A stretch of DNA of 64,000 nt. Origin: Myxococcales bacterium. GTDB taxonomy: Bacteria > Myxococcota_A > Polyangia > Polyangiales > Polyangiaceae. Position numbers and translations under genes: made by a program. Under the pieces are notes generated by a model, which worked only from the letters and a program-made list of their open reading frames with translations, was not told the origin of the DNA and ran no database searches. This document shows positions 1 through 64,000 of this stretch, piece after piece (within the stretch, counting starts at the first letter, position 1; each line of letters begins with the position of its first letter). The stretch spans positions 38,625-102,624 of the forward strand of contig CANJCO010000010.1 of the NCBI GenBank assembly GCA_947473045.1, read 5' to 3'.

Positions 1-1
1 G

Positions 2-199
2 CCGGCCGCCCTGGGCCCGCAGCTGCCGCTGGTGCTGCTCGGACGCCGCCTGCTCGGCGACCACCACGTCGACGCGCTCGCCGCGCAGTTCGCCCTGCGA
101 TTCGATCGCGACGACGCCTACGTGCTCGACGGCGAGCTGCTCGCAGCCCGCGAAGTGCGGGTGACCGCCGGCCCGGACGTCGCAGTGCTTCGGGCGTGA
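2..199 (+). CDS. C-terminal fragment, possible diacylglycerol/lipid kinase
   Basis: An open frame runs in from the left edge and ends with TGA at 197-199, leaving about 65 residues. The tail contains LDGELL followed by a short beta-rich stretch ending in VTAGPDVAVLRA. This resembles the C-terminal domain of YegS/diacylglycerol-kinase family proteins, where a DGE motif precedes the last strands. The catalytic N-terminal half lies outside the window, so the assignment rests on a short motif only. It converges on the FG-GAP lipoprotein gene, whose stop begins 29 bases away. Confidence 0.4.
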   Translation, partial: PAALGPQLPLVLLGRRLLGDHHVDALAAQFALRFDRDDAYVLDGELLAAREVRVTAGPDVAVLRA

Positions 200-227
200 G
201 GCGCGCCGGGGGCCGACCCCACACCGA

Positions 228-1334
228 TCAGCGCTGGATCATGACGTAGAAATGGCTCAGCTGCTCGGAAGCAAGGGACGCCGACGTAAGGTCGATCCTG
301 TCGTCCATATTCAGAAATCCCGCCGCCGCGAATTGAGGCACTAAACGCGCGATGACGCATTCATCGAACTTGCCGTCGCCGCGCCCGTAATACGCCACGA
401 GCTCGCTCGCAAACTCTCGGCTTCCGTACACCAGAAAGTCACCAAATGCATCGTGGTTGAGGTCAACTACTTGCAGTCTGGAAATGTTCACGAATGCTGT
501 CGTCTCGATTTTTGTCAAGTTGATCGAAAGCCCGTCCAAGGCAAATCTGCCGATCTCCAAGGTCGATGCGGGTGCGACGATCGCGAGCAATTCGCTGCGG
601 CCGTCACCCTCGACGTCAAAGCGCTTCGCGTCTTGAAAACGAGGCTTCTGCAGGCATACCGCATCCGCAAATGCGTACTCACCTTTGACCGTGGCCGTAT
701 TGATGCGCAGAGCAGTGCACGACTTCGAATCGAGCGCGACGAGCAGGTCCGGACGACCGTTGCCGTCAGCGTCGACCAACGCCACATCCTGCGGCCGATC
801 TCCCTGAGTAATCCCCATAGGAGCACCGAGTTTTCGGCCGCCGAGGTTGCGAAGTACGAAGACATCCGCGGGGCAGCAGTTCAAATCGCCGTTTGATGCC
901 ACGACGAGATCGGGGAGCCCGTCACCATCAACGTCGCCGAAAGCGGGACCTTGTGCCGATCCGAACCGCTTCGAGGGATAATCGAGAATCGTCTCGAACG
1001 TGCCGTTTCCGCGCCCGTAGAACACCGACAGGTTCTGCGTTAGTTGATTTGCATATACGATATCTTGAAATCCATCGACGTCGAGATCTGCGATGACGCC
1101 GCCGAAAGCCTCGTATTCGCTCGACCTGCCCGGAAGTTCAGTCGGCTGCCAGACGTCGGTACCGACCAAGGGTACGGCGCACATGTCGCCCGCTTCGCTC
1201 TGAGCGTCTGCGCCGGCTTCCGTTTGCGGGAGAGACGAAAGCTCGTCGAACGACGACAGACCCGATATCGCAGCACAGCCGAGAGCAGCTGCGGCGATCG
1301 GTGCGAAGAGTCCAACAAGTGACGCCCTCGTCAT
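228..1334 (-). CDS. FG-GAP/VCBS-repeat lipoprotein
   Basis: A 368-residue predicted surface lipoprotein. A signal peptide ends at Cys20 (AALGC, an acceptable though not canonical lipobox). Calcium-binding-type loops of the form DxDxDGxxD recur near residues 83-91, 134-142, 188-196, 240-248 and 291-299, which is the spacing of an FG-GAP beta-propeller. Such propellers usually bind ligands or other proteins outside the cell. Its ATG overlaps the stop of the TPR/PEGA-like gene by 4 bases (ATGA), so it is the last gene of a three-gene operon headed by a Ser/Thr kinase. Residues 20-26 (CAAISGL) match the start of the Cys-repeat lipoprotein at 43876. No enzymatic role is visible. Confidence 0.85.
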   Translation of the reverse strand: MTRASLVGLFAPIAAAALGCAAISGLSSFDELSSLPQTEAGADAQSEAGDMCAVPLVGTDVWQPTELPGRSSEYEAFGGVIADLDVDGFQDIVYANQLTQNLSVFYGRGNGTFETILDYPSKRFGSAQGPAFGDVDGDGLPDLVVASNGDLNCCPADVFVLRNLGGRKLGAPMGITQGDRPQDVALVDADGNGRPDLLVALDSKSCTALRINTATVKGEYAFADAVCLQKPRFQDAKRFDVEGDGRSELLAIVAPASTLEIGRFALDGLSINLTKIETTAFVNISRLQVVDLNHDAFGDFLVYGSREFASELVAYYGRGDGKFDECVIARLVPQFAAAGFLNMDDRIDLTSASLASEQLSHFYVMIQR

Positions 1335-2332
1335 TCGAATGCCCCCGATACACCGGCGGAACCAAGTCCGAAATATGGAGTCGTGCGCGCCTGCGGAGGG
1401 TCCGAAGATCGGGTTAGCAGTAAAGAAATAGAGCCGACGACAATTCCCGCCCCGCCCAGGGCGAATGCGATATTCGATATCGTCGCGGCAGTATTGGCCG
1501 ATGCGAGTGCGTCGTGTTGATCGACCGGACAGTGACCGTTGGCACAGGTCGAACGAAACGATGCCGTTTGGCTAAGCACATATGCGCCTGCCGCCGCCCC
1601 CGCTGCGAGGCCGACTCCGCCGACGGTGAATCCCGTCCAGGCCAGCGCTCGCGACGGCGCGCGCGGCGCCTCGGCAGCGGCGGGCGGCGCGGGCACTTTC
1701 GCGACAGTCGCGATCGGGGCGACCGCGATCGGATCGACTTTGAAGGTCTCCTCGCGGCGCTCGGACACAGCGAGCTGAAACGCCCGACTCTGATCGGGAT
1801 AACCAAGCGCTCTAAACGTGAGCGAGTGCTCGCCCGGATCGACGGCGCGAGGCGCGTCGAGCGCGCTGTTGTTTAATGCTTCGCCGTCGAGTGTGAGGGT
1901 GAACTCGGCATTTCGGGGCAGGCCGTCTACCCGCACCGAGACCGTTGGAATTCTGTCGTCGAGCTGGCTCGCCATGTCAGCGCACGCAACGCGACCTGAC
2001 GTGTGCTCCGCCGGTTCACCTTCGCGCGCGGGCATCTTGACGACGGCAAACGCGACCTCCCGCGCCTCGACGAGCCTGCCCAGTTTCAGAAGCGCCTGAG
2101 CGAGCTCATTTCCGGTATTGGGCGTCGGCACCAGCGCGAAGGCGGCGCGAAAGCCCTTCTCGGCGCCCGTCCAGTCGCCGCGGTCACGCGCGCTGAGCCC
2201 GTCGCGCATGGCGCTCTTCGCGCTCACCACGTCCGAGGCGCTTGGCGCGGCGCGCGCATTGCGCTCGTTGGTAAATTCGATTCCCGCCAACAAGGCGAGG
2301 ACGCAGACGGTGAATGACGCGCGCATCTTCAA
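1331..2332 (-). CDS. TPR/PEGA-like membrane protein, kinase partner
   Basis: A 333-residue exported protein. A signal peptide is followed by helical TPR-like repeats around residues 35-120 (DWTGAEKGFRAAF, NTGNELAQALLKLG). A beta-rich PEGA-like region follows around residues 130-200 (GEHSLTFRALGY). A Pro/Ala linker then leads to two hydrophobic segments near residues 235-260 and 285-308. This architecture is common in Myxococcota next to Hanks kinases and is thought to be structural or sensory. The start is either TTG at 2332, overlapping the kinase stop by 4 bases (TTGA), or the ATG two codons on. Its own stop overlaps the next start by 4 bases, so the three genes are almost certainly co-translated. 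Confidence 0.8.
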   Translation of the reverse strand: MKMRASFTVCVLALLAGIEFTNERNARAAPSASDVVSAKSAMRDGLSARDRGDWTGAEKGFRAAFALVPTPNTGNELAQALLKLGRLVEAREVAFAVVKMPAREGEPAEHTSGRVACADMASQLDDRIPTVSVRVDGLPRNAEFTLTLDGEALNNSALDAPRAVDPGEHSLTFRALGYPDQSRAFQLAVSERREETFKVDPIAVAPIATVAKVPAPPAAAEAPRAPSRALAWTGFTVGGVGLAAGAAAGAYVLSQTASFRSTCANGHCPVDQHDALASANTAATISNIAFALGGAGIVVGSISLLLTRSSDPPQARTTPYFGLGSAGVSGAFE

Positions 2333-3717
2333 AGTACAGTATCTTTCGGCAATACGAGTTTCGCAGTGGCGGCCGGCGGCGCCGCAGGCTGATGCGACGC
2401 CGGCGTTGACGGCGCGGTGAGCACCTTCGCGCCCGACGGACGTGGCGGCGCGGGCAAGCGGCCGGCGTCGAGTCCCACAGCCAGCGCCGTTACAGGGCGA
2501 CCAGCGGGATCGGCGACGCGCGGCGCCGGGTCGTCCGGCAGAGCGGAAAGACTCGGCGGGGCAACAGGCAGCGCAGCGACGGGCTGCACAGCCGACGGAG
2601 GCGCCGGGCTGGCGGTCGAAGTCGCGGAAGCGCGCGTCGCGATCCAGACCGCCATTGCCACAACCGTGACGAGGAGCAGTCCGATGACTGCCAACATGGG
2701 CGTGCGGCGCGGAGCGCGGGTTTGGCCGGGCGCCGCCACCGAGCGCGTTGGAACCGAAACGGAGCCCTCGTTGTGCGCCGCTGAGTGCTCTGTCGCTGCT
2801 TGTGCGAAGCTCTCGCTCACCGAGCGCGGCGGCGATATATCACCGAGTAATGCGAGTGGTGCGAGACCTCCGCTCGCACGGGTGAGGTCGTCTGCGAAGG
2901 CCCGGATGGTCGCGTAGCGCGCGGCGATGTCGGGGGCGAACGCCTTGGCGAACACAGCGTCCACTTCCGCTGGCACCGCGCTGCGATTACCCAATACCGG
3001 CTCGAACTTAGCCGCGCAAATTGCGACCGATATGGCGCCTAGCGTCTCGCCTTCAAAGGGTTTTACCCCCGTCAGCATTTCGTAGGCTACGACCGCAAGC
3101 GACCAGATGTCGGCCCGGTGGTCGAGGTCCTTGTGGCCCACCACCTGTTCAGGACTCATATAGTAGACTGTGCCAACCATGGCGCCGGTTCGGGTTGAGC
3201 TCGCTGCCGATTTATCGACAACTTTGGCGATACCGAAATCGAGCACCTTGACGAAGGCCTCGCCGTTTCCGTCGTCGCACAAAAACAGATTGTCGGGCTT
3301 GATGTCACGGTGCACGACCCTGGCGTCGTGCGCGCGAGAGAGAGCCTTGGCGGCCTGTGAGATGACAAGGGCCACCTGGCGCGGCGCGACGACGTTCTCG
3401 CGCGCGAGGTGCTCGGCGAGCGAACAGCCCTCGAGCCGCTCCATGGCGATGTACGCCAGGCCGCCTGCGGTCACGCCGTGGTCAATCATCTGCACCACAT
3501 GCGGGCTCTTCACCTGCGAGGCGGCTGCGGCTTCGCGGGTGAAGCGCGAGATGGCGTCAGCGTTGTGCGTCATCTCCTCGACAAGGAACTTCACCACGAC
3601 CTTCGTACGAAGCCCGAGGTGATCGGCCAGCCACACTGCTCCCATTCCCCCACGCGCGAATGGCCGCTCGAGGCGCAGAGAGGGCGTGAGAAGCATGCCC
3701 GGAACCGGAACCACCAA
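2329..3717 (-). CDS. Hanks-type Ser/Thr protein kinase with one TM segment
   Basis: A 462-residue transmembrane kinase. The visible kinase elements are the Gly loop ARGGMGAVW (21-29), Lys43 in VVVKF, the catalytic loop VHRDIKPDN (Asp138), DFG at 160-162, and the activation segment ending GTVYYMSPEQ. A single hydrophobic helix near residues 340-360 is followed by a Pro/Ala-rich tail with no recognisable sensor domain. It is the first gene of a tight operon with the TPR/PEGA-like and FG-GAP proteins, which may act as its partners or reporters outside the membrane. The start is uncertain: TTG at 3717, GTG one codon later and ATG at residue 8 are all possible. Confidence 0.92.
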   Translation of the reverse strand: MVVPVPGMLLTPSLRLERPFARGGMGAVWLADHLGLRTKVVVKFLVEEMTHNADAISRFTREAAAASQVKSPHVVQMIDHGVTAGGLAYIAMERLEGCSLAEHLARENVVAPRQVALVISQAAKALSRAHDARVVHRDIKPDNLFLCDDGNGEAFVKVLDFGIAKVVDKSAASSTRTGAMVGTVYYMSPEQVVGHKDLDHRADIWSLAVVAYEMLTGVKPFEGETLGAISVAICAAKFEPVLGNRSAVPAEVDAVFAKAFAPDIAARYATIRAFADDLTRASGGLAPLALLGDISPPRSVSESFAQAATEHSAAHNEGSVSVPTRSVAAPGQTRAPRRTPMLAVIGLLLVTVVAMAVWIATRASATSTASPAPPSAVQPVAALPVAPPSLSALPDDPAPRVADPAGRPVTALAVGLDAGRLPAPPRPSGAKVLTAPSTPASHQPAAPPAATAKLVLPKDTVL

Positions 3718-3887
3718 GACGCCCCCCTCATTCTGTGATTGTTGCGCGGGTCGCTCACAATCAGGAGTCGGCGCAGTCCGCGCACGCTACCGCCTGCTCT
3801 CCCGATCTGGCAACACCATACACGTCCTCTCATGGGATACCGAGCCATCGCCGAATGCCCTCGGCCGATGTGCAACTCCTGCACAAC

Positions 3888-5576
3888 TCAGCCCAAAACC
3901 ACCACCCTGTCGGCTATTTCGGAGGGTTCGCTGCGGTGGGTGATGAGGAGCACCGAGCGCCTGCCTCGAAGCCGCGCGATCGCCGACAGCACCATGCGTT
4001 GGGAATCGGGGTCGAGGCCGCTCGTGGGTTCGTCGAGAAGCAGCACCGGCTGGCGGGTGGCGAGGGCTCTGGCGAGGCTGATCCACTGCCGCTCGCCGCC
4101 TGACAGGGCGCGCTCGGTGACCAAGCGGGAGGTCCCCAGGTCGTGTTCGAGCCGGGAGGCTCCGATCGCCGCGAGCGCGTCGGCCGGGATTGCGTCCGGG
4201 TCGCCGAGCGCGACATTTTGCGCGAGGGTGGCTCGGAGCAGCGGCGCGTCCTGGGGAACCCACGCGAACGGTCGGGTCCGGGGGCCCGCGGGCGCTCCGG
4301 CGATCGAATTACCTGCATAATGCACGCTGCCGCCGACCTCGGCTTCAAGGCCGAGGAGGGTGCGAAGCAGCGTGGTCTTCCCGACGCCGGTTGGGCCCCG
4401 AACGACCACGATTTCGCCCGGCGCGAGCGTCAACGTCACGGGCGCGAGCGAGCCGTGCGCGAGGGTGAGTGCGTCGACGACGAGCGGCCCGACCGGCCAG
4501 GCGACGGCGCGCGGAGCGACATCGCTTTCGGTTGCGGGCTCGCGCAGCCAGGGCCTCAGGCGCGAAAAGCTCGCGTCGGCGCGGGCGAACGCCAGCCGCG
4601 CGTCGCCAAGCTCGCGCAGGGGGCGATAGGCCATGAAGAACGCGACGGCGAACGGCACAATCGAGGCGTCGGGGGTGGCGATGACGCCCGCTCTCACAAG
4701 ACCGAGCACGAGCACCAGCGCCAGACCCGCCAGCCACTCGCTCGCGCCGCTGACGCCGGCGCCCCAAAGTTCGAGCCGCGACGCGCGCTGCGTAAACGCG
4801 GCGTTCAGCTGCTGAATCTGCGCGCGCACCACGCCGCCCGCTCCGTAGGTCGCCCACAGGTCAGCGTGACGAACCGCGTCATCGGCGGCCTCGAGGAGCG
4901 CATCGGCCTGGCGCGCCGACAGCGCGTGCGCGCGCTTGAGGGCGCGTCGCGCACGGCCGAGCCCCCAGCCGAATACCGACAGCGCCAAAACGGCATACAG
5001 CGAGAGATTGGGCGCAAGCCATGCGAGGAGCGCGAGGAGCGGCGCGAGCTGAGCAGCCGCGCGCACCGATCCGAGCAGGCCGGCGGTGAGGCCGAGCTCG
5101 ACTTCGCGCACGTCGGAGGTGAGCGCGGCGAGCGCGCGTGTGGAAGTGGACGCCTCGGAGGCCGCATCGCTGGGCAATCTGTCCGGGCCATGATCGAAAT
5201 GTCGCGCCTGCCCCCTCGAAACCGCGCCCAGCCAGCCGTCGAGCACCCGCAGGCGAAGCCCGCCGCCCAAGTCGCCGGCGACCTTCGCCTGGGCGTGCGC
5301 AGCCCATGCGCCGCCGCAGACTTTTGCGCTGATCGCAGCCAATCCAAGCAGCGAAAGCCAGAACGCGGAGGCCGCGCCCGCTGCGCCGGAGCTAAGCGCG
5401 CCGCTCAAAAGGGAGCGCGCACAGGCGGCCGCTGCGAGGGCGATCGCGGCGTGGCCGAGACCGTGCATAAGCCATCCCAGCAGCAGAGGCGCCGCCACCG
5501 AGGGGCGCCGCAACACCGTCTTCGTCGCTCGCGCGTAAAAGACAAAGAGACCCGAATCGCGCGCAGCTCCGTGCAT
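3888..5576 (-). CDS. ABC exporter, fused permease and ATPase
   Basis: A 562-residue half-transporter. The first 320 residues or so hold about five or six hydrophobic segments. The C-terminal ATPase domain shows Walker A GPTGVGKTT, a Q-loop WVPQDAPL, signature LSGGERQ, Walker B VLLLDEP with D-loop SGLDPD, and a switch His in LLITHRS. The layout resembles CydC/CydD-like and peptidase-less lipid or peptide exporters. It probably acts as a homodimer, since no second half-transporter is nearby. The substrate cannot be told. It is transcribed away from the sigma factor gene across a 330-base gap. One copy of the dispersed TGYANNNTRCA palindrome lies inside it. Confidence 0.88.
   Translation of the reverse strand: MHGAARDSGLFVFYARATKTVLRRPSVAAPLLLGWLMHGLGHAAIALAAAACARSLLSGALSSGAAGAASAFWLSLLGLAAISAKVCGGAWAAHAQAKVAGDLGGGLRLRVLDGWLGAVSRGQARHFDHGPDRLPSDAASEASTSTRALAALTSDVREVELGLTAGLLGSVRAAAQLAPLLALLAWLAPNLSLYAVLALSVFGWGLGRARRALKRAHALSARQADALLEAADDAVRHADLWATYGAGGVVRAQIQQLNAAFTQRASRLELWGAGVSGASEWLAGLALVLVLGLVRAGVIATPDASIVPFAVAFFMAYRPLRELGDARLAFARADASFSRLRPWLREPATESDVAPRAVAWPVGPLVVDALTLAHGSLAPVTLTLAPGEIVVVRGPTGVGKTTLLRTLLGLEAEVGGSVHYAGNSIAGAPAGPRTRPFAWVPQDAPLLRATLAQNVALGDPDAIPADALAAIGASRLEHDLGTSRLVTERALSGGERQWISLARALATRQPVLLLDEPTSGLDPDSQRMVLSAIARLRGRRSVLLITHRSEPSEIADRVVVLG
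4314..4324. repeat. Dispersed palindrome TGYANNNTRCA, copy 1
   Basis: TGCATAATGCA, a perfect match inside the ABC exporter gene, where it encodes part of Val-His-Tyr-Ala. Confidence 0.8.
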
Positions 5577-5659
5577 GAAAGCCGAATCGACCTTACCTAA
5601 TCATGGAGCCATTCGGGGAGTTCCATCGGCCAGCGCCCACGTTACTGCGGAATAGAATT

Positions 5660-5670
5660 TGCACTTTGCA
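5660..5670. repeat. Dispersed palindrome TGYANNNTRCA, copy 2
   Basis: TGCACTTTGCA, in non-coding DNA between the ABC exporter and the sigma factor gene. Confidence 0.8.
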
Positions 5671-5812
5671 GGCGTTTGGTCGACTCCGCAGGCGACGCCC
5701 GCGGCCATCGCTCTTCACGAAAGAGGCGCGATTCGCGGCGCAATCGGCTCACTGCCAGCCACGTTGAAGTAGCGCGCCCCGTTCGATTGTCAAATTCAAA
5801 CGTTTTGGCCCC

Positions 5813-5842
5813 GTCAGACATCCAACCAAACCAGCGTCTGAC
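5813..5842 (+). promoter_or_regulatory. Perfect inverted repeat in sigma factor leader
   Basis: GTCAGAC at 5813-5819 and GTCTGAC at 5836-5842 are perfect reverse complements, 16 bases apart. A second pair, CCAAA (5826-5830) and TTTGG (5843-5847), interlocks with it, so two alternative hairpins can form. It lies 65 bases upstream of the sigma factor start and could be an operator for a dimeric repressor or a leader RNA structure. Confidence 0.45.
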
Positions 5843-5906
5843 TTTGGAAATAAAGCGACTCCCTTCGCCGTTGTACACGTCACGCCCCCACAGAGAGGTA
5901 GCAGCG

Positions 5907-7502
5907 ATGAGCAAGAGCACATCCCACAGCGCGGCAGTTTCACTCGCCCACAGCAGCGTTGCCCGACGAAGCCCGGCCGCCGCGCGCCGCGGGACGGGGC
6001 CTACGCTCGTTCCCTCTGCGCGACGCAAGCACGCAGACGCCTCCCAAATTGCCTCCAAAGTGGCGCCGAACGCGCCTGCCAGCGGCGTCGTGCCGGAGCT
6101 GGCCGACGACGATCGCGCGCCTGCTTCCGACGGCGGCTTCGGCGCTGACGCGGACGCGCTCGACTTCGAGGCGGCCGCGGCCGACGCCATCCCGGCCGAG
6201 CTCGAGCCGCCCCCCGCGAGCACCTCACCGCGCGCCGAGCCTACGCGGCGTGAAGTCGAGGAAGGCGGCGGGGACTCCTCACTCGCTCGCTATTTCCGCG
6301 AGATGTCAGTGCATGCCGTGATGGGACAGCAAGAAGAGCTGTCGACTGCGGTCGAGGTCGAAGACGCCGAGATCGCCCATTGGGTCGCGCTCGTGTCACA
6401 TCTGCCGGCTGCCGAGTTCATTCTTGAGTCGATCGAGCGCGATCTGCCCACAGGCGAAGAGGCCATCGAGGTTCCGCAGATTGCCGAGCTGCGGCGTCAG
6501 CTAAAAGGCCTGAAGAAGGGGGCCGAGAAGATCAGCGCCGCCCAGCAGAAGCGCTGGACGCTCACGAGTCAGCAGCTGGGCCGGGCGATTCGCCTCGCCG
6601 ACAGCGATCGCCTCTGGATTCTGCACGCCGAGCAGACGGCCCGGGGTCTCATCGAGACGCGCGACTCGGAGCTCGCGGCCGCCAACGTCGAGGTCAACGC
6701 CGACCTCCCGGCTGGGCCGGTGTCGTCTCCCGCGAAGCTTCCGGCCACCCCCGCCTATCGCAAATACCTCACGGGCATTTCGTCGGCGGCTGCGTATTCC
6801 CGAATTGCGAAAAACAAGTTCGTAAAGGCCAACCTCAGGCTCGTGGTGTCGATCGCCCGCCGCTACAACCGCGGACGTCTGCCGCTCATCGATCTCATCC
6901 AGGAGGGCAATATCGGTCTCATGAAGGCGGTCGAGCGCTTCGACCACGCGCGCGGCTACCGGTTTTCCACCTATGCCTCGTGGTGGATCCGCCACGCGAT
7001 CAGCCGAGCCCTGGCCGACAAGGGACGCGCCGTGCGCATCCCGGTGCACATGCTCGACACGCACAACCGCGTCGCGCGGGCCACGCAGTCGCTCATCGCC
7101 CGCACCGGACACGAGCCGTCTCTCGTCGAGCTCGAGGCCGAGACCGGCATTCCGCAGGAGAAGCTCGACAAAGTGCGCGGCACCTGGGCCGAGACCCCGT
7201 TTTCGCTCGATCGCCCTGTGGGCGACGAAGATGGCCGCAAGTTCATCGACTTTCTCGAAGATGACACCGCGCTGTCGCCGCACGAGACGCTCGAGCAGCA
7301 AAATTGGGGCAGCGAGGTGCGCCGGCTGCTCGGGACGCTCAGTCCGATCGAGTCGCGCATCATTCGCTGGCGCTTCGGGCTCGACGACGAGGACGAGCTC
7401 ACGCTCAAGGAGATCGGCGACAAATACAACCTCTCGCGCGAGCGCATTCGGCAGCTTCAGGAGCAGGCGCTGCTCAAGATTCGCCGGCACATGCGCGACT
7501 GA
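5907..7502 (+). CDS. RpoD-family RNA polymerase sigma factor
   Basis: A 531-residue sigma-70. I chose ATG 5907 because GAGAGG stands 9 bases upstream and the reading frame before it is low in coding character. About 120 Ala/Pro-rich residues precede region 1.2 ([19 protein letters not shown]). Region 2 is intact ([37 protein letters not shown]), as are region 3 and region 4 with its helix-turn-helix ([20 protein letters not shown]). It is shorter than typical primary RpoD proteins and lacks an obvious region 1.1, so an alternative group 2 sigma is as likely as the housekeeping factor. The leader has a palindrome copy and an inverted repeat. Confidence 0.92.
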
Positions 7503-7549
7503 GCGGTCGAGCTTGCTGCGCGCGGCGCGATCGCCGATCGTCCCGCGCC

Positions 7550-8161
7550 ATGAAGCTCTACTTCACGCCGACCTCTCCGTTCGTTCGAAAAGTCATGGTC
7601 TGCGCGCACGAGCGCGGACTCGCCGAGCAAGTCGAGACCGTGCTGCTGAGGCCGTCGCCCATGAAGGCCGACGCCGCGCTCTCGCGCGAAAACCCGCTCT
7701 CCAAGATCCCGGTGCTGGTCACGGGCGACGGCGAGTCCATTTATGACTCGTCAGTCATTTGTGAATACCTCGACAGCATCGGAGACGCCGCCCCACTGAC
7801 GCCGGCGCGCGGTCCGGCTCGGTTTCGTACCCTGAGACTCCAAGCGCTCGCCGACGGAATCCTCGAGGCGGGAGTGTTCATGTTCTACGAGCGCACCCTC
7901 CGACCGAAGGAGCTGCAGTGGGAGGCCGGGATCGACGGACAGGCTGAAAAAGCGCGCCAGGGGCTCGACGCGCTGGAGCGTGAGGCGCCGGGGTTTTCCG
8001 AGGTCGACCTTGGTCAGGTTTGCGTCGCGGTGACGCTCGGATGGCTCGAGTTCCGGGCGCCGCTGGGCGACTTGCGGCAAGGCCGCCCGAACCTGTTCGC
8101 CTGGTACGATGCTTTCTGTCAGCGCCCATCGATGCAGGCCACCGCACCAAAACTGACCTGA
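7550..8161 (+). CDS. Glutathione S-transferase family protein
   Basis: A 203-residue protein starting MKLYFTPTSPFVRKVMVCAH. This is the thioredoxin-fold N-terminal domain of GST-like proteins, with Ser/Pro at the usual active position. The cis-Pro motif SKIPVL and the glutathione-site YDSSVICEYLD follow, then a helical C-terminal domain. It should bind glutathione or a similar thiol; the substrate is not predictable. It starts 47 bases after the sigma factor stop. Its stop sits in a small hairpin shared with the convergent glycosyltransferase gene. Confidence 0.85.
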   Translation: MKLYFTPTSPFVRKVMVCAHERGLAEQVETVLLRPSPMKADAALSRENPLSKIPVLVTGDGESIYDSSVICEYLDSIGDAAPLTPARGPARFRTLRLQALADGILEAGVFMFYERTLRPKELQWEAGIDGQAEKARQGLDALEREAPGFSEVDLGQVCVAVTLGWLEFRAPLGDLRQGRPNLFAWYDAFCQRPSMQATAPKLT

Positions 8162-8167
8162 CGGTCA
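8154..8167. terminator. Hairpin spanning two convergent stops
   Basis: TGACC, a 4-base loop and GGTCA form a perfect 5-bp stem that contains the stop codons of both the GST-like and the glycosyltransferase genes. There is no T-tract, so termination is only a suggestion. Confidence 0.3.
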
Positions 8168-9376
8168 CGGGCCGAGCATCGCGATGCGCTGCAGCGCGGC
8201 CGGGTGCGCGGGGCTCCTCGCAAGCGCCACCTGATACAGCGCCCGCGCGTCAGCCAGCGCGCCCATCAGACCCAGCAGATCGCCGCCGAGCACGAGCAGG
8301 TCGGCGTTGTCCGAATGCCGCGCGATCGCAGGCTCGATGACGCGCAGTCCTGCTGCGGCCTCTCCCGACGCGAACAGCAACCGGGCCAGCGCCTCGCGGC
8401 AAGCGTCCTGAAGCGGATCGAGCGCGACGGCCCGCTCCAGCGCGCCACGGGCTCCCGCGAGATCGCCCGCCCTGAGCAAGGCGAGGCCGAGGTCCGCGTG
8501 CGGCGCGGCGTGGTCTGGGTCGTCGGCAGCCAGCCCGCGCAGCAGCGCGATCGCTCGCGGCCAGTCGTCGGCGGCCATCGCGACATCGGCCGGCTCGCGA
8601 AGGTGACCATACAGCGCGAGCCGCGCGCGCGGGCTCTGGCGAATGGCGTCGCGGTAGCGGTCGCGCAGGCGGGCCTCCTGCTCGGGAAACGCTGACGATC
8701 CGCGACCGGACAGGGAGCTTCCGTCGACGTCGCGGTGGAACGCGCAGGTCACGACGGGCACGTGCCGAAACGCGCAGGAGCGCGAGAGACGTATCCACAG
8801 GTCCCAGTCCTCGAGAACGGGAATGGTCTCATCGAACATCCCAACTTCTTCGAGGCAGGCGCGCTCGTGCAAGATACACAGCGTTGGGATGTAGTTGGTG
8901 AGCAGCAGCTGTTCGGCGTCGTGATCCCGCGAATAGGGCACGTCGCGTGAGACCTCCGCCCAGCCGGGCCCCTCTTTGCGCTGACTGATGCGAACGGCGT
9001 CGCTGTAAGCGAGGCGCGCGCCCCCCTCGCCGAGCGCGGCAACCAGCGTAGTCAGGTGCTCGGGGAAGAACACGTCATCGTCGTCGAGATAGGCGACGAA
9101 GCGGCCTCGGGCGAGGCGCAGTCCAGCGTTTCGTGCCGCCGCGACGCGGCCGTTGTGCCCCGTACGCACGTAGGTCACGCGAGGGTCCGCGGTGAGCGCG
9201 GCGACCTGTGACTCCAGCGGACCGCCTCCGTCGTTGACGACGATGACTTCGAGGTCAGCCATGGTCTGGGTCAGCACGCTTTGCACTGCACGCTGGAGCG
9301 ATTCGGGGCGTTCGAACGTGGGGATGATGACGGAGACGAGCGGCGCCGCGCGCTCGGGCAGGTCGGTCGTGCGCAT
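8165..9376 (-). CDS. Family 2 glycosyltransferase with TPR tail
   Basis: A 403-residue protein. Residues 12-250 form a GT-A fold: SVIIPTFERPESLQRAVQSV at the start, VVNDGG, and the metal-binding DDDD in FVAYLDDDDVFF. The distal part carries EDWDLWIRLS. The remaining 150 residues are TPR-like helices (HAAPHADLGLALLRAGDLAG and following). It probably adds a sugar to a cell-envelope glycan. It lies 27 bases after the kinase stop and downstream of the PBP4 gene, which suggests a role in wall or surface polysaccharide metabolism. One copy of the dispersed palindrome lies inside. Confidence 0.9.
   Translation of the reverse strand: MRTTDLPERAAPLVSVIIPTFERPESLQRAVQSVLTQTMADLEVIVVNDGGGPLESQVAALTADPRVTYVRTGHNGRVAAARNAGLRLARGRFVAYLDDDDVFFPEHLTTLVAALGEGGARLAYSDAVRISQRKEGPGWAEVSRDVPYSRDHDAEQLLLTNYIPTLCILHERACLEEVGMFDETIPVLEDWDLWIRLSRSCAFRHVPVVTCAFHRDVDGSSLSGRGSSAFPEQEARLRDRYRDAIRQSPRARLALYGHLREPADVAMAADDWPRAIALLRGLAADDPDHAAPHADLGLALLRAGDLAGARGALERAVALDPLQDACREALARLLFASGEAAAGLRVIEPAIARHSDNADLLVLGGDLLGLMGALADARALYQVALARSPAHPAALQRIAMLGP
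8868..8878. repeat. Dispersed palindrome TGYANNNTRCA, copy 3
   Basis: TGCAAGATACA, inside the glycosyltransferase gene. It encodes Cys-Ile-Leu-His on the minus strand, with TTG for Leu. Confidence 0.8.
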
Positions 9377-9403
9377 GCCGGTCAGCTAATCATGGCGGCA
9401 CGC

Positions 9404-11200
9404 TCACCGACAGTCCAGCGTCGGACACGCTCCGGAGAACGACACGGTAAAGCGCTCGCCAGGCGTGGCGTTGGCCGAGTGCGCGAGCGGCGTGGCACGA
9501 ATGACCTCCGCGAGGCACGCGTCGAAGGCCGCGTGGCCCGGCGCTGCCGCCGGTGCGATGGCGTCGTAGCGACCTTCCGGCGAGAGCGCGACCGTCAGCA
9601 CTTGCAGCTGGTGCTCGGGGCCCTCGTGGGCGAAGCGCGAGAAGCACGCGTCGATGTCGGCCTGATGCGTGCCGATGCTCGTTCGAAATTTCGTCCAGTC
9701 ACAGCTCGGACAGTCGCTGAAGTTCATTCCGCTGACGCGTCCCGCGGAGCCCGAGTAGCGCCTCTCATCCTGCGACGGCGCGACCGCGGCGACCGTCGAC
9801 GCCGCAGACGCTGGCGGGATCACCGCGGCGGCAACGTCGGCCGACGGCGCCGCGGGAGGCGCGGTCCGGGCGGGGGCATCCGTTACGCGCCGGCCGGCGT
9901 CGTTCGACCGCGTGTGCACCGAGATGCCGTCGTTGCTTACGTCGAGCACGAGCTCCGCGCCGCCATCGACGTGCTGCGCGCCGGCCTGCTCCTGCGCCAT
10001 TTCCGCGAGGTGCGTCGCGGCGTTCGATCGCGCTGCCATCACGAACGCCGCCGCGCAAATCGCCGTCACGGCGACGACGCCCACGACCATGGCCACGACC
10101 ATCGTCGCGCAACCGCTCCCACTGCGCGACGTCGCCTGCGCCTTGGGAGCTACCCCGTGCGACGGGGGAGGAGGCATCGCGGCGTCGCGCGGGGTGCTTA
10201 CGACGACGACCGGCGTGATCGGTTGGGGACTCCCAAACAGCGTCGCTGCGTTCGCGTCGATGGGCGCCGCCCCCGGCCAGGCAGGCCCCACCTGCGGCGC
10301 TGCAGCGCGAGACACCCACGGAGCGAGCGCCGCGCGCATCTCGGTCGCCGACGCGAACCGATGCGACGGCTCCTTCGACATCGCCCGCAGAACGACCGCC
10401 GACAGATCGTGCGGTACGTCGGACCGCGTTGCGCTCACCGAGGGCGTCGGCGTCGTCGCGATCGCCACGATCACTGCGGGCACGGTCGGCCCGCGAAACG
10501 GCAATTCGCCAGTCAGCGCGTGGTACATCAGCGCGCCGACCGCGTAGATATCCGCACGCAAATCGACCGAGACTCCGCGCGTCTGCTCGGGAGACATGTA
10601 AGCCGGAGTGCCGACCATCGCGCCGCTGGCCGTCAGCTGCGCCGCGTCGGGCGCCGAGCCCTTCGCGATGCCGAAATCGAGCACCTTTGCGACATCGTCG
10701 ACGCCCGACATCGACGTCAGAAATACGTTATCGGGCTTGACGTCACGGTGAATCATCCCGGCCGCGTGGGCCGCTCCCAGCGCGTCGAGCACCTGGGCTG
10801 CGATGAGCGCGACGCGCGCAGGCGGCAGCGCGCCGGATCGCTCGATGAGCGTCCCCAGCGACTCACCTGACAGGTATTCCATCACCAGAAAAGGCGGCTC
10901 GCCGGCGGTCCATTGGAAGTCCGTAACCGTCACGATATTGGGATGTCCCAACTTCGCCGCCGACAGCGCTTCCCGCCGGAAGCGCTCAATGTGAGCCGGA
11001 TCCGACGCGAGTCGCGGGTCGAGCAGCTTCACGGCCACGCGACGTCTCAGATCTTCCTGGGTGGCCTCATAGACCGACCCCATACCGCCGCGGCCGATGA
11101 GCCGAACGAGTCGGTACCGACCCCCGAGCAGCGCTCCCTGCTGCGGCTCGTCCGCGTCGGGTGCCACGATCATCGGCGCGCCCCGAGGCTCATCGGTCAC
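9404..11200 (-). CDS. Ser/Thr protein kinase with periplasmic C-terminal domain
   Basis: A 598-residue transmembrane kinase. The Gly loop is IGRGGMGSVY (35-44), Lys58 sits in VAVKLL, the catalytic Asp153 in IHRDVKPDN, DFG at 175-177, and the activation segment reads MVGTPAYMSPEQ. A hydrophobic helix lies near residues 355-380. The last 110 residues carry four Cys (CPSC, CFSRF, CLAEV, CPTLDC) and resemble the AgmX/PglI-like C-terminal domain found in myxobacterial envelope proteins. Its ATG overlaps the PBP4 stop by 4 bases, so a cell-wall enzyme and a receptor-like kinase are made together. The glycosyltransferase follows 27 bases later. Confidence 0.92.
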   Translation of the reverse strand: MTDEPRGAPMIVAPDADEPQQGALLGGRYRLVRLIGRGGMGSVYEATQEDLRRRVAVKLLDPRLASDPAHIERFRREALSAAKLGHPNIVTVTDFQWTAGEPPFLVMEYLSGESLGTLIERSGALPPARVALIAAQVLDALGAAHAAGMIHRDVKPDNVFLTSMSGVDDVAKVLDFGIAKGSAPDAAQLTASGAMVGTPAYMSPEQTRGVSVDLRADIYAVGALMYHALTGELPFRGPTVPAVIVAIATTPTPSVSATRSDVPHDLSAVVLRAMSKEPSHRFASATEMRAALAPWVSRAAAPQVGPAWPGAAPIDANAATLFGSPQPITPVVVVSTPRDAAMPPPPSHGVAPKAQATSRSGSGCATMVVAMVVGVVAVTAICAAAFVMAARSNAATHLAEMAQEQAGAQHVDGGAELVLDVSNDGISVHTRSNDAGRRVTDAPARTAPPAAPSADVAAAVIPPASAASTVAAVAPSQDERRYSGSAGRVSGMNFSDCPSCDWTKFRTSIGTHQADIDACFSRFAHEGPEHQLQVLTVALSPEGRYDAIAPAAAPGHAAFDACLAEVIRATPLAHSANATPGERFTVSFSGACPTLDCR

Positions 11201-12663
11201 TCACCGTACGCGCTCTTGATGATGCGCGAGGCCAGCTTATCGGCAGCGGTGCGGGCGAGCGACGCGCGACCGGCGACCTTGTTGATGAGGATCGAAAACG
11301 CGAGCGTAGGCTTGCCGGGCGGACCGGCGACGTAGCCCGAGAGCGCGATCACGTCATCGAGCGTGCCAGTCTTCGCGCGCAGCGATCGCCTGCCCTTGTC
11401 GCTACGAAATCGCTTGTGGAGCGTCCCGTCGACGCCGCCGATGGCCAGCTGCGCGACAAACTCGGGAGCCACCGCGGGGGTGCGGTAGGCCCAGCGCAGC
11501 AGCTGGGCGGTGCTCGTGGCCGTGACCCGGTTGGCGTCGTAGAGGCCCGATCCGTTCTTGATCACGACGCCAGCATCATTCGCGCCGATTTGCGTCAAAA
11601 ACTTCTGCACGAGGTCGGCCGAGTCCGCGCTCTTCGCCGGCTTGCCCTTCGCCTCGCCCGATATCGACTTGAACACCATTTCAGCGTAGAAATTGTCGCT
11701 CTGCTTGCCTAGCGAATACAGGAGCGACGACAGCGGCGCCGAGCTGTGCCGCACGAGGACGGCCCCCTTCGCCGCCCCGAGCTTCACGTCGCCCGACACC
11801 TTGATACCGACCTTGTCGAGCTGCGCTTTGAGCACATATCCCGGCAGCAGCGACGGGTCTTCCACGCGGCGGGTGTAGCGCACCACACGGGCGTCCGAGC
11901 CGACCGAGCCCGAGACTTTTGCGGCCATGCGCTTGCCGCTCGCCGACAAACCAAGCACCACAGTGTCAGCACCGACATCGCCGGTCGCCACGGTTCCCTC
12001 CACATCGACGAAACCGGGAGGGTCAAACCACATGTGGGCAGTCTCACCCGTCGCGGCCGGACGAATCGTGAGCGTCAAGGTGTTTTCGTTGACCGCGACG
12101 GCGCTCACCGGCGCACGAAAAGAAGACCACTCCTCGGGCTTCTGCTCGAAGGCAGGCGGCGTCGACTGATCATCATAGAACTTCTGCTCGACCAAGATGT
12201 CGCCGTCGACGCGACGCAGGCCCTGCTCGCGCAGGTCCTGAGCGAGCGCCATCAAATCGTCCGAAGATAGCGACGGGTCGCCGTAACCGCGCAGCGTCAG
12301 CGCGCTCGCCGCACCCGCCCGAATGCTGCCGCTGACCGACGTCTCGTACCGGTGATCGGCGTGAAGAATGGAAAGCGCCGCGGCCGCAGTGTAGAGCTTG
12401 GCGTTCGACGCGGGGTTTAGCGGTTCATGTTCATGATGCGACGCAAGCACGCGACCCGAGGCGATATCGACGATCGCGACGCCGACGGCAGCGTCTTTCA
12501 GGGAGGCCACGAGGCTGCTGACCGCGCTCTGCAAATCGGCGTCGTGAACCTCGGCGGCGGGTGCAGCGGCGGCGGGCGCTTGCGGCGCTGCGTCCCGTGC
12601 GATCGACAGCGACCCGATCCCGAGGGCGAACGCGGCGGCACGCATGAGCGGAGAGGGACGCAT
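11197..12663 (-). CDS. dacB: D-Ala-D-Ala carboxypeptidase/endopeptidase (PBP4 type)
   Basis: A 488-residue periplasmic penicillin-binding protein that trims or cleaves peptidoglycan cross-links. A signal peptide is followed by the three active-site motifs: SNAK (Ser86-Lys89) in NPASNAKLY, SDN in KQSDNFYAEM, and KTG in LRAKTGTLDD. The large insertion between the first two motifs is typical of the PBP4/S13 family. It is the first gene of the operon with a Ser/Thr kinase and a glycosyltransferase. The start may be the ATG at 12663 or that at 12645. The solute-binding lipoprotein gene starts divergently only about 10 bases away from 12663. Confidence 0.92.
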   Translation of the reverse strand: MRPSPLMRAAAFALGIGSLSIARDAAPQAPAAAAPAAEVHDADLQSAVSSLVASLKDAAVGVAIVDIASGRVLASHHEHEPLNPASNAKLYTAAAALSILHADHRYETSVSGSIRAGAASALTLRGYGDPSLSSDDLMALAQDLREQGLRRVDGDILVEQKFYDDQSTPPAFEQKPEEWSSFRAPVSAVAVNENTLTLTIRPAATGETAHMWFDPPGFVDVEGTVATGDVGADTVVLGLSASGKRMAAKVSGSVGSDARVVRYTRRVEDPSLLPGYVLKAQLDKVGIKVSGDVKLGAAKGAVLVRHSSAPLSSLLYSLGKQSDNFYAEMVFKSISGEAKGKPAKSADSADLVQKFLTQIGANDAGVVIKNGSGLYDANRVTATSTAQLLRWAYRTPAVAPEFVAQLAIGGVDGTLHKRFRSDKGRRSLRAKTGTLDDVIALSGYVAGPPGKPTLAFSILINKVAGRASLARTAADKLASRIIKSAYGE

Positions 12664-12672
12664 CGCCGATCA

Positions 12673-14169
12673 ATTACCACGACACGCGCCGGCGCCGCCA
12701 AGACGCTGATCGCGTGCGCGGCCCTTTCGCTGGCGGCGTGCAAAGGCCACAGTCGCGACGGCGACACAGCCCTCGAAGTGGTGGTCTCGTCCGACGCCGA
12801 AACCCTCGACCCGCGCTTCGTCACCGACGCGACCGGCCTGCGCATCTCGCGGCTCGTGCACGCCGGGTTGATGCGGCTTGATCCCGACACCGGGGCGCCC
12901 GTGCCCTACCTCGCGCGCGGCGTAACGACCTCGCCCGATGGACTCACCGTCACCTTCCAGCTGCGCGAGGACGTCTATTTTCACTCCGGCGCGCCCTTGA
13001 CCGCGCGCGACGTCGTCGCGACGATTCACGCGCTTCGCGATCCCCGTCTTGCGTCCCGTCACGCGCGGGTTCTTGGCGCGATCGCAGGCGCCCTCGACAC
13101 CGATCCGCACACGGTCGTCGTGACCCTCTCCCGCCCGCATGCCACCACGCTGACCGACCTCGAAGTCCCGGTGCTCCGCGCCGATCAAGTGTATGATGCA
13201 CCTGATCTGGGAGGTACCCTCGATGGGCTCGGTCCCTATCGCGTCGTCACGCGCGCGCGCGGCAGCGTCGAGCTCGCGCCCGCCGATCGCGGAGCCTTGC
13301 CGCGACCGGCGCACGCCGTTCGGGTGCGCTCGCTGCGCGACGAGAACGCCAGGGCGCTGCGACTGCTCACGGGCAGCAGCGACGTGGCCATCAACGCGCT
13401 GTCCCCCGCGCTGCTCCCGTCGCTCGAAGCGCAGGGGCTGCGGGTGGCCTCGCGACCGGGCCTCAGCGTGAACTACGTCGTGATGCGCCTCGATCGCGGC
13501 CCCTTCGCGAGCCTCGCCGCGAGGCAGGCGCTCGACGCGTCGATCGATCGCGAATCCATCGTGAAGCACCTGCTTTCAGGGCGCGCGCAGATCGCCCGCG
13601 GCCTGCTGTCACCTTCGCACTGGGCAGCGGCCGGCGGCGAGCCCCCCGCCGCGTTCGACCTCGCGAGGGCGAGGGCGCTGCTCGGAGGCGCACACCTGCG
13701 CGCGACGCTGCTGTGCGGCACCGACAGGCTCCGCGTCGACGTGGCCCGCTCGATCGCGCAGGACGCGGCGGGCGCCGGGCTCGATCTCGAAATCGTCCCG
13801 CTCGAACTCGGGGCGCTGCTCGCGCGCCTGGCCGCGGGCGACTTCGACGCCGCGACGCTTCAGCTTCCGGAGCTCGTGGAGCCGAATACGCTGCGGGTTT
13901 TCTTGCATAGTACATCGATTCCGCCCCAGGGCTCCAACCGTGGCCGCGTTCGCGATCAGGCGCTCGACGAGCTGCTCGACGACGGCGAGGCCACCGGCGA
14001 CCGGAGTCGTCGCGCGGCGATTTACGCGAAGCTCGAGGCGCGCATTCGCCAGCAGGCGTTTGTGCTTCCGCTCTGGCACGAAGACCAGATCGCCGTGACG
14101 GGGCCGCGGGCTGCAGGCTTTCAAACGAGCGCGGAAGGTCGCTGGTTGGGCCTCGCAGCCCTGCCTTGA
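12673..14169 (+). CDS. Family 5 solute-binding lipoprotein (peptide type)
   Basis: About 498 residues. A clear lipoprotein signal (LIACAALSLAAC, Cys23 from the start used here) leads into a DppA/OppA-like protein. The motifs are AETLDPRFVTDATG, LTVTFQLREDVYFHSG and the late LPLWHEDQIAVTGP. It should capture peptides or related solutes outside the inner membrane. No permease or ATPase gene adjoins it; two lone permeases lie at 32.8-35.4 kb. The start is problematic: no in-frame ATG, GTG or TTG lies between the divergent PBP4 start and the signal sequence. I used ATT at 12673, preceded by GGAGAGGG. Two copies of the dispersed palindrome lie inside. Confidence 0.8.
   Translation: MTTTRAGAAKTLIACAALSLAACKGHSRDGDTALEVVVSSDAETLDPRFVTDATGLRISRLVHAGLMRLDPDTGAPVPYLARGVTTSPDGLTVTFQLREDVYFHSGAPLTARDVVATIHALRDPRLASRHARVLGAIAGALDTDPHTVVVTLSRPHATTLTDLEVPVLRADQVYDAPDLGGTLDGLGPYRVVTRARGSVELAPADRGALPRPAHAVRVRSLRDENARALRLLTGSSDVAINALSPALLPSLEAQGLRVASRPGLSVNYVVMRLDRGPFASLAARQALDASIDRESIVKHLLSGRAQIARGLLSPSHWAAAGGEPPAAFDLARARALLGGAHLRATLLCGTDRLRVDVARSIAQDAAGAGLDLEIVPLELGALLARLAAGDFDAATLQLPELVEPNTLRVFLHSTSIPPQGSNRGRVRDQALDELLDDGEATGDRSRRAAIYAKLEARIRQQAFVLPLWHEDQIAVTGPRAAGFQTSAEGRWLGLAALP
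13190..13200. repeat. Dispersed palindrome TGYANNNTRCA, copy 4
   Basis: TGTATGATGCA, inside the solute-binding lipoprotein gene, encoding part of Val-Tyr-Asp-Ala. Confidence 0.8.
13904..13914. repeat. Dispersed palindrome TGYANNNTRCA, copy 5
   Basis: TGCATAGTACA, inside the solute-binding lipoprotein gene. It encodes Leu-His-Ser-Thr with the uncommon codons TTG, AGT and ACA. Confidence 0.8.
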
Positions 14170-14188
14170 GTGCGATAGGAGTCGGCGC

Positions 14189-14947
14189 GTGAAGATCATC
14201 ACGTGGAACATCAACGGTGCGCGGGCGCGAGAGGCGCAAATCCTCTCGCTGATCGAGCAGCAGTCGCCGGACGTGCTGTGTTTGCAGGAGGTCAAGGCCT
14301 CGCGCGAGCAGCTGCCCACCAGCCTGTACGGCCTCGGCGCCCTGCCCGACTACCACGCCTGCTGGCACGGCAACCCGGGATACTCCGGAGTCGCGCTCCT
14401 GATGAAGAAGTCCCGCTTTGACGCGCCGGTCTTCACGCACCCTGCGTTCGACATGGAAACGCGCATCGTCACCGCGGCGAGCGGCACGACCACATTCGCG
14501 AGCGTGTATGCGCCCAACGGCGGCAAGGACTACGTCGCCAAAATCGCCTTCTTCAAGGCGATGGTCTCCTACGTCGCCGAGCTCGCCGCGCAGGGCCAGC
14601 GCCTCGTGCTTTCGGGCGACATCAACATCGCGCTCACCGAGCGCGACGTTCACCCCAGTCAGCGCAAACCCGACGTGATCGGCCAGCGCGAAGAGGAGCG
14701 GGTGCTGTTTCGGGAGCTGCTCGAAGGCGGCAGGCTCGTCGACCTCGGAAGGCAGCTCGCGCCCGAAGACGACCGGCTATTTTCGTGGTGGCCCTACTGG
14801 CGCGCGGCCAAGGCGCGCAACCTGGGGTGGCGCATCGACTACGTGCTGGCGAGCGAGGCGATCGCCGGCGGGGCAAAATCGGGCTCGATTCTGCGTGAGT
14901 TCGGCGCCAGCGACCACGCGCCGGTCGTGGTGGACCTTGATTTTTAG
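14189..14947 (+). CDS. xth: Exodeoxyribonuclease III / AP endonuclease
   Basis: A 252-residue metal-dependent DNA repair nuclease that cuts at abasic sites and removes 3' blocks. Family motifs are complete: MKIITWNINGAR, DVLCLQEVKA (metal-binding Glu), YSGVALL, SVYAPNGGKDY, LSGDINIALTERDVHP (catalytic Asp and Asn), WRIDYVLAS and the terminal ASDHAPVVVDL with catalytic His. Its length is normal for the family. It starts 19 bases after the lipoprotein stop and 3 bases before the YfhO-like gene, so it is probably co-transcribed with functionally unrelated neighbours. Confidence 0.95.
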   Translation: MKIITWNINGARAREAQILSLIEQQSPDVLCLQEVKASREQLPTSLYGLGALPDYHACWHGNPGYSGVALLMKKSRFDAPVFTHPAFDMETRIVTAASGTTTFASVYAPNGGKDYVAKIAFFKAMVSYVAELAAQGQRLVLSGDINIALTERDVHPSQRKPDVIGQREEERVLFRELLEGGRLVDLGRQLAPEDDRLFSWWPYWRAAKARNLGWRIDYVLASEAIAGGAKSGSILREFGASDHAPVVVDLDF

Positions 14948-14950
14948 GGC

Positions 14951-17341
14951 ATGACGACCGAGCCCGCCGCCGCCACCTCGGCTTCGCACGCGCTGGCCCG
15001 CTGGCCCGCGGCGCGAGCCCTGGCCGCCCTCGCGCTGCTCGTGGTGCTCATGTTCGGGGACGTGCTCGCGAGCTCGGGCGCGCAGGTGCTCGGGGCGCCC
15101 TCGACCGACATGGCCCTGCAGTTCGTGTCATGGCGCGAGTTCGGCTTCGGGCAACTTCGCCACGGCAACCTCGCCCTGTGGAACCCTCACATTTACGGCG
15201 GAGCGCCCTACTTTGGCGGCGCGCAGGCGGCGCTGCTGTACCCTCCCAACTGGGTACTTCTCTTTCTGCCCACAGTGCGCGGGATCAACCTCTCGATCGC
15301 CATCAACGTGTGGCTCCTCGGCGCGTTTACTTATGCGTGGGCGGGTTACCGCGGGCTCGCGCCGCTCGCGAGCCTGGTCGCCGCCGCCTTGCTCATGCTG
15401 TGCGGCCCTCATTTCATGCACGTCTACGCCGGGCACCCGGTTCACATGGCGTCGATGGCGTGGGCGCCGCTGCTGCTTCTGGCCGTCGACGGCGTGCGCG
15501 CGCAGCTGCCGCACGGGCCAGCGGCTAAAGTGTGGGGTTTTTGCCTGCTCGGCGCCGTTGCCGAGGCGATGCAGCTCCTGGCGGGCCATCCGCAATATGC
15601 CTTTTACTCTGCGATCGCAGCCGCCCTCTACCTTGCGGCGTACGTCGACCGGCGGGCGATCGTGCGCACCGTGCTGCAGCCGGCGGGCGCGCTCGCGGTC
15701 ATCCTGATTTTCGGGGCGGCGCTGGCGAGCCTGCAGCTGCTCGTGTCGATCGAGGCCACGAGCGAGACCGTGCGCAGCGTGCGCCTTCCGTTCGAGTTCG
15801 CCTCGATGTTCGGCTTTCCTCCCGAGAACCTCGCGACGCTGCTGAGCCCCTATGTGTTCGGTGACATGTCGACCGTCCCTTATTGGGGCAGGTGCTACCT
15901 GTGGGAGATGTCACTCTATTTTGGAGTGGCGGCGCTCGCGCTCGCTACCTACGCAGTGGCCTACGGGCGCGGCGCTTCGCTGGGAGGTCGGCGCGACACC
16001 TCCCGGCTGCTACTGGTGGCGCTGGTCACGTTCGTGATCGCGCTCGGCGTGCACACGCCGCTCTTTCGCGGCCTCTACACCTGGGCGCCGGGCTTCGACA
16101 AGTTTCGCAGCATCTCGAAATTCACGTTTCAGTCGTCGCTCTTCCTCGTCATGCTCGCGGCCACCGGCCTCGACGCGGTCATCCGTAAACGGGAGATCCC
16201 GCGCCGATTCGTGCTGGGCACGGCGGGAGCGAGCGCTGCGGTACTCGCGCTTTGCGTCGCCCTGCGCCTTCGTTCGATCTCGGGGTGGGGCGAGTGGTTT
16301 CGCGCCATCGCGCACACGGGCGAATCGTATCTGCCAACCGCGGCGGCGAGCGACCCCGCATTTGCGCAGGCCGCGCGCAGCCACGCAGCCAGCTCCCTGC
16401 TGCTTCCGGCGTTCATGCTGGCCCTGACGGCGGCTGCCCTGCACTTTTCTGCCAGGTGGCGCCACGCCACGACGGCGCTCGCGCTGGTCGCAGTCGCCGA
16501 GACTTACGGCGTCGCGATGCACGCGCGCGCCACCTTCGATGCCGCGACGATCGCCGCGCCGGAGGTCACCGAGTTTCTGCGGGCCCACCCCGGAGACGCG
16601 CGCGTGCTCAACGTCCTTCAGCCGAACAGCGGCCTGTCGACGGGCGCCAGCGATCTGTGGGGGTTCGACCCTGGCGTCGTGCGCCGCTACGCCGAGTTCA
16701 TCACGTGGACGCAAGGCGCGTCGCCGGACAAGGCTACCCAGTATGTTACCTTTCGGTCCCTCGATCCGCTCTACGCGATGCTTCGCCTGCGCTACGCGAT
16801 GCTCCCTGACGCGCGCGGCGTGAAGGTTGTGGAGGCCGCGCTACCTCCCATGAAGCACGTGCAGCTCATCGCCACGGTTCAAGTCGCCGCTGGGCGCGAC
16901 GCGGTGTTTTCGGCCCTTCGCGCGCCGGGCTTCGACCCCCGCACAACCGTCGTGCTCGAGTCCGCGCCGTCGGTCGCGCCCGACAGCTCCGCGACTCCGG
17001 GCAGCGCGCGCGTGATCGCCTCATCGACCGACTGGCTGGAGATCGAAGCCGACGCTCCCGCCGCGTGCGTGCTCCTGATCACCGATACCTTCACGCCGTC
17101 CTGGCGCGCGATCGCGCAGAGCGACAGCGCCCAGCAGCGCTACGAAATCATGCCGGCGAACTACATTTTGCGGGGCATCCCGCTGTCAGCGGGGCACCAC
17201 CACTTGCGGGTCGAGTACGCTCCGCGCTCGTTTCGCGCGGGCCTGTGGACGTCGGCCGCGGCGTGGCTGCTGCTCGTCGCATCAAGCGTTGTCGTGGCAG
17301 CGCGACTCCGCCGGCGCGAAGGGCGTGATGTCCGCTCGTAG
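14951..17341 (+). CDS. YfhO-like polytopic membrane protein
   Basis: A 796-residue protein with about twelve predicted membrane helices over the first 550 residues and a soluble, beta-rich C-terminal part ending in another helix (TSAAAWLLLVASSVVVAARL). An early loop has PSTDMALQFVSWREFGFGQL and LALWNPHIYGGAPYF, typical of YfhO-type proteins. That family is related in fold to GT-C glycosyltransferases and linked to sugar decoration of teichoic acids or surface glycans in other bacteria. The acceptor here is unknown. Its end overlaps the TrmY-family gene by 14 bases. Confidence 0.8.
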   Translation: MTTEPAAATSASHALARWPAARALAALALLVVLMFGDVLASSGAQVLGAPSTDMALQFVSWREFGFGQLRHGNLALWNPHIYGGAPYFGGAQAALLYPPNWVLLFLPTVRGINLSIAINVWLLGAFTYAWAGYRGLAPLASLVAAALLMLCGPHFMHVYAGHPVHMASMAWAPLLLLAVDGVRAQLPHGPAAKVWGFCLLGAVAEAMQLLAGHPQYAFYSAIAAALYLAAYVDRRAIVRTVLQPAGALAVILIFGAALASLQLLVSIEATSETVRSVRLPFEFASMFGFPPENLATLLSPYVFGDMSTVPYWGRCYLWEMSLYFGVAALALATYAVAYGRGASLGGRRDTSRLLLVALVTFVIALGVHTPLFRGLYTWAPGFDKFRSISKFTFQSSLFLVMLAATGLDAVIRKREIPRRFVLGTAGASAAVLALCVALRLRSISGWGEWFRAIAHTGESYLPTAAASDPAFAQAARSHAASSLLLPAFMLALTAAALHFSARWRHATTALALVAVAETYGVAMHARATFDAATIAAPEVTEFLRAHPGDARVLNVLQPNSGLSTGASDLWGFDPGVVRRYAEFITWTQGASPDKATQYVTFRSLDPLYAMLRLRYAMLPDARGVKVVEAALPPMKHVQLIATVQVAAGRDAVFSALRAPGFDPRTTVVLESAPSVAPDSSATPGSARVIASSTDWLEIEADAPAACVLLITDTFTPSWRAIAQSDSAQQRYEIMPANYILRGIPLSAGHHHLRVEYAPRSFRAGLWTSAAAWLLLVASSVVVAARLRRREGRDVRS

Positions 17342-17927
17342 CTTCGTCATCGTGGGGCAGACGGCGCTCGCGTCTGATGCCTTTCTGCTGAACGACTTTC
17401 CGGGCACGAGCGGACGCCTCGACGTGCTCGCGCGCTGCGTTCGCGCCGCGCTGCTCGTGTCGCACGGGGTGCGGCGCGACGCTGCAGTGTACCTGGTTCT
17501 GTTGGGAGGTCCCAGAGCGCCGCGCACCGTGCGAATCGCGGGCGCGGACGTGAAGTTCCTAAGGCCCGACGAGCGAAGCATCGCGACGCTGCTGCAGAAG
17601 GTTCTCACTGGTGATCACGGAGCGGCGGGCGACGGCTTCGTGCCGGTGAAGCCCGGCATCGCCGTCGCAGCGGGCGGGCTCGACGCAGTGCTGGCCGACC
17701 TCACGACGGAGTCGCTGTATGTGCTCGACGAGACCGGCAGCGACGCGCGCGGGCACCTTCGCAGCGCGGGTGGTGCATTTTTTCTTGGGGACCACGTCGG
17801 CTTCAATCCCGACGCGCGGGCCCAGCTGCTGTCGCTCGGCGCGCGCACGGTCTCGGTCGGTCCGGTGAGCCTGCACACCGACGACGTCGTGTCGGTGGTG
17901 TCGAACGAGCTCGATCGAATCGCGTAG
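17328..17927 (+). CDS. TrmY-family (DUF358) SPOUT RNA methyltransferase
   Basis: A 199-residue protein from ATG 17328. Diagnostic stretches are RSFVIVGQTA, FLLNDFPGTSGRLDVLARCV, VYLVLLGGP, FLRPDERSIATLLQKVL and the C-terminal FFLGDHVGF with TDDVVSVVSNELDR. These match the TrmY family, archaeal enzymes that methylate N1 of pseudouridine 54 in tRNA using S-adenosylmethionine. Relatives exist in some bacteria, with substrate unproven. Bacterial tRNAs normally carry ribothymidine at position 54, so the target here is open. The start overlaps the YfhO-like gene by 14 bases. An upstream in-frame ATG at 17289 is possible but less likely. Confidence 0.85.
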   Translation: MSARSFVIVGQTALASDAFLLNDFPGTSGRLDVLARCVRAALLVSHGVRRDAAVYLVLLGGPRAPRTVRIAGADVKFLRPDERSIATLLQKVLTGDHGAAGDGFVPVKPGIAVAAGGLDAVLADLTTESLYVLDETGSDARGHLRSAGGAFFLGDHVGFNPDARAQLLSLGARTVSVGPVSLHTDDVVSVVSNELDRIA

Positions 17928-18014
17928 CGCGGCGGGCAGCGCCTGCCGTTGCCGAGCGAGCGCACATGAGCGTATCGTGGGAGGTTCTGGCCACTTTCCG
18001 CAGCGCGAGGTCTC

Positions 18015-18863
18015 ATGCCCGTCTTCGTCGTCTGTGAGCTCGGCGCACCGCCACAGCGCGTGAAGATCGACTCACCGCCCGTTCGCGTCGGTCGCGATCC
18101 TGAAAATGACATCGTCATTCGGGAAGACGGCGTGTCCCGCGATCATGCGCTTTTCGTCATGGCCGACAGAGGCACGTGGATCGTCAGCTGCGTCTCCGAC
18201 ACCAACCCCATCGTCGTTGACGGCGTGCTGACCAGTCGCGGGGCCACCGTGCGCGAGGGCTCCCAGGTGCTGGTGGGCAGCAAGTACATGATCATCTTTT
18301 CGAACACCGACGCAGCTGCGGCCGAGTACCTCGGTTCTGCTGCGGGCTACACGCAGGCCAGCTGTCTGCAGTGCCAATGGACCGGCATCGTCGGAACCTA
18401 CAGCGTCGAGCCAACGTGCCCGCGCTGCGGAGGATCCGACTTTTCGGGCCTCAACCACTTCGACAGCGGGCACCACGCCGTGGCCGAGATCGAGGACCTC
18501 GGCGACACTTCGACGATCGTCGCGTCTGCGAGCGAGCTCGCGGCTGATTTCAGCCGGCTGCTCAAGGCCAAGCGGAGCGCGCTGGAGCGTGTCGACGGTC
18601 ACAAGGAGGCAGGGGCCCGGCTGACGCTGAAAGAGACGGAGCCGCTCGTGCTGGCGAAGTCATCGCCCGGCGCGGCCGCGCTTCACGGCATGCTCATCGT
18701 CGGCAGCGCCAGCATTTCGTGGAGCAGCAGCCAATTCGTGATTCGCAGCGCCCTGACCCACCCGGCGCTCAAATTGAACGGCAAGGCGATCGAAGGCGCG
18801 CCGCTCAAGGATGGCGACCTCATCGAGATCGGCACCAACAGCTTCCGGTTCGTCGTCGGCTGA
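18015..18863 (+). CDS. FHA domain protein with zinc ribbon
   Basis: A 282-residue cytoplasmic protein. The N-terminal FHA domain (about residues 5-95) has the phosphothreonine-binding signature: VGRDPENDI (Gly26-Arg27) and VSRDHALF (Ser41, Arg42, His44). Cys117, Cys120, Cys135 and Cys138 form a zinc-ribbon-like CxxC/CxxC pair. The last 80 residues look like a second, degenerate FHA half (HPALKLNGKAIEGAPLKDGDLIEIGTN, seen here from 759 onward in the gene). It is a likely reader of the local Ser/Thr kinases, though the partner is unknown. It follows the TrmY-family gene by 87 bases and converges on the MFS gene. Confidence 0.85.
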   Translation: MPVFVVCELGAPPQRVKIDSPPVRVGRDPENDIVIREDGVSRDHALFVMADRGTWIVSCVSDTNPIVVDGVLTSRGATVREGSQVLVGSKYMIIFSNTDAAAAEYLGSAAGYTQASCLQCQWTGIVGTYSVEPTCPRCGGSDFSGLNHFDSGHHAVAEIEDLGDTSTIVASASELAADFSRLLKAKRSALERVDGHKEAGARLTLKETEPLVLAKSSPGAAALHGMLIVGSASISWSSSQFVIRSALTHPALKLNGKAIEGAPLKDGDLIEIGTNSFRFVVG

Positions 18864-18878
18864 ACGTAGCGCAGGTCG

Positions 18879-20315
18879 TCAGCGCGCGACCCTGTTTTCG
18901 GGGAACGCCCACGACAGCGCAGCGCCGACCGCGGCCATCGCCGCGATCGTGTGAAAAATGGGAGACATCCCAACACGCAGCGTTTGGGCGTATGCGGCCA
19001 GGGCGGCGCTGCCGAGTCCCCTACCGTGGTCGGGCCCAAGAATGGCCGCGAGCACTTCATCGGGAAGGCGTCCGGCGACCGCGTGCGCAACGATCGCGCC
19101 GAGGGCGCCCACGAGCACCGCGCCTCCTATGGTGCGGAAGAACATCGTGCTCGCCGTAGCCACACCGCGCTGCGCCGCCGACACGCTCTCCTGGACAGCG
19201 ATCAGCAAGGCCGTGTTGGCGAGGCCCATTCCCGCGCCGAAGACGAACATCGTCGCGCGCAGGAAGTTGACGCCGGAGCCCAAAACGACCGCGCGATCGA
19301 GGGCGATTGAGGCGAGCGCCACGAGCAAAAACCCTCCGCGCACCAAGGGCCGGGTGCCCACCTTGAGCAGAAGTCGACCGGAGAGCGCCGCCATCAGCGG
19401 CCACCCGATGAGCATCGGCGCGATGGTCGTGCCGCCGTCGGTCGGTGAGCCTCCCAAAATGGCCTGCACGTAGAGCGGGACATACAAGACAACCGAGGTC
19501 ATCACTCCGCCGACGACTGCGCCGGCCGCGCTCGACACGGCAATGAGGCGCCTCCCGAGCAGATCGAGCGGAAGTATCGGCGAGGGGTGACGGCGCTCGA
19601 CCCACAAAAACGCCACGAGCGAGGCGAGTGACAGCGGCAGGGTCAGGCCCGGAGACGATCCACTCACCCCCGCGAGCAACGACAGAACGGCCGCAGTGAG
19701 GAGCAACGCGCCAAAGCCGTCGATCGCGCGCGACGGAGCTTCGGTGCGCTGCTCTTTGTAGCCCGCTGCCAGCAGCGCCGCGGCGAGCGCGCCGAAGGGT
19801 ACGTTGATGAAGAACACCCAACGCCACGACAGCACGCGAACAATGAGACCTCCCAGGAGAGGCCCCGAAATGCCTGCGATCCCCCAAACGGCGCCGAACA
19901 GCCCCTGGATGCGCGCCCGCTCACCCGGCGTAAACAGATCTCCGATGATCGTGAGCGCGATCGGCTGAATCCCGCCGGCGCCTACGCCCTGCACGGCGCG
20001 CGCGACGATGAGCAGGTTCATGGTGGGGGCCATCCCGCTCGCGACGGATCCGAGCAGAAACAGCGCGATACCGACTAGCATCGTCGGCTTGCGCCCGAGT
20101 GTGTCGGCGAGCTTGCCGTAGAGCGGAATGGTGACCGTGGTGGCGAGCATGTAAACGGCGCCAACCCAGCCGTAGCGCTCGATGCCGCGGAGCTCCGACA
20201 CCACGGTCGGCATGGCGGTGCCGATTACGGTGGCCTCCATGGCCGCCATGAACATGGCGAGCAGGACCGCGCCAACGACAACGCGACGACCGGCGATGGG
20301 GGAAGTATCGGTCAT
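18879..20315 (-). CDS. MFS drug/proton antiporter, DHA2 (EmrB/QacA) type
   Basis: A 478-residue transporter with about 14 predicted helices. I chose ATG 20315 (MTDTSPIAGRRVVVGAVLLA) because residues further upstream in frame look non-coding. Family motifs are visible: MEATVIGTAMPTV in helix 1, the motif A loop GKLADTLGRKP, and motif C-like GIAGISGPLLGG. It probably exports toxic organic compounds. The chlorite-dismutase-fold gene starts divergently 245 bases away, with three stacked hairpins between them that could regulate either gene. Confidence 0.9.
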   Translation of the reverse strand: MTDTSPIAGRRVVVGAVLLAMFMAAMEATVIGTAMPTVVSELRGIERYGWVGAVYMLATTVTIPLYGKLADTLGRKPTMLVGIALFLLGSVASGMAPTMNLLIVARAVQGVGAGGIQPIALTIIGDLFTPGERARIQGLFGAVWGIAGISGPLLGGLIVRVLSWRWVFFINVPFGALAAALLAAGYKEQRTEAPSRAIDGFGALLLTAAVLSLLAGVSGSSPGLTLPLSLASLVAFLWVERRHPSPILPLDLLGRRLIAVSSAAGAVVGGVMTSVVLYVPLYVQAILGGSPTDGGTTIAPMLIGWPLMAALSGRLLLKVGTRPLVRGGFLLVALASIALDRAVVLGSGVNFLRATMFVFGAGMGLANTALLIAVQESVSAAQRGVATASTMFFRTIGGAVLVGALGAIVAHAVAGRLPDEVLAAILGPDHGRGLGSAALAAYAQTLRVGMSPIFHTIAAMAAVGAALSWAFPENRVAR

Positions 20316-20463
20316 GGATTCCGGCTTCGATGCTCCGGCGCCAACGGGGTGTCGACTCGGGCGATCGCGCGCGATTGTAGTCGACTTGCCGGGTGGCCAG
20401 CAGGGCGGCCGAAAAACATCCTGACAGTAATTGGCGAAGCCAGTTGCGTGGGGTGGGGACCGG

Positions 20464-20545
20464 CGAAAAATCGCGTTTTTCGGGGCGAGGAGGTGCATAC
20501 CTCCCCGAGATGAAAGGCTGGCAGGCCGCTGCTTCAACGGCCTGC
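20464..20545 (+). promoter_or_regulatory. Three consecutive perfect hairpins upstream of Cld-like gene
   Basis: Three inverted repeats lie in a row in the 245-base divergent region. The first is CGAAAAA/TTTTTCG with a 5-base centre (20464-20482). The second is GGAGGT/ACCTCC with a 4-base loop (20489-20504), which can alternatively pair its flanking CGGGG and CCCCG. The third is GCAGGCCG/CGGCCTGC with a 9-base loop (20521-20545), ending 14 bases before the ATG at 20560. The first resembles an operator. The second sequesters a Shine-Dalgarno-like GGAGG. The third would sit at the translation start. Confidence 0.5.
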
Positions 20546-20559
20546 TAGGCTGGCGCCGC

Positions 20560-21318
20560 ATGACGACCCATCAACACGCAGCAGCGCCTGCCTCCGGCCT
20601 GCCAGGGCTTCCCGACATCGACACGAACGAATACGGCGGAAAGCGTGACGGCGTCCGACAGTCGACCGATCGGCGCCTGTTCATGCAGCTGGTCGTCTGC
20701 GACGCGCCCGATCCGGCGGCCGCCCAACAAGAGCTGGTGCGCGGCCTGCGGGGCGCTGGCCTTCAAGGCGTCGTCTACGCCGATGCCGCGAGCCCGAGGG
20801 GCGTCGGCCTGCTCACGTGGGGCGAAGATCCAGCGCGATTCGTGCGCGACGTGCGCCCGCTGTTCAGCCGCGGCGCCCTGCGCGACGCGCAAATGCGCGA
20901 CGACTTTTCGATGATGGGCCGCACTTACGCGATCGGGCACGAGCCGAACCTGGAGCACTGGCTGCTGGAGCGCAGCGTGGAGCGCGTGCTCGACGCCGAG
21001 TGCCCGTGGCACGTCTGGTACCCGCTCCGGCGCACAGGGGCGTTCGCGAAGCTGGCAGGCGACGAGGTCGGCGGCCTCATGCGCGAGCACGCCGCAATCG
21101 GGCACGCGTACGGGCAAAAAGGCCTCGCGCACGACGTACGCCTCGCGTGCCACGGCCTCGACGCCAAAGACAACGAGTTCGTCATCGGGCTCATCGGCAA
21201 AGAGCTCTTCCCGCTCTCGCACCTCGTTCAGGCCATGCGCAAGACCCGGCAGACCAGCGAGTTCATCTCGCAGATGGGTCCGTTTTTCGTGGGCTACGCC
21301 GTCGAACGTGTGGGCTGA
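20560..21318 (+). CDS. Chlorite dismutase/HemQ-fold haem protein
   Basis: A 252-residue protein of the Cld superfamily, which includes chlorite dismutases and the coproheme decarboxylase HemQ. The C-terminal half carries the family signature: WYPLRR, then MREHAAIGHAYG with His177 at the place of the proximal haem ligand, then LACHGLDAKDNEFVIGL, and QTSEFISQMGPFFVGY. The N-terminal half is the divergent, usually haem-poor ferredoxin-like repeat. The normal HemQ neighbours (other haem biosynthesis genes) are absent, so the reaction is uncertain. Three hairpins precede the start. Confidence 0.75.
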   Translation: MTTHQHAAAPASGLPGLPDIDTNEYGGKRDGVRQSTDRRLFMQLVVCDAPDPAAAQQELVRGLRGAGLQGVVYADAASPRGVGLLTWGEDPARFVRDVRPLFSRGALRDAQMRDDFSMMGRTYAIGHEPNLEHWLLERSVERVLDAECPWHVWYPLRRTGAFAKLAGDEVGGLMREHAAIGHAYGQKGLAHDVRLACHGLDAKDNEFVIGLIGKELFPLSHLVQAMRKTRQTSEFISQMGPFFVGYAVERVG

Positions 21319-21333
21319 ACGCGCGGGGCCGCA

Positions 21334-21348
21334 GCTCAGCGGCTGAGC
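21334..21348. terminator. Palindrome at convergent gene ends
   Basis: GCTCAGC, one base, GCTGAGC: a perfect 7-bp inverted repeat that includes the hmgA stop and lies 16 bases after the Cld-like stop. No T-tract follows. Confidence 0.3.
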
Positions 21349-22507
21349 CAGCTGTCGTGATAGTCGGCGCGCTCGATGCCGAGCGCCTGCGCGGTCGGCA
21401 GCAGCGGCTCGAACGTGTCGCACATCACCGCGAGCTCGTCGGTCGACTTGCTCCCGATGCTCGCCTCGTAGGCGCCCGGATGGGGGCCGTGGGCAATACC
21501 TGCAGGATGCAACGAAATCGCACCGGGTCCGACGCCGCGCCGACTGGTGAAGTTGCCGCGCAAGTAGAGGATCACCTCGTCGCAGTCGACGCTCGAATGC
21601 GGATACGGGCACGGGATCGCGTGCGGGTGGTAGTCGGTCACCCGGGGCACGAACGAGCAGATGAGAAACCCGCGCCCCTCGAACGTGCTGTGAATCGTGG
21701 GCGGCAAGTGTATCAAGCCCGTTTTTGGCTGGTATTTCTCAATATTAAACGCCCACGGGTACACGAAGCCATCCCAGCCAACCACGTCCATCGGAGCCGT
21801 CTCGAGCAGGTAACGCGTAAAGCGCCCTCCCCGCTTGACCAGCAGCTCGCGCGGGCCGTCGAGCGGCTGATCGGGCGAGGCGATCGGGCCCGTAGGGTGC
21901 ACGAAATCGCGATGCGTGTAGGGCGCATCCATTCGCAGCTGACCGACCGGATTGCGAAACTCAGCGGGGATGAAGACGCTGGGCGCCTCGAAGATCATCA
22001 CCCGAAGCTCGGGCGAGGTCAGGTGCCAGCGGTGAATCATGCCGTGCGGAACGTGCACGTAGTCTCCCGCTGCGACGTCGAGCCAGCCGCACGGCGACTC
22101 AAGACGGGCGGAGCCTTCGTGAATGAAAAACAGCTCGTCGCCGTCGCCGTTGGAGAAATACGCGTCATCGCTGGTGGTGACGCGCGCGAGCAGTATGGTC
22201 ACGTCGCGGTTGAAGAGCACCGGGGTGCGCGCGTCGATGAGCTGTCCCGCCGCCGGAAGCGCATCCGAGAGGTAGAGCCGGCGCTTGAGCGGAAACGCGC
22301 CGTCGGGAGCCGCGACAGGCGGGTGAAAACCGCGCGTGGTGCCCCCCACCTCGAGGTGCGGCGTCACCGGATTGCGATGATAGAAGTAAGTAAACGGGCC
22401 CGAAAACCCGCCGCGCGTGAACATCTCTTCATGAAAGAGGTGGCCGCGCGCGTCGCGAAAAACGGTGTGGGGCTTCGGGGGAACGATCCCCGCGCTCTGA
22501 CGGTCAA

Positions 22508-22511
<4 letters not shown>
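21336..22511 (-). CDS. hmgA: Homogentisate 1,2-dioxygenase
   Basis: A 391-residue cupin-fold iron enzyme that opens the ring of homogentisate to maleylacetoacetate in tyrosine and phenylalanine breakdown. Recognisable stretches are the early RNPVTPHLEVGG, the cupin region FIHEGSARLESPCG and YVHVPHGMIHRW, and the iron site in the C-terminal half (FVPRVTDYHPHAIPCPYPH, SLHPAGIAHGPHPGAYEAS). Its start overlaps the hppD stop by 4 bases (ATGA), so the two consecutive pathway enzymes are co-translated. Genes for the later steps (isomerase, fumarylacetoacetase) are not in this window. One copy of the dispersed palindrome lies inside. Confidence 0.93.
21501..21511. repeat. Dispersed palindrome TGYANNNTRCA, copy 6
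   Basis: TGCAGGATGCA, inside hmgA. It encodes Leu-His-Pro-Ala on the minus strand with TTG for Leu and CCT for Pro. Confidence 0.8.
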
Positions 22512-25541
<3,030 letters not shown>

Positions 25542-25654
25542 CAGGCCGCTAGCGAACCGACTGCGCAGGCGCGCGTCGCTTGCGCACGCGGAGGCACCGA
25601 ATTCCGCGTTTTCTGGCCCTGCGCGGTGGCACGCTGCGTGCTGGGAAGCAGCGC

Positions 25655-26065
25655 ATGAGCAAGCCCATCCCAGCGGTGCAAAAATTCATGACCTACAGTC
25701 CCCACACCGTCGGCGCCGAGCAGACCATGGCGGTGGCCCACAAGATGATGCGGGACCACCACATTCGGCACCTGCCCGTGCTTCACGGAGGCAAAATCGT
25801 CGGCGTGATCTCCGACGGCGACCTCCATCTGATCGAGACGCTGCGCGACGTCGATCCGCACACGGTCCGCGTGGAAGACGCAATGACCCAGACGCCCTAC
25901 ACAGTGTCGCCCGAGACGCCGCTCGATGACGTCGTCGGCACGATGGCCGAGCACAAGTACGGCTCCGCGATCGTGATGCAACACGACAAAGTCGTCGGCA
26001 TCTTCACGACGGTCGACGCCTGCCGGGCCTTCGCCGAGCTGCTTCACACGCGCCTCGCGAATTAG
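25655..26065 (+). CDS. Tandem CBS domain protein
   Basis: A 136-residue protein made almost wholly of two CBS motifs. The first is VQKFMTYSPHTVGAEQTMAV to VVGVISDGDL, and the second VEDAMTQTPYTVSPETPLDD to VVGIFTTVDACRAF. Such stand-alone pairs bind adenosine nucleotides or S-adenosylmethionine and regulate a partner protein. No partner is evident. It begins 113 bases after pyrG. Its stop overlaps the convergent amine oxidase stop by 4 bases. Confidence 0.9.
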   Translation: MSKPIPAVQKFMTYSPHTVGAEQTMAVAHKMMRDHHIRHLPVLHGGKIVGVISDGDLHLIETLRDVDPHTVRVEDAMTQTPYTVSPETPLDDVVGTMAEHKYGSAIVMQHDKVVGIFTTVDACRAFAELLHTRLAN

Positions 26066-27402
26066 CCGCGGGCGGCGATCTCCAGCGCGACGCGCTCGGC
26101 GGCCTCGATCGCGCCTTCGATGTAGCCGGTGTGCTCGCGCGCGCTCTCGGTACCTGCAATATGCACGCGTCCGAACGGCGCACGTATCGCGCTGGCGCAC
26201 GAAGACAGAGCCCCGGTGCCGAGCACCGACACAGGGCACCCCCGCGTCCAGATCTCGGTCGACCAGTCGTGATCCACGTAGACGCGCGGGGTGCGCGCCT
26301 GCTCCCCGAAGAGCCGCGCAAACACCCCGACGACGGCGCCGCGTCGCTCGATTTCGGTTCGCTGCGACCAGGTGCGCGCGTCCTGCCCGACGATGAACGC
26401 GACGAGCGCCGGACGCTTTCCGTCGTGCGTCGTGGCGTCGAAGGTCACGCTCACCGGACCGCGGTCGCAGACCGCTTCGCCCGACAATCCCGCGGAGCGC
26501 CAGAACGCGCGCTCATACGTCGCGAACGCTTTCACGGTCGCACCCATCGGGGAGCGCTGCGACAGCTGCTCGCAGAGCACCGGCAGCGCGGGAGAGAAGT
26601 CGATCCGCGACCAGAGCGCCGGAGGGAGCGCGAGGACCGCGTAGCGCGCGGAAATGGCTGCCTTGTCGGTCGTCACGGTGACGTCCCGCTCGCTCTGCGC
26701 GATCGCGCGCACCGGCGAACTGAGCTCCACTGCAGCGCCGAGCTCGCGCGCCAGGGCAAGCGCGATCGACTGCGACCCGCCGATGAAGCGCGTCGCCTGC
26801 GCCCCCTTGTCCGACTCGATGAGCGCCTCGAATCCGCCGCCCGCGCGCACGTACGAGAGAAAATAGAGCATCGACACGTCGCTCATTTCTGCGCCGAACA
26901 CGACACGCGAGGCCGCCGCGAGCAGGTCCCGACTCTGGCGGCTTCTCAGCCACTTGCGCGCGTAGTGTTCGAGCGACACCGAGTCGAGCTCGGCCGCGTT
27001 GTTTGCGGCGAGCGGATCGCGCGGGTCGACCTGCGCGGTGAGCTTCGCGAGGCGCATCATGGTCAGCTGGAGTTCGAGCAGCTTCCAGGGCGACAGCTTC
27101 GGAATCGTGCCGGCGTAGCTCGACACCCTCCCGCCCGCGTCCATCAAGCGCTTACCCGCAGTATATTGCGGATAGGTCGCGACGCCGAGCTCGCCCGCGA
27201 GCGCTTCGAGCCGGGCGTGACCTCTGCCGAGCCACTGGCCGCCGAGGTCAAACACGGCGTCATCGACCTGCGACGAAAAGGTGCGGCCGCCGACGCGATC
27301 GCGCGCTTCGAGCACCCGAACACGCAGCCCGCGACGGGTGAGCAAGCGGGCCGCTACGAGCCCTGAGACGCCGGCTCCAACAACCACGACATCGTATTGC
27401 AT
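26062..27402 (-). CDS. Flavin monoamine oxidase family protein
   Basis: A 446-residue FAD enzyme from ATG 27402. The frame continues upstream but becomes a shadow of the amidase gene. The N-terminal dinucleotide-binding motif is VVVVGAGVSGLVAARLL, followed by VLEARDRVGGRTFS. The C-terminal FAD motif is GRVHIAGTESAREHTGYIEGAIEAAERVA. It should oxidise an amine to an aldehyde with release of ammonia and peroxide. The substrate is unknown. It diverges from an amidase gene 60 bases away, and the two could act on related nitrogen compounds. One copy of the dispersed palindrome lies inside. Confidence 0.9.
   Translation of the reverse strand: MQYDVVVVGAGVSGLVAARLLTRRGLRVRVLEARDRVGGRTFSSQVDDAVFDLGGQWLGRGHARLEALAGELGVATYPQYTAGKRLMDAGGRVSSYAGTIPKLSPWKLLELQLTMMRLAKLTAQVDPRDPLAANNAAELDSVSLEHYARKWLRSRQSRDLLAAASRVVFGAEMSDVSMLYFLSYVRAGGGFEALIESDKGAQATRFIGGSQSIALALARELGAAVELSSPVRAIAQSERDVTVTTDKAAISARYAVLALPPALWSRIDFSPALPVLCEQLSQRSPMGATVKAFATYERAFWRSAGLSGEAVCDRGPVSVTFDATTHDGKRPALVAFIVGQDARTWSQRTEIERRGAVVGVFARLFGEQARTPRVYVDHDWSTEIWTRGCPVSVLGTGALSSCASAIRAPFGRVHIAGTESAREHTGYIEGAIEAAERVALEIAARG
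26155..26165. repeat. Dispersed palindrome TGYANNNTRCA, copy 8
   Basis: TGCAATATGCA, inside the amine oxidase gene, encoding His-Ile-Ala with the uncommon ATT. Confidence 0.8.
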
Positions 27403-27462
27403 ACCGGGAATTCTGCCCGATTCCGATTGCCGCGAGAACGCCCTTCCCATACCACGCAGAGA

Positions 27463-28902
27463 ATGGACGACTGGCTCACCGAATCGGCAACGCAGCTCGC
27501 CGGTCGCATTCGCCGGCGCGAAGTCTCCAGTGAGGCCGTCGTTTCGGCACACATCGATCGCGCGAAGCAGACCCGCGTCGCGCTGGGCGCCATCGCGAGC
27601 GACCGGTTCGACGAGGCCATGCGGGAGGCCCGGGCCGCTGACGCGCAAATCGCCCGCGATCCGTCCGCGTCGCTGCCCCCTCTGCTCGGCGTTCCGTGCA
27701 GCATCAAAGAGTGCTTCGCGCTCACCGGCATGCCCCAAAGCGCGGGCCTCGTCGCCCGCCGGGACTACCGCGCCCCCCGCGACGCCGTGACCGTCGCGCG
27801 TCTGCGGGCAGCGGGCGCCATCCCGATCGGCGTGACGAACACCAGCGAGCTGTGCATGTGGATGGAGAGCACAAACCGGCTCTACGGTCGCACGAACAAC
27901 GCCTACGACGTCGGGCGTACTGCCGGCGGAAGCTCGGGCGGCGAAGGCGCGATCGTAGGCGCGGGCGCAGCGCCTTTCGGCCTCGGAAGCGACGTCGGCG
28001 GTTCCATCCGGATGCCCGCGTTTTTCAACGGCGTCTTCGGGCACAAGCCAACCCCCGGGCTCATTTCCAATGACGGTCAGTTCCCGACAGCGCACGGCGA
28101 CGCGCAGCGCTACCTCTGCTCCGGGCCGATCACGCGACGCGCAGAAGACCTCTGGCCGCTCCTGAAAATCCTCGCCGGTGGCGACGCTCCAGGCGATCCC
28201 GACCGCGTCGAACTCCGCGGACTCGTCGTGCTCGACATCGCGGAAAATGGCCGGCTCGGCGTCTCGCGCGAGGTGCGCGCCGCCCAGGTCAGCGCGGCTC
28301 ACGCCCTCGCACGGAAGGGCGTAAACGTGCGCGCGTTCTCGTCGCCGAGGCTGCGCCACTCGCTCGAGATGTGGTCGGTGCTCATGAGCGAAGCGGGCGG
28401 ACCTACGTTTGCCGAGCTGCTCGGAGAAGGACGCGCGCTGCCCGCCGCGCGCGAGCTGGGCTTGTGGGCGCTCGGGCGCAGCCAGCACACGTTCATCGCG
28501 ATCGCGCTGGCGCTCGTCGAAAAGCTGCCCGCGCTCAAGGGCGACCAGGCGCGCCGCTTCGTGGATATGGCCCGCGAGCTCAGAGTGGAGCTCACGACCG
28601 CGATGGGCGAAGGCGGCGCCTTGCTGTTTCCGCCGTATCCGACCACCGCGCCACGCCACAACGCGCCGATGCTGCTGCCCGTTCAATGGATGTATACTGC
28701 AATATTCAACGTGCTCGAAATGCCGGTCACGCAGGTTCCAGTTGGCCTCGGAGCGGGCGGCCTGCCGCTTGGCGTGCAGGTCGCCTCGAGCCCCGGTCGT
28801 GACGACGTCACCGTAGCGCTCGCGATCGCGCTCGAGCGCGAATTGGGCGGCTGGGTTTCTCCCGGCAAAACCGCCTGTGCGCGGCCACCGTTCGGCGATT
28901 GA
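27463..28902 (+). CDS. Amidase signature family hydrolase
   Basis: A 479-residue hydrolase from ATG 27463. The Ser-Ser-Lys catalytic set is visible: Lys in GVPCSIKECF, and the Gly/Ser-rich GRTAGGSSGGEGAIVG followed by GLGSDVGGSIRMPAFFNGVFG, with the acyl-forming Ser in GSDVGGSIR. The family splits amide bonds, including fatty acid amides, aryl amides and glutamyl-tRNA. The insert and C-terminal region look most like FAAH-type enzymes. The protein is about the normal family length. One copy of the dispersed palindrome lies inside, with an ATA isoleucine codon next to it. Confidence 0.9.
   Translation: MDDWLTESATQLAGRIRRREVSSEAVVSAHIDRAKQTRVALGAIASDRFDEAMREARAADAQIARDPSASLPPLLGVPCSIKECFALTGMPQSAGLVARRDYRAPRDAVTVARLRAAGAIPIGVTNTSELCMWMESTNRLYGRTNNAYDVGRTAGGSSGGEGAIVGAGAAPFGLGSDVGGSIRMPAFFNGVFGHKPTPGLISNDGQFPTAHGDAQRYLCSGPITRRAEDLWPLLKILAGGDAPGDPDRVELRGLVVLDIAENGRLGVSREVRAAQVSAAHALARKGVNVRAFSSPRLRHSLEMWSVLMSEAGGPTFAELLGEGRALPAARELGLWALGRSQHTFIAIALALVEKLPALKGDQARRFVDMARELRVELTTAMGEGGALLFPPYPTTAPRHNAPMLLPVQWMYTAIFNVLEMPVTQVPVGLGAGGLPLGVQVASSPGRDDVTVALAIALERELGGWVSPGKTACARPPFGD
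28691..28701. repeat. Dispersed palindrome TGYANNNTRCA, copy 9
   Basis: TGTATACTGCA, inside the amidase gene. It encodes Met-Tyr-Thr-Ala with ACT for Thr and is followed by a rare ATA codon. Confidence 0.8.
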
Positions 28903-28935
28903 ATCGGCGCGCGTCGAGGGGTACCGTGGAGATAT

Positions 28936-30606
28936 ATGTCTGCCAGCAACCGACCCGCGAGCGGCGCCACCGCGTCCCAGTCCGTCGTCAACGCGCCCGC
29001 GCCCGAAGCAGGGCAGTTGCTAGCCGGCGCCCGGCTCGTCAAGCGCCTCAGTAGCGAGACGGATCGACAGGTCTGGCGCGCCGAGCTTTCGGGCACGATG
29101 GTTTCCGTTTGCGCCTTCACAGGCGACCCCCGCAGCGAGACCGCGCGCAGATTCCGCGAAGGCGCACAGACGCTGCTCGACCTGACCTTGCGCTCGCCGA
29201 TCCCCGGCGTTCTGCGCGTGCACACCTTGAGCGAAGACGGCCTCGCCTATGCGGCGGACCTGTGGACGGTCGGCAGCGTCGCCAATCTCTCAGCGCTCGG
29301 CTGGGGCCTCGAGCCGCGCATCGATTTGCTGCGGCAGGTCTGCAGCGCGCTCGAGCAGCTCCACGCCCTCGGAATTCCGCATGGCTGCCTGCTGCCGAGC
29401 AACATCCTCCTCGACGACGATCTACGGCCGGTGCTGTCCGATATCGGACTCCATGATCCCAGGGAGCTGGCGAACGATCCCGCGACGCGCGCGTACGTTC
29501 CATCGGAGCTGGCAGCGGGCGAAGCCTTTTCGACGGCCACCGAGGTGTTCGTGCTCGGTCAGCTGCTGCAGATGCTGCTGCTCGACGCCGATCCCCCGCC
29601 TGAATACGCCGACCTTCCGAAGCTCGAGACCATCGCCGCGATCGCCCCCGCGGGGCTCGTACGCATCGCACGCAAGTGCCTGCTCGCGCGCGCCGACCAG
29701 CGCTACGGCAGCGTGGCGGAGCTCGTCATCGAGCTCGCGCGCTTCGAGGAGTTCGAGACGGTCGGCCTGCCGCATCCCGACGTGCGCGAGGCCAACGTTC
29801 CGGTCAGTCGCTATGTCAGCCCCGCTGCACGCTCCTCGCTCACCCCCCAACCCCCCCAGCCGCCGTCCTCGAAGACCGGCGCCAACAAGGCCATCAACAA
29901 GACGGGCGCCAACAAGGCCATCCCCAAAGAAATTCGGCAACCGAGCGCGCCGAGCATGGAGTCGGCCTACGCTGCTAGGGAGCCCGCCGAAGTCAAGGCA
30001 CGCCCCACCTGGATCGTCCTCGGGTGGCTCGGCGCCCTGATCGTCACGCTCGGCAGCGGTTTCCTCGGCGTGCAGATGGGTTCGCTCGAAATCGTGTGGC
30101 GCGTTCTCGCCGCCATCGGCTTCGGCGCCTTCGTCGCCCTCACGCCTGCGGGCGGGGCAGCGTTCAAGGTGCGCGGCGCGCTCGCCGTGGTCTTCTTCGC
30201 CGTGGGCTTCGCCGTGGACGGAGCCGCGGTGCTTCGCGAGGGCAGCGCGGCCGACCGCTTCGCTTCGAGCGACCCGCACATGGTCGTCAGCGCGGTGCGC
30301 GACCTGCGCAAACAGGGCCGGGTCGATTTTCGAAACATCGTGATGCGCGGCGGCGACCTGCGGGGTCAGGATTTTCGTCAGTGCAACCTCGAGTGGACGA
30401 ACTTCATCTCGGCGGACCTGACGGGCGCGAACCTCGCAGGCGCGTCGCTCAAGGCGGCCAAACTGAAGGACGCGAACCTGTCGGGCGCGATCTTGACCGA
30501 CGCAAACATGCAGTATGCAAACTTTTCGGAAGCCATGTGCGACCTCGCGACGCTCATGCCCGACGGATGGCGCTGCCGCGACGGCCACCCGACCGAAGCG
30601 AAGTAG
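28936..30606 (+). CDS. Membrane pseudokinase with pentapeptide repeats
   Basis: A 556-residue protein. Residues 30-270 have the fold pattern of a Ser/Thr kinase, but the active site is gone. The position of the ATP-binding Lys reads VSVCAF (Cys59), the HRDLKPxN loop reads HGCLLPSN (149-156) with Cys and Leu in place of Asp and Lys, and DFG reads SDIG (168-171). A linker with a direct repeat is followed by three hydrophobic segments between about 355 and 440. The tail is a pentapeptide-repeat solenoid (LRGQDFRQCNLEWTNFISAD onward). It may scaffold or sense for an active kinase. A palindrome copy lies in the pentapeptide part. Confidence 0.85.
   Translation: MSASNRPASGATASQSVVNAPAPEAGQLLAGARLVKRLSSETDRQVWRAELSGTMVSVCAFTGDPRSETARRFREGAQTLLDLTLRSPIPGVLRVHTLSEDGLAYAADLWTVGSVANLSALGWGLEPRIDLLRQVCSALEQLHALGIPHGCLLPSNILLDDDLRPVLSDIGLHDPRELANDPATRAYVPSELAAGEAFSTATEVFVLGQLLQMLLLDADPPPEYADLPKLETIAAIAPAGLVRIARKCLLARADQRYGSVAELVIELARFEEFETVGLPHPDVREANVPVSRYVSPAARSSLTPQPPQPPSSKTGANKAINKTGANKAIPKEIRQPSAPSMESAYAAREPAEVKARPTWIVLGWLGALIVTLGSGFLGVQMGSLEIVWRVLAAIGFGAFVALTPAGGAAFKVRGALAVVFFAVGFAVDGAAVLREGSAADRFASSDPHMVVSAVRDLRKQGRVDFRNIVMRGGDLRGQDFRQCNLEWTNFISADLTGANLAGASLKAAKLKDANLSGAILTDANMQYANFSEAMCDLATLMPDGWRCRDGHPTEAK
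29872..29922 (+). repeat. Direct repeat in pseudokinase linker
   Basis: Two 24-base units differing at one base, at 29872-29895 and 29899-29922 with a 27-base period. They encode two copies of KTGANKAI separated by Asn. This is a recent in-frame duplication in a low-complexity linker. Confidence 0.85.
30509..30519. repeat. Dispersed palindrome TGYANNNTRCA, copy 10
   Basis: TGCAGTATGCA, inside the pseudokinase gene, encoding Met-Gln-Tyr-Ala in the pentapeptide region. Confidence 0.8.
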
Positions 30607-30614
30607 CTCGCTCG

Positions 30615-31091
30615 CTAGCCGCGCTTCCGGGGCCTGGCCCGGCACGCGGGGCACACTCCGTACATCTCGTGCTTGTGGCTCCGCAGTTCGAAGCCGTAGC
30701 GGCCCGCGATTTCCTCCTGAAGGACCTCGATGCGGGGCTCCTCGAACTCGACAATGCTGGCGCACTCGACGCAGATGAGGTGATCGTGGTGCGTGACGTC
30801 GTCGGCGAGCTCGTAGCGCGCGAGGCCGTCACCGAAGCGCCGCTCGTAGGCCACACCGCACTCGGTGAGCAGCTTGAGCGTGCGGTAGACCGTGGCGTAG
30901 CCGACCTTCGGGTCGCGGGATCGCACACTCGCGAGCAGCTGCTCGATGCTGACGTGGTCGTTCGACGCAAAGAACGTTTCGACGATGAGTCGACGCTGAT
31001 CGGTCGATCGCAGGCCCTTGCGCGCCATGTGCGTCGCGAGCAGCGACCGGAAGTGATCGAGGTCGGGCGGGCTCTTCTGCGGCTGGATCAA
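30615..31091 (-). CDS. Fur-family metal-dependent regulator
   Basis: About 158 residues from TTG 31091; an ATG at 31028 would give 137. The winged helix has LRSTDQRRLIVETFFASNDH, VSIEQLLASVR and GYATVYRTLKLLTECG. The dimer and metal-binding domain has DVTHHDHLICVECASIVEFE and the C-terminal pair CPAC, consistent with a structural zinc site plus a regulatory metal site. It could sense iron, zinc, manganese or peroxide (Fur, Zur, Mur or PerR); the residues do not decide. It diverges from the PAP2 gene and converges on the pseudokinase gene. Confidence 0.88.
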   Translation of the reverse strand: MIQPQKSPPDLDHFRSLLATHMARKGLRSTDQRRLIVETFFASNDHVSIEQLLASVRSRDPKVGYATVYRTLKLLTECGVAYERRFGDGLARYELADDVTHHDHLICVECASIVEFEEPRIEVLQEEIAGRYGFELRSHKHEMYGVCPACRARPRKRG

Positions 31092-31140
31092 GGCGTATCG
31101 GGCCCCCGGCCCGCGTAGGAGATCGAGTATAACGCAGGAT

Positions 31141-31959
31141 ATGCGCCGGGTCACCTTCGCCTTCTTCGTGGCCGCCGCCCTCGCCCCGCACACGGCCACG
31201 GCCGATGACGCGATCGCGGTCGACGCGCGCATCGACGTTCCGCTCACCGCAGCCGCCGGGGCGGCGTGGATCGCCTCGGAGGCGCTCAAGCCAGACCTCG
31301 TAGGCGACCGCTGCCGATGGTGCGATCGCGACGGCCGGGGCCGCGATACCCTCGGCTCGCTCGACCGCGGAGCGCGCGACACGCTGCGTTGGAGCGACCC
31401 CGCGAGCGCAGATTTGGCCTCAAATTTCACCGGTTTCGCCGCCGCGCCGCTCATTTCACTGGGAGGCCTGGCGCTCGCCGCGAGCCTCGCGGGCCGCGGA
31501 CCGGAGGCGTGGCACGACACGCTCGTCGCGCTCGAAGCGACGATGCTGGCGGCAGACCTCAATCAAGCCGTGAAATTCGTTGCGATGCGCCAGCGTCCCT
31601 ACGCCCACGCGGTCGCGGGCGGGCTCCGCGGCCCCGATGACAACCTGTCGTTTTATTCGGGCCACACGAGCCTCGTATTTTCGCTGGCAACGAGCGCGGG
31701 GACGATCGCGTCGATGCGCCATCGCGAGCTCGCGCCGCTCGTGTGGGCCTCCGGGCTCACGGCGGCCGTCGTCACCGGCTGGCTACGCATCGCCGCCGAC
31801 AAGCACTACTTGAGCGACGTCGTCACCGGCGCGGCGGTGGGAGCGCTCATTGGCTTCGCAGTACCTTACGTGTTTCACGGTCGCCGCGAGAGCGCCGGCG
31901 GCGTCGCGTGGAGCCTCATTGGCGTCCCCGGCGGCCTCGGCGTCGGCGGCGCCTACTGA
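31141..31959 (+). CDS. PAP2-family membrane phosphatase
   Basis: A 272-residue protein with a signal sequence and several hydrophobic helices. The three acid-phosphatase motifs are present: KFVAMRQRPY, FYSGHTS with the catalytic His, and RIAADKHYLSDVVTG with the nucleophile His. Likely substrates are lipid phosphates such as undecaprenyl pyrophosphate or phosphatidic acid. A Cys-containing loop (DRCRWCDRDGRGRDT) is unusual. The gene diverges from fur across about 50 bases, so a shared promoter region is possible. Confidence 0.9.
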   Translation: MRRVTFAFFVAAALAPHTATADDAIAVDARIDVPLTAAAGAAWIASEALKPDLVGDRCRWCDRDGRGRDTLGSLDRGARDTLRWSDPASADLASNFTGFAAAPLISLGGLALAASLAGRGPEAWHDTLVALEATMLAADLNQAVKFVAMRQRPYAHAVAGGLRGPDDNLSFYSGHTSLVFSLATSAGTIASMRHRELAPLVWASGLTAAVVTGWLRIAADKHYLSDVVTGAAVGALIGFAVPYVFHGRRESAGGVAWSLIGVPGGLGVGGAY

Positions 31960-31963
31960 GCGC

Positions 31964-32686
31964 CTAGGGGCGTTCGATCGGCAGCGACTCGCTCTCCCAG
32001 CCGAGCAGACCGCCCTCGAGAAACGCCACTGGAACGCCGCTTTCGTTGAGCCGCGCGGCGAGGTCTTTCGTCTTGTCGCCCCCGCGGCAATAGAGCACCG
32101 GCGTACCCGCCATCATGTGCAGCTCGGCGAGGCGACCTTCGATTTCGTCGAGCGCCATATGCTGCGCGCCGGGCAGGTGCGCCCTGCCGTAGGCCGCCGC
32201 GTCTCGCGTGTCGACCGGCACGACGGCGTGCTGCTTGATGAGCTCCGCGAGCTCGCGCGGCTTGACCGCTCCTTCAGTGCGCGGCAAGTACGGCTCGACC
32301 ATCTCGCGAAGCTTCTTCTTGCCTACCGCGCCCGCGACGCCGTCAACGATGCGCTGATTGGCGAACACCATAAACGTCGGCACGCTCTGCACGCGTAGCT
32401 GGCGCGCGAGGTTGGGCGATTTGTCGATGTCGATTTTGACGACCTTGACCTTGCCCTGCATTTCCTGGGCAAACGCCGCCACTTCGGGCGCGATCTGCTT
32501 GCAGGGTTGGCACCACTCGGCGGTGAACTGCATCACGACGGGCAGCTCGCTGGTGAGCACTTCTGCCTCGAAATCGCGCTCGCCGACCGTGGGCGGTCCA
32601 CCGCCGCCCCCCTTTGCGGGCGGTGCCCCGCCTCCGCCAATCGTCAACCCGCCGCTACCGCCAAACCGCGACATCACCATGGGCAC
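31964..32686 (-). CDS. Thioredoxin-rhodanese fusion protein
   Basis: A 240-residue protein. A Gly/Pro-rich N-terminus of about 35 residues precedes a thioredoxin domain with the active site EWCQPCK (Cys59, Cys62) and the cis-Pro motif VQSVPTFMVF. Residues 140-240 form a rhodanese domain with PVDTRDAAAYGRAHLPGA and the active-site Cys in VLYCRGGDKT. Such fusions link thiol reduction with sulfur transfer; no partner is known. There is no signal peptide, so it is probably cytoplasmic. It lies 81 bases downstream of the permease pair on the same strand. Confidence 0.92.
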   Translation of the reverse strand: MPMVMSRFGGSGGLTIGGGGAPPAKGGGGGPPTVGERDFEAEVLTSELPVVMQFTAEWCQPCKQIAPEVAAFAQEMQGKVKVVKIDIDKSPNLARQLRVQSVPTFMVFANQRIVDGVAGAVGKKKLREMVEPYLPRTEGAVKPRELAELIKQHAVVPVDTRDAAAYGRAHLPGAQHMALDEIEGRLAELHMMAGTPVLYCRGGDKTKDLAARLNESGVPVAFLEGGLLGWESESLPIERP

Positions 32687-32767
32687 AAGCTCCTCGACAG
32701 AGTGCGCCTTCTATCCGAGCTGAGCGCCCGCCGCTACCGCCGCAGTCACCCCGCGGGACGGCGACTG

Positions 32768-33835
32768 TCATGCGCTGCTGGCAGGTGGTGTGATGTCGGG
32801 CGCGCCGCCTGCGGCCGTCGGCGAAAAGCGCGGGTCGAGGGCGTCTCGCAGCGACTCGCCCACGACGTTCGAGCAGACGACCGAGATCAAAACGCACAGC
32901 GACGGGAAGACGAGCAGCCACCACGCGCCGAGGTGCGCGCGCGACTCTGCCAGCGACTCGCCCCACGAAGCCGTCGGCTCGGGCAGCCCGACCCGCAGAA
33001 AGTCCAGCGACGACTCGACCAGCACCAGCTGTCCGACGCCCAGCGCACCGGCAACAATCGCGGGCGCGACAGCCTGCGGCAGCACGTGGCGCAGGAGCAC
33101 CCTCGCGGGGCTCGCGCCGAGCGCTCGAGCTGCCATCGCGAAGTCCTGCTGGGAGGCCACGAGCACGTCTGCGCGCACGAGCCGCGCGACCTCCGTCCAC
33201 CGTACGGCCGCGATCGCGAGCAGGAGGCTCGTGGCCGACGGCTTCGTGAGCAGCGCCTGAACCACCAGAACGACAACCAGCAACGGAAACGCGCTCAGCG
33301 CCTCGGTCACGCGCCCCACAACGAAGTCGAGCGCACCTCCGAAGAAGCCCGAGAGCGCACCCATCACGCTCCCCACTGCGACGTAGAGAGCGACCGCGAG
33401 CAGCGCGAGCCCAAGGGCTGTACGTGTACCATACACTAATCTCGACAGGAGGTCGCGCCCGCGGCCGTCCGTGCCGAGCCAATGCGCAGCTGAGACCGAC
33501 GGCGGCGACAGCGGCGGCGTCGCGGCGTCGATCGTGTACGGGCCGAATCCGACGACCGGTCCCACGGCCCAGTCGCCGGCCCCGCGCCCCATTCGTACGT
33601 CTCGCGGCAGGCCCGCAAGCGCGGCAGGCTGCGTGACGCAGGGCAGAACATAGACGCGACCATGTATTTTACAAACAATCGGAAAATCGCTCGCGAGCAG
33701 CTCGGCCAGCAGCGCGACCATCACGAGCGCCCCGAGCATCGCGGTGCAGGCCAGCGTCAGTCGTGCGCCGAAGAGCCTGCCCGCGGCGCGGCGTATCGAC
33801 CCCACAGGACGCGCGTGCGGCGGCCGCCCGGTCAT
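32768..33835 (-). CDS. ABC permease, DppC/OppC type
   Basis: A 355-residue inner-membrane permease from ATG 33835. One helix near residues 25-50 is followed by a periplasmic segment and then the five-helix transport domain beginning AHWLGTDGRGRDLLSRLVYG, a DppC hallmark. The EAA loop is DFAMAARALGASPARVLLRHVLP. Its start overlaps the stop of the DppB-like gene by 4 bases. No ATPase or binding protein gene adjoins the pair. Two copies of the dispersed palindrome lie inside, 238 bases apart, the closest pair in the window. Confidence 0.9.
   Translation of the reverse strand: MTGRPPHARPVGSIRRAAGRLFGARLTLACTAMLGALVMVALLAELLASDFPIVCKIHGRVYVLPCVTQPAALAGLPRDVRMGRGAGDWAVGPVVGFGPYTIDAATPPLSPPSVSAAHWLGTDGRGRDLLSRLVYGTRTALGLALLAVALYVAVGSVMGALSGFFGGALDFVVGRVTEALSAFPLLVVVLVVQALLTKPSATSLLLAIAAVRWTEVARLVRADVLVASQQDFAMAARALGASPARVLLRHVLPQAVAPAIVAGALGVGQLVLVESSLDFLRVGLPEPTASWGESLAESRAHLGAWWLLVFPSLCVLISVVCSNVVGESLRDALDPRFSPTAAGGAPDITPPASSA
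33425..33435. repeat. Dispersed palindrome TGYANNNTRCA, copy 11
   Basis: TGTACCATACA, inside the DppC-like gene. The surrounding codons on the minus strand are AGA, TTA, GTG, TAT, GGT, ACA: Arg and Leu here use very rare codons. Confidence 0.8.
33663..33673. repeat. Dispersed palindrome TGYANNNTRCA, copy 12
   Basis: TGTATTTTACA, inside the DppC-like gene, encoding Cys-Lys-Ile-His with the rare ATA for Ile. Confidence 0.8.
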
Positions 33836-35376
33836 GCCGCTTCCATCTTGACTATTCGCTCGCGCAGTCTGGGATCGAGCAGTCCGTAGGCGAGGTCGGA
33901 AGCCAGCAGCCCCAGCGTCGTCGCGATGGCCGTGAGCAGCACGACCGCCACCAGCCACGCGTGATCGTCGGCCTCGACCGCGCGCATGGTCTCGAAGCCA
34001 AGCCCGGGCAGCCCGAACACCTCTTCGACGACGATGGCGCTGCCGAACAGCGCGGGCAACTGGAGCCCTGCGAGTGACAGCGTCGGCATCATCGCGTTTC
34101 GAAGCGCGTGCACGACGAGAAGTCGCGCGGCGCTGACGCCCTTGCTGCGCGCGGTGCGAATGTAGTCCTGCCGCAAGACGTCGAGCATCGCGGCGCGCTG
34201 GTAGCGCGACAGACTCGCGAGGGAGCCGAGGGTCATCGCGACGATCGGCAGGCCCATACTGGCCCCGCTGCCAACCGAGCGCACGAACAGCTCCGCGAAG
34301 ACAAACGTCGGCAGCGAGTAGAGAACGAACAGGCAAAGGGCGAGGCTCACGTCGAGCGCCCGCCCCCGGCGCCACGCGCTGATCACGCCGATGGGCACCG
34401 CGAGCGCGTACGAAAGGAGCATGGATGCCACCGTGAGCGACAGCGTCACGCCCCCCCTCGCGCCGATCTTCGCCGACACTGGCTGCCCGTCGCGCGTGCT
34501 GATGCCGAGCTGCCCGCGCGCAGCGGAGAGCAGCCATTTTCCGTACCGCGTCTCGCTTACCGAACCGCCGATGCGTTCGAAGCCGTCGAGCACCACGAAG
34601 TCACTGCGGTGGAGAAACCACCACCGTTGCCAGTCGGCGTTCGCCTCGGCGATCGGGACTGCGCCTGCGCCCGCGCCAATTTTTGAAGGCCGGGCTGTGA
34701 CGTGAGCCACGACCACGAGGAGCCGGCGCGCCACCTCCGGGTCGTCGTTTGCAGCCAGCGCCGCGAGCAGATCGTCGAGGGCGAAGGTGTCGAGGCCGAT
34801 GAGATCGCGCTCGCGCGCTTCCGACGCGTGGATGACCAGTCGGGCCACCATTCGTCGCACGTTCGGGCGCGTGAACTCGACGGCGCGATCCTCCCAGAAA
34901 CGCTCCCAGAACAGCGCCGCTGTGTCAGTCGAAACGAGCGCGGGATCGCCGCCGACGCCCATCCGGTCAGCGATGGGGCGCAGCGCGGCGACGACCCGAC
35001 CGCGAGCCGCGGGCGCAAGCCGGTCGAGCGAAGGGAGCAGATACGGAAAACCGGCGCTTCCGGTCTCGGCGAGCACGTGCGCGGCCTCGACCGCCTGATC
35101 GTCATCGGCGACAAGGTGCGCAACGCAGCCTCGGACCACGTCGCGAACATCGCGCGGCGTCGCATTGAAAAACCGCGGCAGATCGGCGAAGCGCTCGCGG
35201 CGCGCTTCTTCGATCGCTTCAAAGCGATCGCGCTCGCGCGCGACGATTTCCGCGCGCTCCCGACCGTGCGGCTCGGGCGGATCCGGCACGAGCGAAGCCA
35301 TCAAAAAGACGGCGATGCTGATGGCCAGCAGGGTGGGGATGGCCCAAAACGCCCTTCGGATCGCGAATCTCAGCAT
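33832..35376 (-). CDS. ABC permease, DppB/OppB type, with long ectodomain
   Basis: A 514-residue permease, far longer than the usual 300-340. The first helix (residues 8-30) and the transport domain from about residue 308 (VTLSLTVASMLLSYALAVPI) are normal, with the EAA loop RQDYIRTARSKGVSAARLLV. Between them about 190 extra residues (70-260) form helical pairs that look like HEAT repeats (VVRGCVAHLVADDDQAVEAA, LLAALAANDDPEVARRLLVV). They end in DWQRWWFLHRSDF. This part should lie in the periplasm. It is the first gene of the pair with the DppC-like permease. Confidence 0.88.
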   Translation of the reverse strand: MLRFAIRRAFWAIPTLLAISIAVFLMASLVPDPPEPHGRERAEIVARERDRFEAIEEARRERFADLPRFFNATPRDVRDVVRGCVAHLVADDDQAVEAAHVLAETGSAGFPYLLPSLDRLAPAARGRVVAALRPIADRMGVGGDPALVSTDTAALFWERFWEDRAVEFTRPNVRRMVARLVIHASEARERDLIGLDTFALDDLLAALAANDDPEVARRLLVVVAHVTARPSKIGAGAGAVPIAEANADWQRWWFLHRSDFVVLDGFERIGGSVSETRYGKWLLSAARGQLGISTRDGQPVSAKIGARGGVTLSLTVASMLLSYALAVPIGVISAWRRGRALDVSLALCLFVLYSLPTFVFAELFVRSVGSGASMGLPIVAMTLGSLASLSRYQRAAMLDVLRQDYIRTARSKGVSAARLLVVHALRNAMMPTLSLAGLQLPALFGSAIVVEEVFGLPGLGFETMRAVEADDHAWLVAVVLLTAIATTLGLLASDLAYGLLDPRLRERIVKMEAA

Positions 35377-35474
35377 CTGTTTCGCACCGGCGCCGTTCGG
35401 GATTATGGCATCGTGCGGGCGCGATGGGCGAGTAATGGACCCGCCCGCGCAAACGTAGCCGGAGCGATGACGCG

Positions 35475-37229
35475 ATGAACGACGATCTTCTGGCGCGGGC
35501 CAAGGCGTGGACGAGCAACGATCCCGACGAAGGCGCGCGCGCGGAGCTTACAGGGGTAATCGAAGCCGCGACCGCGGGCGACGCGAAGGCACAGGCGGAC
35601 CTCGCCGATCGCTTCGCGGGCGTGCTCGAATTCGGCACCGCCGGCCTGAGAGGCGTCCTTGGCGCAGGCCCCAACCGCATGAACCGCGCGGTGGTGCTGC
35701 GCGCAACGCACGGCCTCGCGACCCATCTGGCCACCACGGCGGACGCAAAAATGCGCGGCGTCGTGATTGGCTACGACGGTCGTCGCATGAGCCGCGAGCT
35801 CGCCGAAGACACCGCGTGCGTGCTCGTCGCGCACGGGTTTCGCGCGATGCTCTTCGACGAAGTATGCCCGACGCCCCTCACCGCGTTCGCCGTCAGCCAT
35901 CTCGGCGCAGCCGCTGGCGTCATGGTCACCGCGAGCCACAACCCGCCGGAATACAACGGCTACAAAGTCTACTGGGGAAATGGCGCGCAGATCATCCCGC
36001 CCATCGACGCCGACATCGCGCGCGCGATCGACGCCGGCCCGCCTGCCAATCAGGTGCCGCGCGAAAGCGTCGACGCCGCGAGGGCCAGCGGCGCGCTGAC
36101 CACCGTCGCCCCAGAGGTCGAGCGCGCCTACCTCGACGCGATCGCCGCGCTTGGGCTGCGCGCCGGCGGGCAGCGCGACCTGCCCATTGTCTACACGCCG
36201 CTGCACGGAGTGGGTCACAAGCTCGCCCGCATGGCCCTCACGGAGGCCCACTTTTCGCGGATGTTCACGGTCGCAGAGCAAGCCGAGCCGGACGGGGAAT
36301 TTCCGACCGTCGCGTTTCCGAACCCCGAAGAGAAGGGCGCGATGGACCTGTCGTTCGCGCTCGCGGCGAAAGAGCACGCGGCGCTGGTGCTCGCCAACGA
36401 TCCCGACGCCGATCGCCTCGCAGTGGCGGTGCCGTCGCGGAGCGGTTCAGGATACGTGCAGCTTACAGGCAACCAGGTCGGCGTGCTGCTCGGTCACTAC
36501 GTGATCACGCGCGGGCCGCAAGAGGCCAACCGCGCGGTGCTGGCGTCGATCGTGAGCTCGCCGATGCTCGGCGTGATCGCGCGCAAGCTCGGGGTTCACT
36601 ACGAAGAGACGCTGACCGGTTTCAAGTGGATCGCAAACCGCGCGATCGCGCTCAAGGCCGAGCGGGGCCTGCGCTTCGTGTTCGGCTACGAAGAGGCGCT
36701 CGGCTACACGGTCGGCGAGGTCGTGCGCGACAAGGACGGCGTGAGCGCGGCGCTGCTGTTCGCCGAGTTCGTCGCCGGTCTGGCCTCGGAGGGCAAGTCG
36801 GTGCTCGACGAACTGGAGCAAATTCACCGCGATTTTGGCCTCTTTGTAAGCTCGCAGGTGAACGTCACGAAGAAGGGCGCCGACGGAGCCGCCGAGATTC
36901 GCGCGCTCATGGACCGCCTGCGCGCGCTGCGCGTCGACGCCATCGGGCCGCTTCGGGTCGTCGCGAAGAGTGATTTCTCCTCGCGCGTGCGCACCTCGAA
37001 CGACGGCTCACAAAGCGACATCGCGCTGCCGAAGACCAACATGGTCGCGTTCGAGCTCGAGGGCGCGAGTCGCATCATCGCGCGACCGAGCGGCACCGAG
37101 CCAAAGGTGAAGTTCTACTTCGACGTGCGCACCGAAATCGCCGACGGCGAAGCCTTCGCGCTGGCGGAGGCCCGCGCAAACGACGAGATGGCGGCCCTTC
37201 GCGACGCGTTCGTGGCGCTCGCCGGTTAG
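35475..37229 (+). CDS. Phosphohexomutase (phosphoglucomutase type)
   Basis: A 584-residue alpha-D-phosphohexomutase that moves phosphate between C1 and C6 of a hexose, or acts on pentoses in related enzymes. Visible sites are FGTAGLRGVLGAGPNRMN at the start, the phosphoserine loop VMVTASHNPPEYNGYK, the magnesium loop ANDPDADRLAVA, the sugar-specificity loop GYEEALGYTVG, and the phosphate-binding RPSGTEPKVKFY. The length and loops fit the PGM2/phospho-sugar mutase group. It diverges from the DppB-like gene across 98 bases. One copy of the dispersed palindrome lies inside. Confidence 0.93.
   Translation: MNDDLLARAKAWTSNDPDEGARAELTGVIEAATAGDAKAQADLADRFAGVLEFGTAGLRGVLGAGPNRMNRAVVLRATHGLATHLATTADAKMRGVVIGYDGRRMSRELAEDTACVLVAHGFRAMLFDEVCPTPLTAFAVSHLGAAAGVMVTASHNPPEYNGYKVYWGNGAQIIPPIDADIARAIDAGPPANQVPRESVDAARASGALTTVAPEVERAYLDAIAALGLRAGGQRDLPIVYTPLHGVGHKLARMALTEAHFSRMFTVAEQAEPDGEFPTVAFPNPEEKGAMDLSFALAAKEHAALVLANDPDADRLAVAVPSRSGSGYVQLTGNQVGVLLGHYVITRGPQEANRAVLASIVSSPMLGVIARKLGVHYEETLTGFKWIANRAIALKAERGLRFVFGYEEALGYTVGEVVRDKDGVSAALLFAEFVAGLASEGKSVLDELEQIHRDFGLFVSSQVNVTKKGADGAAEIRALMDRLRALRVDAIGPLRVVAKSDFSSRVRTSNDGSQSDIALPKTNMVAFELEGASRIIARPSGTEPKVKFYFDVRTEIADGEAFALAEARANDEMAALRDAFVALAG
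36457..36467. repeat. Dispersed palindrome TGYANNNTRCA, copy 13
   Basis: TGCAGCTTACA, inside the phosphohexomutase gene. It encodes Val-Gln-Leu-Thr with the uncommon codons CTT and ACA. Confidence 0.8.
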
Positions 37230-37236
37230 CAGGGCC

Positions 37237-38121
37237 TCACAGCGCCTTGAGCCGCGGGAGCTCTCCCGCGGTCACGCAGCACCCGCCGCTTCGTCGAAGC
37301 GCGAGCTCGAGCACCGCGGCGCGCCACGCAAGCCACGCGCGATCGTGGACCGGAGCCTCGCGCGCGGCCTCTGCGCGCACGGTGGCCAGCTGCCGGGTCC
37401 ACGCAGCGAGCACAGCGTCGGGGGCGCGCGCCGGATCGCGCTCGACCTTCGACCCGGCGAGGACCGCCACGGGATCTTTGACGAGATACCCGCGCGATCG
37501 CAGGTGCGATTCCATCGCCGCGCGATGAAGGGCGCCGGTCAGCACGAGCACCCGCTTGGGCTTTTTGACGTCGATCGCGGCGTCGGTCTCGTGTTCGAGC
37601 CAGGCCTCGTCGCGCGCCCACCCCGGATCGCCTTGAGGGCGCCTGGCGCGGGCGTTCTGCGCCTCGTCGACGCGGCGCGCGGCCGCCGCCCCGTTGAGGG
37701 AATCAAACGTCGCAGCGGGGCCCGCGTCCGCATCGGCCGACGGGTCCCGGTCGCCCTCCGGTCCGCCGACCGGTCGCTGCCCTACCCCGAACACGTCGCT
37801 GCCGCGCGTGCCGGCCACGTGAGCGACATAGGCCAGCTCGACAGGCGCTTCGACCTCCCGATCACCCCGCAGCGCCGTAGGGGCCACGTCAAAGAGCACG
37901 GCGTCGGGCCGAAACGCGTCCATCGCGTCGCCCACGCGAGAAAGCGGGTAGGCCGGCGTCGACAGATGCAAATCGCCGATCGTGGCGAGCACCATCGCCT
38001 GCTCTTCCGGCTCCGTCACGCACGGTCGTTCGGCCTTCGAAGGATGCGCAGGCTCGGGGGGCACGCAGGCCCCGAAACCGAGCGTCCCGAGCACCAGCAC
38101 CTGCGATAAAAAGAGCTTCAC
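37237..38121 (-). CDS. Hypothetical lipoprotein, possibly TraB/GumN-like
   Basis: A 294-residue protein with a signal peptide ending at Cys19 (GFGAC). I do not recognise it firmly. The stretches ATIGDLHLSTPAYPLSRVG, AFRPDAVLFDV and VLVLTGALHRAAMESHLRSR recall the TraB/PrgY/GumN group, where a GxxH-type motif and a late GALH motif frame the domain. The middle region is Asp/Ala-rich and probably disordered. It converges on the phosphohexomutase gene with 7 bases between stops, and diverges from rpmI. Confidence 0.45.
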   Translation of the reverse strand: MKLFLSQVLVLGTLGFGACVPPEPAHPSKAERPCVTEPEEQAMVLATIGDLHLSTPAYPLSRVGDAMDAFRPDAVLFDVAPTALRGDREVEAPVELAYVAHVAGTRGSDVFGVGQRPVGGPEGDRDPSADADAGPAATFDSLNGAAAARRVDEAQNARARRPQGDPGWARDEAWLEHETDAAIDVKKPKRVLVLTGALHRAAMESHLRSRGYLVKDPVAVLAGSKVERDPARAPDAVLAAWTRQLATVRAEAAREAPVHDRAWLAWRAAVLELALRRSGGCCVTAGELPRLKAL

Positions 38122-38212
38122 TGCCGGTAACCCTTAGCGCAAAAACGCCGCCGAAAGCGGCCCAGGGCGCGCGGCAGGGCGCGCGAAGAAAAAACGCGAT
38201 GCGCTAACGTTG

Positions 38213-38241
38213 TTGACACCGCGCCGAAGTTCGACAATAAA
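38213..38241 (+). promoter_or_regulatory. Sigma-70-type promoter of rpmI operon
   Basis: TTGACA at 38213-38218, a 17-base spacer and AATAAA at 38236-38241. The -35 is a perfect consensus and the -10 matches four of six. It lies 73 bases upstream of rpmI in the 192-base divergent gap. A short hairpin (GCGGA, ttt, TCCGC, 38272-38284) follows in the leader. Confidence 0.65.
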
Positions 38242-38313
38242 ACGCCCCCCGCTTCACAAGGGCTGGCAACAGCGGATTTTCCGCGGCCTACAGTGAGCGA
38301 AACGAGGCTCCTC

Positions 38314-38511
38314 ATGCCCAAGATGAAGACCAATAAAAGCGCAGCAAAGCGCTTCAAGGTTTCTGGAACTGGCCGAGTTCGCCGCCCCAAAGCGGGCGGA
38401 AACCACCTCTTGCAGGAAAAGAGCCGCAAGCGGCTCCGCCGTCTCCGCAAGAACGACATGGTCAACAAGACGCTCGAGCGCAAGATCAAGCGCTTGATCC
38501 CCTACGGCTGA
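38314..38511 (+). CDS. rpmI: 50S ribosomal protein L35
   Basis: A 65-residue basic ribosomal protein. It begins MPKMKTNKSAAKRF and ends RKIKRLIPYG, both diagnostic. The start is the ATG at 38314, preceded by GAGG; an in-frame upstream GTG-type extension is not needed. In many bacteria infC precedes rpmI, but here the upstream gene is an unrelated divergent lipoprotein, and a strong promoter lies in the gap. rplT follows after 18 bases with AGAGGAG as its ribosome-binding site. Confidence 0.98.
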   Translation: MPKMKTNKSAAKRFKVSGTGRVRRPKAGGNHLLQEKSRKRLRRLRKNDMVNKTLERKIKRLIPYG

Positions 38512-38529
38512 TAAGAGGAGCGAAAAGAT

Positions 38530-38883
38530 ATGCCCCGCGCAAAACGAGGCTTTAAAGCCCGCCGCCGCCGCAACCGTATCCTGAAGCACGCTTCAGGATA
38601 CCACAGCGCCCGATCACGCCTCTTCGCGCAAGCGAAGGAGGTCGTCATGAAGGCTTGGGTGTATGCGTACGCCCACCGCAAGCGCAAGAAGCGCGACTTC
38701 CGCCGCCTGTGGATCGCGCGCATCAACGCCGCAGCCCGCCAGAACGGCACCAGCTACTCGCGCCTCATGCACGGCCTCAAGAACGCCAAGGTCGCTCTCG
38801 ACCGCAAGATCCTCAGCGATCTCGCGATTACAGACGCCGGCACGTTCACCCAGATCGTGCACGCAGCGGGCGCCTCCAAGTAG
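38530..38883 (+). CDS. rplT: 50S ribosomal protein L20
   Basis: A 117-residue ribosomal assembly protein beginning MPRAKRGFKARRRRNRILK, with the conserved ASGYHSARSRLF, AYAHRKRKKRDFRRLWI and the C-terminal SRLMHGLKNA. In E. coli and Bacillus this protein represses its own operon by binding the leader mRNA; the rpmI leader here shows no obvious mimic. It is followed by a terminator-like hairpin before pheS. Confidence 0.98.
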   Translation: MPRAKRGFKARRRRNRILKHASGYHSARSRLFAQAKEVVMKAWVYAYAHRKRKKRDFRRLWIARINAAARQNGTSYSRLMHGLKNAKVALDRKILSDLAITDAGTFTQIVHAAGASK

Positions 38884-38904
38884 CGTCCCAAGCGTAAGCT
38901 TCCT

Positions 38905-38948
38905 CGAGCGTCCACGGCTTCACGGCCCTGGGCGCTCGATTCGTTTTG
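38905..38948 (+). terminator. Terminator- or attenuator-like hairpin before pheS
   Basis: CGAGCGTCCA (38905-38914) pairs with TGGGCGCTCG (38929-38938): 10 base pairs with one G-U, followed by ATTCGTTTTG. It stands in the 132-base gap between rplT and pheS, where it could end part of the ribosomal transcripts or attenuate pheST. A further palindrome, GACGCCGGCGTC, lies near 38984. Confidence 0.5.
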
Positions 38949-39015
38949 TCCATCGGCCGCGGCAGACGCGGCGGCCACGCATCGACGCCGGCGTCCGTGC
39001 TATGGGGGAGCCGCC

Positions 39016-40071
39016 ATGAGTGACGCCCACGCAACGATTATCGCCTCCCTCGAGCAGCTCGCAGGCGCCTTCCAGGCGAGCTTCGACGCCGCCCCAAACG
39101 AGCAACTGCTCCGCGACGAGAACGCGAAGGTCCTCGGCAAGAAGGGCGCCCTTACGGCCATTCTGAAGGAGATGGGCAAGGTGTCGGCCGACGCCCGAAA
39201 GTCGATCGGCGAGCGCGTGAACGCCCTGAAATCCGAGGTCGAGCGGGCCTTCGACGATCGCCTCGCCGGGATTCGCAGGCGCGAGCGCGAAGCCGAGCTC
39301 AGCGCGCCCGCGTTCGATCTCACGCTGCCGGCGCGAACGCCGGCGCCGCGCGGACACGCCCACCCTATTTCAATCGTGCGCGATGAGATCGTCGGCATCT
39401 TCGAGTCGATGGGGTTTTCGGTGTTCGACGGGCCCCAGATCGACACGCCCGCAAACAACTTCGACAAGCTTGGCTTTCCGCCCGATCACCCGGCGACCGA
39501 CATGCACGACACGTTCTACACGACGGCCGGCCACGTGCTCCGAACGCACACGAGCAACATTCAAGTGCGGGCGATGACCACGCAGAAGCCGCCCTTCGCC
39601 TTCATCGCGCCGGGCGCGTGTTACAGGGTCGACAGCGACCTCACGCACTCGCCGATGTTCCACCAGATCGAGGCGTTCGTGGTGGCTGAGCACGTCACGC
39701 TCGCCCACTTGAAAGGCGTGCTCGCCGAGTTCGCCGAGCGCTTCTACGGCACCGGAACGCCCGTGCGGCTGCGGCCCAGCTATTTCCCGTTCACGGAGCC
39801 CTCGGCCGAGGTTGATATAGCCTGTGTATTCTGCAAGCAATCGGACGGCGCGCGCGCGGGCTGCGCCGTCTGCAAGCACTCCGGGTGGATCGAAATCCTC
39901 GGCAGCGGCATGATCGACCCGCTCGTTTTCGAGCAGTGCGGCCTCGACCCGGAGCGCTGGAGCGGCTTCGCGCTGGGCATGGGCATCGAGCGTCAGGCGA
40001 TGCTTCGCTACGGCATCCCCGAGATTCGGCTGCTCTTCGACAACGACCCTCGCTTCCTCGCGCAGTTCTAA
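39016..40071 (+). CDS. pheS: Phenylalanyl-tRNA synthetase alpha subunit
   Basis: A 351-residue catalytic subunit of the alpha2-beta2 enzyme. The N-terminal coiled coil (residues 1-90) should bind tRNA. The class II motifs follow: HPISIVRDEIVGIFESMGF, DMHDTFYTT, LRTHTSNIQVRAM, the motif 2 GACYRVDSDLTHSPMFHQIE, and motif 3 GFALGMGIERQAML. A CxxC/CxxC pair (CVFC, CAVC) lies before the conserved GWIEILGSGMI, as in several other bacteria. pheT follows after 14 bases. One copy of the dispersed palindrome overlaps the first Cys pair. Confidence 0.97.
   Translation: MSDAHATIIASLEQLAGAFQASFDAAPNEQLLRDENAKVLGKKGALTAILKEMGKVSADARKSIGERVNALKSEVERAFDDRLAGIRRREREAELSAPAFDLTLPARTPAPRGHAHPISIVRDEIVGIFESMGFSVFDGPQIDTPANNFDKLGFPPDHPATDMHDTFYTTAGHVLRTHTSNIQVRAMTTQKPPFAFIAPGACYRVDSDLTHSPMFHQIEAFVVAEHVTLAHLKGVLAEFAERFYGTGTPVRLRPSYFPFTEPSAEVDIACVFCKQSDGARAGCAVCKHSGWIEILGSGMIDPLVFEQCGLDPERWSGFALGMGIERQAMLRYGIPEIRLLFDNDPRFLAQF
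39825..39835. repeat. Dispersed palindrome TGYANNNTRCA, copy 14
   Basis: TGTATTCTGCA, inside pheS. It encodes Cys-Val-Phe-Cys with GTA, and a rare ATA codon lies three codons before the Val. Confidence 0.8.
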
Positions 40072-40085
40072 CCGGGAAACAGACC

Positions 40086-42497
40086 ATGAAAGCCTCATTT
40101 GCCTGGTTGAAGCAGCTCGTCCCGCACCTGCCTGATGACCCCCGCGCGCTCGCCGATCGGCTCACCGCGGCGGGCATCGAAGTCGAGGGCATTACCGCCT
40201 ACGGGCAGGGAACCGAGACGTGCGTCCTCGCGTGGGTGGTATCTACGCGTCCTCACCCCACCAAGAGCGGACTGCGGCTGGTGACGGTTGACCGCGGCGA
40301 GGGCTCGCAGGAGATCGTGTGCGGCGCGCCGAACGTCCCCGAACCCGGCGGCGTCGTCGTGCTCGCGCCCCTCGGAGCGCACCTGCCCGCGAAGAACATG
40401 ACGATCGGTCGCCGCGACATCGGCGGCATCGTCAGCGAGGGCATGCTTTGCAGCGAGAGCGAGCTCGGCCTCTCCGACGAGTCGGCCGGCATCCTCGTGC
40501 TGCCGCCCGGCTTTGCGCCGCCCGGAACACGCCTCAACGACGCCATCCCCGAAACCCGCGACAGCATCTTCGAAATCGGGCTGACGCCCAACCGACCCGA
40601 CGGTCTCGGGCACATCGGCCTGGCGCGCGAGGCGGCGGCGCTGCTCGGAGTGCCCTGGACGCGGCCCGATCCCGAGGCGCCTGTGCGGCAGCGCGACGGG
40701 AGCGCCGTAGACGCCGTGTCGATCGCCATCGCGGCGCGCGATCGCTGCGCGCACTACGGTGCGTCGGTCGTTGAATCCGTGACGATCGGTGCGTCGCCGT
40801 CGGGCATTCGCTACCGCCTCGCCGCGCTCGGCGTTCGATCCATCTCGACGGCGGTCGACGTCACCAACCTCGTGATGCTTGAGTTCGGGCATCCACTCCA
40901 CGCCTTCGATCTCGACAAAGTGCGCGGCGCCGCGCTGATCGTGCGACGGGCAACCGAGGGCGAGCAGCTCATCACGCTCGACGGCGTCACGCGCGCGCTC
41001 GCCGCAGACGACCTCGTGATCGCCGACGCAGAGGGCCCCATCGCGCTGGCAGGAGTGATGGGCGGCGCGTCGAGTGAGATTTCGGCCTCGACCACGCGGG
41101 TGCTGCTCGAGTGCGCGACGTTCGATCCGCGCAGCGTGCGCCGAACGGCACGCCGCCACGGGCTGCACTCGGAGTCGAGCCACCGCTTCGAGCGCGGCAT
41201 CGATCACAGCGACTCGCGCGACTGCCTCGCGCAGGCCACAGCGCTGACGGTGCGCCTGTGCGGGGGAACCGCGCTGCGCGATGCGGCGTTCGCCGAGGGC
41301 GATGCGCCAGCGGCAGTCAGGGTCACGCTGCGCGCCGGCGCCGCGCGACGCGTGCTCGGCATCGACATCACCCCCGCCGAGTCGAAGGGCACGCTCGAGC
41401 GACTCGGACTTCGCGTGGTGGCCGAGAGCGACGAAGCCCTCACGCTCGAAGTCCCCGCGCACAGGCCCGATCTGACGCGAGAGATTGATCTCGTGGAGGA
41501 GCTGGTTCGCGTGCGCGGCATGGATACGGTGGCGGCCGAGTTGCCCTCCGTGAGGCCTACGCGGCCGTGGGGCGGACGCGAAGCGCTGCTGCGCAGGGTG
41601 CGCGGCGCGGGCGTTGCGCTGGGCCTGTCCGAGGCGTTGACGTTCGGCTTTACGTCGCGCGCCTCGCTCGCCGCGATGGGCGCGCCGGAGCCAGCTGTCG
41701 CCCTGCAAAATCCGCTGACCTCCGAGCTCGATGTGATGCGCACGAGCTTGCTGCCGGGTCTCTTCGAGGCCGCGAGCCGCGCGCGCAGGCACGGGGAAGG
41801 CAGCCTCGCGCTGTTCACCACAGGCGTCGTTTTTCTGTCGGGCGAGGGACCGAACGCACTTCCACGAGAGCCCGCCATGTTCGCGGCGGTGCTCGCAGGG
41901 GAGGCACCGGCGCGCCTCGCCAAGCCCCGCCCCCGCGACGTATGGGACGCCACCGGGCTCGCGCTCGAGCTGGTCGCCCGCCTCACGCGCGAGGCGCCTG
42001 AGCTGCTCGCAGACCCGAACGCGGCACCGTACCTGCACCCCCGCGGAGCCGCCTCGATCCATGTGCATAATACACGTGTTGGCGTCCTGGGACCGATTCA
42101 CCCAAACGTCGCGGAGGCGCTCGACGTCGATCCGCGCGCGCTGATCGTCGAGATCGATCTCGACGCCATCGCCGCCGTGGGCACCCGGGTGCCGCACTAC
42201 GCGCCGATTCCGCGCTTTCCCGCCTCCGCCCGCGACATCGCGCTCGTGGTGCGCGATGACGTCGCTGCGGGGCTGGTGCTCGGCGCCGTGCGCGAGGCCG
42301 CCGGACCGCTCGCCGAGGGCGTGAGTCTGTTCGATCGCTTCACCGGACAGCACGTGCCCGAAGGTCACGTGAGTCTCGCGCTGCGCATCGTCTATCGCGC
42401 GACCGATCGCACGCTCACCGACGCCGAGGTCGACCAAAGCCACGCCAGAGTGGTGGCTGCGATCGCCGACCGGTTCAGCGCGACGTTGCGGGCGTGA
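40086..42497 (+). CDS. pheT: Phenylalanyl-tRNA synthetase beta subunit
   Basis: An 803-residue subunit from ATG 40086. Domains in order: the EMAP-like tRNA-binding fold (about residues 40-150, with GAPNVPEPG and EGMLCSESELGL), the B3/B4 editing region (ESSHRFERGIDHSDS and neighbours), B5 (RAGAARRVLGIDITPAE), the core fold, and the C-terminal anticodon-binding domain (FPASARDIALVVRDD to the end). The length is normal. A very long open frame on the opposite strand is an artefact of GC-rich codon use. One copy of the dispersed palindrome lies inside. Confidence 0.97.
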   Translation: MKASFAWLKQLVPHLPDDPRALADRLTAAGIEVEGITAYGQGTETCVLAWVVSTRPHPTKSGLRLVTVDRGEGSQEIVCGAPNVPEPGGVVVLAPLGAHLPAKNMTIGRRDIGGIVSEGMLCSESELGLSDESAGILVLPPGFAPPGTRLNDAIPETRDSIFEIGLTPNRPDGLGHIGLAREAAALLGVPWTRPDPEAPVRQRDGSAVDAVSIAIAARDRCAHYGASVVESVTIGASPSGIRYRLAALGVRSISTAVDVTNLVMLEFGHPLHAFDLDKVRGAALIVRRATEGEQLITLDGVTRALAADDLVIADAEGPIALAGVMGGASSEISASTTRVLLECATFDPRSVRRTARRHGLHSESSHRFERGIDHSDSRDCLAQATALTVRLCGGTALRDAAFAEGDAPAAVRVTLRAGAARRVLGIDITPAESKGTLERLGLRVVAESDEALTLEVPAHRPDLTREIDLVEELVRVRGMDTVAAELPSVRPTRPWGGREALLRRVRGAGVALGLSEALTFGFTSRASLAAMGAPEPAVALQNPLTSELDVMRTSLLPGLFEAASRARRHGEGSLALFTTGVVFLSGEGPNALPREPAMFAAVLAGEAPARLAKPRPRDVWDATGLALELVARLTREAPELLADPNAAPYLHPRGAASIHVHNTRVGVLGPIHPNVAEALDVDPRALIVEIDLDAIAAVGTRVPHYAPIPRFPASARDIALVVRDDVAAGLVLGAVREAAGPLAEGVSLFDRFTGQHVPEGHVSLALRIVYRATDRTLTDAEVDQSHARVVAAIADRFSATLRA
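42064..42074. repeat. Dispersed palindrome TGYANNNTRCA, copy 15
   Basis: TGCATAATACA, inside pheT. It encodes Val-His-Asn-Thr with AAT and ACA, followed by CGT and GTT. Confidence 0.8.
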
Positions 42498-42545
42498 TGC
42501 TCCCTCGCGGGTGCGCCCAGGGCCGAACGTCGCTACGCTGATCGG

Positions 42546-43796
<1,251 letters not shown>

Positions 43797-43875
43797 CGCC
43801 AGCGAGTCGTGATAACCTCCCGCCGGACGACGACGCGCGGTGGCCGCGGGACGTTGACGACTCAGGAGCCCTTCG

Positions 43876-45147
43876 ATGCACGCACGTCAGCGCATGTACC
43901 TCTTCGGGCTTTCAATGGCGCTCGCGACGGGCTGTGCGGCGATCGCGGGCCTTGAAGATCGGCCCCTCGACGTGGCCTCCGATGCCAGCCTCGAGGCTCC
44001 CGATGCGAGCCTGACCGACGCAGCGCGCTGCAGCGCGGAGCAGTCGCTGTGCGCCGAAAAATGCCGCGATTTGCTCGTCGATCGCGCGAACTGCGGCGCG
44101 TGCGGCAAAGCCTGCAACGCGGGAGAGGTCTGCTCCGCGGGCCAGTGCGGCGTCACGTGTCAGCCGAGTCTGTCGCTTTGCGCGCCTACCGACGCCGGGG
44201 GCGCCGATGCGTCATCCGCCGATGCGGCCTCGTCCGCGCCTGGGGCGTACTGCGCAAACTTCGCCACCGACAACGCCAATTGCGGCGGGTGCGGGGTGAC
44301 GTGCGCCGCGGGCGCGGCGTGCAGCGCGGGCCAGTGCAGACTCACCTGTCAAAGCGGACTGTCGATCTGCTCAAAGGCGATCGCCGACGCCGGCGCGCAA
44401 GACGCCTCGACCGACGCAGCGAGCTCCGATGCAGCGAGCTCCGATGCGGCCGCCGAGGGCGGCGCCCAGGACGGCGGCGTGCTCGCTTCGACCTACTGCG
44501 CGAACCTGGCGTCGGACGACAGCAACTGCGGCGCATGCGGAGTGACGTGCGGCGCCGCGTTGCACTGCTCCTCCGGCAGTTGCACCAACGGCTGCGGCAA
44601 CCTGTCGCTCTGCGCCGCGCCCGACGGCGGCAGCCCCTTTTGCGCAGACACGACGACCGACTCGAACAACTGCGGCGGCTGCGGCAAGACCTGCACGGTG
44701 ACGCAGTTTTGCTCGAACAAGACCTGCCTGAGCAAGACGCTCACCTACAACATCGCGCTCGCCCAGCTCGACAACCAGGGCACCAACTGCGGGACGGGCA
44801 ACTATTATAACGGATGCGCAGGCGCGTTCGGGTTCCACTGGACCGACACCGGCGGCGGCTCGGTCAAGTCGCTGACGATCCAGACGAACTACGGCGTCGA
44901 CTGCGCGGCGCAGATCATGCCCGTGACCCTCAACGGCGCGGTCATCGGCAGCGTCGCGTCGAGCAACGCGCACTGCACCTGCGCGCTCTACACGAACCTG
45001 GTCACCGTGCCGGTGAGCAGCGTGGCCTCATACAAAGTCGGAGGCGCAAACGCGCTGTCGTTCACGAGCCCGTCCAACTGCCAGGGGCTCGGCACCAACG
45101 CCGGCTGGGGCGGGGCGTTCGCGCAGGTAACTGTCACCTACCAGTGA
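43876..45147 (+). CDS. Cys-rich repeat lipoprotein
   Basis: A 423-residue predicted lipoprotein, Cys20 in LATGC. Four copies of a Cys-rich module follow, each built on xNCGxCGxxC then about seven residues and C(S)xxxC: near DRANCGACGKAC, DNANCGGCGVTC, DDSNCGACGVTC and DSNNCGGCGKTC. They are separated by Asp/Ala-rich linkers. The last 140 residues are a beta-rich domain with further Cys pairs and no recognised family. Such proteins are frequent in Polyangia and of unknown function; disulfide-bonded surface adhesins are one guess. The opening CAAIAGL matches the FG-GAP lipoprotein. Confidence 0.82.
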   Translation: MHARQRMYLFGLSMALATGCAAIAGLEDRPLDVASDASLEAPDASLTDAARCSAEQSLCAEKCRDLLVDRANCGACGKACNAGEVCSAGQCGVTCQPSLSLCAPTDAGGADASSADAASSAPGAYCANFATDNANCGGCGVTCAAGAACSAGQCRLTCQSGLSICSKAIADAGAQDASTDAASSDAASSDAAAEGGAQDGGVLASTYCANLASDDSNCGACGVTCGAALHCSSGSCTNGCGNLSLCAAPDGGSPFCADTTTDSNNCGGCGKTCTVTQFCSNKTCLSKTLTYNIALAQLDNQGTNCGTGNYYNGCAGAFGFHWTDTGGGSVKSLTIQTNYGVDCAAQIMPVTLNGAVIGSVASSNAHCTCALYTNLVTVPVSSVASYKVGGANALSFTSPSNCQGLGTNAGWGGAFAQVTVTYQ

Positions 45148-45194
45148 CCGCTCCGCCGCTTCAGAGCCGCGCTGCGTTCTGGTAGCGTGGGTCG

Positions 45195-45731
45195 ATGACC
45201 GACGCGATCGATCCCAAGTTCCTCGAAATCTTTCCCGCGTGGCTGGGGCAGCTTGGGTCCGATGCGGAAGCGCTCGGCGCCATCGTGGCCGGCGACAGCG
45301 CCGACGCCGTGAAGCGGCACGCAGTCGCGAGCCTCAACTACTTGTTCAAGTCGCTCGATCTGATCCCCGACGGAGTCGAAGATCTCGGCTACCTCGACGA
45401 CGCGTTCGTGCTGCGCGTTTCGGCCGCGCAGGCCGTTGCAGAGACGCCAGAGGCGCGCGAAGGCGTACTCGAACGACTCGCGGCTGACGTAGTCGCGATC
45501 GAGGAATTTCTCGGCGACGACTACGCGCGCATCGAAGGCTATGTGCGCGGTCTCGCGGGCGGCGCAGCCCGTGGCCGCACCGTCGACGAGGTCCTTAGCG
45601 GGCCGCTCTCACGCGGCTCGTTTGTCACCGAGGTCAACGCCTGGGCCGCGGAGTATGCGGCGCCGGCGTTCGCCCGCGAGATGAAGACCGTGCTCAAGCT
45701 GCGCGCGTTTCTCCATGCGCGCCTGCCCTGA
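45195..45731 (+). CDS. YkvA-family (DUF1232) protein
   Basis: A 178-residue soluble protein. The stretch YLFKSLDLIPDGVEDLGYLDDAFVLRVSA is the DUF1232/YkvA signature, a short helical hairpin with the DLIPD motif (shown here from about residue 51). The C-terminal half is helical and unrecognised. Function in the family is unknown. The stop lies in a perfect hairpin shared with the convergent kinase gene. Confidence 0.8.
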   Translation: MTDAIDPKFLEIFPAWLGQLGSDAEALGAIVAGDSADAVKRHAVASLNYLFKSLDLIPDGVEDLGYLDDAFVLRVSAAQAVAETPEAREGVLERLAADVVAIEEFLGDDYARIEGYVRGLAGGAARGRTVDEVLSGPLSRGSFVTEVNAWAAEYAAPAFAREMKTVLKLRAFLHARLP

Positions 45732-45743
45732 CCGCTGTCAGGG
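45726..45743. terminator. Perfect hairpin between convergent stops
   Basis: CCCTGAC, loop CGCT, GTCAGGG: a perfect 7-bp stem that contains the stop codons of the YkvA-like gene and of the convergent kinase. It has no T-tract. It may terminate transcription in both directions. Confidence 0.45.
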
Positions 45744-47465
45744 CGCGCGGCTCTCGGTGCCTGGCGTGCGCTGAACGTTAATCGCAGGGCCCTGCCCCAG
45801 CATGCTGCTCATGAGCTCCTGCATCAGATCGCGGACCTCCGGCTTCGCCTTGAGGTGCGCTACGAGCAGCGCGGAGGCCTCGCTGAAGGCCTTCTCGAAA
45901 TCGACACCTTCACGCGTGCGCCCGGTGACCTTTTCGCGCCCCTGCGCGAGGTCTTCTTCGAGCGCTTCGGCGTAGCGCGCGAGCTGGGCGCGAAGCTCGT
46001 CGATCTGACGTCGCAAATCGCGCGCGTGAGCGTCTTTGACGCTCGCCTTTTGCTCGCGTTCGGCGAGCTGCTCGGTGCGCGCATCGAGCATCGCATTGGC
46101 GGCGCCCGAGCGCTCGAACACAGCGCGAAGCTGCGCGGACGGCGGCTGCTGGGCCGCGAGATCGGCCTGCTGGCGGGCGAGCCCCGCGTTCTTTTCGGCC
46201 ACCTGCCGCTGCTCACGCAGACGGGCGGCTTCCTGCTGTTCGGCAGCGGCATCACGGAGCGCGCGAGACTCTTCGTGGGCAAGCTCTTCAACCTTGCGAC
46301 CGATCTCGGCGCGCAGCGCGCGACCCCTGCGCTCGAGCGACTCGAGCTTGCGCGTATGACTCGCCACCTCACCCTCGAGGCGCGTTGCGCGCGCAGCCAA
46401 ATCCCATGCAGTCTGCAACGCCGCGGCGACGTCGGCAGGAGCGTTGCCGGACGGATACGCGCGGCTCACCATCCGCGAAAAGAGGGCGGCGCGGTTGGCC
46501 CACTCTGTGACGCCGGGAGACTGCGGCGGCGGCGGCGGCGGCGGCGGCTGCGCTTCACCGGCGGCTCCCGGATCCCACGCAGTGCTCGGCAGCGCGCGTT
46601 GCAGCGCCTTGAGGTCTTCGTGGAGATGGTGGGCGTCCTGGAAGCGACGACGGCGATCCTTCTCGAGCAGCTTCAGGACGATGGCCTCTGCGGCCGGGGC
46701 GATGTCGGCCTTGATCGATCGCGGCTTGGGCGGCGGGCTCGTACGCTGCATTTCGAGCAGCGTGTCGCGGTCGTTCGAGCGGAAGGGCAGCTGCCCCGTG
46801 AGCATCTCGAAGAAGAGCACGCCGAGGGCGTAGAGGTCGCTCTGGGGCCCCGCCTCTTCGCCGCGCGCCTGCTCGGGAGACATGTATTCAGGCGTGCCAA
46901 ACACGGCACCCTTGGGAGCGAGGCGCGGGTCCATCGCGAGGTGGGCGAGCCCGAAATCGAGAATTTTGACGAAGTCTTTGCGACCGCCGCGGACGCTGAG
47001 CAAAATATTGTCGCTCTTCAGATCGCGGTGCACAACGCCGAGGTCGTGCGCGCGGCCGAGCGCTGCGCACATCTGCTCGAGAATATCCACGCTGCGCGAC
47101 AGGAGCATCGGCCCACGCGCGAGCTCGCTCGAGAGCGCGGTGCCCACGAGGTACTCCATCACGAGATAGAGCTCGCCCTCCTCGGTCTCGCCGATGTCGT
47201 GAATGTCGATGATGTGCGCGTGATCGACCCGGTTGGCCGCGCGCGCCTCACGGAGCATCCAGGCACGCAAGTGCGTCTCGCCGCGCAAATCGGGGCGAAT
47301 CAGCTTGAGCGCGACCACGCGGTCGATGAGCACATGGCGTGCGCGGTAGACGATTCCCATCCCGCCTTCGCCGGCCCGCGCCTCGAGTCGGTAGCGGCCC
47401 GCGACGACGCGGCCGAGCATGGGGTCAGCGGGCTTGGTGCCAGTCGAGCGCGAGGTCTGGTTCAT
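45738..47465 (-). CDS. Soluble Ser/Thr kinase with coiled-coil tail
   Basis: A 575-residue kinase from ATG 47465. Kinase elements: GEGGMGIVY, Lys54 in VALKLI, Asp148 in VHRDLKSDN, DFG at 170-172, and AVFGTPEYMSPEQ. A run of eight Pro residues joins it to a long helical region (about 370-545) with heptad-like Glu/Arg/Ala/Leu composition, a likely coiled coil, including repeated Gln/Ala stretches. No membrane helix is visible, unlike the other kinases of this window. It is the last gene of a leftward series that starts at 55.4 kb. One copy of the dispersed palindrome lies inside. Confidence 0.92.
   Translation of the reverse strand: MNQTSRSTGTKPADPMLGRVVAGRYRLEARAGEGGMGIVYRARHVLIDRVVALKLIRPDLRGETHLRAWMLREARAANRVDHAHIIDIHDIGETEEGELYLVMEYLVGTALSSELARGPMLLSRSVDILEQMCAALGRAHDLGVVHRDLKSDNILLSVRGGRKDFVKILDFGLAHLAMDPRLAPKGAVFGTPEYMSPEQARGEEAGPQSDLYALGVLFFEMLTGQLPFRSNDRDTLLEMQRTSPPPKPRSIKADIAPAAEAIVLKLLEKDRRRRFQDAHHLHEDLKALQRALPSTAWDPGAAGEAQPPPPPPPPQSPGVTEWANRAALFSRMVSRAYPSGNAPADVAAALQTAWDLAARATRLEGEVASHTRKLESLERRGRALRAEIGRKVEELAHEESRALRDAAAEQQEAARLREQRQVAEKNAGLARQQADLAAQQPPSAQLRAVFERSGAANAMLDARTEQLAEREQKASVKDAHARDLRRQIDELRAQLARYAEALEEDLAQGREKVTGRTREGVDFEKAFSEASALLVAHLKAKPEVRDLMQELMSSMLGQGPAINVQRTPGTESRAP
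46407..46417. repeat. Dispersed palindrome TGYANNNTRCA, copy 17
   Basis: TGCAGTCTGCA, inside the coiled-coil kinase gene. It encodes Leu-Gln-Thr-Ala with TTG and ACT. Confidence 0.8.
46523..46548. repeat. Triplet repeat (GCG)n encoding poly-proline
   Basis: A pure 26-base GCG/CGG run, read on the minus strand as eight Pro codons between the kinase domain and the coiled coil. It is a potential slippage site whose length could vary between strains without breaking the frame. Confidence 0.85.
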
Positions 47466-47592
47466 TGGATTCGAATCGATGCAGGAGGGAGCGGGGGAAC
47501 GGGGCGATCGTATCAGCAGCGCGCGGCAGGCCCCAAGGCTCATCGCCTCGAATGGCCGTCAAGATCGGGCAGAAACGCGGGTGGCGCCGCGT

Positions 47593-48261
47593 TTAGAACG
47601 CGACCTTGACCACGGGCATGCGCAGCTCGAACCCCTGACCGACGCCCAGCTCTTTCTGCTGGGCCAACGTGTAGAGGCTCTTTACCTGCGGAAAGGGAAC
47701 GCCAACGCGAAAGGCGCCCTCGTTGACGTCGAGGAGAGACTGCGGGGGAGCGGCCGGTGAAGGGGCAGGTGCAGGTGCAGGTGCCACCTTGCCGTTGGTG
47801 TCGATCGATGCTGCTCCGACGGAGCTGGTTCCGTTGCTGCCCGGATCGGCTGCGCGCGAATCGGTGGGCGCTTTGTCTTCCTTGGTGTTCTCCGGCGGCT
47901 GGTAGCGCGTCGCGTTGAGCGCGAGCACCACCGCGGGAATTACGCCGAGCAGACCGCCGCCAAGCAAGTAGACAGGCACGTGACCGCTGGTGCCATCGGC
48001 CTGCTCGATGAAGTAGCCTCCGATGCCGCCGCCCGCCGCGCCAACGATGCCGCCGACGACGTAAAACCAAGGCGATTTGATGCCGATGAGGCCGCCGGTG
48101 ATCATGACGACCTCGCCACCGAGCAGCGCGCCACCGGCGATGCCCTTGCCGGTGGGCGATACCTCGTCGGCGCGCGCCTCGGGCATGTGCGCAGTGAGAG
48201 CGCCGAGGCCGAAGGCCGCACTGGTGACGCCGAGGGCAAGACGATGACGGAGGCTGATCAT
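47593..48261 (-). CDS. Hypothetical exported membrane protein
   Basis: A 222-residue protein from ATG 48261, preceded by GGAGA at 7 bases. The signal peptide (MISLRHRLALGVTSAAFGLG) is followed by two or three Gly-rich hydrophobic segments (GGALLGGEVVMITGGLIGI, VVGGIVGAAGGGIGGYF, YLLGGGLLGVIPAVVLAL). Then comes a disordered stretch with a PAPAPAP repeat and a beta-like tail. I do not recognise a family. It lies between 5-FCL and the coiled-coil kinase genes on the same strand. Confidence 0.65.
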   Translation of the reverse strand: MISLRHRLALGVTSAAFGLGALTAHMPEARADEVSPTGKGIAGGALLGGEVVMITGGLIGIKSPWFYVVGGIVGAAGGGIGGYFIEQADGTSGHVPVYLLGGGLLGVIPAVVLALNATRYQPPENTKEDKAPTDSRAADPGSNGTSSVGAASIDTNGKVAPAPAPAPSPAAPPQSLLDVNEGAFRVGVPFPQVKSLYTLAQQKELGVGQGFELRMPVVKVAF

Positions 48262-48326
48262 GCGGGTCTCCAGAATGAAGCGGTCGAGGGCCAAAGGCCT
48301 TTGGGTGCAGGACGCTACCACGACGT

Positions 48327-48950
48327 TCAGGGCCGGTCCAAAGGGGCATTTTCGGCGCGCATCACGCGCGCGTCGGTGACGATCCACTGCACCGGAACAT
48401 CGCCCTCGCCGACGGGCAGTTCGACCAGCAGCTGAAACTCGAAGCACACCGCGATCGTGACCGCGGGCGGCGACCACGCGGGCATCGCGCGGTCGTAGAA
48501 CCCCGCGCCGTATCCGAGACGAAAGCCGCGCGGCTCCGTGGCGAGCGCCGGCGCGATGATGACGTCGAGCGCCTCGGCCACCGGCGCATCGGGCGGCGGC
48601 TCTTCGAAGCCCAGACCCCGCTCCTCGAGCGCGGCGCAGTCGCCGACGACTCGAAACGTCATCTCCCGCGTGTCGGCGTCGATCGAAGGGTACGCGAGCG
48701 CCACGCCGCGGGCGCGCAGCGCCTCATCGAGCGTGCGAAGGTCGACCTCGTGCCGCGCCAAAATGGGCCAGAACAGCGCTACGGTGCGTGCATTCTGCAC
48801 AGAGTCGTGGGCGAGCAGCGACGCGACGATCCGCCGCGAGCGCTCGAGGCACGCGCTCTCGGGCGTAGTGTTACGCAGGCCCCGCATGCGCTTTCGGAGC
48901 TCCACTTTCGCGCGTCGCACGATCTCGTCATCAGGCGGAAGTCGGCTCAT
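48327..48950 (-). CDS. 5-formyltetrahydrofolate cyclo-ligase
   Basis: A 207-residue enzyme that converts 5-formyltetrahydrofolate to methenyltetrahydrofolate using ATP. Landmarks are the N-terminal KVELRKRMRGLR, VALFWPILARHEVD, and the glycine-rich ATP/folate loop FRLGYGAGFYDRAMP. It starts inside the end of dam with a 4-base ATGA overlap, so the two are co-translated although they share no known pathway. One copy of the dispersed palindrome lies inside. Confidence 0.92.
   Translation of the reverse strand: MSRLPPDDEIVRRAKVELRKRMRGLRNTTPESACLERSRRIVASLLAHDSVQNARTVALFWPILARHEVDLRTLDEALRARGVALAYPSIDADTREMTFRVVGDCAALEERGLGFEEPPPDAPVAEALDVIIAPALATEPRGFRLGYGAGFYDRAMPAWSPPAVTIAVCFEFQLLVELPVGEGDVPVQWIVTDARVMRAENAPLDRP
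48789..48799. repeat. Dispersed palindrome TGYANNNTRCA, copy 18
   Basis: TGCATTCTGCA, inside the 5-formyltetrahydrofolate cyclo-ligase gene, encoding Val-Gln-Asn-Ala. Confidence 0.8.
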
Positions 48951-49837
48951 GCTCCCGCGCTCCGCCGCTTGCGCGGCGTCGTCGGGGCCCAGTTCGACAC
49001 GAGCAACTCAGAGACCTCGCCGCGGCTCGCAGGGTCGGAGTTGATGCTCCGCGCCACGCGAACCCGATCTTGCGACAGGCCTGCGTAAAGCGCGCGCGTT
49101 TCAGGCGTATCGGCGTTTGACAGGAGCGCCAGCACCCGCTTTTTCCGCAGGCGGATCAGCTCGGTCGCGAGGCGCTGCTGGTCGTCCGGTCCGAAGCCTT
49201 CGCGGGCATAGGCTGTGAAGTCCGACGTGCTCGACGCCGGCGCGTAGGGCGGGTCGAGGTAGACGAAATCGCCGGAGCCGAGCTTGCCGGTAACCTCGGA
49301 GAAATCGCCGTGCACGACTTCGGTCTGCGCGAGCAGCAATGCAGCGCTGCGTAGCGCTTTTTCGTCGAGAATTTTGGGGTTCTTGTAGCGTCCAAACGGC
49401 ACGTTGAAGATCCCCTTCGAGTTGACGCGCCACAGGCCATTGTAGCAGGTGCGGTTTAGAAAAAGCAGGCGCGCGCCGCGCGAGACGTCGCTCATCGCCG
49501 AGGGATCCTGCCCGCGGACTTCGTAGAACAAGTCGCGATCGTAGCGAAAGCCGCGAAGCGCCTCGATGAGGTCTCCGACCGAGTCGCGCGTCGCGCGGTA
49601 GAGGGCAACGAGATCGAGGTTGCGGTCGGCGAGCACGGCGCGTTCAAAACGGCGCGCCGTGGGGCGGCCCGAGGCGGACTCCGACGCGAGCGCGAAGAAG
49701 ACAGCCGCGCCGCCGGCGAAGGGCTCGGCGTAGGTGCCGATGCGCGCAGGCATCCGCGCGAGGATCTCTCCCAGAAGGCGCGTCTTGCCGCCCGCCCACT
49801 TCACGATCGGACGCACCGGAGAACCGATAACCGGCAC
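48947..49837 (-). CDS. dam: DNA adenine methyltransferase (Dam/D12 class)
   Basis: A 296-residue N6-adenine methylase of the D12 class, whose known members methylate GATC. Motifs are in the expected order: KWAGGK (13-18), the SAM-binding EPFAGGAAVFF (38-48), NRTCYNGLWRVNSKG, and the catalytic DPPY in FVYLDPPYAPAS. No restriction enzyme or mutH gene is beside it, so it looks like an orphan, regulatory methylase. It follows the DUF4340 gene by 25 bases and overlaps the 5-FCL gene by 4. GATC-containing GCGATCGC palindromes are abundant in this window. Confidence 0.9.
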   Translation of the reverse strand: MPVIGSPVRPIVKWAGGKTRLLGEILARMPARIGTYAEPFAGGAAVFFALASESASGRPTARRFERAVLADRNLDLVALYRATRDSVGDLIEALRGFRYDRDLFYEVRGQDPSAMSDVSRGARLLFLNRTCYNGLWRVNSKGIFNVPFGRYKNPKILDEKALRSAALLLAQTEVVHGDFSEVTGKLGSGDFVYLDPPYAPASSTSDFTAYAREGFGPDDQQRLATELIRLRKKRVLALLSNADTPETRALYAGLSQDRVRVARSINSDPASRGEVSELLVSNWAPTTPRKRRSAGA

Positions 49838-49862
49838 GAGGCTTCAGAGCAAGAGGCGCAGT

Positions 49863-51992
49863 CTACAGCGCGCCCAGCAGCGGCCTCAGGCGATCTTCGG
49901 CCACCGCAAACGTCGCGTCGACGCCGGTCACCCGGGCGAAGAGCATGTTCTGGTGTGCGCGCAGACTTGCCCGGCCGAACGTGATGCGCACCGCCGCAAC
50001 GCCCGAGCCGCGATCGACGCGCGCGTCAATCACGAGCGCGGGCGCGCCGAACCCCTCAGCTTCGCGGGCGGGTCCAAGGTGCACGACGTCGTCCGCGCGC
50101 AGCTGCGCGAGGCCGCGCGCGAGCTCATCGGGATTCGGCGGCGTGCCGCCGCCCGCGAGAAGTAGCCGCCCCTGATGGCGCGTCAGCGCAACCGAACGCG
50201 GCCCCTGCGTCAGCGTGATCGACTCCGCGCGCGCCGGGTCGATCGACAGCGCGCTTCGATCGATGACGATGCGCGACGCAGCCGCGCGAAGCGACAGCGG
50301 CGCTACGAACACGGGCGACGGCGCGCCGCCCGTCTCGTCGATGCGCGCGTAGACGCCACCTTCACCCTCGTTGCCAAATCGAAGGGAAAATACACGCACT
50401 TCGCCGTCGCCGCGCACTTCGAGGCTGGCTCCGCATTGACTGCCGGACAACCCGAACGCAGGCTCGTCGGTGTCGCTGACCCACGCGTCGGCGCGCGCGC
50501 GGATCAGCGCGTCGACGACGTCGACCGCCCCGGCCTGGTCGACCGCGTAGCCGGCGGGGGCGCCGAGCTGGAAGCCCGCGCCGGTACGTGAGAGATCCTG
50601 AGCGCAGCCGCAGCGGAGCGACACCTTCGACACGTCGCGCGCGGCGACCGACGACGGCATCGCAGCGCGGCCCCGAAGCGACGACAATCGAGGCGTGAGC
50701 TTGCGCGCGAGCTCGGGCGCCAACACGAGGCCTGCGCCGTCGGCAGCCCTGACCGCAACCACCCGACCGTCTGCGCACGTGCCGACCTCCACGCGCTCTT
50801 CAGCGTGCGACTCGGCTCGCGTGAGCGTTACGCGTGACGACGCGGGGCAGGCCAGTCCCTTCGCGACGCCGTCGCCCGCGCCCCTCGCGATGGCGCTCGC
50901 GAGCGCGAGGGTCGTCTCGGCCTCGTCGCTCGACAGGTCGCGATCTTCGGGCGACTGAAGGCGCCAACCCGACCCCTTTCGGGCGAGATCGATCTTCAGG
51001 CCCGAGGGCAGCGCCGCGAGCGACAGCGACTCGACTTCGTCTTCGTGCGCGGCAAACAGCCTCGTATCGATCAGCTCGTCGCGCTTGGTCGACAGGCCTT
51101 CGGCGACGACCTTCGGAACGCAGGCCACGAGGCGCGAAGGCGATCGGCGCACGACCACGAGGTCATTGGGAATGCCCGGACATTCGCCAACAACCGCGAG
51201 CTCTCCGACAGGCCTGCCTCCGTCTTTGGGCAGCATCCGCACCACGAACTGCGGGTGCTGATCGTCCGCGTCGGGCAAAAATGCGTCAGCGTGCATTTCG
51301 CCGAGCGCGAGCCACACGCGGTCGAGTCGGTCGCGCGAGACGCGAAGGCCGGTGTCTGCGAACTTGAACGCGACCTCGTCGATGCGCTCGATGGCGTATC
51401 GCTGCGCGTCGCTCGCGACCTCGAGGCGCGCGAGATCGATCGACAAATACGGCACAAAAGACTTACTTCGGTAGTCGTCGGCAGTTTTTAGCAGCTGCGC
51501 CGCGAGCTCCTTCGGCACGACGAACGTGCCCTCGCCCGCGACGGAAAAGTACGACGCGCCTTCGGGCGACGGAGCAGGCTGGCCCAGCTGAAACTCGACC
51601 ACGAGCTTGCCCATCGTGATGGAGCCCCGGACGCGCGGCGGGCCCGCAGCAGCGGCTGCGTCGACCTTCCGCACAAACGTCGCGAACTCGAGCGCCCCCA
51701 GCAGTTTGTCGGCTTCGGCAGCGTCGGCAACTTCAGCTCGCGGCTGCGTCATTCGCCACTCGCGGTCACCGGCGTCGCTGGCGACACTCCGCTCGAACGC
51801 GAGCCGCTCCTTGTCGCTCTGCAACACCACGCGCGAGACGTCATCTCGGCGAAACGCGGGGAAGACGTTCTTCGGACGGGCCGCGCGCTCGACGTCGGTG
51901 ACCTTGTCGCGATCGACGACGAGCACGTAGGCGGCGAGGCCCGCCGCGGCTACAATCAGGGCGATCGACGCTGCGTGCTTGCCCAGCTTCAC
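49863..51992 (-). CDS. DUF4340 protein of Gld-like ABC system
   Basis: A 709-residue protein from GTG 51992, overlapping the GldG-like stop by 4 bases (GTGA). A single N-terminal helix (SIALIVAAAGLAAYVLVV) anchors a large repetitive periplasmic region. Units such as VSRVVLQSDKERLAFERS and the later VSKVSLRCGC, with W(R)M/LxxP-like strands, are typical of DUF4340 proteins, which accompany GldA/F/G-type transporters in many bacteria. The exact function is unknown. It is the fourth gene of the transporter operon and precedes dam by 25 bases. Confidence 0.82.
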   Translation of the reverse strand: MKLGKHAASIALIVAAAGLAAYVLVVDRDKVTDVERAARPKNVFPAFRRDDVSRVVLQSDKERLAFERSVASDAGDREWRMTQPRAEVADAAEADKLLGALEFATFVRKVDAAAAAGPPRVRGSITMGKLVVEFQLGQPAPSPEGASYFSVAGEGTFVVPKELAAQLLKTADDYRSKSFVPYLSIDLARLEVASDAQRYAIERIDEVAFKFADTGLRVSRDRLDRVWLALGEMHADAFLPDADDQHPQFVVRMLPKDGGRPVGELAVVGECPGIPNDLVVVRRSPSRLVACVPKVVAEGLSTKRDELIDTRLFAAHEDEVESLSLAALPSGLKIDLARKGSGWRLQSPEDRDLSSDEAETTLALASAIARGAGDGVAKGLACPASSRVTLTRAESHAEERVEVGTCADGRVVAVRAADGAGLVLAPELARKLTPRLSSLRGRAAMPSSVAARDVSKVSLRCGCAQDLSRTGAGFQLGAPAGYAVDQAGAVDVVDALIRARADAWVSDTDEPAFGLSGSQCGASLEVRGDGEVRVFSLRFGNEGEGGVYARIDETGGAPSPVFVAPLSLRAAASRIVIDRSALSIDPARAESITLTQGPRSVALTRHQGRLLLAGGGTPPNPDELARGLAQLRADDVVHLGPAREAEGFGAPALVIDARVDRGSGVAAVRITFGRASLRAHQNMLFARVTGVDATFAVAEDRLRPLLGAL

Positions 51993-53626
51993 GACGCTTC
52001 GTCTTGCTCGGGCTTGCGCGGCTTGCGGCTCGGAACGATGCCCTCGGTGCTTCGCCGGCGCAGCCCGACCGCGAGCCCCAGCAGCGCGGCCGCGAGGGGC
52101 ATGAAGATGAGCACGTAGCGGCGGACCTCGGCGCGCGCTTCGTCGTTGATGCGCATTCCCGCCGACACCGTCGGTCGCGCCGGGATGTCGAGCACCTGCG
52201 GCTTCGACGCCATCCACGCGAGACTGTTTTCGACGAGCAGCGCAGCTCCGCGGAACGGCGTGGGCGCGTGCCAGTTCTGTGCGCTCATCGCGGAGGCCGA
52301 ACCCACGACGACAACGCGCGGACCGTGCGACGCCGCCGGACTTGTCTTCGGGCGCTCGCTGGCCATCGCGAGGACGAACGGGCCGGGCACGTCGGCGCCC
52401 TCACGCTCGGGCAACTGGTCGGGCGAGGTGCGGGCGATGGCCGTGGCCCGCTCGACGCTGACGGCAAACGACTGGTCGCTCGACACGACGAGATCACTGG
52501 CGGGTGACGCGCCCGCGGCCGCGACGTGTTCGAGCACCCGGGTGGTGTCGACGACGATGTGCGGAGGGCTGCGATTTTCGTCAATCTGCGCCAGCGCCTG
52601 GGTGACCGGATGCGCCTTCGCCTGCGCGACAAACGTGTTGGCGCGCGTGTCGGGCACCATAAGCTTTGGATCGGGATCGAGCACGAGGCGGTCACCGAGA
52701 GCGATGCCGAACGGCTCGAGCACAGGCTTGAATTTCGGCGACGCCGCGTCACTCTCGGGGCCGATCGCGAGCAGCAGACTGCCGCCGCCGAGCAAATAGG
52801 AGCGAAGGCGCGTGACCTCCGGCTCGGTCATGGCGCCGAGCGAGCGCGCGCGCACACTCGGCGAAGCGATCACCACGGCCGCGCAGGCCGCGAACGGATC
52901 GCGGGCGTCTTCGAGCGTGGTGTCGACGGCGACCGGCTCGTAGTTGTCTTTGTCGAGGATCTCGCGAAGCAGCCCGAGCCCCTCGTCGGTCGGGTCTTCG
53001 ATCGATCGCTCTCCGTGCCCGGACACGAAGCAGATGCGCGCGCGATCACCCGCGAGCACGTTGCGAATCGCACCCGTAAACGCCTGCTCTTCTCGCGGCT
53101 TGGCCTTTGTGTCCTCGCCCTCGGAGACTTCGATCAGATCGCTGGCCGTGAGAAACCACCGGCGCTCACCGGACGTCGCGATCGCGATGGCGTCGGCCAC
53201 CACGCGACCGTCGCTCGTGCGCCCCGTCTCGAGCTTGAACCGCTTGCGAATGTCGTCGAACGCAAGGGCATCCTTGTCCGGATCAATGTAATGTACATCG
53301 ATTTTGGTCGTCTCCGACTGATAGCTCGCAAGCAGGTGCTTGATCGACTGCTCCATCGGATCGCCGCCGCCAAGCAGCACCCACACTTGCACCGTGTCGG
53401 AGAGCCCGTGCAGCGTCTCGAGGGTCGGCGGCGTCAGGGTGTAGAGCTTGCCCTTCGTCCAGTCGGCGCGCACGAAGTGGCGCGCAGCCAGCACATTAAG
53501 CAGCACCGCGATGGCGAACGCCGCGGCGACGCCTCCGAGGTGCGTGGCCCTCGCCGCGTTTCGCGCGAGCGATTTGCGATCCAATTTCTGCGGAGCGGGC
53601 TTGGCGGAAGCCTTTTTTGCGGCCAT
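51989..53626 (-). CDS. GldG-like ABC system auxiliary protein
   Basis: A 545-residue membrane protein from ATG 53626. GGAGG stands 8 bases upstream and the ATG shares one base with the previous stop (TGATG). One N-terminal helix, a large periplasmic part with the GldG-type pattern (YTLTPPTLETLHGLSDTVQV, INVHY-like KIDVHYIDPDKD, ICFVSGHGERS, LRSYLLGGGSLLLAIGP), and a final helix (RRYVLIFMPLAAALLGLAVGL) are visible. In Bacteroidota GldA, GldF and GldG are needed for gliding; in other phyla the role is open. One copy of the dispersed palindrome lies inside. Confidence 0.85.
   Translation of the reverse strand: MAAKKASAKPAPQKLDRKSLARNAARATHLGGVAAAFAIAVLLNVLAARHFVRADWTKGKLYTLTPPTLETLHGLSDTVQVWVLLGGGDPMEQSIKHLLASYQSETTKIDVHYIDPDKDALAFDDIRKRFKLETGRTSDGRVVADAIAIATSGERRWFLTASDLIEVSEGEDTKAKPREEQAFTGAIRNVLAGDRARICFVSGHGERSIEDPTDEGLGLLREILDKDNYEPVAVDTTLEDARDPFAACAAVVIASPSVRARSLGAMTEPEVTRLRSYLLGGGSLLLAIGPESDAASPKFKPVLEPFGIALGDRLVLDPDPKLMVPDTRANTFVAQAKAHPVTQALAQIDENRSPPHIVVDTTRVLEHVAAAGASPASDLVVSSDQSFAVSVERATAIARTSPDQLPEREGADVPGPFVLAMASERPKTSPAASHGPRVVVVGSASAMSAQNWHAPTPFRGAALLVENSLAWMASKPQVLDIPARPTVSAGMRINDEARAEVRRYVLIFMPLAAALLGLAVGLRRRSTEGIVPSRKPRKPEQDEAS
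53287..53297. repeat. Dispersed palindrome TGYANNNTRCA, copy 19
   Basis: TGTAATGTACA, inside the GldG-like gene. It encodes Val-His-Tyr-Ile with the uncommon GTA and ATT. Confidence 0.8.
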
Positions 53627-54375
53627 CAGCTCCACCTCCACGTGTCGACCACCCGGGTCGCGACAAAGAGCGGCAACACGATGAGCGTGCCGTCGAAGAC
53701 GACGCGCCGCGTGTCGACCACGCCCGAAGCGAAGTCATTCATCTGCGCCCACACCGAGACGTGCGAGCAGACCTCGTGCACGAGCGAGCCCTCGCGCGTG
53801 ATGAACTCGCCGACCCCGAGAATGAAGAGCACGAGGATGACCATCGCGGTGAGCACGAGCGCGAGAAACTGGCTCCTGGTGAGCGCGCTCATGAGCAAGC
53901 CGAGCGACAGGTAGCCTGCGCCCACCAGCAGCACGCCGAGGTAACTCGACCCCACCACGTGCCAGTCGACCTCGCCGGTTCGGCGCAGAATCACGATGTA
54001 GAGCACCGTCGGCGCCCACATGAACACGTAGACCACGAGCGCCGCGGCGTATTTCGCGAGCACTACGGCTGCGCTCGAAACGGGCGCCGTCATCAGCGGC
54101 TCAATGGTGCCGCTGCGACGCTCTTCGGCGAACAGGCGCATCGTGATCGGCGGCACGAGGAGAAACAGCACGATGTAGAGCAGCACCGTGTTGCCGAAGA
54201 AGGCCTGCACCGGCGTCTGATCGCTCGACACACCCGACTGGTTCGCGAAGAAATCGACGAGCAGGTAAAAGTGCATGCCCTGAACGAGCAAAAACACGCA
54301 CACGAGCACCCACGCGAGCGGCGTCACGAAGCACGCAAACAGCTCACGCTTGAAGATCGGCCAGAAGCTCCTCAC
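53626..54375 (-). CDS. ABC-2 permease, GldF-like
   Basis: A 249-residue inner-membrane permease with six predicted helices, starting at GTG 54375 and overlapping the ATPase stop by 4 bases. It begins FKRELFACFVTPLAWVLVCV and carries the ABC-2 signature RLFAEERRSGTIEPLMTAPVS, as in GldF. With the ATPase encoded upstream and the GldG-like and DUF4340 proteins encoded downstream it should form one envelope complex. Confidence 0.9.
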   Translation of the reverse strand: MRSFWPIFKRELFACFVTPLAWVLVCVFLLVQGMHFYLLVDFFANQSGVSSDQTPVQAFFGNTVLLYIVLFLLVPPITMRLFAEERRSGTIEPLMTAPVSSAAVVLAKYAAALVVYVFMWAPTVLYIVILRRTGEVDWHVVGSSYLGVLLVGAGYLSLGLLMSALTRSQFLALVLTAMVILVLFILGVGEFITREGSLVHEVCSHVSVWAQMNDFASGVVDTRRVVFDGTLIVLPLFVATRVVDTWRWS

Positions 54376-55364
54376 GCGTCCTCCGCTGCGCCTTCGGGAT
54401 CGCCGATGGGTCTGATTTCAGGGGCGGCGCCGTCGCGGGTGAGCTCGGCGAAGACCTCTTCGAGCGAGCTCGACACCGCCGCGACCGCCCGCACGCCCGC
54501 GCCGGCCCCGACGAGCGAAGCGATGATGCGCTCGCTCGCGGCCGGGGCGTCGAGCGACTTCTTCGACCACGTGCAGCGCAGCAGCGCCTCGCCGTCGCCG
54601 CGCTCGACGTCGACCCGGCTCACGTCCGCGTCTTTCGTGATGACCGCGAGCGCCAGCGCGCCGTCCCCGCGCACGCGCACCTCGATGCCGGGCGAGCGTT
54701 GCAGGCTCTTGATTTTTGCGACTGAACCCTCGGCCACCAGGCGACCCCGGTTGATGACGAGCACGCGCCCGCAGCTCGACTCGACCTCACTGAGGATGTG
54801 CGTCGACAGGAGCACGGTGTGATCGCTGCCGAGCCCTTTGATGACCTCGCGGACTTCGCGGATCTGGTTGGGATCGAGGCCCGCTGTGGGCTCGTCGAGG
54901 ATGAGCAGCGGCGGATCGGCCACGAGCGCGTCGGCGAGCCCGACCCGCTGCTTGTAGCCCTTCGACAGGTTTCCGATGAGGGTCATCTCGCGGTCTTCGA
55001 CCTTCGACTTTTCCATGGCGAGCGCCACGCGCGCGCGACGCCTGCCGCGAGGCACGCCCTTGAGCTCGGCTCGAAAGGCGAGGTACTCGCCCACGCGCAT
55101 TTCGCCGTAGAGCGGCACGGCCTCGGGCATGTAGCCGATGCGCTTTCGCGCCTCGAACGAGTCGGTCTCGATGTCGCGACCGTCGATCGTCACCACGCCG
55201 CTCGTCATGCCGGCAAAGCCCGCGAGTACGCGCAGCGTGGTAGACTTGCCAGCGCCGTTCGGGCCCAGAAATCCGACCACCTCGCCCTTGCCGACCTCGA
55301 ACGAAAGATCGTCGACCGCGAGGTGAGTGCCGTAGCGCTTCGTGAGGTGGGAGACGCTGATCAT
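54372..55364 (-). CDS. ABC transporter ATPase, GldA-like
   Basis: A 330-residue ATPase. Walker A is GPNGAGKST, the Q-loop region MPEAVPLYGEM, the signature reads LSKGYKQRVG, Walker B LLILDEP with SGLDPN-like AGLDPN, and the switch His lies in LLSTHIL. A C-terminal extension of about 100 residues is typical of the ABC-2/GldA group. It is the first gene of the four-gene transporter operon. The gap to the divergent FGE-like gene is 125 bases and holds a copy of the dispersed palindrome. Confidence 0.92.
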   Translation of the reverse strand: MISVSHLTKRYGTHLAVDDLSFEVGKGEVVGFLGPNGAGKSTTLRVLAGFAGMTSGVVTIDGRDIETDSFEARKRIGYMPEAVPLYGEMRVGEYLAFRAELKGVPRGRRRARVALAMEKSKVEDREMTLIGNLSKGYKQRVGLADALVADPPLLILDEPTAGLDPNQIREVREVIKGLGSDHTVLLSTHILSEVESSCGRVLVINRGRLVAEGSVAKIKSLQRSPGIEVRVRGDGALALAVITKDADVSRVDVERGDGEALLRCTWSKKSLDAPAASERIIASLVGAGAGVRAVAAVSSSLEEVFAELTRDGAAPEIRPIGDPEGAAEDA

Positions 55365-55473
55365 AGCAATATCTGAACTGCGCCGTCGTTAGCACGCCAG
55401 TCCCGCACGGCGCCACCGCGACCGCCGCCGCAGCGCGGGCGCACGCGGGAGTTTCACTCCAGCCGCCGTCGCG

Positions 55474-55484
55474 TGCATAGTGCA
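55474..55484. repeat. Dispersed palindrome TGYANNNTRCA, copy 20
   Basis: TGCATAGTGCA, non-coding, ending 5 bases before the ATG of the FGE-like lipoprotein gene, where it would overlap the ribosome-binding site. Confidence 0.8.
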
Positions 55485-55489
55485 CTGTC

Positions 55490-56476
55490 ATGCGCCTCGC
55501 TTCAGTGGGACTGCTTCTGCTCGGGTGCCGCGGAGTGGCGAACACGGACGCGTCCGCGCCCGCCGTGGTCGATGCTCCCCCACCCGCGATCGACGCGCGC
55601 GCGCCCGCCGAAACGCTCGATGCGGGGGACGCGGCGGCTGCCGCCCGTGATGAAGCCCCTGACGCCGCTGGCGCGAGGGCTGAGGCGCCCGACGGGATGC
55701 TCATCGTTCCGGCGGGCACCTTTTCGATGGGCGCCGACGCGGGCGGCGAGGCCGACGAGCACCCTGCCCACGACGTGACGCTGGCGGCATTTTGGCTCGA
55801 CCGCACGCATGTGACGCACGCCGCGTACGGAGCGTGCGTGGCGGCGCGCGCCTGCAGACCGGCCGACAGCACCGTGGCGAGCCGGGCGCACGCAGGCGCC
55901 GACGCCGCGTTCCAGCGGCCCGCGCAGCCCGTCGTGGGCGTTTCGTGGGACGACGCGCAGGCGTACTGCGCCTGGGCTGGAAAACGCCTGCCCGGCGAGG
56001 CCGAGTTCGAGCGCGCGATGCGGGGCGACGACGGCAGAAAGTACCCGTGGGGAAGCGATCGACCGACGCCCACGCGCACCACGTTCGGGCGCTCGTTCGG
56101 CTCGATCGGCAGCACGACCGACGACGTCGGCACGCATCCCGAAGGCCGCGGTCCGTTCGGGCACGACGATCTCGCGGGCAACGCGTGGGAGTGGACGGCC
56201 GACTTCTACGACCCGATCGCGTACGGCAGAAAAACGGCCGCCGCGGGCGTGGCCGGATCGTGCGCGGAGATTTTGCAGACGCAGGACGCGCTACGAGCTG
56301 GCGGAAAGCAGGGATTTACAGGCTCGAACCCGATCCCGCGCGAGTGCGAGCGGGTGCTTCGCGGGGGCGCCTTCAACTACGACTTCACGGGCCTGCGCGC
56401 GACCAACCGCGTGCATCACCCGGGGCGCTTTCGCATCGTGATGGCGGGATTTCGCTGCGCGAAAGACGCGGGCTGA
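55490..56476 (+). CDS. Formylglycine-generating-enzyme-like lipoprotein
   Basis: A 328-residue lipoprotein (Cys13 in LLLLGC). After an Asp/Ala-rich linker comes a sulfatase-modifying-factor (FGE-sulfatase, PF03781-type) domain: MLIVPAGTFSMGADAGGEAD, HPAHDVTLAAFWLDRTHVT, PVVGVSWDDAQAYCAWAGKR, RLPGEAEFERAMRG, NAWEWTADFYD, RVLRGGAFN and the closing AGFRCA. Most proteins of this fold on the cell surface are not true formylglycine formers but binding or structural proteins. The copper-binding Cys pair of real FGE is not evident. No sulfatase gene is nearby. Confidence 0.85.
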   Translation: MRLASVGLLLLGCRGVANTDASAPAVVDAPPPAIDARAPAETLDAGDAAAAARDEAPDAAGARAEAPDGMLIVPAGTFSMGADAGGEADEHPAHDVTLAAFWLDRTHVTHAAYGACVAARACRPADSTVASRAHAGADAAFQRPAQPVVGVSWDDAQAYCAWAGKRLPGEAEFERAMRGDDGRKYPWGSDRPTPTRTTFGRSFGSIGSTTDDVGTHPEGRGPFGHDDLAGNAWEWTADFYDPIAYGRKTAAAGVAGSCAEILQTQDALRAGGKQGFTGSNPIPRECERVLRGGAFNYDFTGLRATNRVHHPGRFRIVMAGFRCAKDAG

Positions 56477-56483
56477 CGGCAGG

Positions 56484-56951
56484 CTACGGACGCACGCGCC
56501 AGTTGCCGACGACGATCTTGCCCACGTCATCGCAAGTGGGATCGGTGACCGCGAGCTCGGGCCGACCGGCGCGCGCAAGCAAGATCGTATTTTGCCGAAA
56601 CACGCGCCCGAAGGCGATGGCCTCGTCGCGGTCCATGCCGTGCACCAGCCACGACGGCTCCCGCCACGTGCCCTCCGGCTCGTCTTCGAAGCCGACGCAC
56701 GCCTCGACGCGATAACAGCCGAGCACGAGCATGTCGCGCATGACGTTGTGGCGCTGCTCGTTGACCTTGCGCGGCAGCAGCATCGAGCGCGGATTGTAGG
56801 CCGTGAGCACGGCGAACGAGCGCGTGAGAAGCTCGGGGAGGCTCGAGGGATCGGTCACGACGTCACCGTCGAGCGAGACCCGCAGCGGCCCTTGAAGTGT
56901 GGGCAGCTCGTAGACCGAAGACAAGTAGTGGCGGAGGAGGGTCTGGTCCAT
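56484..56951 (-). CDS. DUF3293 family protein
   Basis: A 155-residue soluble protein. The core FAVLTAYNPRSMLLPRKVNE, followed by VEACVGFEDEPEGTWREPSW and AIAFGRVFRQNTILLARAG, is the DUF3293 pattern; the function of the family is unknown. It starts 27 bases after the response regulator stop, so it may belong to the two-component operon. A copy of the dispersed palindrome lies in that gap, 5 bases before the start codon. Confidence 0.75.
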   Translation of the reverse strand: MDQTLLRHYLSSVYELPTLQGPLRVSLDGDVVTDPSSLPELLTRSFAVLTAYNPRSMLLPRKVNEQRHNVMRDMLVLGCYRVEACVGFEDEPEGTWREPSWLVHGMDRDEAIAFGRVFRQNTILLARAGRPELAVTDPTCDDVGKIVVGNWRVRP

Positions 56952-56956
56952 TGGAA

Positions 56957-56967
56957 TGCAGTCTACA
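56957..56967. repeat. Dispersed palindrome TGYANNNTRCA, copy 21
   Basis: TGCAGTCTACA, in the 27-base gap between the response regulator and DUF3293 genes, 5 bases before the latter's start. Confidence 0.8.
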
Positions 56968-56978
56968 TGCAGTCGCGG

Positions 56979-57698
56979 TCAGGCGTCGAACCGATAGCCG
57001 ACGCCGCGTACCGTGTGAAAGTGGCGCGGCGCCTGGGGATCGATCTCGAGCTTCGCGCGGAGCTGCTGCAGGAAGTTGTCGATCGTGCGCGGGGTGCCGT
57101 GGTGACCCGGCCCCCAGACCTTGCGAAAGATGTCGTCGCGCGACAGCGCCCGGCCGCGGGCCTCGACAAGGCAGACGAGCACGTCGAACTCCGTCGCCGT
57201 CATCTCGACGAGCTCGCCGGCGCGCCGAATATCGCGGGCCGTCGTGTCGATCACGACGTCGGCGAACTCGAAGCGACCGCCGCGCGCAGGCGCGCCTCCC
57301 CTTCGCAGAGCAGCCCGCACGCGGGCCAGCAGCTCGGCCAGACTGAACGGCTTGGCGACGTAGTCTTCGGCGCCCAGCTCGAGGCCGGTGACTTTGTCCA
57401 TCTCGCCGGTGCGCGCCGACAGCACGATGATCGGCATGGCGTGCCCGCCCTTGCGGAGCGCCTGAATCACCTCGAACCCGTTCATGCGCGGCAACATGAC
57501 GTCGAGGATGATGACGTCCGGAGCGTCGTTGCGGGCCGACTCGAGACCCGACTCGCCATCGCCGCGAACGATGACGCGGTAGCCTTCTTTTTCAAGGTTG
57601 ATGCGAAGGCCCAGCGAGATGCTCTCGTCGTCTTCGACCACGAGGACGGTGCGCGCCTGCGAGCCTCCGGACGCGCTAAGAGGCTTGCCGAGATCCAT
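56979..57698 (-). CDS. OmpR-family response regulator
   Basis: A 239-residue DNA-binding regulator. The receiver domain has the acidic pair VEDDES, the phosphorylated Asp in VIILDVMLPRMNG, the switch residue in VLSARTG and Lys in YVAKPFSLAEL. The C-terminal winged helix has MTATEFDVLVCLVEARGRAL and RTIDNFLQQLRAKLE. AGGAGG stands 5 bases before the ATG. The start lies 23 bases inside the histidine kinase gene, so the pair is translationally linked. Confidence 0.95.
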   Translation of the reverse strand: MDLGKPLSASGGSQARTVLVVEDDESISLGLRINLEKEGYRVIVRGDGESGLESARNDAPDVIILDVMLPRMNGFEVIQALRKGGHAMPIIVLSARTGEMDKVTGLELGAEDYVAKPFSLAELLARVRAALRRGGAPARGGRFEFADVVIDTTARDIRRAGELVEMTATEFDVLVCLVEARGRALSRDDIFRKVWGPGHHGTPRTIDNFLQQLRAKLEIDPQAPRHFHTVRGVGYRFDA

Positions 57699-58680
57699 CG
57701 CCTGCCTCCTGTATCGCGATCGGACGCCCGGTCCCAGCGCCTTTGGCGCTCGGCGCGGCGCGCAGCTCGACCACGAAGGTAGAGCCCTTTCCGCGCTCGC
57801 TCTTGACCGTCACGCCGCCGCGGTGCGCCCGCACGATGTGCTTGACCACGGCGAGCCCGAGGCCCGAACCTTCGCGCGATCGGGAGAGTCGATCGTCGAT
57901 GCGGTAGAACTTTTCGAAGATCCGGCGATGCTCGCCGCGCTCGATGCCGGCGCCGTTGTCGGTGACCGAAAACGCGACCCCGCCGCTCATCGCGCGGCGC
58001 GCCGAGAGGGTGATCGCAGGCGGCGATCCCCCGTATTTATGGGCGTTCGAGAGCAAGTTCACGAGCGCGTCGACGATGGCGCCCTCGTCGGCCTGCACGT
58101 CGGGCAGACCCTCTTCGACGGCGGTGCGGAAAACCAACGTGGCGTCGGTGCGCAGCGGCGAAAACGCCTCGACGGTGGCGGCCACGATGTCGCTCACGGC
58201 CACGGCGCGCAGATCGTAGAGCTTGCGACCGGCCTCCATGCGCCCCCAGTCGAGCAGCGCCTCGATGCGGCGCGACAGCTTCTCGGTCTCGCCGGTCAGG
58301 CGCAGAACGCACTCCTCCTGCGTGCTCGGATCGTCCTTCGCGCGGGCGAGCGTCTCGGCAAACAGGCGAATCGCCGTGAGCGGCGTGCGCAGCTCGTGGC
58401 TCACCTTCGAAACGAAATCGGCCTGCAATTCGCTGAGGTTGGCCTCGCGGCGAATGAACACGAGCACGAGCACGACGCCCGTGGCGACCGTCGCCACGAA
58501 GCTCACCAGCAAAATGCCCATGAGCAAATCGAACCCGGCCGCGCCGATGAACATCATAATGATGCCAACCGACAGAATGAGCACGAGCGGCACGATGACG
58601 AGGTAAACGAGGAGCTGGACGATGCGGCGGTAACCGAGCCGTTGCCTGTCCTTCGTCGCTGTGCGCGTGACGGTGTTCAC
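57676..58680 (-). CDS. Sensor histidine kinase
   Basis: A 334-residue membrane sensor. Two adjacent helices (about 25-45 and 50-75) leave almost no extracellular loop, so it probably senses within or at the membrane. The H-box is FVSKVSHELRTPLTAIRLF, with N box LLSNAHKY, G1 VTDNGAGI and G2 GSGLGLAVVKHIV. It phosphorylates the OmpR-type regulator encoded after it. The signal is unknown. The gene starts 40 bases downstream of aroE. Confidence 0.95.
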   Translation of the reverse strand: MNTVTRTATKDRQRLGYRRIVQLLVYLVIVPLVLILSVGIIMMFIGAAGFDLLMGILLVSFVATVATGVVLVLVFIRREANLSELQADFVSKVSHELRTPLTAIRLFAETLARAKDDPSTQEECVLRLTGETEKLSRRIEALLDWGRMEAGRKLYDLRAVAVSDIVAATVEAFSPLRTDATLVFRTAVEEGLPDVQADEGAIVDALVNLLSNAHKYGGSPPAITLSARRAMSGGVAFSVTDNGAGIERGEHRRIFEKFYRIDDRLSRSREGSGLGLAVVKHIVRAHRGGVTVKSERGKGSTFVVELRAAPSAKGAGTGRPIAIQEAGDGSRQAS

Positions 58681-58720
58681 CCGCTCAGTCTATCGCCGTT
58701 TGCGCGGGCGCACGCGAGCT

Positions 58721-59578
58721 TCACAGCAGGGCAGCCAGCATCGCGTTGTAAGGCGCAGGACAGCGCAGCCACAGCGCCAGCGCGAGCGCTCCCTGGCGCG
58801 CGAGCATTCCGAGGCCGCCCGAGTGACGCAGACCGTGGGCTCGCGCCGCCTCGACAAATGGCGTGTCCGAAGGCGCGTAGACCACGTCGAACGCGAGCGC
58901 GCGCGCCGGAAGCGCGTCCCACGTCACGGCCTCGCGGACGGTCTGCCCCGAATCGGCGCCCGCCATCCCCGCGCTCGTTGCCTGCAAAATACAAATAAAG
59001 TCGCGGTCGTCCGCCCGCGCGACGATCGGCTCGCCCGTCACGCGCACGTGGCAGCCGACTGCCGTGAGCAGCCCCTGCATTTCCGCTGCGAACGCAGCCG
59101 CTCCGGAGCGCCCACGCACAACGATGTCGGTCGCTCCCAGCTCAAGCGACAGCGCGGTGACAGCAGCCCGCGCAGCTCCGCCGGTGCCGATCACCAGCGC
59201 ACGCCCCGCCGCGAGGGCGCCCGCGACGTCGGGCCCGAGCGCCGCGAGCTCGGCCGCGATCGCAGCCACGTCGGTGTTGGTCGCGTGCACCCGGCCGCCG
59301 GCGACATAAAGCGTGTTGGCGGCGCCCGCGATCGCCGCAGTCGAGGCCACCACGTCAGCAAACGGCAGAATCGCCCGCTTGTGCGGCAAGGTAATGTTGA
59401 AGCCAGCGAACGCTCCGGAACGCAGCTCCGCCACGCGCGCTTGCAGCTCGCCCGCGCCTGTGCGGAGCGCTTGATAGGTGTGCGGCAGTCCGAGCTCCGC
59501 GAACGCAGCCGCCTGCATGACCGGGCTCTTCGAGTGCGCCACGGGGTCGCCCAAAAGCGCGAAGCGCAGCGGGATCAC
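58721..59578 (-). CDS. aroE: Shikimate dehydrogenase
   Basis: A 285-residue enzyme reducing 3-dehydroshikimate to shikimate with NADPH in aromatic amino acid synthesis. Landmarks are LLGDPVAHSKSPVMQ, GFNITLPHKRAI with the catalytic Lys, GAANTLY, TNTDV with the catalytic Asp, the NADP-binding VIGTGGAARAAV and the late GLGMLARQGALAL. Its start overlaps xseA by 4 bases. One copy of the dispersed palindrome lies inside. Confidence 0.93.
   Translation of the reverse strand: MIPLRFALLGDPVAHSKSPVMQAAAFAELGLPHTYQALRTGAGELQARVAELRSGAFAGFNITLPHKRAILPFADVVASTAAIAGAANTLYVAGGRVHATNTDVAAIAAELAALGPDVAGALAAGRALVIGTGGAARAAVTALSLELGATDIVVRGRSGAAAFAAEMQGLLTAVGCHVRVTGEPIVARADDRDFICILQATSAGMAGADSGQTVREAVTWDALPARALAFDVVYAPSDTPFVEAARAHGLRHSGGLGMLARQGALALALWLRCPAPYNAMLAALL
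58983..58993. repeat. Dispersed palindrome TGYANNNTRCA, copy 22
   Basis: TGCAAAATACA, inside aroE. It encodes Cys-Ile-Leu-Gln with ATT and TTG. Confidence 0.8.
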
Positions 59579-61026
59579 CGCTCGGCCTCGCCGCCTTCGG
59601 TGGCCGCGACGATTGCGTGTATTTTACCCGAATGTACACGCAGCGAGATCGCGTCTCCCGGCTTCAGGTCGCCGGCGCGGCGCACAGCCTGGCCGCTCGC
59701 CGTGAGCGCGATGGCGTAGCCGCGTGACAGCACCTTGAGCGGCGAGAGCGCGTCGAGCGAGGCCGCGCGATTCGCGAGGGTGGCGCGCTCGCGGGCAAGG
59801 CGGGCCGAGACGAGCGACGCCATGCGCGCCGTGAGCCGATCGACCGCCGCGCGCTCGCGCACCAGCACGACCCTCGGATGAAGCAGCGCGAGCCGCTTGC
59901 CGAGCTGCGCAACGCGGCGACTGCGCTCAGAGGCGATGCGCGCGGCGGCCTGCGCGAGGCGCGCGTCGAAGTCGTCTTTCTTTTGCTGCCAGCTCGCCAG
60001 CACGAGGCGCGGATCGCTCAGCGCTCCCTGCGCGCGAAGCCATTCGTTGCGCTGCTGCGTGAGGCGCACCTGCATGGCGCGCGACAGCAGCGCGACGTTC
60101 TTCTGCAAGAGCGCGCGACGGGCCGCGCGGTCGGGCACGAGCATCTCGGCCGCCTGTGACGGCGTCGCTGCGCGCGCATCGGCGACGAAATCGACGAGCG
60201 GCACGTCTACGTCGTGGCCCACTGCCGCCACCACCGGCACGCGGCACGCAGCGACGGCGCGCACCAGCGCCTCATCGCTGAAGGCGAGAAGATCGTCTGC
60301 CGCGCCCCCGCCGCGACCCAGGATGATCACATCGACCCCTGCGATGCGCGAGAGCAGCTCGAGCGCGCGCACCATCGATTCGGCGGCGCCGGCACCCTGC
60401 ACCCGAGCGGGCGCCAGCAGCACGTGCGCTCCCCCGCGCCGGGCCGCCACGCGCACGATGTCGTGAATCACCGCGCCGGTCTCGCTGGTCACCACGCCCA
60501 CGATGCGCGGCTCGGACGGCAGCGCCCGCTTGCGTTCGGGGTCGAACAGCCCCTCGGCCAGCAGCTTCGCCTTCAGGCGCTCGAGGGCTTCGAGCAGCGC
60601 CCCCTTACCCTCGTCGTCGACGCGATCGCCCACCATCTGGAGGCGGCCCCGGGGAGCCCAAAACGCCGGCTTGCCGCGCACACGAATGCGCGAGCCGTCC
60701 TTCACCAGACCGCGGGCCCGGGGCGTGAGGCTCGACTTGTAGACGACGACGTCGATCATCGCGTCTTCGTCTTCGTCTTTAAGTGTAAAATACAAGTGTC
60801 CACTGGCCGCCGGCCTCGCGTTTGCGACTTCGCCTCGCACGAGCACAGCGCGGGGAAACGCGCTGTCGACGCCTCCGCGAATCGTTCGTCCCAGCTCAGC
60901 CACCGACAGCACGACCGGCTCGGCGGGCGCAGCGGGCGCGGCTTCCAGCGGAAAGGGAAACGAAGCCGAAAAGTCGAACGAAAGCGACGGGTCTCGGGGG
61001 CGCTTCGGCGGCGGGCGCTCGCTCAT
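59575..61026 (-). CDS. xseA: Exodeoxyribonuclease VII large subunit
   Basis: A 483-residue subunit of the single-strand DNA nuclease, from ATG 61026. The N-terminal OB fold has VLVRGEVANARPAASGHLYF and RIRVRGKPAFWAPRGRLQM. The catalytic domain has VTSETGAVIHDIV, LAPARVQGAGAAESMV, IILGRGGGAADDLLAF, VAAVGHDVDVPLVDFVADAR and ATPSQAAE. A helical arm and a short C-terminal barrel follow, containing the terminal VLSRGYAI. The small subunit gene xseB is not adjacent. One palindrome copy lies inside, and a near-match (TGTATTTTACC) lies at 59618. Confidence 0.95.
   Translation of the reverse strand: MSERPPPKRPRDPSLSFDFSASFPFPLEAAPAAPAEPVVLSVAELGRTIRGGVDSAFPRAVLVRGEVANARPAASGHLYFTLKDEDEDAMIDVVVYKSSLTPRARGLVKDGSRIRVRGKPAFWAPRGRLQMVGDRVDDEGKGALLEALERLKAKLLAEGLFDPERKRALPSEPRIVGVVTSETGAVIHDIVRVAARRGGAHVLLAPARVQGAGAAESMVRALELLSRIAGVDVIILGRGGGAADDLLAFSDEALVRAVAACRVPVVAAVGHDVDVPLVDFVADARAATPSQAAEMLVPDRAARRALLQKNVALLSRAMQVRLTQQRNEWLRAQGALSDPRLVLASWQQKKDDFDARLAQAAARIASERSRRVAQLGKRLALLHPRVVLVRERAAVDRLTARMASLVSARLARERATLANRAASLDALSPLKVLSRGYAIALTASGQAVRRAGDLKPGDAISLRVHSGKIHAIVAATEGGEAER
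60784..60794. repeat. Dispersed palindrome TGYANNNTRCA, copy 23
   Basis: TGTAAAATACA, a fully symmetric copy inside xseA. It encodes Leu-Tyr-Phe-Thr with TTG and ACA, followed by CTT and AAA. Confidence 0.8.
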
Positions 61027-61087
61027 GCGCGCAAGATACCGCAAAGATGACGCCTGCGCGCCCCGCGCTTGGTATGCTTTTCACCCG

Positions 61088-61756
61088 ATGCGCATCAACG
61101 CCCCTCTTCGCACGCTGGCCCGCGCCGTGACGGTCGCCGGCCTGCTTTCCTGCAGCGCGCTCGCGTGCAACCGCGAAACCCTCGACGCCGCGCCGAACGT
61201 GGATCTGGCGCGATTTCAGGGCAAGTGGTTCGAAGTGGCGCACCTGCCCCGCCCCACCCAGCGCGACTGCTCGGGCACGACCGCGACCTACACGATGCTG
61301 GCCGACGGGCAGCTCAAGTTCGTGCACGAATGCACGCTGAGTGACGGCAGCTACCACGGCTCTACTGCCATGGCCCGCGTCGCCGACCCGGTCAATCCCG
61401 CCAAGCTCGAGGTCGAATTCGGGGGCTTCACAGGCGACTACTGGATCCTCAGCGTCGCGCCCGATTACCGATATGCCATCGTCGGACACCCCTCCCGCGA
61501 CTACCTGTGGATACTCAGCCGCACGCCGCAAATGACCGACGCCGACAAGCAACTGGCCATCAGCGACGCGCAGTCGCGCAGCTTCGACACTTCGAAACTC
61601 GAATTCACATCGCAAACCGTGATGAGCGCGCAGGGCACTCCCGCTCCCGCGAGCACCTACGGCTGCAATCTGGGATTCGGCGGCAGCGGCGCGGCGGGGA
61701 TCGGAATTGCCGCGCTGGCCGTCGCGGGCGCGGCGCGCAGACGCAAGCCGGCGTAG
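61088..61756 (+). CDS. Lipocalin with MYXO-CTERM-like tail
   Basis: A 222-residue exported protein from ATG 61088. The signal peptide ends at a possible lipobox (LLSC or ALAC). The body is a bacterial lipocalin (Blc-like): the GxW motif in FQGKWFEVAHLP, then TATYTMLADGQLKF, and DYWILSVAPDYRYAIVGHPS. Bacterial lipocalins bind lipids or other hydrophobic molecules. The C-terminus has a Gly-Cys, a small-residue hydrophobic segment (GAAGIGIAALAVAGAA) and RRRK, the layout of MYXO-CTERM sorting tails. It diverges from xseA across about 60 bases. Confidence 0.85.
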   Translation: MRINAPLRTLARAVTVAGLLSCSALACNRETLDAAPNVDLARFQGKWFEVAHLPRPTQRDCSGTTATYTMLADGQLKFVHECTLSDGSYHGSTAMARVADPVNPAKLEVEFGGFTGDYWILSVAPDYRYAIVGHPSRDYLWILSRTPQMTDADKQLAISDAQSRSFDTSKLEFTSQTVMSAQGTPAPASTYGCNLGFGGSGAAGIGIAALAVAGAARRRKPA

Positions 61757-61852
61757 GCCGATCGGGAGCCGGCAACGGTTGAACCGCCACGGCGAAAACC
61801 CGAGCGTCAGCTGGGCGTCCACGCCGTCTTGAGGCCGTGATACAAGCGGCGC

Positions 61853-63373
61853 ATGGGCAAGGGTTTCAGCAAGGTCCTCGTCGCCAACCGCGGCGAGATC
61901 GCGGTGCGCGTGATGCGAACGCTGCGCGAGATGGGCATCGGCTCGGTCGCGGTGTACTCGGAGGTCGATCGCGCCAGCCTGCATGTGCGCATGGCCGACG
62001 AAGCTTGGCCGATCGGGCCGGCGCCCGCAGGCGAGAGCTACTTGCGCGTCGACAAGATCATCGCCGCGGCGAAGGCCTCAGGCGCCCAGGCGATTCACCC
62101 GGGTTACGGGTTTCTGAGCGAAAACCCTGCCCTGCCCGACGCGTGCGAGGCGGCTGGCATTACGTTCATCGGGCCGCCTGCGAGCGCCATGCGACAGATG
62201 GGCAGCAAGACGGCTGCGCGCAAGCGAATGGCAAGCGCTGGGGTGCCGATCACCCCGGGCGCCAACGACTGCGCGTCCGCTGAAGACGCGGTCGCAGTAG
62301 CTACGCAAATCGGGTTTCCCGTGATGCTCAAGGCGGCCTCCGGAGGTGGCGGCAAAGGCATCCGCCTCGTGGAGTGCGCCGAGGAGATGGCGGGGGCCTG
62401 GGAGCGCGCCCGGAGCGAGGCGAAGAAATTCTTCGGCGACGACACCGTTTACATCGAAAAGGCCATCGTGCAGCCCCGTCACGTCGAGATTCAAGTGCTC
62501 GGCGATCGCGACGGAAACCTCGTACACGTGTTCGAGCGCGACTGCTCGATTCAGCGCCGCAACCAGAAGGTCGTCGAGGAGACCCCGTCGCCTGCCGCGC
62601 CCGCCGAACTGGTCGCGAAAATGGGCGCGATCGCGGTGCAGGGGGCGAAGGCGGTCGGCTATTTTTCAGCAGGAACCTTCGAGTTCCTGCTCGCTCCCGA
62701 TGGGCAGTTTTACTTCCTTGAGATGAACACGCGACTTCAAGTCGAGCATCCTGTTACCGAGCTGGTCACCGGACTCGATCTCGTGCGCGAAATGGTGCGT
62801 ATCGCCGAGGGCAACCCGCTGCCGTTTTTGCAAAAAGACATCACGCGCAGGGGCGCCGCCATTGAGTGCCGCGTATATGCCGAAGATCCGTCGAGCGGGT
62901 ATCTGCCCTCACCCGGCGTGATTCAAGAGCTCGTGACCCCTGCGGGCCCAGGAGTGCGCGACGACGGCGGCGCCTATCCCGGGTGCACCATCTCGAGCTT
63001 CTACGATCCGCTGATATCGAAGCTCAGCGTGTGGGCGCCGAGCCGCGATCAGGCGATCGCGCGCATGCGCCGCGCGCTGTCAGAATATGTGGTCACCGGA
63101 ATTCGCACCAACCTCGCCTTCCATCAGCGACTGTTTATGCACGAAGACTTCGTCGCGGGCATTTACGACACCGGTTTTTTGGACCGCAACAAGGACGCCC
63201 TCGTGGGATATCCCACAGTGCCGCCCGACAAGGCCGACTCGCTCGCCGTCGCCGTGGCCATCGCGGCTTCGAGGCTCGAGCGCGCCACCGGCGTCACGTC
63301 CGCGCAGCAAGGCGAGTCGGGCGCGCGGCTGTCTCCATGGGTCGCCAGCCACCGCGCGCGCACCCTCGGATAA
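61853..63373 (+). CDS. accC: Biotin carboxylase subunit
   Basis: A 506-residue ATP-grasp enzyme that carboxylates biotin on a carrier protein for acetyl- or acyl-CoA carboxylase. Landmarks: KVLVANRGEIAVRVMRTLRE, HPGYGFLSENP, KAASGGGGKGIRLV, HVEIQVLGD, ERDCSIQRRNQKVVEE, and FLEMNTRLQVEHPVTE with the catalytic residues. About 50 poorly conserved residues at the C-terminus exceed the usual AccC length. No carrier or carboxyltransferase gene is adjacent, so its acyl-CoA specificity cannot be told. Confidence 0.92.
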   Translation: MGKGFSKVLVANRGEIAVRVMRTLREMGIGSVAVYSEVDRASLHVRMADEAWPIGPAPAGESYLRVDKIIAAAKASGAQAIHPGYGFLSENPALPDACEAAGITFIGPPASAMRQMGSKTAARKRMASAGVPITPGANDCASAEDAVAVATQIGFPVMLKAASGGGGKGIRLVECAEEMAGAWERARSEAKKFFGDDTVYIEKAIVQPRHVEIQVLGDRDGNLVHVFERDCSIQRRNQKVVEETPSPAAPAELVAKMGAIAVQGAKAVGYFSAGTFEFLLAPDGQFYFLEMNTRLQVEHPVTELVTGLDLVREMVRIAEGNPLPFLQKDITRRGAAIECRVYAEDPSSGYLPSPGVIQELVTPAGPGVRDDGGAYPGCTISSFYDPLISKLSVWAPSRDQAIARMRRALSEYVVTGIRTNLAFHQRLFMHEDFVAGIYDTGFLDRNKDALVGYPTVPPDKADSLAVAVAIAASRLERATGVTSAQQGESGARLSPWVASHRARTLG

Positions 63374-63431
63374 TTCGCGACCGGGCATCGCGCGACCGTT
63401 GTTCGCGGACCGACCGCGACGCGTTGCCTGT

Positions 63432-64000
63432 TCAGCCCGCGAGCACTTCGTCGACCGACGCGGCAGTCACCGCGCGCGCTACCCATTCGCGCAGCACAGG
63501 CAGGTCACTGCACGCCTCGATGCGCGCGTCGTGATCGGCAGTCGGCGTGAGGCCGCGCGTGCGCAGGATGACCCGTAGCGCGTCGCGCTCGCCTTCGCCG
63601 CGCCCCGCTTCGAGGCCCCGTTCAAGCCCTTCCTCGCGGCCTTCCTCGCGGCCTTCTTCGCGGCCTTCTTCGATTCCTTTTTCGATGCCCTGAGCGAGGC
63701 CCTCCTCGCGGCCTTTCTCGATTCCCTTCTCGATTCCCTTCTCGATTCCCTTTTCGATACCCTGCGCAATGCCCTGGGCGATGCCCTCCTCGCGGCCTTT
63801 GGCAAACCCCTTCTCGAGGGCCTGATAGTAAAACGGGTTGGTCGGGACGTAATTCGCGAAGTTCAATTCACCCTCCAAGGCAAGACGCGCAGCCGCGTCG
63901 AGCGCAGACCAGATCACGTCAAGATATACCACGTCGCGGTCATCCGGCAGCGTGGGCAACACTTGAAGGGCAGCGCGCGCGATCGCGACGCCATCGGGAC
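63432..64000 (-). CDS. Rpn/PD-(D/E)XK-like protein, C-terminal part
   Basis: The frame is open to the right edge, so the N-terminal part is missing; at least 189 residues are seen. The helical start (VVYLDVIWSALDAAARLALE) leads to about 18 tandem four-residue units of the type GIEK/GREE, then LRVILRTRGLTPTADHDARIEACSDL and LREWVARAVTAASVDEVL. This C-terminal layout is common in Rpn-family recombination-promoting nucleases and related PD-(D/E)XK proteins of Myxococcota, whose catalytic domain would be upstream. The catalytic part is not visible, so the call is by layout only. Confidence 0.6.
   Translation of the reverse strand, partial: PDGVAIARAALQVLPTLPDDRDVVYLDVIWSALDAAARLALEGELNFANYVPTNPFYYQALEKGFAKGREEGIAQGIAQGIEKGIEKGIEKGIEKGREEGLAQGIEKGIEEGREEGREEGREEGLERGLEAGRGEGERDALRVILRTRGLTPTADHDARIEACSDLPVLREWVARAVTAASVDEVLAG
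63587..63805. repeat. 12-base tandem repeats encoding GxxG units
   Basis: Degenerate 12-base units such as CTTCTCGATTCC and GCGGCCTTCCTC follow one another, encoding four-residue steps of Gly-Ile-Glu-Lys or Gly-Arg-Glu-Glu on the minus strand. Near-identical neighbours at 63715-63760 suggest recent slippage or duplication. Confidence 0.8.

What the first reader, a model, noticed from the sequence alone, without database searches (positions are those of the whole stretch)
4314..60794. A dispersed 11-base palindrome, TGYANNNTRCA, about once per 2.5 kb
Reading the whole window by eye I find 23 perfect matches, at the positions listed as copies 1-23. With base frequencies near A=T=0.16 and G=C=0.34 the expectation is about 1.2. 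Judged instead from the observed number of TGCA and TGTA half-sites (roughly 230, estimated while scanning) it is about 0.8. The other half-site spacings serve as an internal control: I noticed only single cases with 1, 4 or 5 bases between half-sites, and two inside a low-complexity repeat for 2. The three central bases are about 30% GC and never all G/C. The motif is symmetric, so a dimeric protein or a methylase is a natural reader. It fits no site I know (LexA, Fur, parS, matS, Noc, HIP1). A genome-wide binding site for a nucleoid-organising protein, or an epigenetic mark, is my leading idea.
Basis: partly seen in the sequence, partly recalled or inferred. Interest (0 to 1): 0.93.

Follow-up and report, generated by a model that had tools for sequence, protein, structure and literature searches.

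The report
Chromosome-wide strict DNA palindrome in myxobacteria
In one branch of a myxobacterial family, a strict 11-base mirror-image DNA motif is scattered hundreds to two thousand times through each genome, mostly inside genes where checked, far above chance, and it is likely the docking site of a still unidentified paired protein that would organise the whole chromosome.

Summary
TGYANNNTRCA occurs 23 times in the window and 936 times in the 5.15 Mb genome, against 86 for the reversed control. In sampled coding sequence 89 sites are seen where codon shuffling gives 7.3. Only spacing 3 is enriched; the two halves vary independently; one-off versions show no excess (623 seen, 665 expected); the same weaker outer letters appear in five genera. 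Sites lie in genes in proportion to coding length (90 of 103), use disfavoured codons, and within genera are kept in 21 of 34 aligned cases against 5.9 expected; between genera no excess is kept. Motif-rich genomes form one side of a 100/100 split in an rpoB tree. My reading: a dimeric DNA-binding protein uses the motif chromosome-wide, probably as a nucleoid organiser. MatP is absent from 21 genomes searched, Lrp/AsnC from 4. Two methylase families occur with and without the motif, though the Dam-like one carries a clade-specific residue in 11 of 12 motif-rich genomes, so a methylase is not excluded.

The parts
4314..4324 (.). site 1 TGCATAATGCA, inside an ORF
5660..5670 (.). site 2 TGCACTTTGCA, between called genes
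8868..8878 (.). site 3 TGCAAGATACA, inside an ORF
13190..13200 (.). site 4 TGTATGATGCA, inside an ORF
13904..13914 (.). site 5 TGCATAGTACA, inside an ORF
21501..21511 (.). site 6 TGCAGGATGCA, inside an ORF
24590..24600 (.). site 7 TGTATCTTGCA, inside an ORF
26155..26165 (.). site 8 TGCAATATGCA, inside an ORF
28691..28701. site 9 TGTATACTGCA, inside a called ORF (intergenic in the cruder); kept in same-genus G001
30509..30519 (.). site 10 TGCAGTATGCA, inside an ORF
33425..33435 (.). site 11 TGTACCATACA, inside a transporter permease ORF; lost in G001
33663..33673 (.). site 12 TGTATTTTACA, inside the same ORF; kept in G001 with one Y/R change
36457..36467 (.). site 13 TGCAGCTTACA, inside an ORF; kept in G001, G183 and G013, not in G132, G012, G005
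39825..39835 (.). site 14 TGTATTCTGCA, inside an ORF; kept in G013 and G183, not in G001, G132, G012, G005
42064..42074. site 15 TGCATAATACA, inside the ORF used as query (pyruvate phosphate dikinase by recall)
43337..43347 (.). site 16 TGCATTATGCA, inside an ORF
46407..46417 (.). site 17 TGCAGTCTGCA, inside an ORF; not kept in any of six relatives aligned
48789..48799 (.). site 18 TGCATTCTGCA, inside a 5-FTHF cyclo-ligase ORF; not kept in G001 or G012
53287..53297 (.). site 19 TGTAATGTACA, inside an ORF
55474..55484 (.). site 20 TGCATAGTGCA, between called genes
56957..56967 (.). site 21 TGCAGTCTACA, between called genes
58983..58993 (.). site 22 TGCAAAATACA, inside an ORF
60784..60794 (.). 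site 23 TGTAAAATACA, inside an ORF

Best explanation
TGYANNNTRCA is a chromosome-wide motif, kept above expectation within genera of one myxobacterial clade, and is most likely the binding site of a symmetric two-subunit DNA-binding protein that would fold or partition the chromosome rather than switch single genes. Shown: the strict core with one enriched spacing, independent halves, shared outer letters implying a footprint of roughly 23 bp in five genera, indifference to gene boundaries, and use of disfavoured codons. Inferred: each subunit reads one TGYA half-site and touches the A/T-rich step about one helical turn from the centre; only perfect cores are occupied well enough to help the cell; sites closer than about 250 bp add little, so the genome carries about one per 2-21 kb; bound dimers act as bridges or anchors. 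The protein itself is not identified.
For: Spacing 3 only: 103 against 1-16 at each other spacing from 0 to 30 in 464 kb. Codon shuffle 89 vs 7.3 (G000), 127 vs 6.1 (G013), 56 vs 6.7 (G005). Half-site letters multiply as independent choices, e.g. G013+G183 CC 83 / mixed 74 / TT 16 against 83.2 / 73.5 / 16.2. Outer letters shared by five genera: -9 T 0.45-0.56 (control 0.08-0.25), -9 G 0.02-0.10 (0.25-0.37), -10 A 0.36-0.42 (0.11-0.20). 90 of 103 sites coding where 0.90 of bases are coding, no preferred place in genes. Within-genus retention 21 of 34 vs 5.9 expected, binomial P 1e-8; several kept sites change Y/R or spacer letters while the eight fixed positions stay. Site codons have relative adaptiveness 0.46 vs 0.80 (G000), 0.60 vs 0.79 (G013, G005). 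Intervals under 250 bp 20 against 36.8 in random placement; 750-2000 bp in excess. Clade split 100/100.
Against: The protein was not found; no binding or structural data exist. Between genera sites are not kept beyond expectation: 4 of 21 aligned cases against 4.2 (summed; the same window sites recur in several comparisons), so positions turn over and no single site is indispensable. Density varies tenfold inside the clade (48-481 per Mb), and within genus g5 from 264-268 per Mb down to a count below the control in G339 (178 vs 217), odd for an essential organiser. The absence of a one-off excess is unusual for protein-binding sites, which are normally graded. In G000 two symmetric two-off forms are raised: TAYANNNTRTA 6 vs 0.9 and TTYANNNTRAA 20 vs 8.7, both strands. 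Short-interval avoidance is strong in G000 (2 vs 10.8 under 500 bp) but weak in G013 (22 vs 26). A Dam-like methylase gene shares the clade's history.
Confidence: 0.48

Rival explanations
1. A DNA methyltransferase reads the palindrome, and the sites accumulate as HIP1 does in cyanobacteria, for repair or self-marking.
For: HIP1 is a dispersed palindrome tied to orphan methylases and replaced sporadically by others (PMC4390886: abstract, section 2.6 and part 1 of section 3.4 read). A strict all-or-none core fits an enzyme. In the Dam-like D12 methylase, NGLW beside the presumed recognition loop is found in 11 of 12 motif-rich genomes and in 0 of 13 motif-poor ones; those 11 copies group together, 98/94.
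Against: That mark follows the species tree, so it may be shared descent only. Motif-rich G009 (83% complete) has just the NGLY form, and G005 has both. NGL.R.N is kept in 27 of 27 copies, rich or poor; it resembles Dam as I recall it, so GATC is my prediction. PF02086 is in 25 of 25 genomes, 12 rich and 13 not. PF01555 is in 21 of 21, 10 rich and 11 not; the one full-length copy in each of the two densest genomes has 50-53% relatives in motif-poor ones. Outer-letter and A/T-spacer preferences are unusual for a methylase. HIP1 one-off sequences are common; here they are not in excess. C5 and gamma-class methylases were not searched.
Confidence: 0.2
2. The motif is a self-recognition or uptake signal: DNA carrying it is preferentially taken up or recombined, so copies spread by molecular drive, as with Neisseria and Haemophilus uptake sequences.
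For: Dispersed in coding sequence without regard to gene position, few close pairs, no one-off excess. Drive would also explain weak, position-free retention.
Against: Palindromic and symmetric, while uptake sequences as I recall them are directional. No competence gene was examined. The highest densities are in small genomes (G013, G183), though some genomes near 9 Mb are dense too; drive alone does not predict either.
Confidence: 0.17
3. Operators of an ordinary global transcription factor.
For: Dimer-like symmetry and footprint.
Against: 13 of 103 sites are intergenic where about 10% of bases are; no preference for gene starts. Lrp/AsnC, whose recalled half-sites resemble TGYA, is absent from 4 of 4 motif-rich genomes searched.
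Confidence: 0.07
4. Neutral by-product: mutation bias, codon context or a repeat family that contains the motif.
For: Codon choice in G+C-rich genomes can create word bias. One one-off word, TTCA, is low at spacing 3 in G000 (1 vs 10.4) and G013+G183 (1 vs 4.2), though not in G005+G132 (6 vs 5.4).
Against: Markov and codon-shuffled expectations are 8-24 times too low; only one spacing is affected; flanks beyond about 12 bases are unshared; kept and changed sites mostly align without gaps, so they arise by substitution.
Confidence: 0.03

Closest known systems
HIP1 (GCGATCGC) and alternate HIPs of cyanobacteria
   Same: Dispersed palindrome, genome-wide enrichment, present in some lineages and not others, reader debated.
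   Different: Other sequence, gapped and degenerate core; about 2 to 20 times sparser than the one per 1000 nt given for HIP1; one-off sequences not in excess; wide weaker outer letters; no discriminating methylase shown.
matS, read by MatP in Escherichia coli
   Same: Palindrome of two half-sites around a 3-base spacer (GTGAC RNY GTCAC; PMC6907758 passages), read by a dimer.
   Different: matS has 23 copies in one macrodomain; here hundreds to thousands spread throughout. MatP is absent from 21 of 21 genomes searched.
DNA uptake sequences of Neisseria and Haemophilus (recalled)
   Same: About a thousand strict copies, mostly in genes, weak selection or drive per copy.
   Different: Those are directional; this is a gapped palindrome. 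No uptake data.
FadR/GntR and Lrp/AsnC (FL11, Ss-LrpB) operators (recalled)
   Same: Two short half-sites, A/T-rich spacer, 11-15 bp core, spacer 3 in some members.
   Different: Few sites, at promoters; no Lrp/AsnC protein in 4 of 4 motif-rich genomes. GntR proteins not searched.

Membership tests
HIP-type highly iterated palindrome | short palindrome far above chance across the genome | tested here: met
HIP-type highly iterated palindrome | one-off sequences common (PMC4390886 section 2.6) | tested here: not met
   623 seen vs 665 expected in five genus samples
HIP-type highly iterated palindrome | cognate methyltransferase in carriers | tested here: inconclusive
   PF01555 and PF02086 present with and without the motif; NGLW form of PF02086 in 11 of 12 rich and 0 of 13 poor genomes, confounded by descent; other families not searched
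matS/MatP | MatP protein present | tested here: not met
   0 of 21 genomes; E. coli control found
matS/MatP | sites confined to one macrodomain | tested here: not met
   2-8 sites in each of twenty 20-kb stretches from ten contigs
Lrp/AsnC regulon | AsnC_trans_reg protein present | tested here: not met
   0 of 4 motif-rich genomes; found in 11 of 14 control genomes
Promoter operator of a transcription factor | concentration upstream of genes | tested here: not met
   90 of 103 coding; spread over all deciles of gene length
DNA uptake sequence | raises DNA uptake | not testable with these tools
   needs a cultured strain
Restriction target | avoidance in the host genome | tested here: not met
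   enriched 8-21 times over codon shuffle
Interspersed repeat or mobile element | copies share flanking sequence | tested here: not met
   no clear letter preference beyond about 12 bases from the centre

The most novel reading that the evidence does not exclude
A clade of myxobacteria writes a genome-wide architectural code: a strict gapped palindrome, installed by substitutions throughout genes and read by an unidentified dimeric protein that shapes the whole chromosome, a sequence-specific nucleoid system unlike MatP, HIP1 or uptake sequences.
Probability: 0.41. Interest if true: 0.88.

Novelty: new variant of a known kind. Interest (0 to 1): 0.78.

Why it matters
Few bacterial motifs are known to be dispersed over a whole chromosome and kept there. 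This one is strict, easy to count, traced to one clade with motif-poor sister genera for comparison, and measurable in any genome of the group. If read by a protein, it gives a sequence-defined handle on whole-chromosome organisation; if read by a methylase or uptake machine, it gives a HIP- or DUS-like system in another phylum. Either way the origin of such a system can be placed on a tree.

Tried and rejected
Lrp/AsnC as reader (recalled resemblance of half-sites): no PF01037 protein in 4 of 4 genomes. MatP: none in 21. Methylases PF01555 and PF02086: found in every genome searched, rich or poor. The window's own PF02086 gene (48947-49837, minus strand) was followed further after the first check of this report: 29 copies from the 25 genomes were read and 27 aligned (two were too distant, and one search's short partial matches were not fetched); the result, told under the methylase rival, made me raise that rival from 0.17 to 0.20, lower the best explanation from 0.50 to 0.48 and the novel case from 0.42 to 0.41. 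GATC itself is close to expectation in motif-rich and motif-poor samples (ratio 0.88-1.05 in nine genomes). Hairpin or RNA reading: mixed C/T half-site choices, which weaken or break pairing, are as common as independence predicts. An asymmetric longer motif: orientation fitting gave no convincing one-sided extension (its null was not run). A different enriched palindrome in motif-poor relatives: none at G013's strength in 88-100 kb samples of G014, G028, G022 or in 23 kb of G003, too small to exclude sparse ones. 'Patchy' distribution, my first impression, was replaced by the clade split. Searches read some loci on a wrong strand or frame; corrected (methylases; four rpoB pieces).

Literature: searches listed no paper on this motif by title or abstract start; the exact pattern returned 0 papers. 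The HIP1 and matS papers came; two searches gave nothing used. This covers open-licence PubMed Central only.
Full report
OBSERVATION. The window is bases 38625-102624 of contig 10 of a 5.15 Mb genome that holds 936 sites against 86 for the reversed control. In 464 kb (window plus twenty 20-kb stretches) there are 103 sites at spacing 3 and 1-16 at each other spacing from 0 to 30. Markov models of order 3 and 4 expect 7.0 and 6.7; shuffling synonymous codons within each gene, which fixes protein and codon use, expects 7.3 +- 1.9 in coding sequence where 89 are found. The window is denser (23 in 64 kb) than the genome mean (one per 5.5 kb).

WHERE IT COMES FROM. The query ORF at 39885-42497 finds its best relatives in Myxococcota, first a Polyangiaceae MAG at 55% identity. 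The genome family is unnamed in the tool; I call it f1. One f1 genome (G012) has a contig of the same length, 53,143 bases, as the record labelled Sorangium cellulosum isolate SulCav, so they are probably the same (inferred).

ANATOMY. Only perfect cores are clearly enriched. Counting one perfect half with the other half one letter off, at spacing 3 against same-phase spacings: G000 148 vs 147 (sd 12), G013+G183 135 vs 173 (sd 17), G005+G132 202 vs 207 (sd 14), G012 93 vs 99 (sd 5), G026 45 vs 39 (sd 6) (smaller sets word by word). Two symmetric two-off forms are raised in G000, TAYANNNTRTA 6 vs 0.9 and TTYANNNTRAA 20 vs 8.7 on both strands. The C or T at the third position of each half is chosen independently of the other half, closely so in G000, G013+G183 and G005+G132, roughly in G012 and in G026, which has only 28 sites. 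Spacers are A/T-rich: 29, 49, 23, 2 sites with 0, 1, 2, 3 G/C in G000. Outside the core, five genus samples share the same weaker letters on both sides: A at -10, T and not G at -9, C at -7, G and not C at -6; A at -11 is raised in four of five. The implied footprint, about AATRCG-TGYA-NNN-TRCA-CGYATT, is 23 bp. These letters are compared with flanks of the same half-sites at other spacings. With a step-like benefit for perfect cores, near-misses stay at their neutral level under simple mutation-selection balance; that is my reasoning, not a tool result.

PLACEMENT. 90 of 103 sites fall in called genes where 0.90 of bases are coding, spread over all deciles of gene length, with reading frame 0 rare (9, against 43 and 38). 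The gene calls are from my own codon-model script. Density does not follow codon bias quintiles, and site codons are much less preferred than average: 0.46 vs 0.80 in G000, 0.60 vs 0.79 in G013 and G005. In 436 sites on 1.47 Mb from seven genomes, intervals below 100 bp number 7 (null 15.1), 100-250 bp 13 (21.7), 250-500 bp 28 (33.2), 750-1000 bp 37 (26.9), 1-2 kb 102 (83.4). In G000 alone under 500 bp: 2 vs 10.8; in G013 22 vs 26. Pieces of rpoB from the 13 motif-rich genomes carry 0 sites where 8.8 would be expected at genome density; these are orthologues and not independent.

EVOLUTION. Aligned pairs within genera keep the motif in 3 of 6 (G000-G001), 9 of 16 (G013-G183) and 9 of 12 (G005-G132) cases, 21 of 34 in all, where windows matched for flank identity and A/T content predict 5.9. 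Kept sites often swap C for T in a half or change the spacer (for example TGCACCCTGCA to TGCATCCTACA), while the fixed positions hold. Of 13 lost sites, 11 differ at two or more of the eight positions and 2 at one. Sequences around kept sites are also more similar (0.75-0.78) than around lost ones (0.65-0.67); the control matches for this. Between genera retention is 4 of 21 against 4.2 expected (summed over the nine comparisons that had aligned sites; the same window sites recur in several), so positions turn over on longer time scales. Most aligned cases are free of gaps, which points to substitution rather than insertion.

DISTRIBUTION. Of 108 f1 genomes, 12 have at least five times the control count and 31 at least twice (counted by hand; the control is not composition-matched). 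In an rpoB tree of 26 genomes (30 asked; G002, G003, G034, G035 had no match), the 13 with 48-481 sites per Mb lie on one side of a 100/100 branch and the 12 with 4-12 per Mb, with the outgroup G040 (14 per Mb), on the other. With that outgroup the rich genomes are a clade; relations inside it are weakly supported, and one-gene trees can mislead. Among 282 genomes of the phylum, counts outside f1 are mostly near or below the control; G279, G214, G149 and G059 are raised (65-106 per Mb, 2-3 times control), and some with low counts exceed the control severalfold (G241 160 vs 24, G118 109 vs 28). None of these was tested against a composition model. Within genus g5, two small genomes have 264-268 per Mb and eight genomes of 8-12 Mb only 18-76.

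READER. The symmetry and independent halves point to a homodimer, the outer letters about one turn from the centre to contacts beyond the core. Searches for it: MatP 0 of 21; AsnC_trans_reg 0 of 4; N6_N4_Mtase in 21 of 21, with the full-length copy of the two densest genomes related at 50-53% to copies in motif-poor genomes; MethyltransfD12 in 25 of 25. Of the D12 copies, 27 were aligned: all keep NGL.R.N, but the residue after NGL is W in 11 copies from 11 of the 12 rich genomes and in none of 14 copies from the 13 poor ones; the exceptions among rich genomes are G009 and the second copy of G005. The 11 copies group at 98/94. Since the rich genomes are themselves a clade, this is what descent alone would give, and a small D12 enzyme reading an 11-bp gapped palindrome with outer letters would be unprecedented as far as I recall; still, it is the one gene seen whose form tracks the motif. 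A winged-helix or ribbon-helix-helix protein would fit by geometry (recalled); apart from MatP and AsnC none was tested.

MECHANISM. The most likely account is a dimeric protein bound all over the chromosome, with benefit from perfect sites, saturating at short distance, as expected of an organiser that bridges or anchors DNA. The rivals are a HIP1-like methylase and an uptake or exchange signal; the data on sites alone do not separate the organiser from the uptake signal well. HIP1 differs in its common one-off forms and its methylase link (PMC4390886: abstract, section 2.6 and part 1 of section 3.4 read). matS shares only geometry (PMC6907758: passages read).

VERDICT. A real, strong, within-genus conserved and clade-restricted chromosomal motif with an unknown reader.

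Noticed in passing
window 48947-49837 (minus): Dam-like D12 adenine methylase beside a 5-FTHF cyclo-ligase ORF; the family is present in 25 of 25 f1 genomes searched, a single match in 17 of them. NGLW form in 11 of 12 motif-rich and 0 of 13 motif-poor genomes.
   Followed up: partly
L081 (G005:C1:30001-50000) bases 6824-7015: A repeat of about 190 bp with dozens of matches, mostly 84-96% identity, across contigs of G132, some beside a second short repeat (8633-8725); looks like a mobile or MITE-like element.
   Followed up: no
L198-L223 (rpoB loci): No motif site in rpoB pieces of 13 motif-rich genomes, 8.8 expected at genome density; rpoB codon bias is ordinary in G000 (rank 0.55) but high in G013 (0.86) and G005 (0.98).
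   Followed up: partly
G000 sample (L016-L035, window): Other gapped palindromes over their spacing control: ATTG-N7-CAAT 11 vs 0.6, AATT-N9-AATT 9 vs 0.45, AAAA-N6-TTTT 24 vs 3.2, GAAC-N8-GTTC 23 vs 5.05. Some may be terminators or operators.
   Followed up: no
G000, G013, G183, G005: No protein with the AsnC_trans_reg domain found, a regulator family found in 11 of 14 control genomes.
   Followed up: no
genus g5 genomes G005, G132, G336-G345: Motif density falls from 264-268 per Mb in 4-5 Mb genomes to 18-100 per Mb in 6.6-12 Mb genomes of the same genus.
   Followed up: no
G279, G214, G149, G059, G241, G118 (same phylum, other families): Counts two to seven times the reversed control; composition effect or a second occurrence, not tested.
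   Followed up: no
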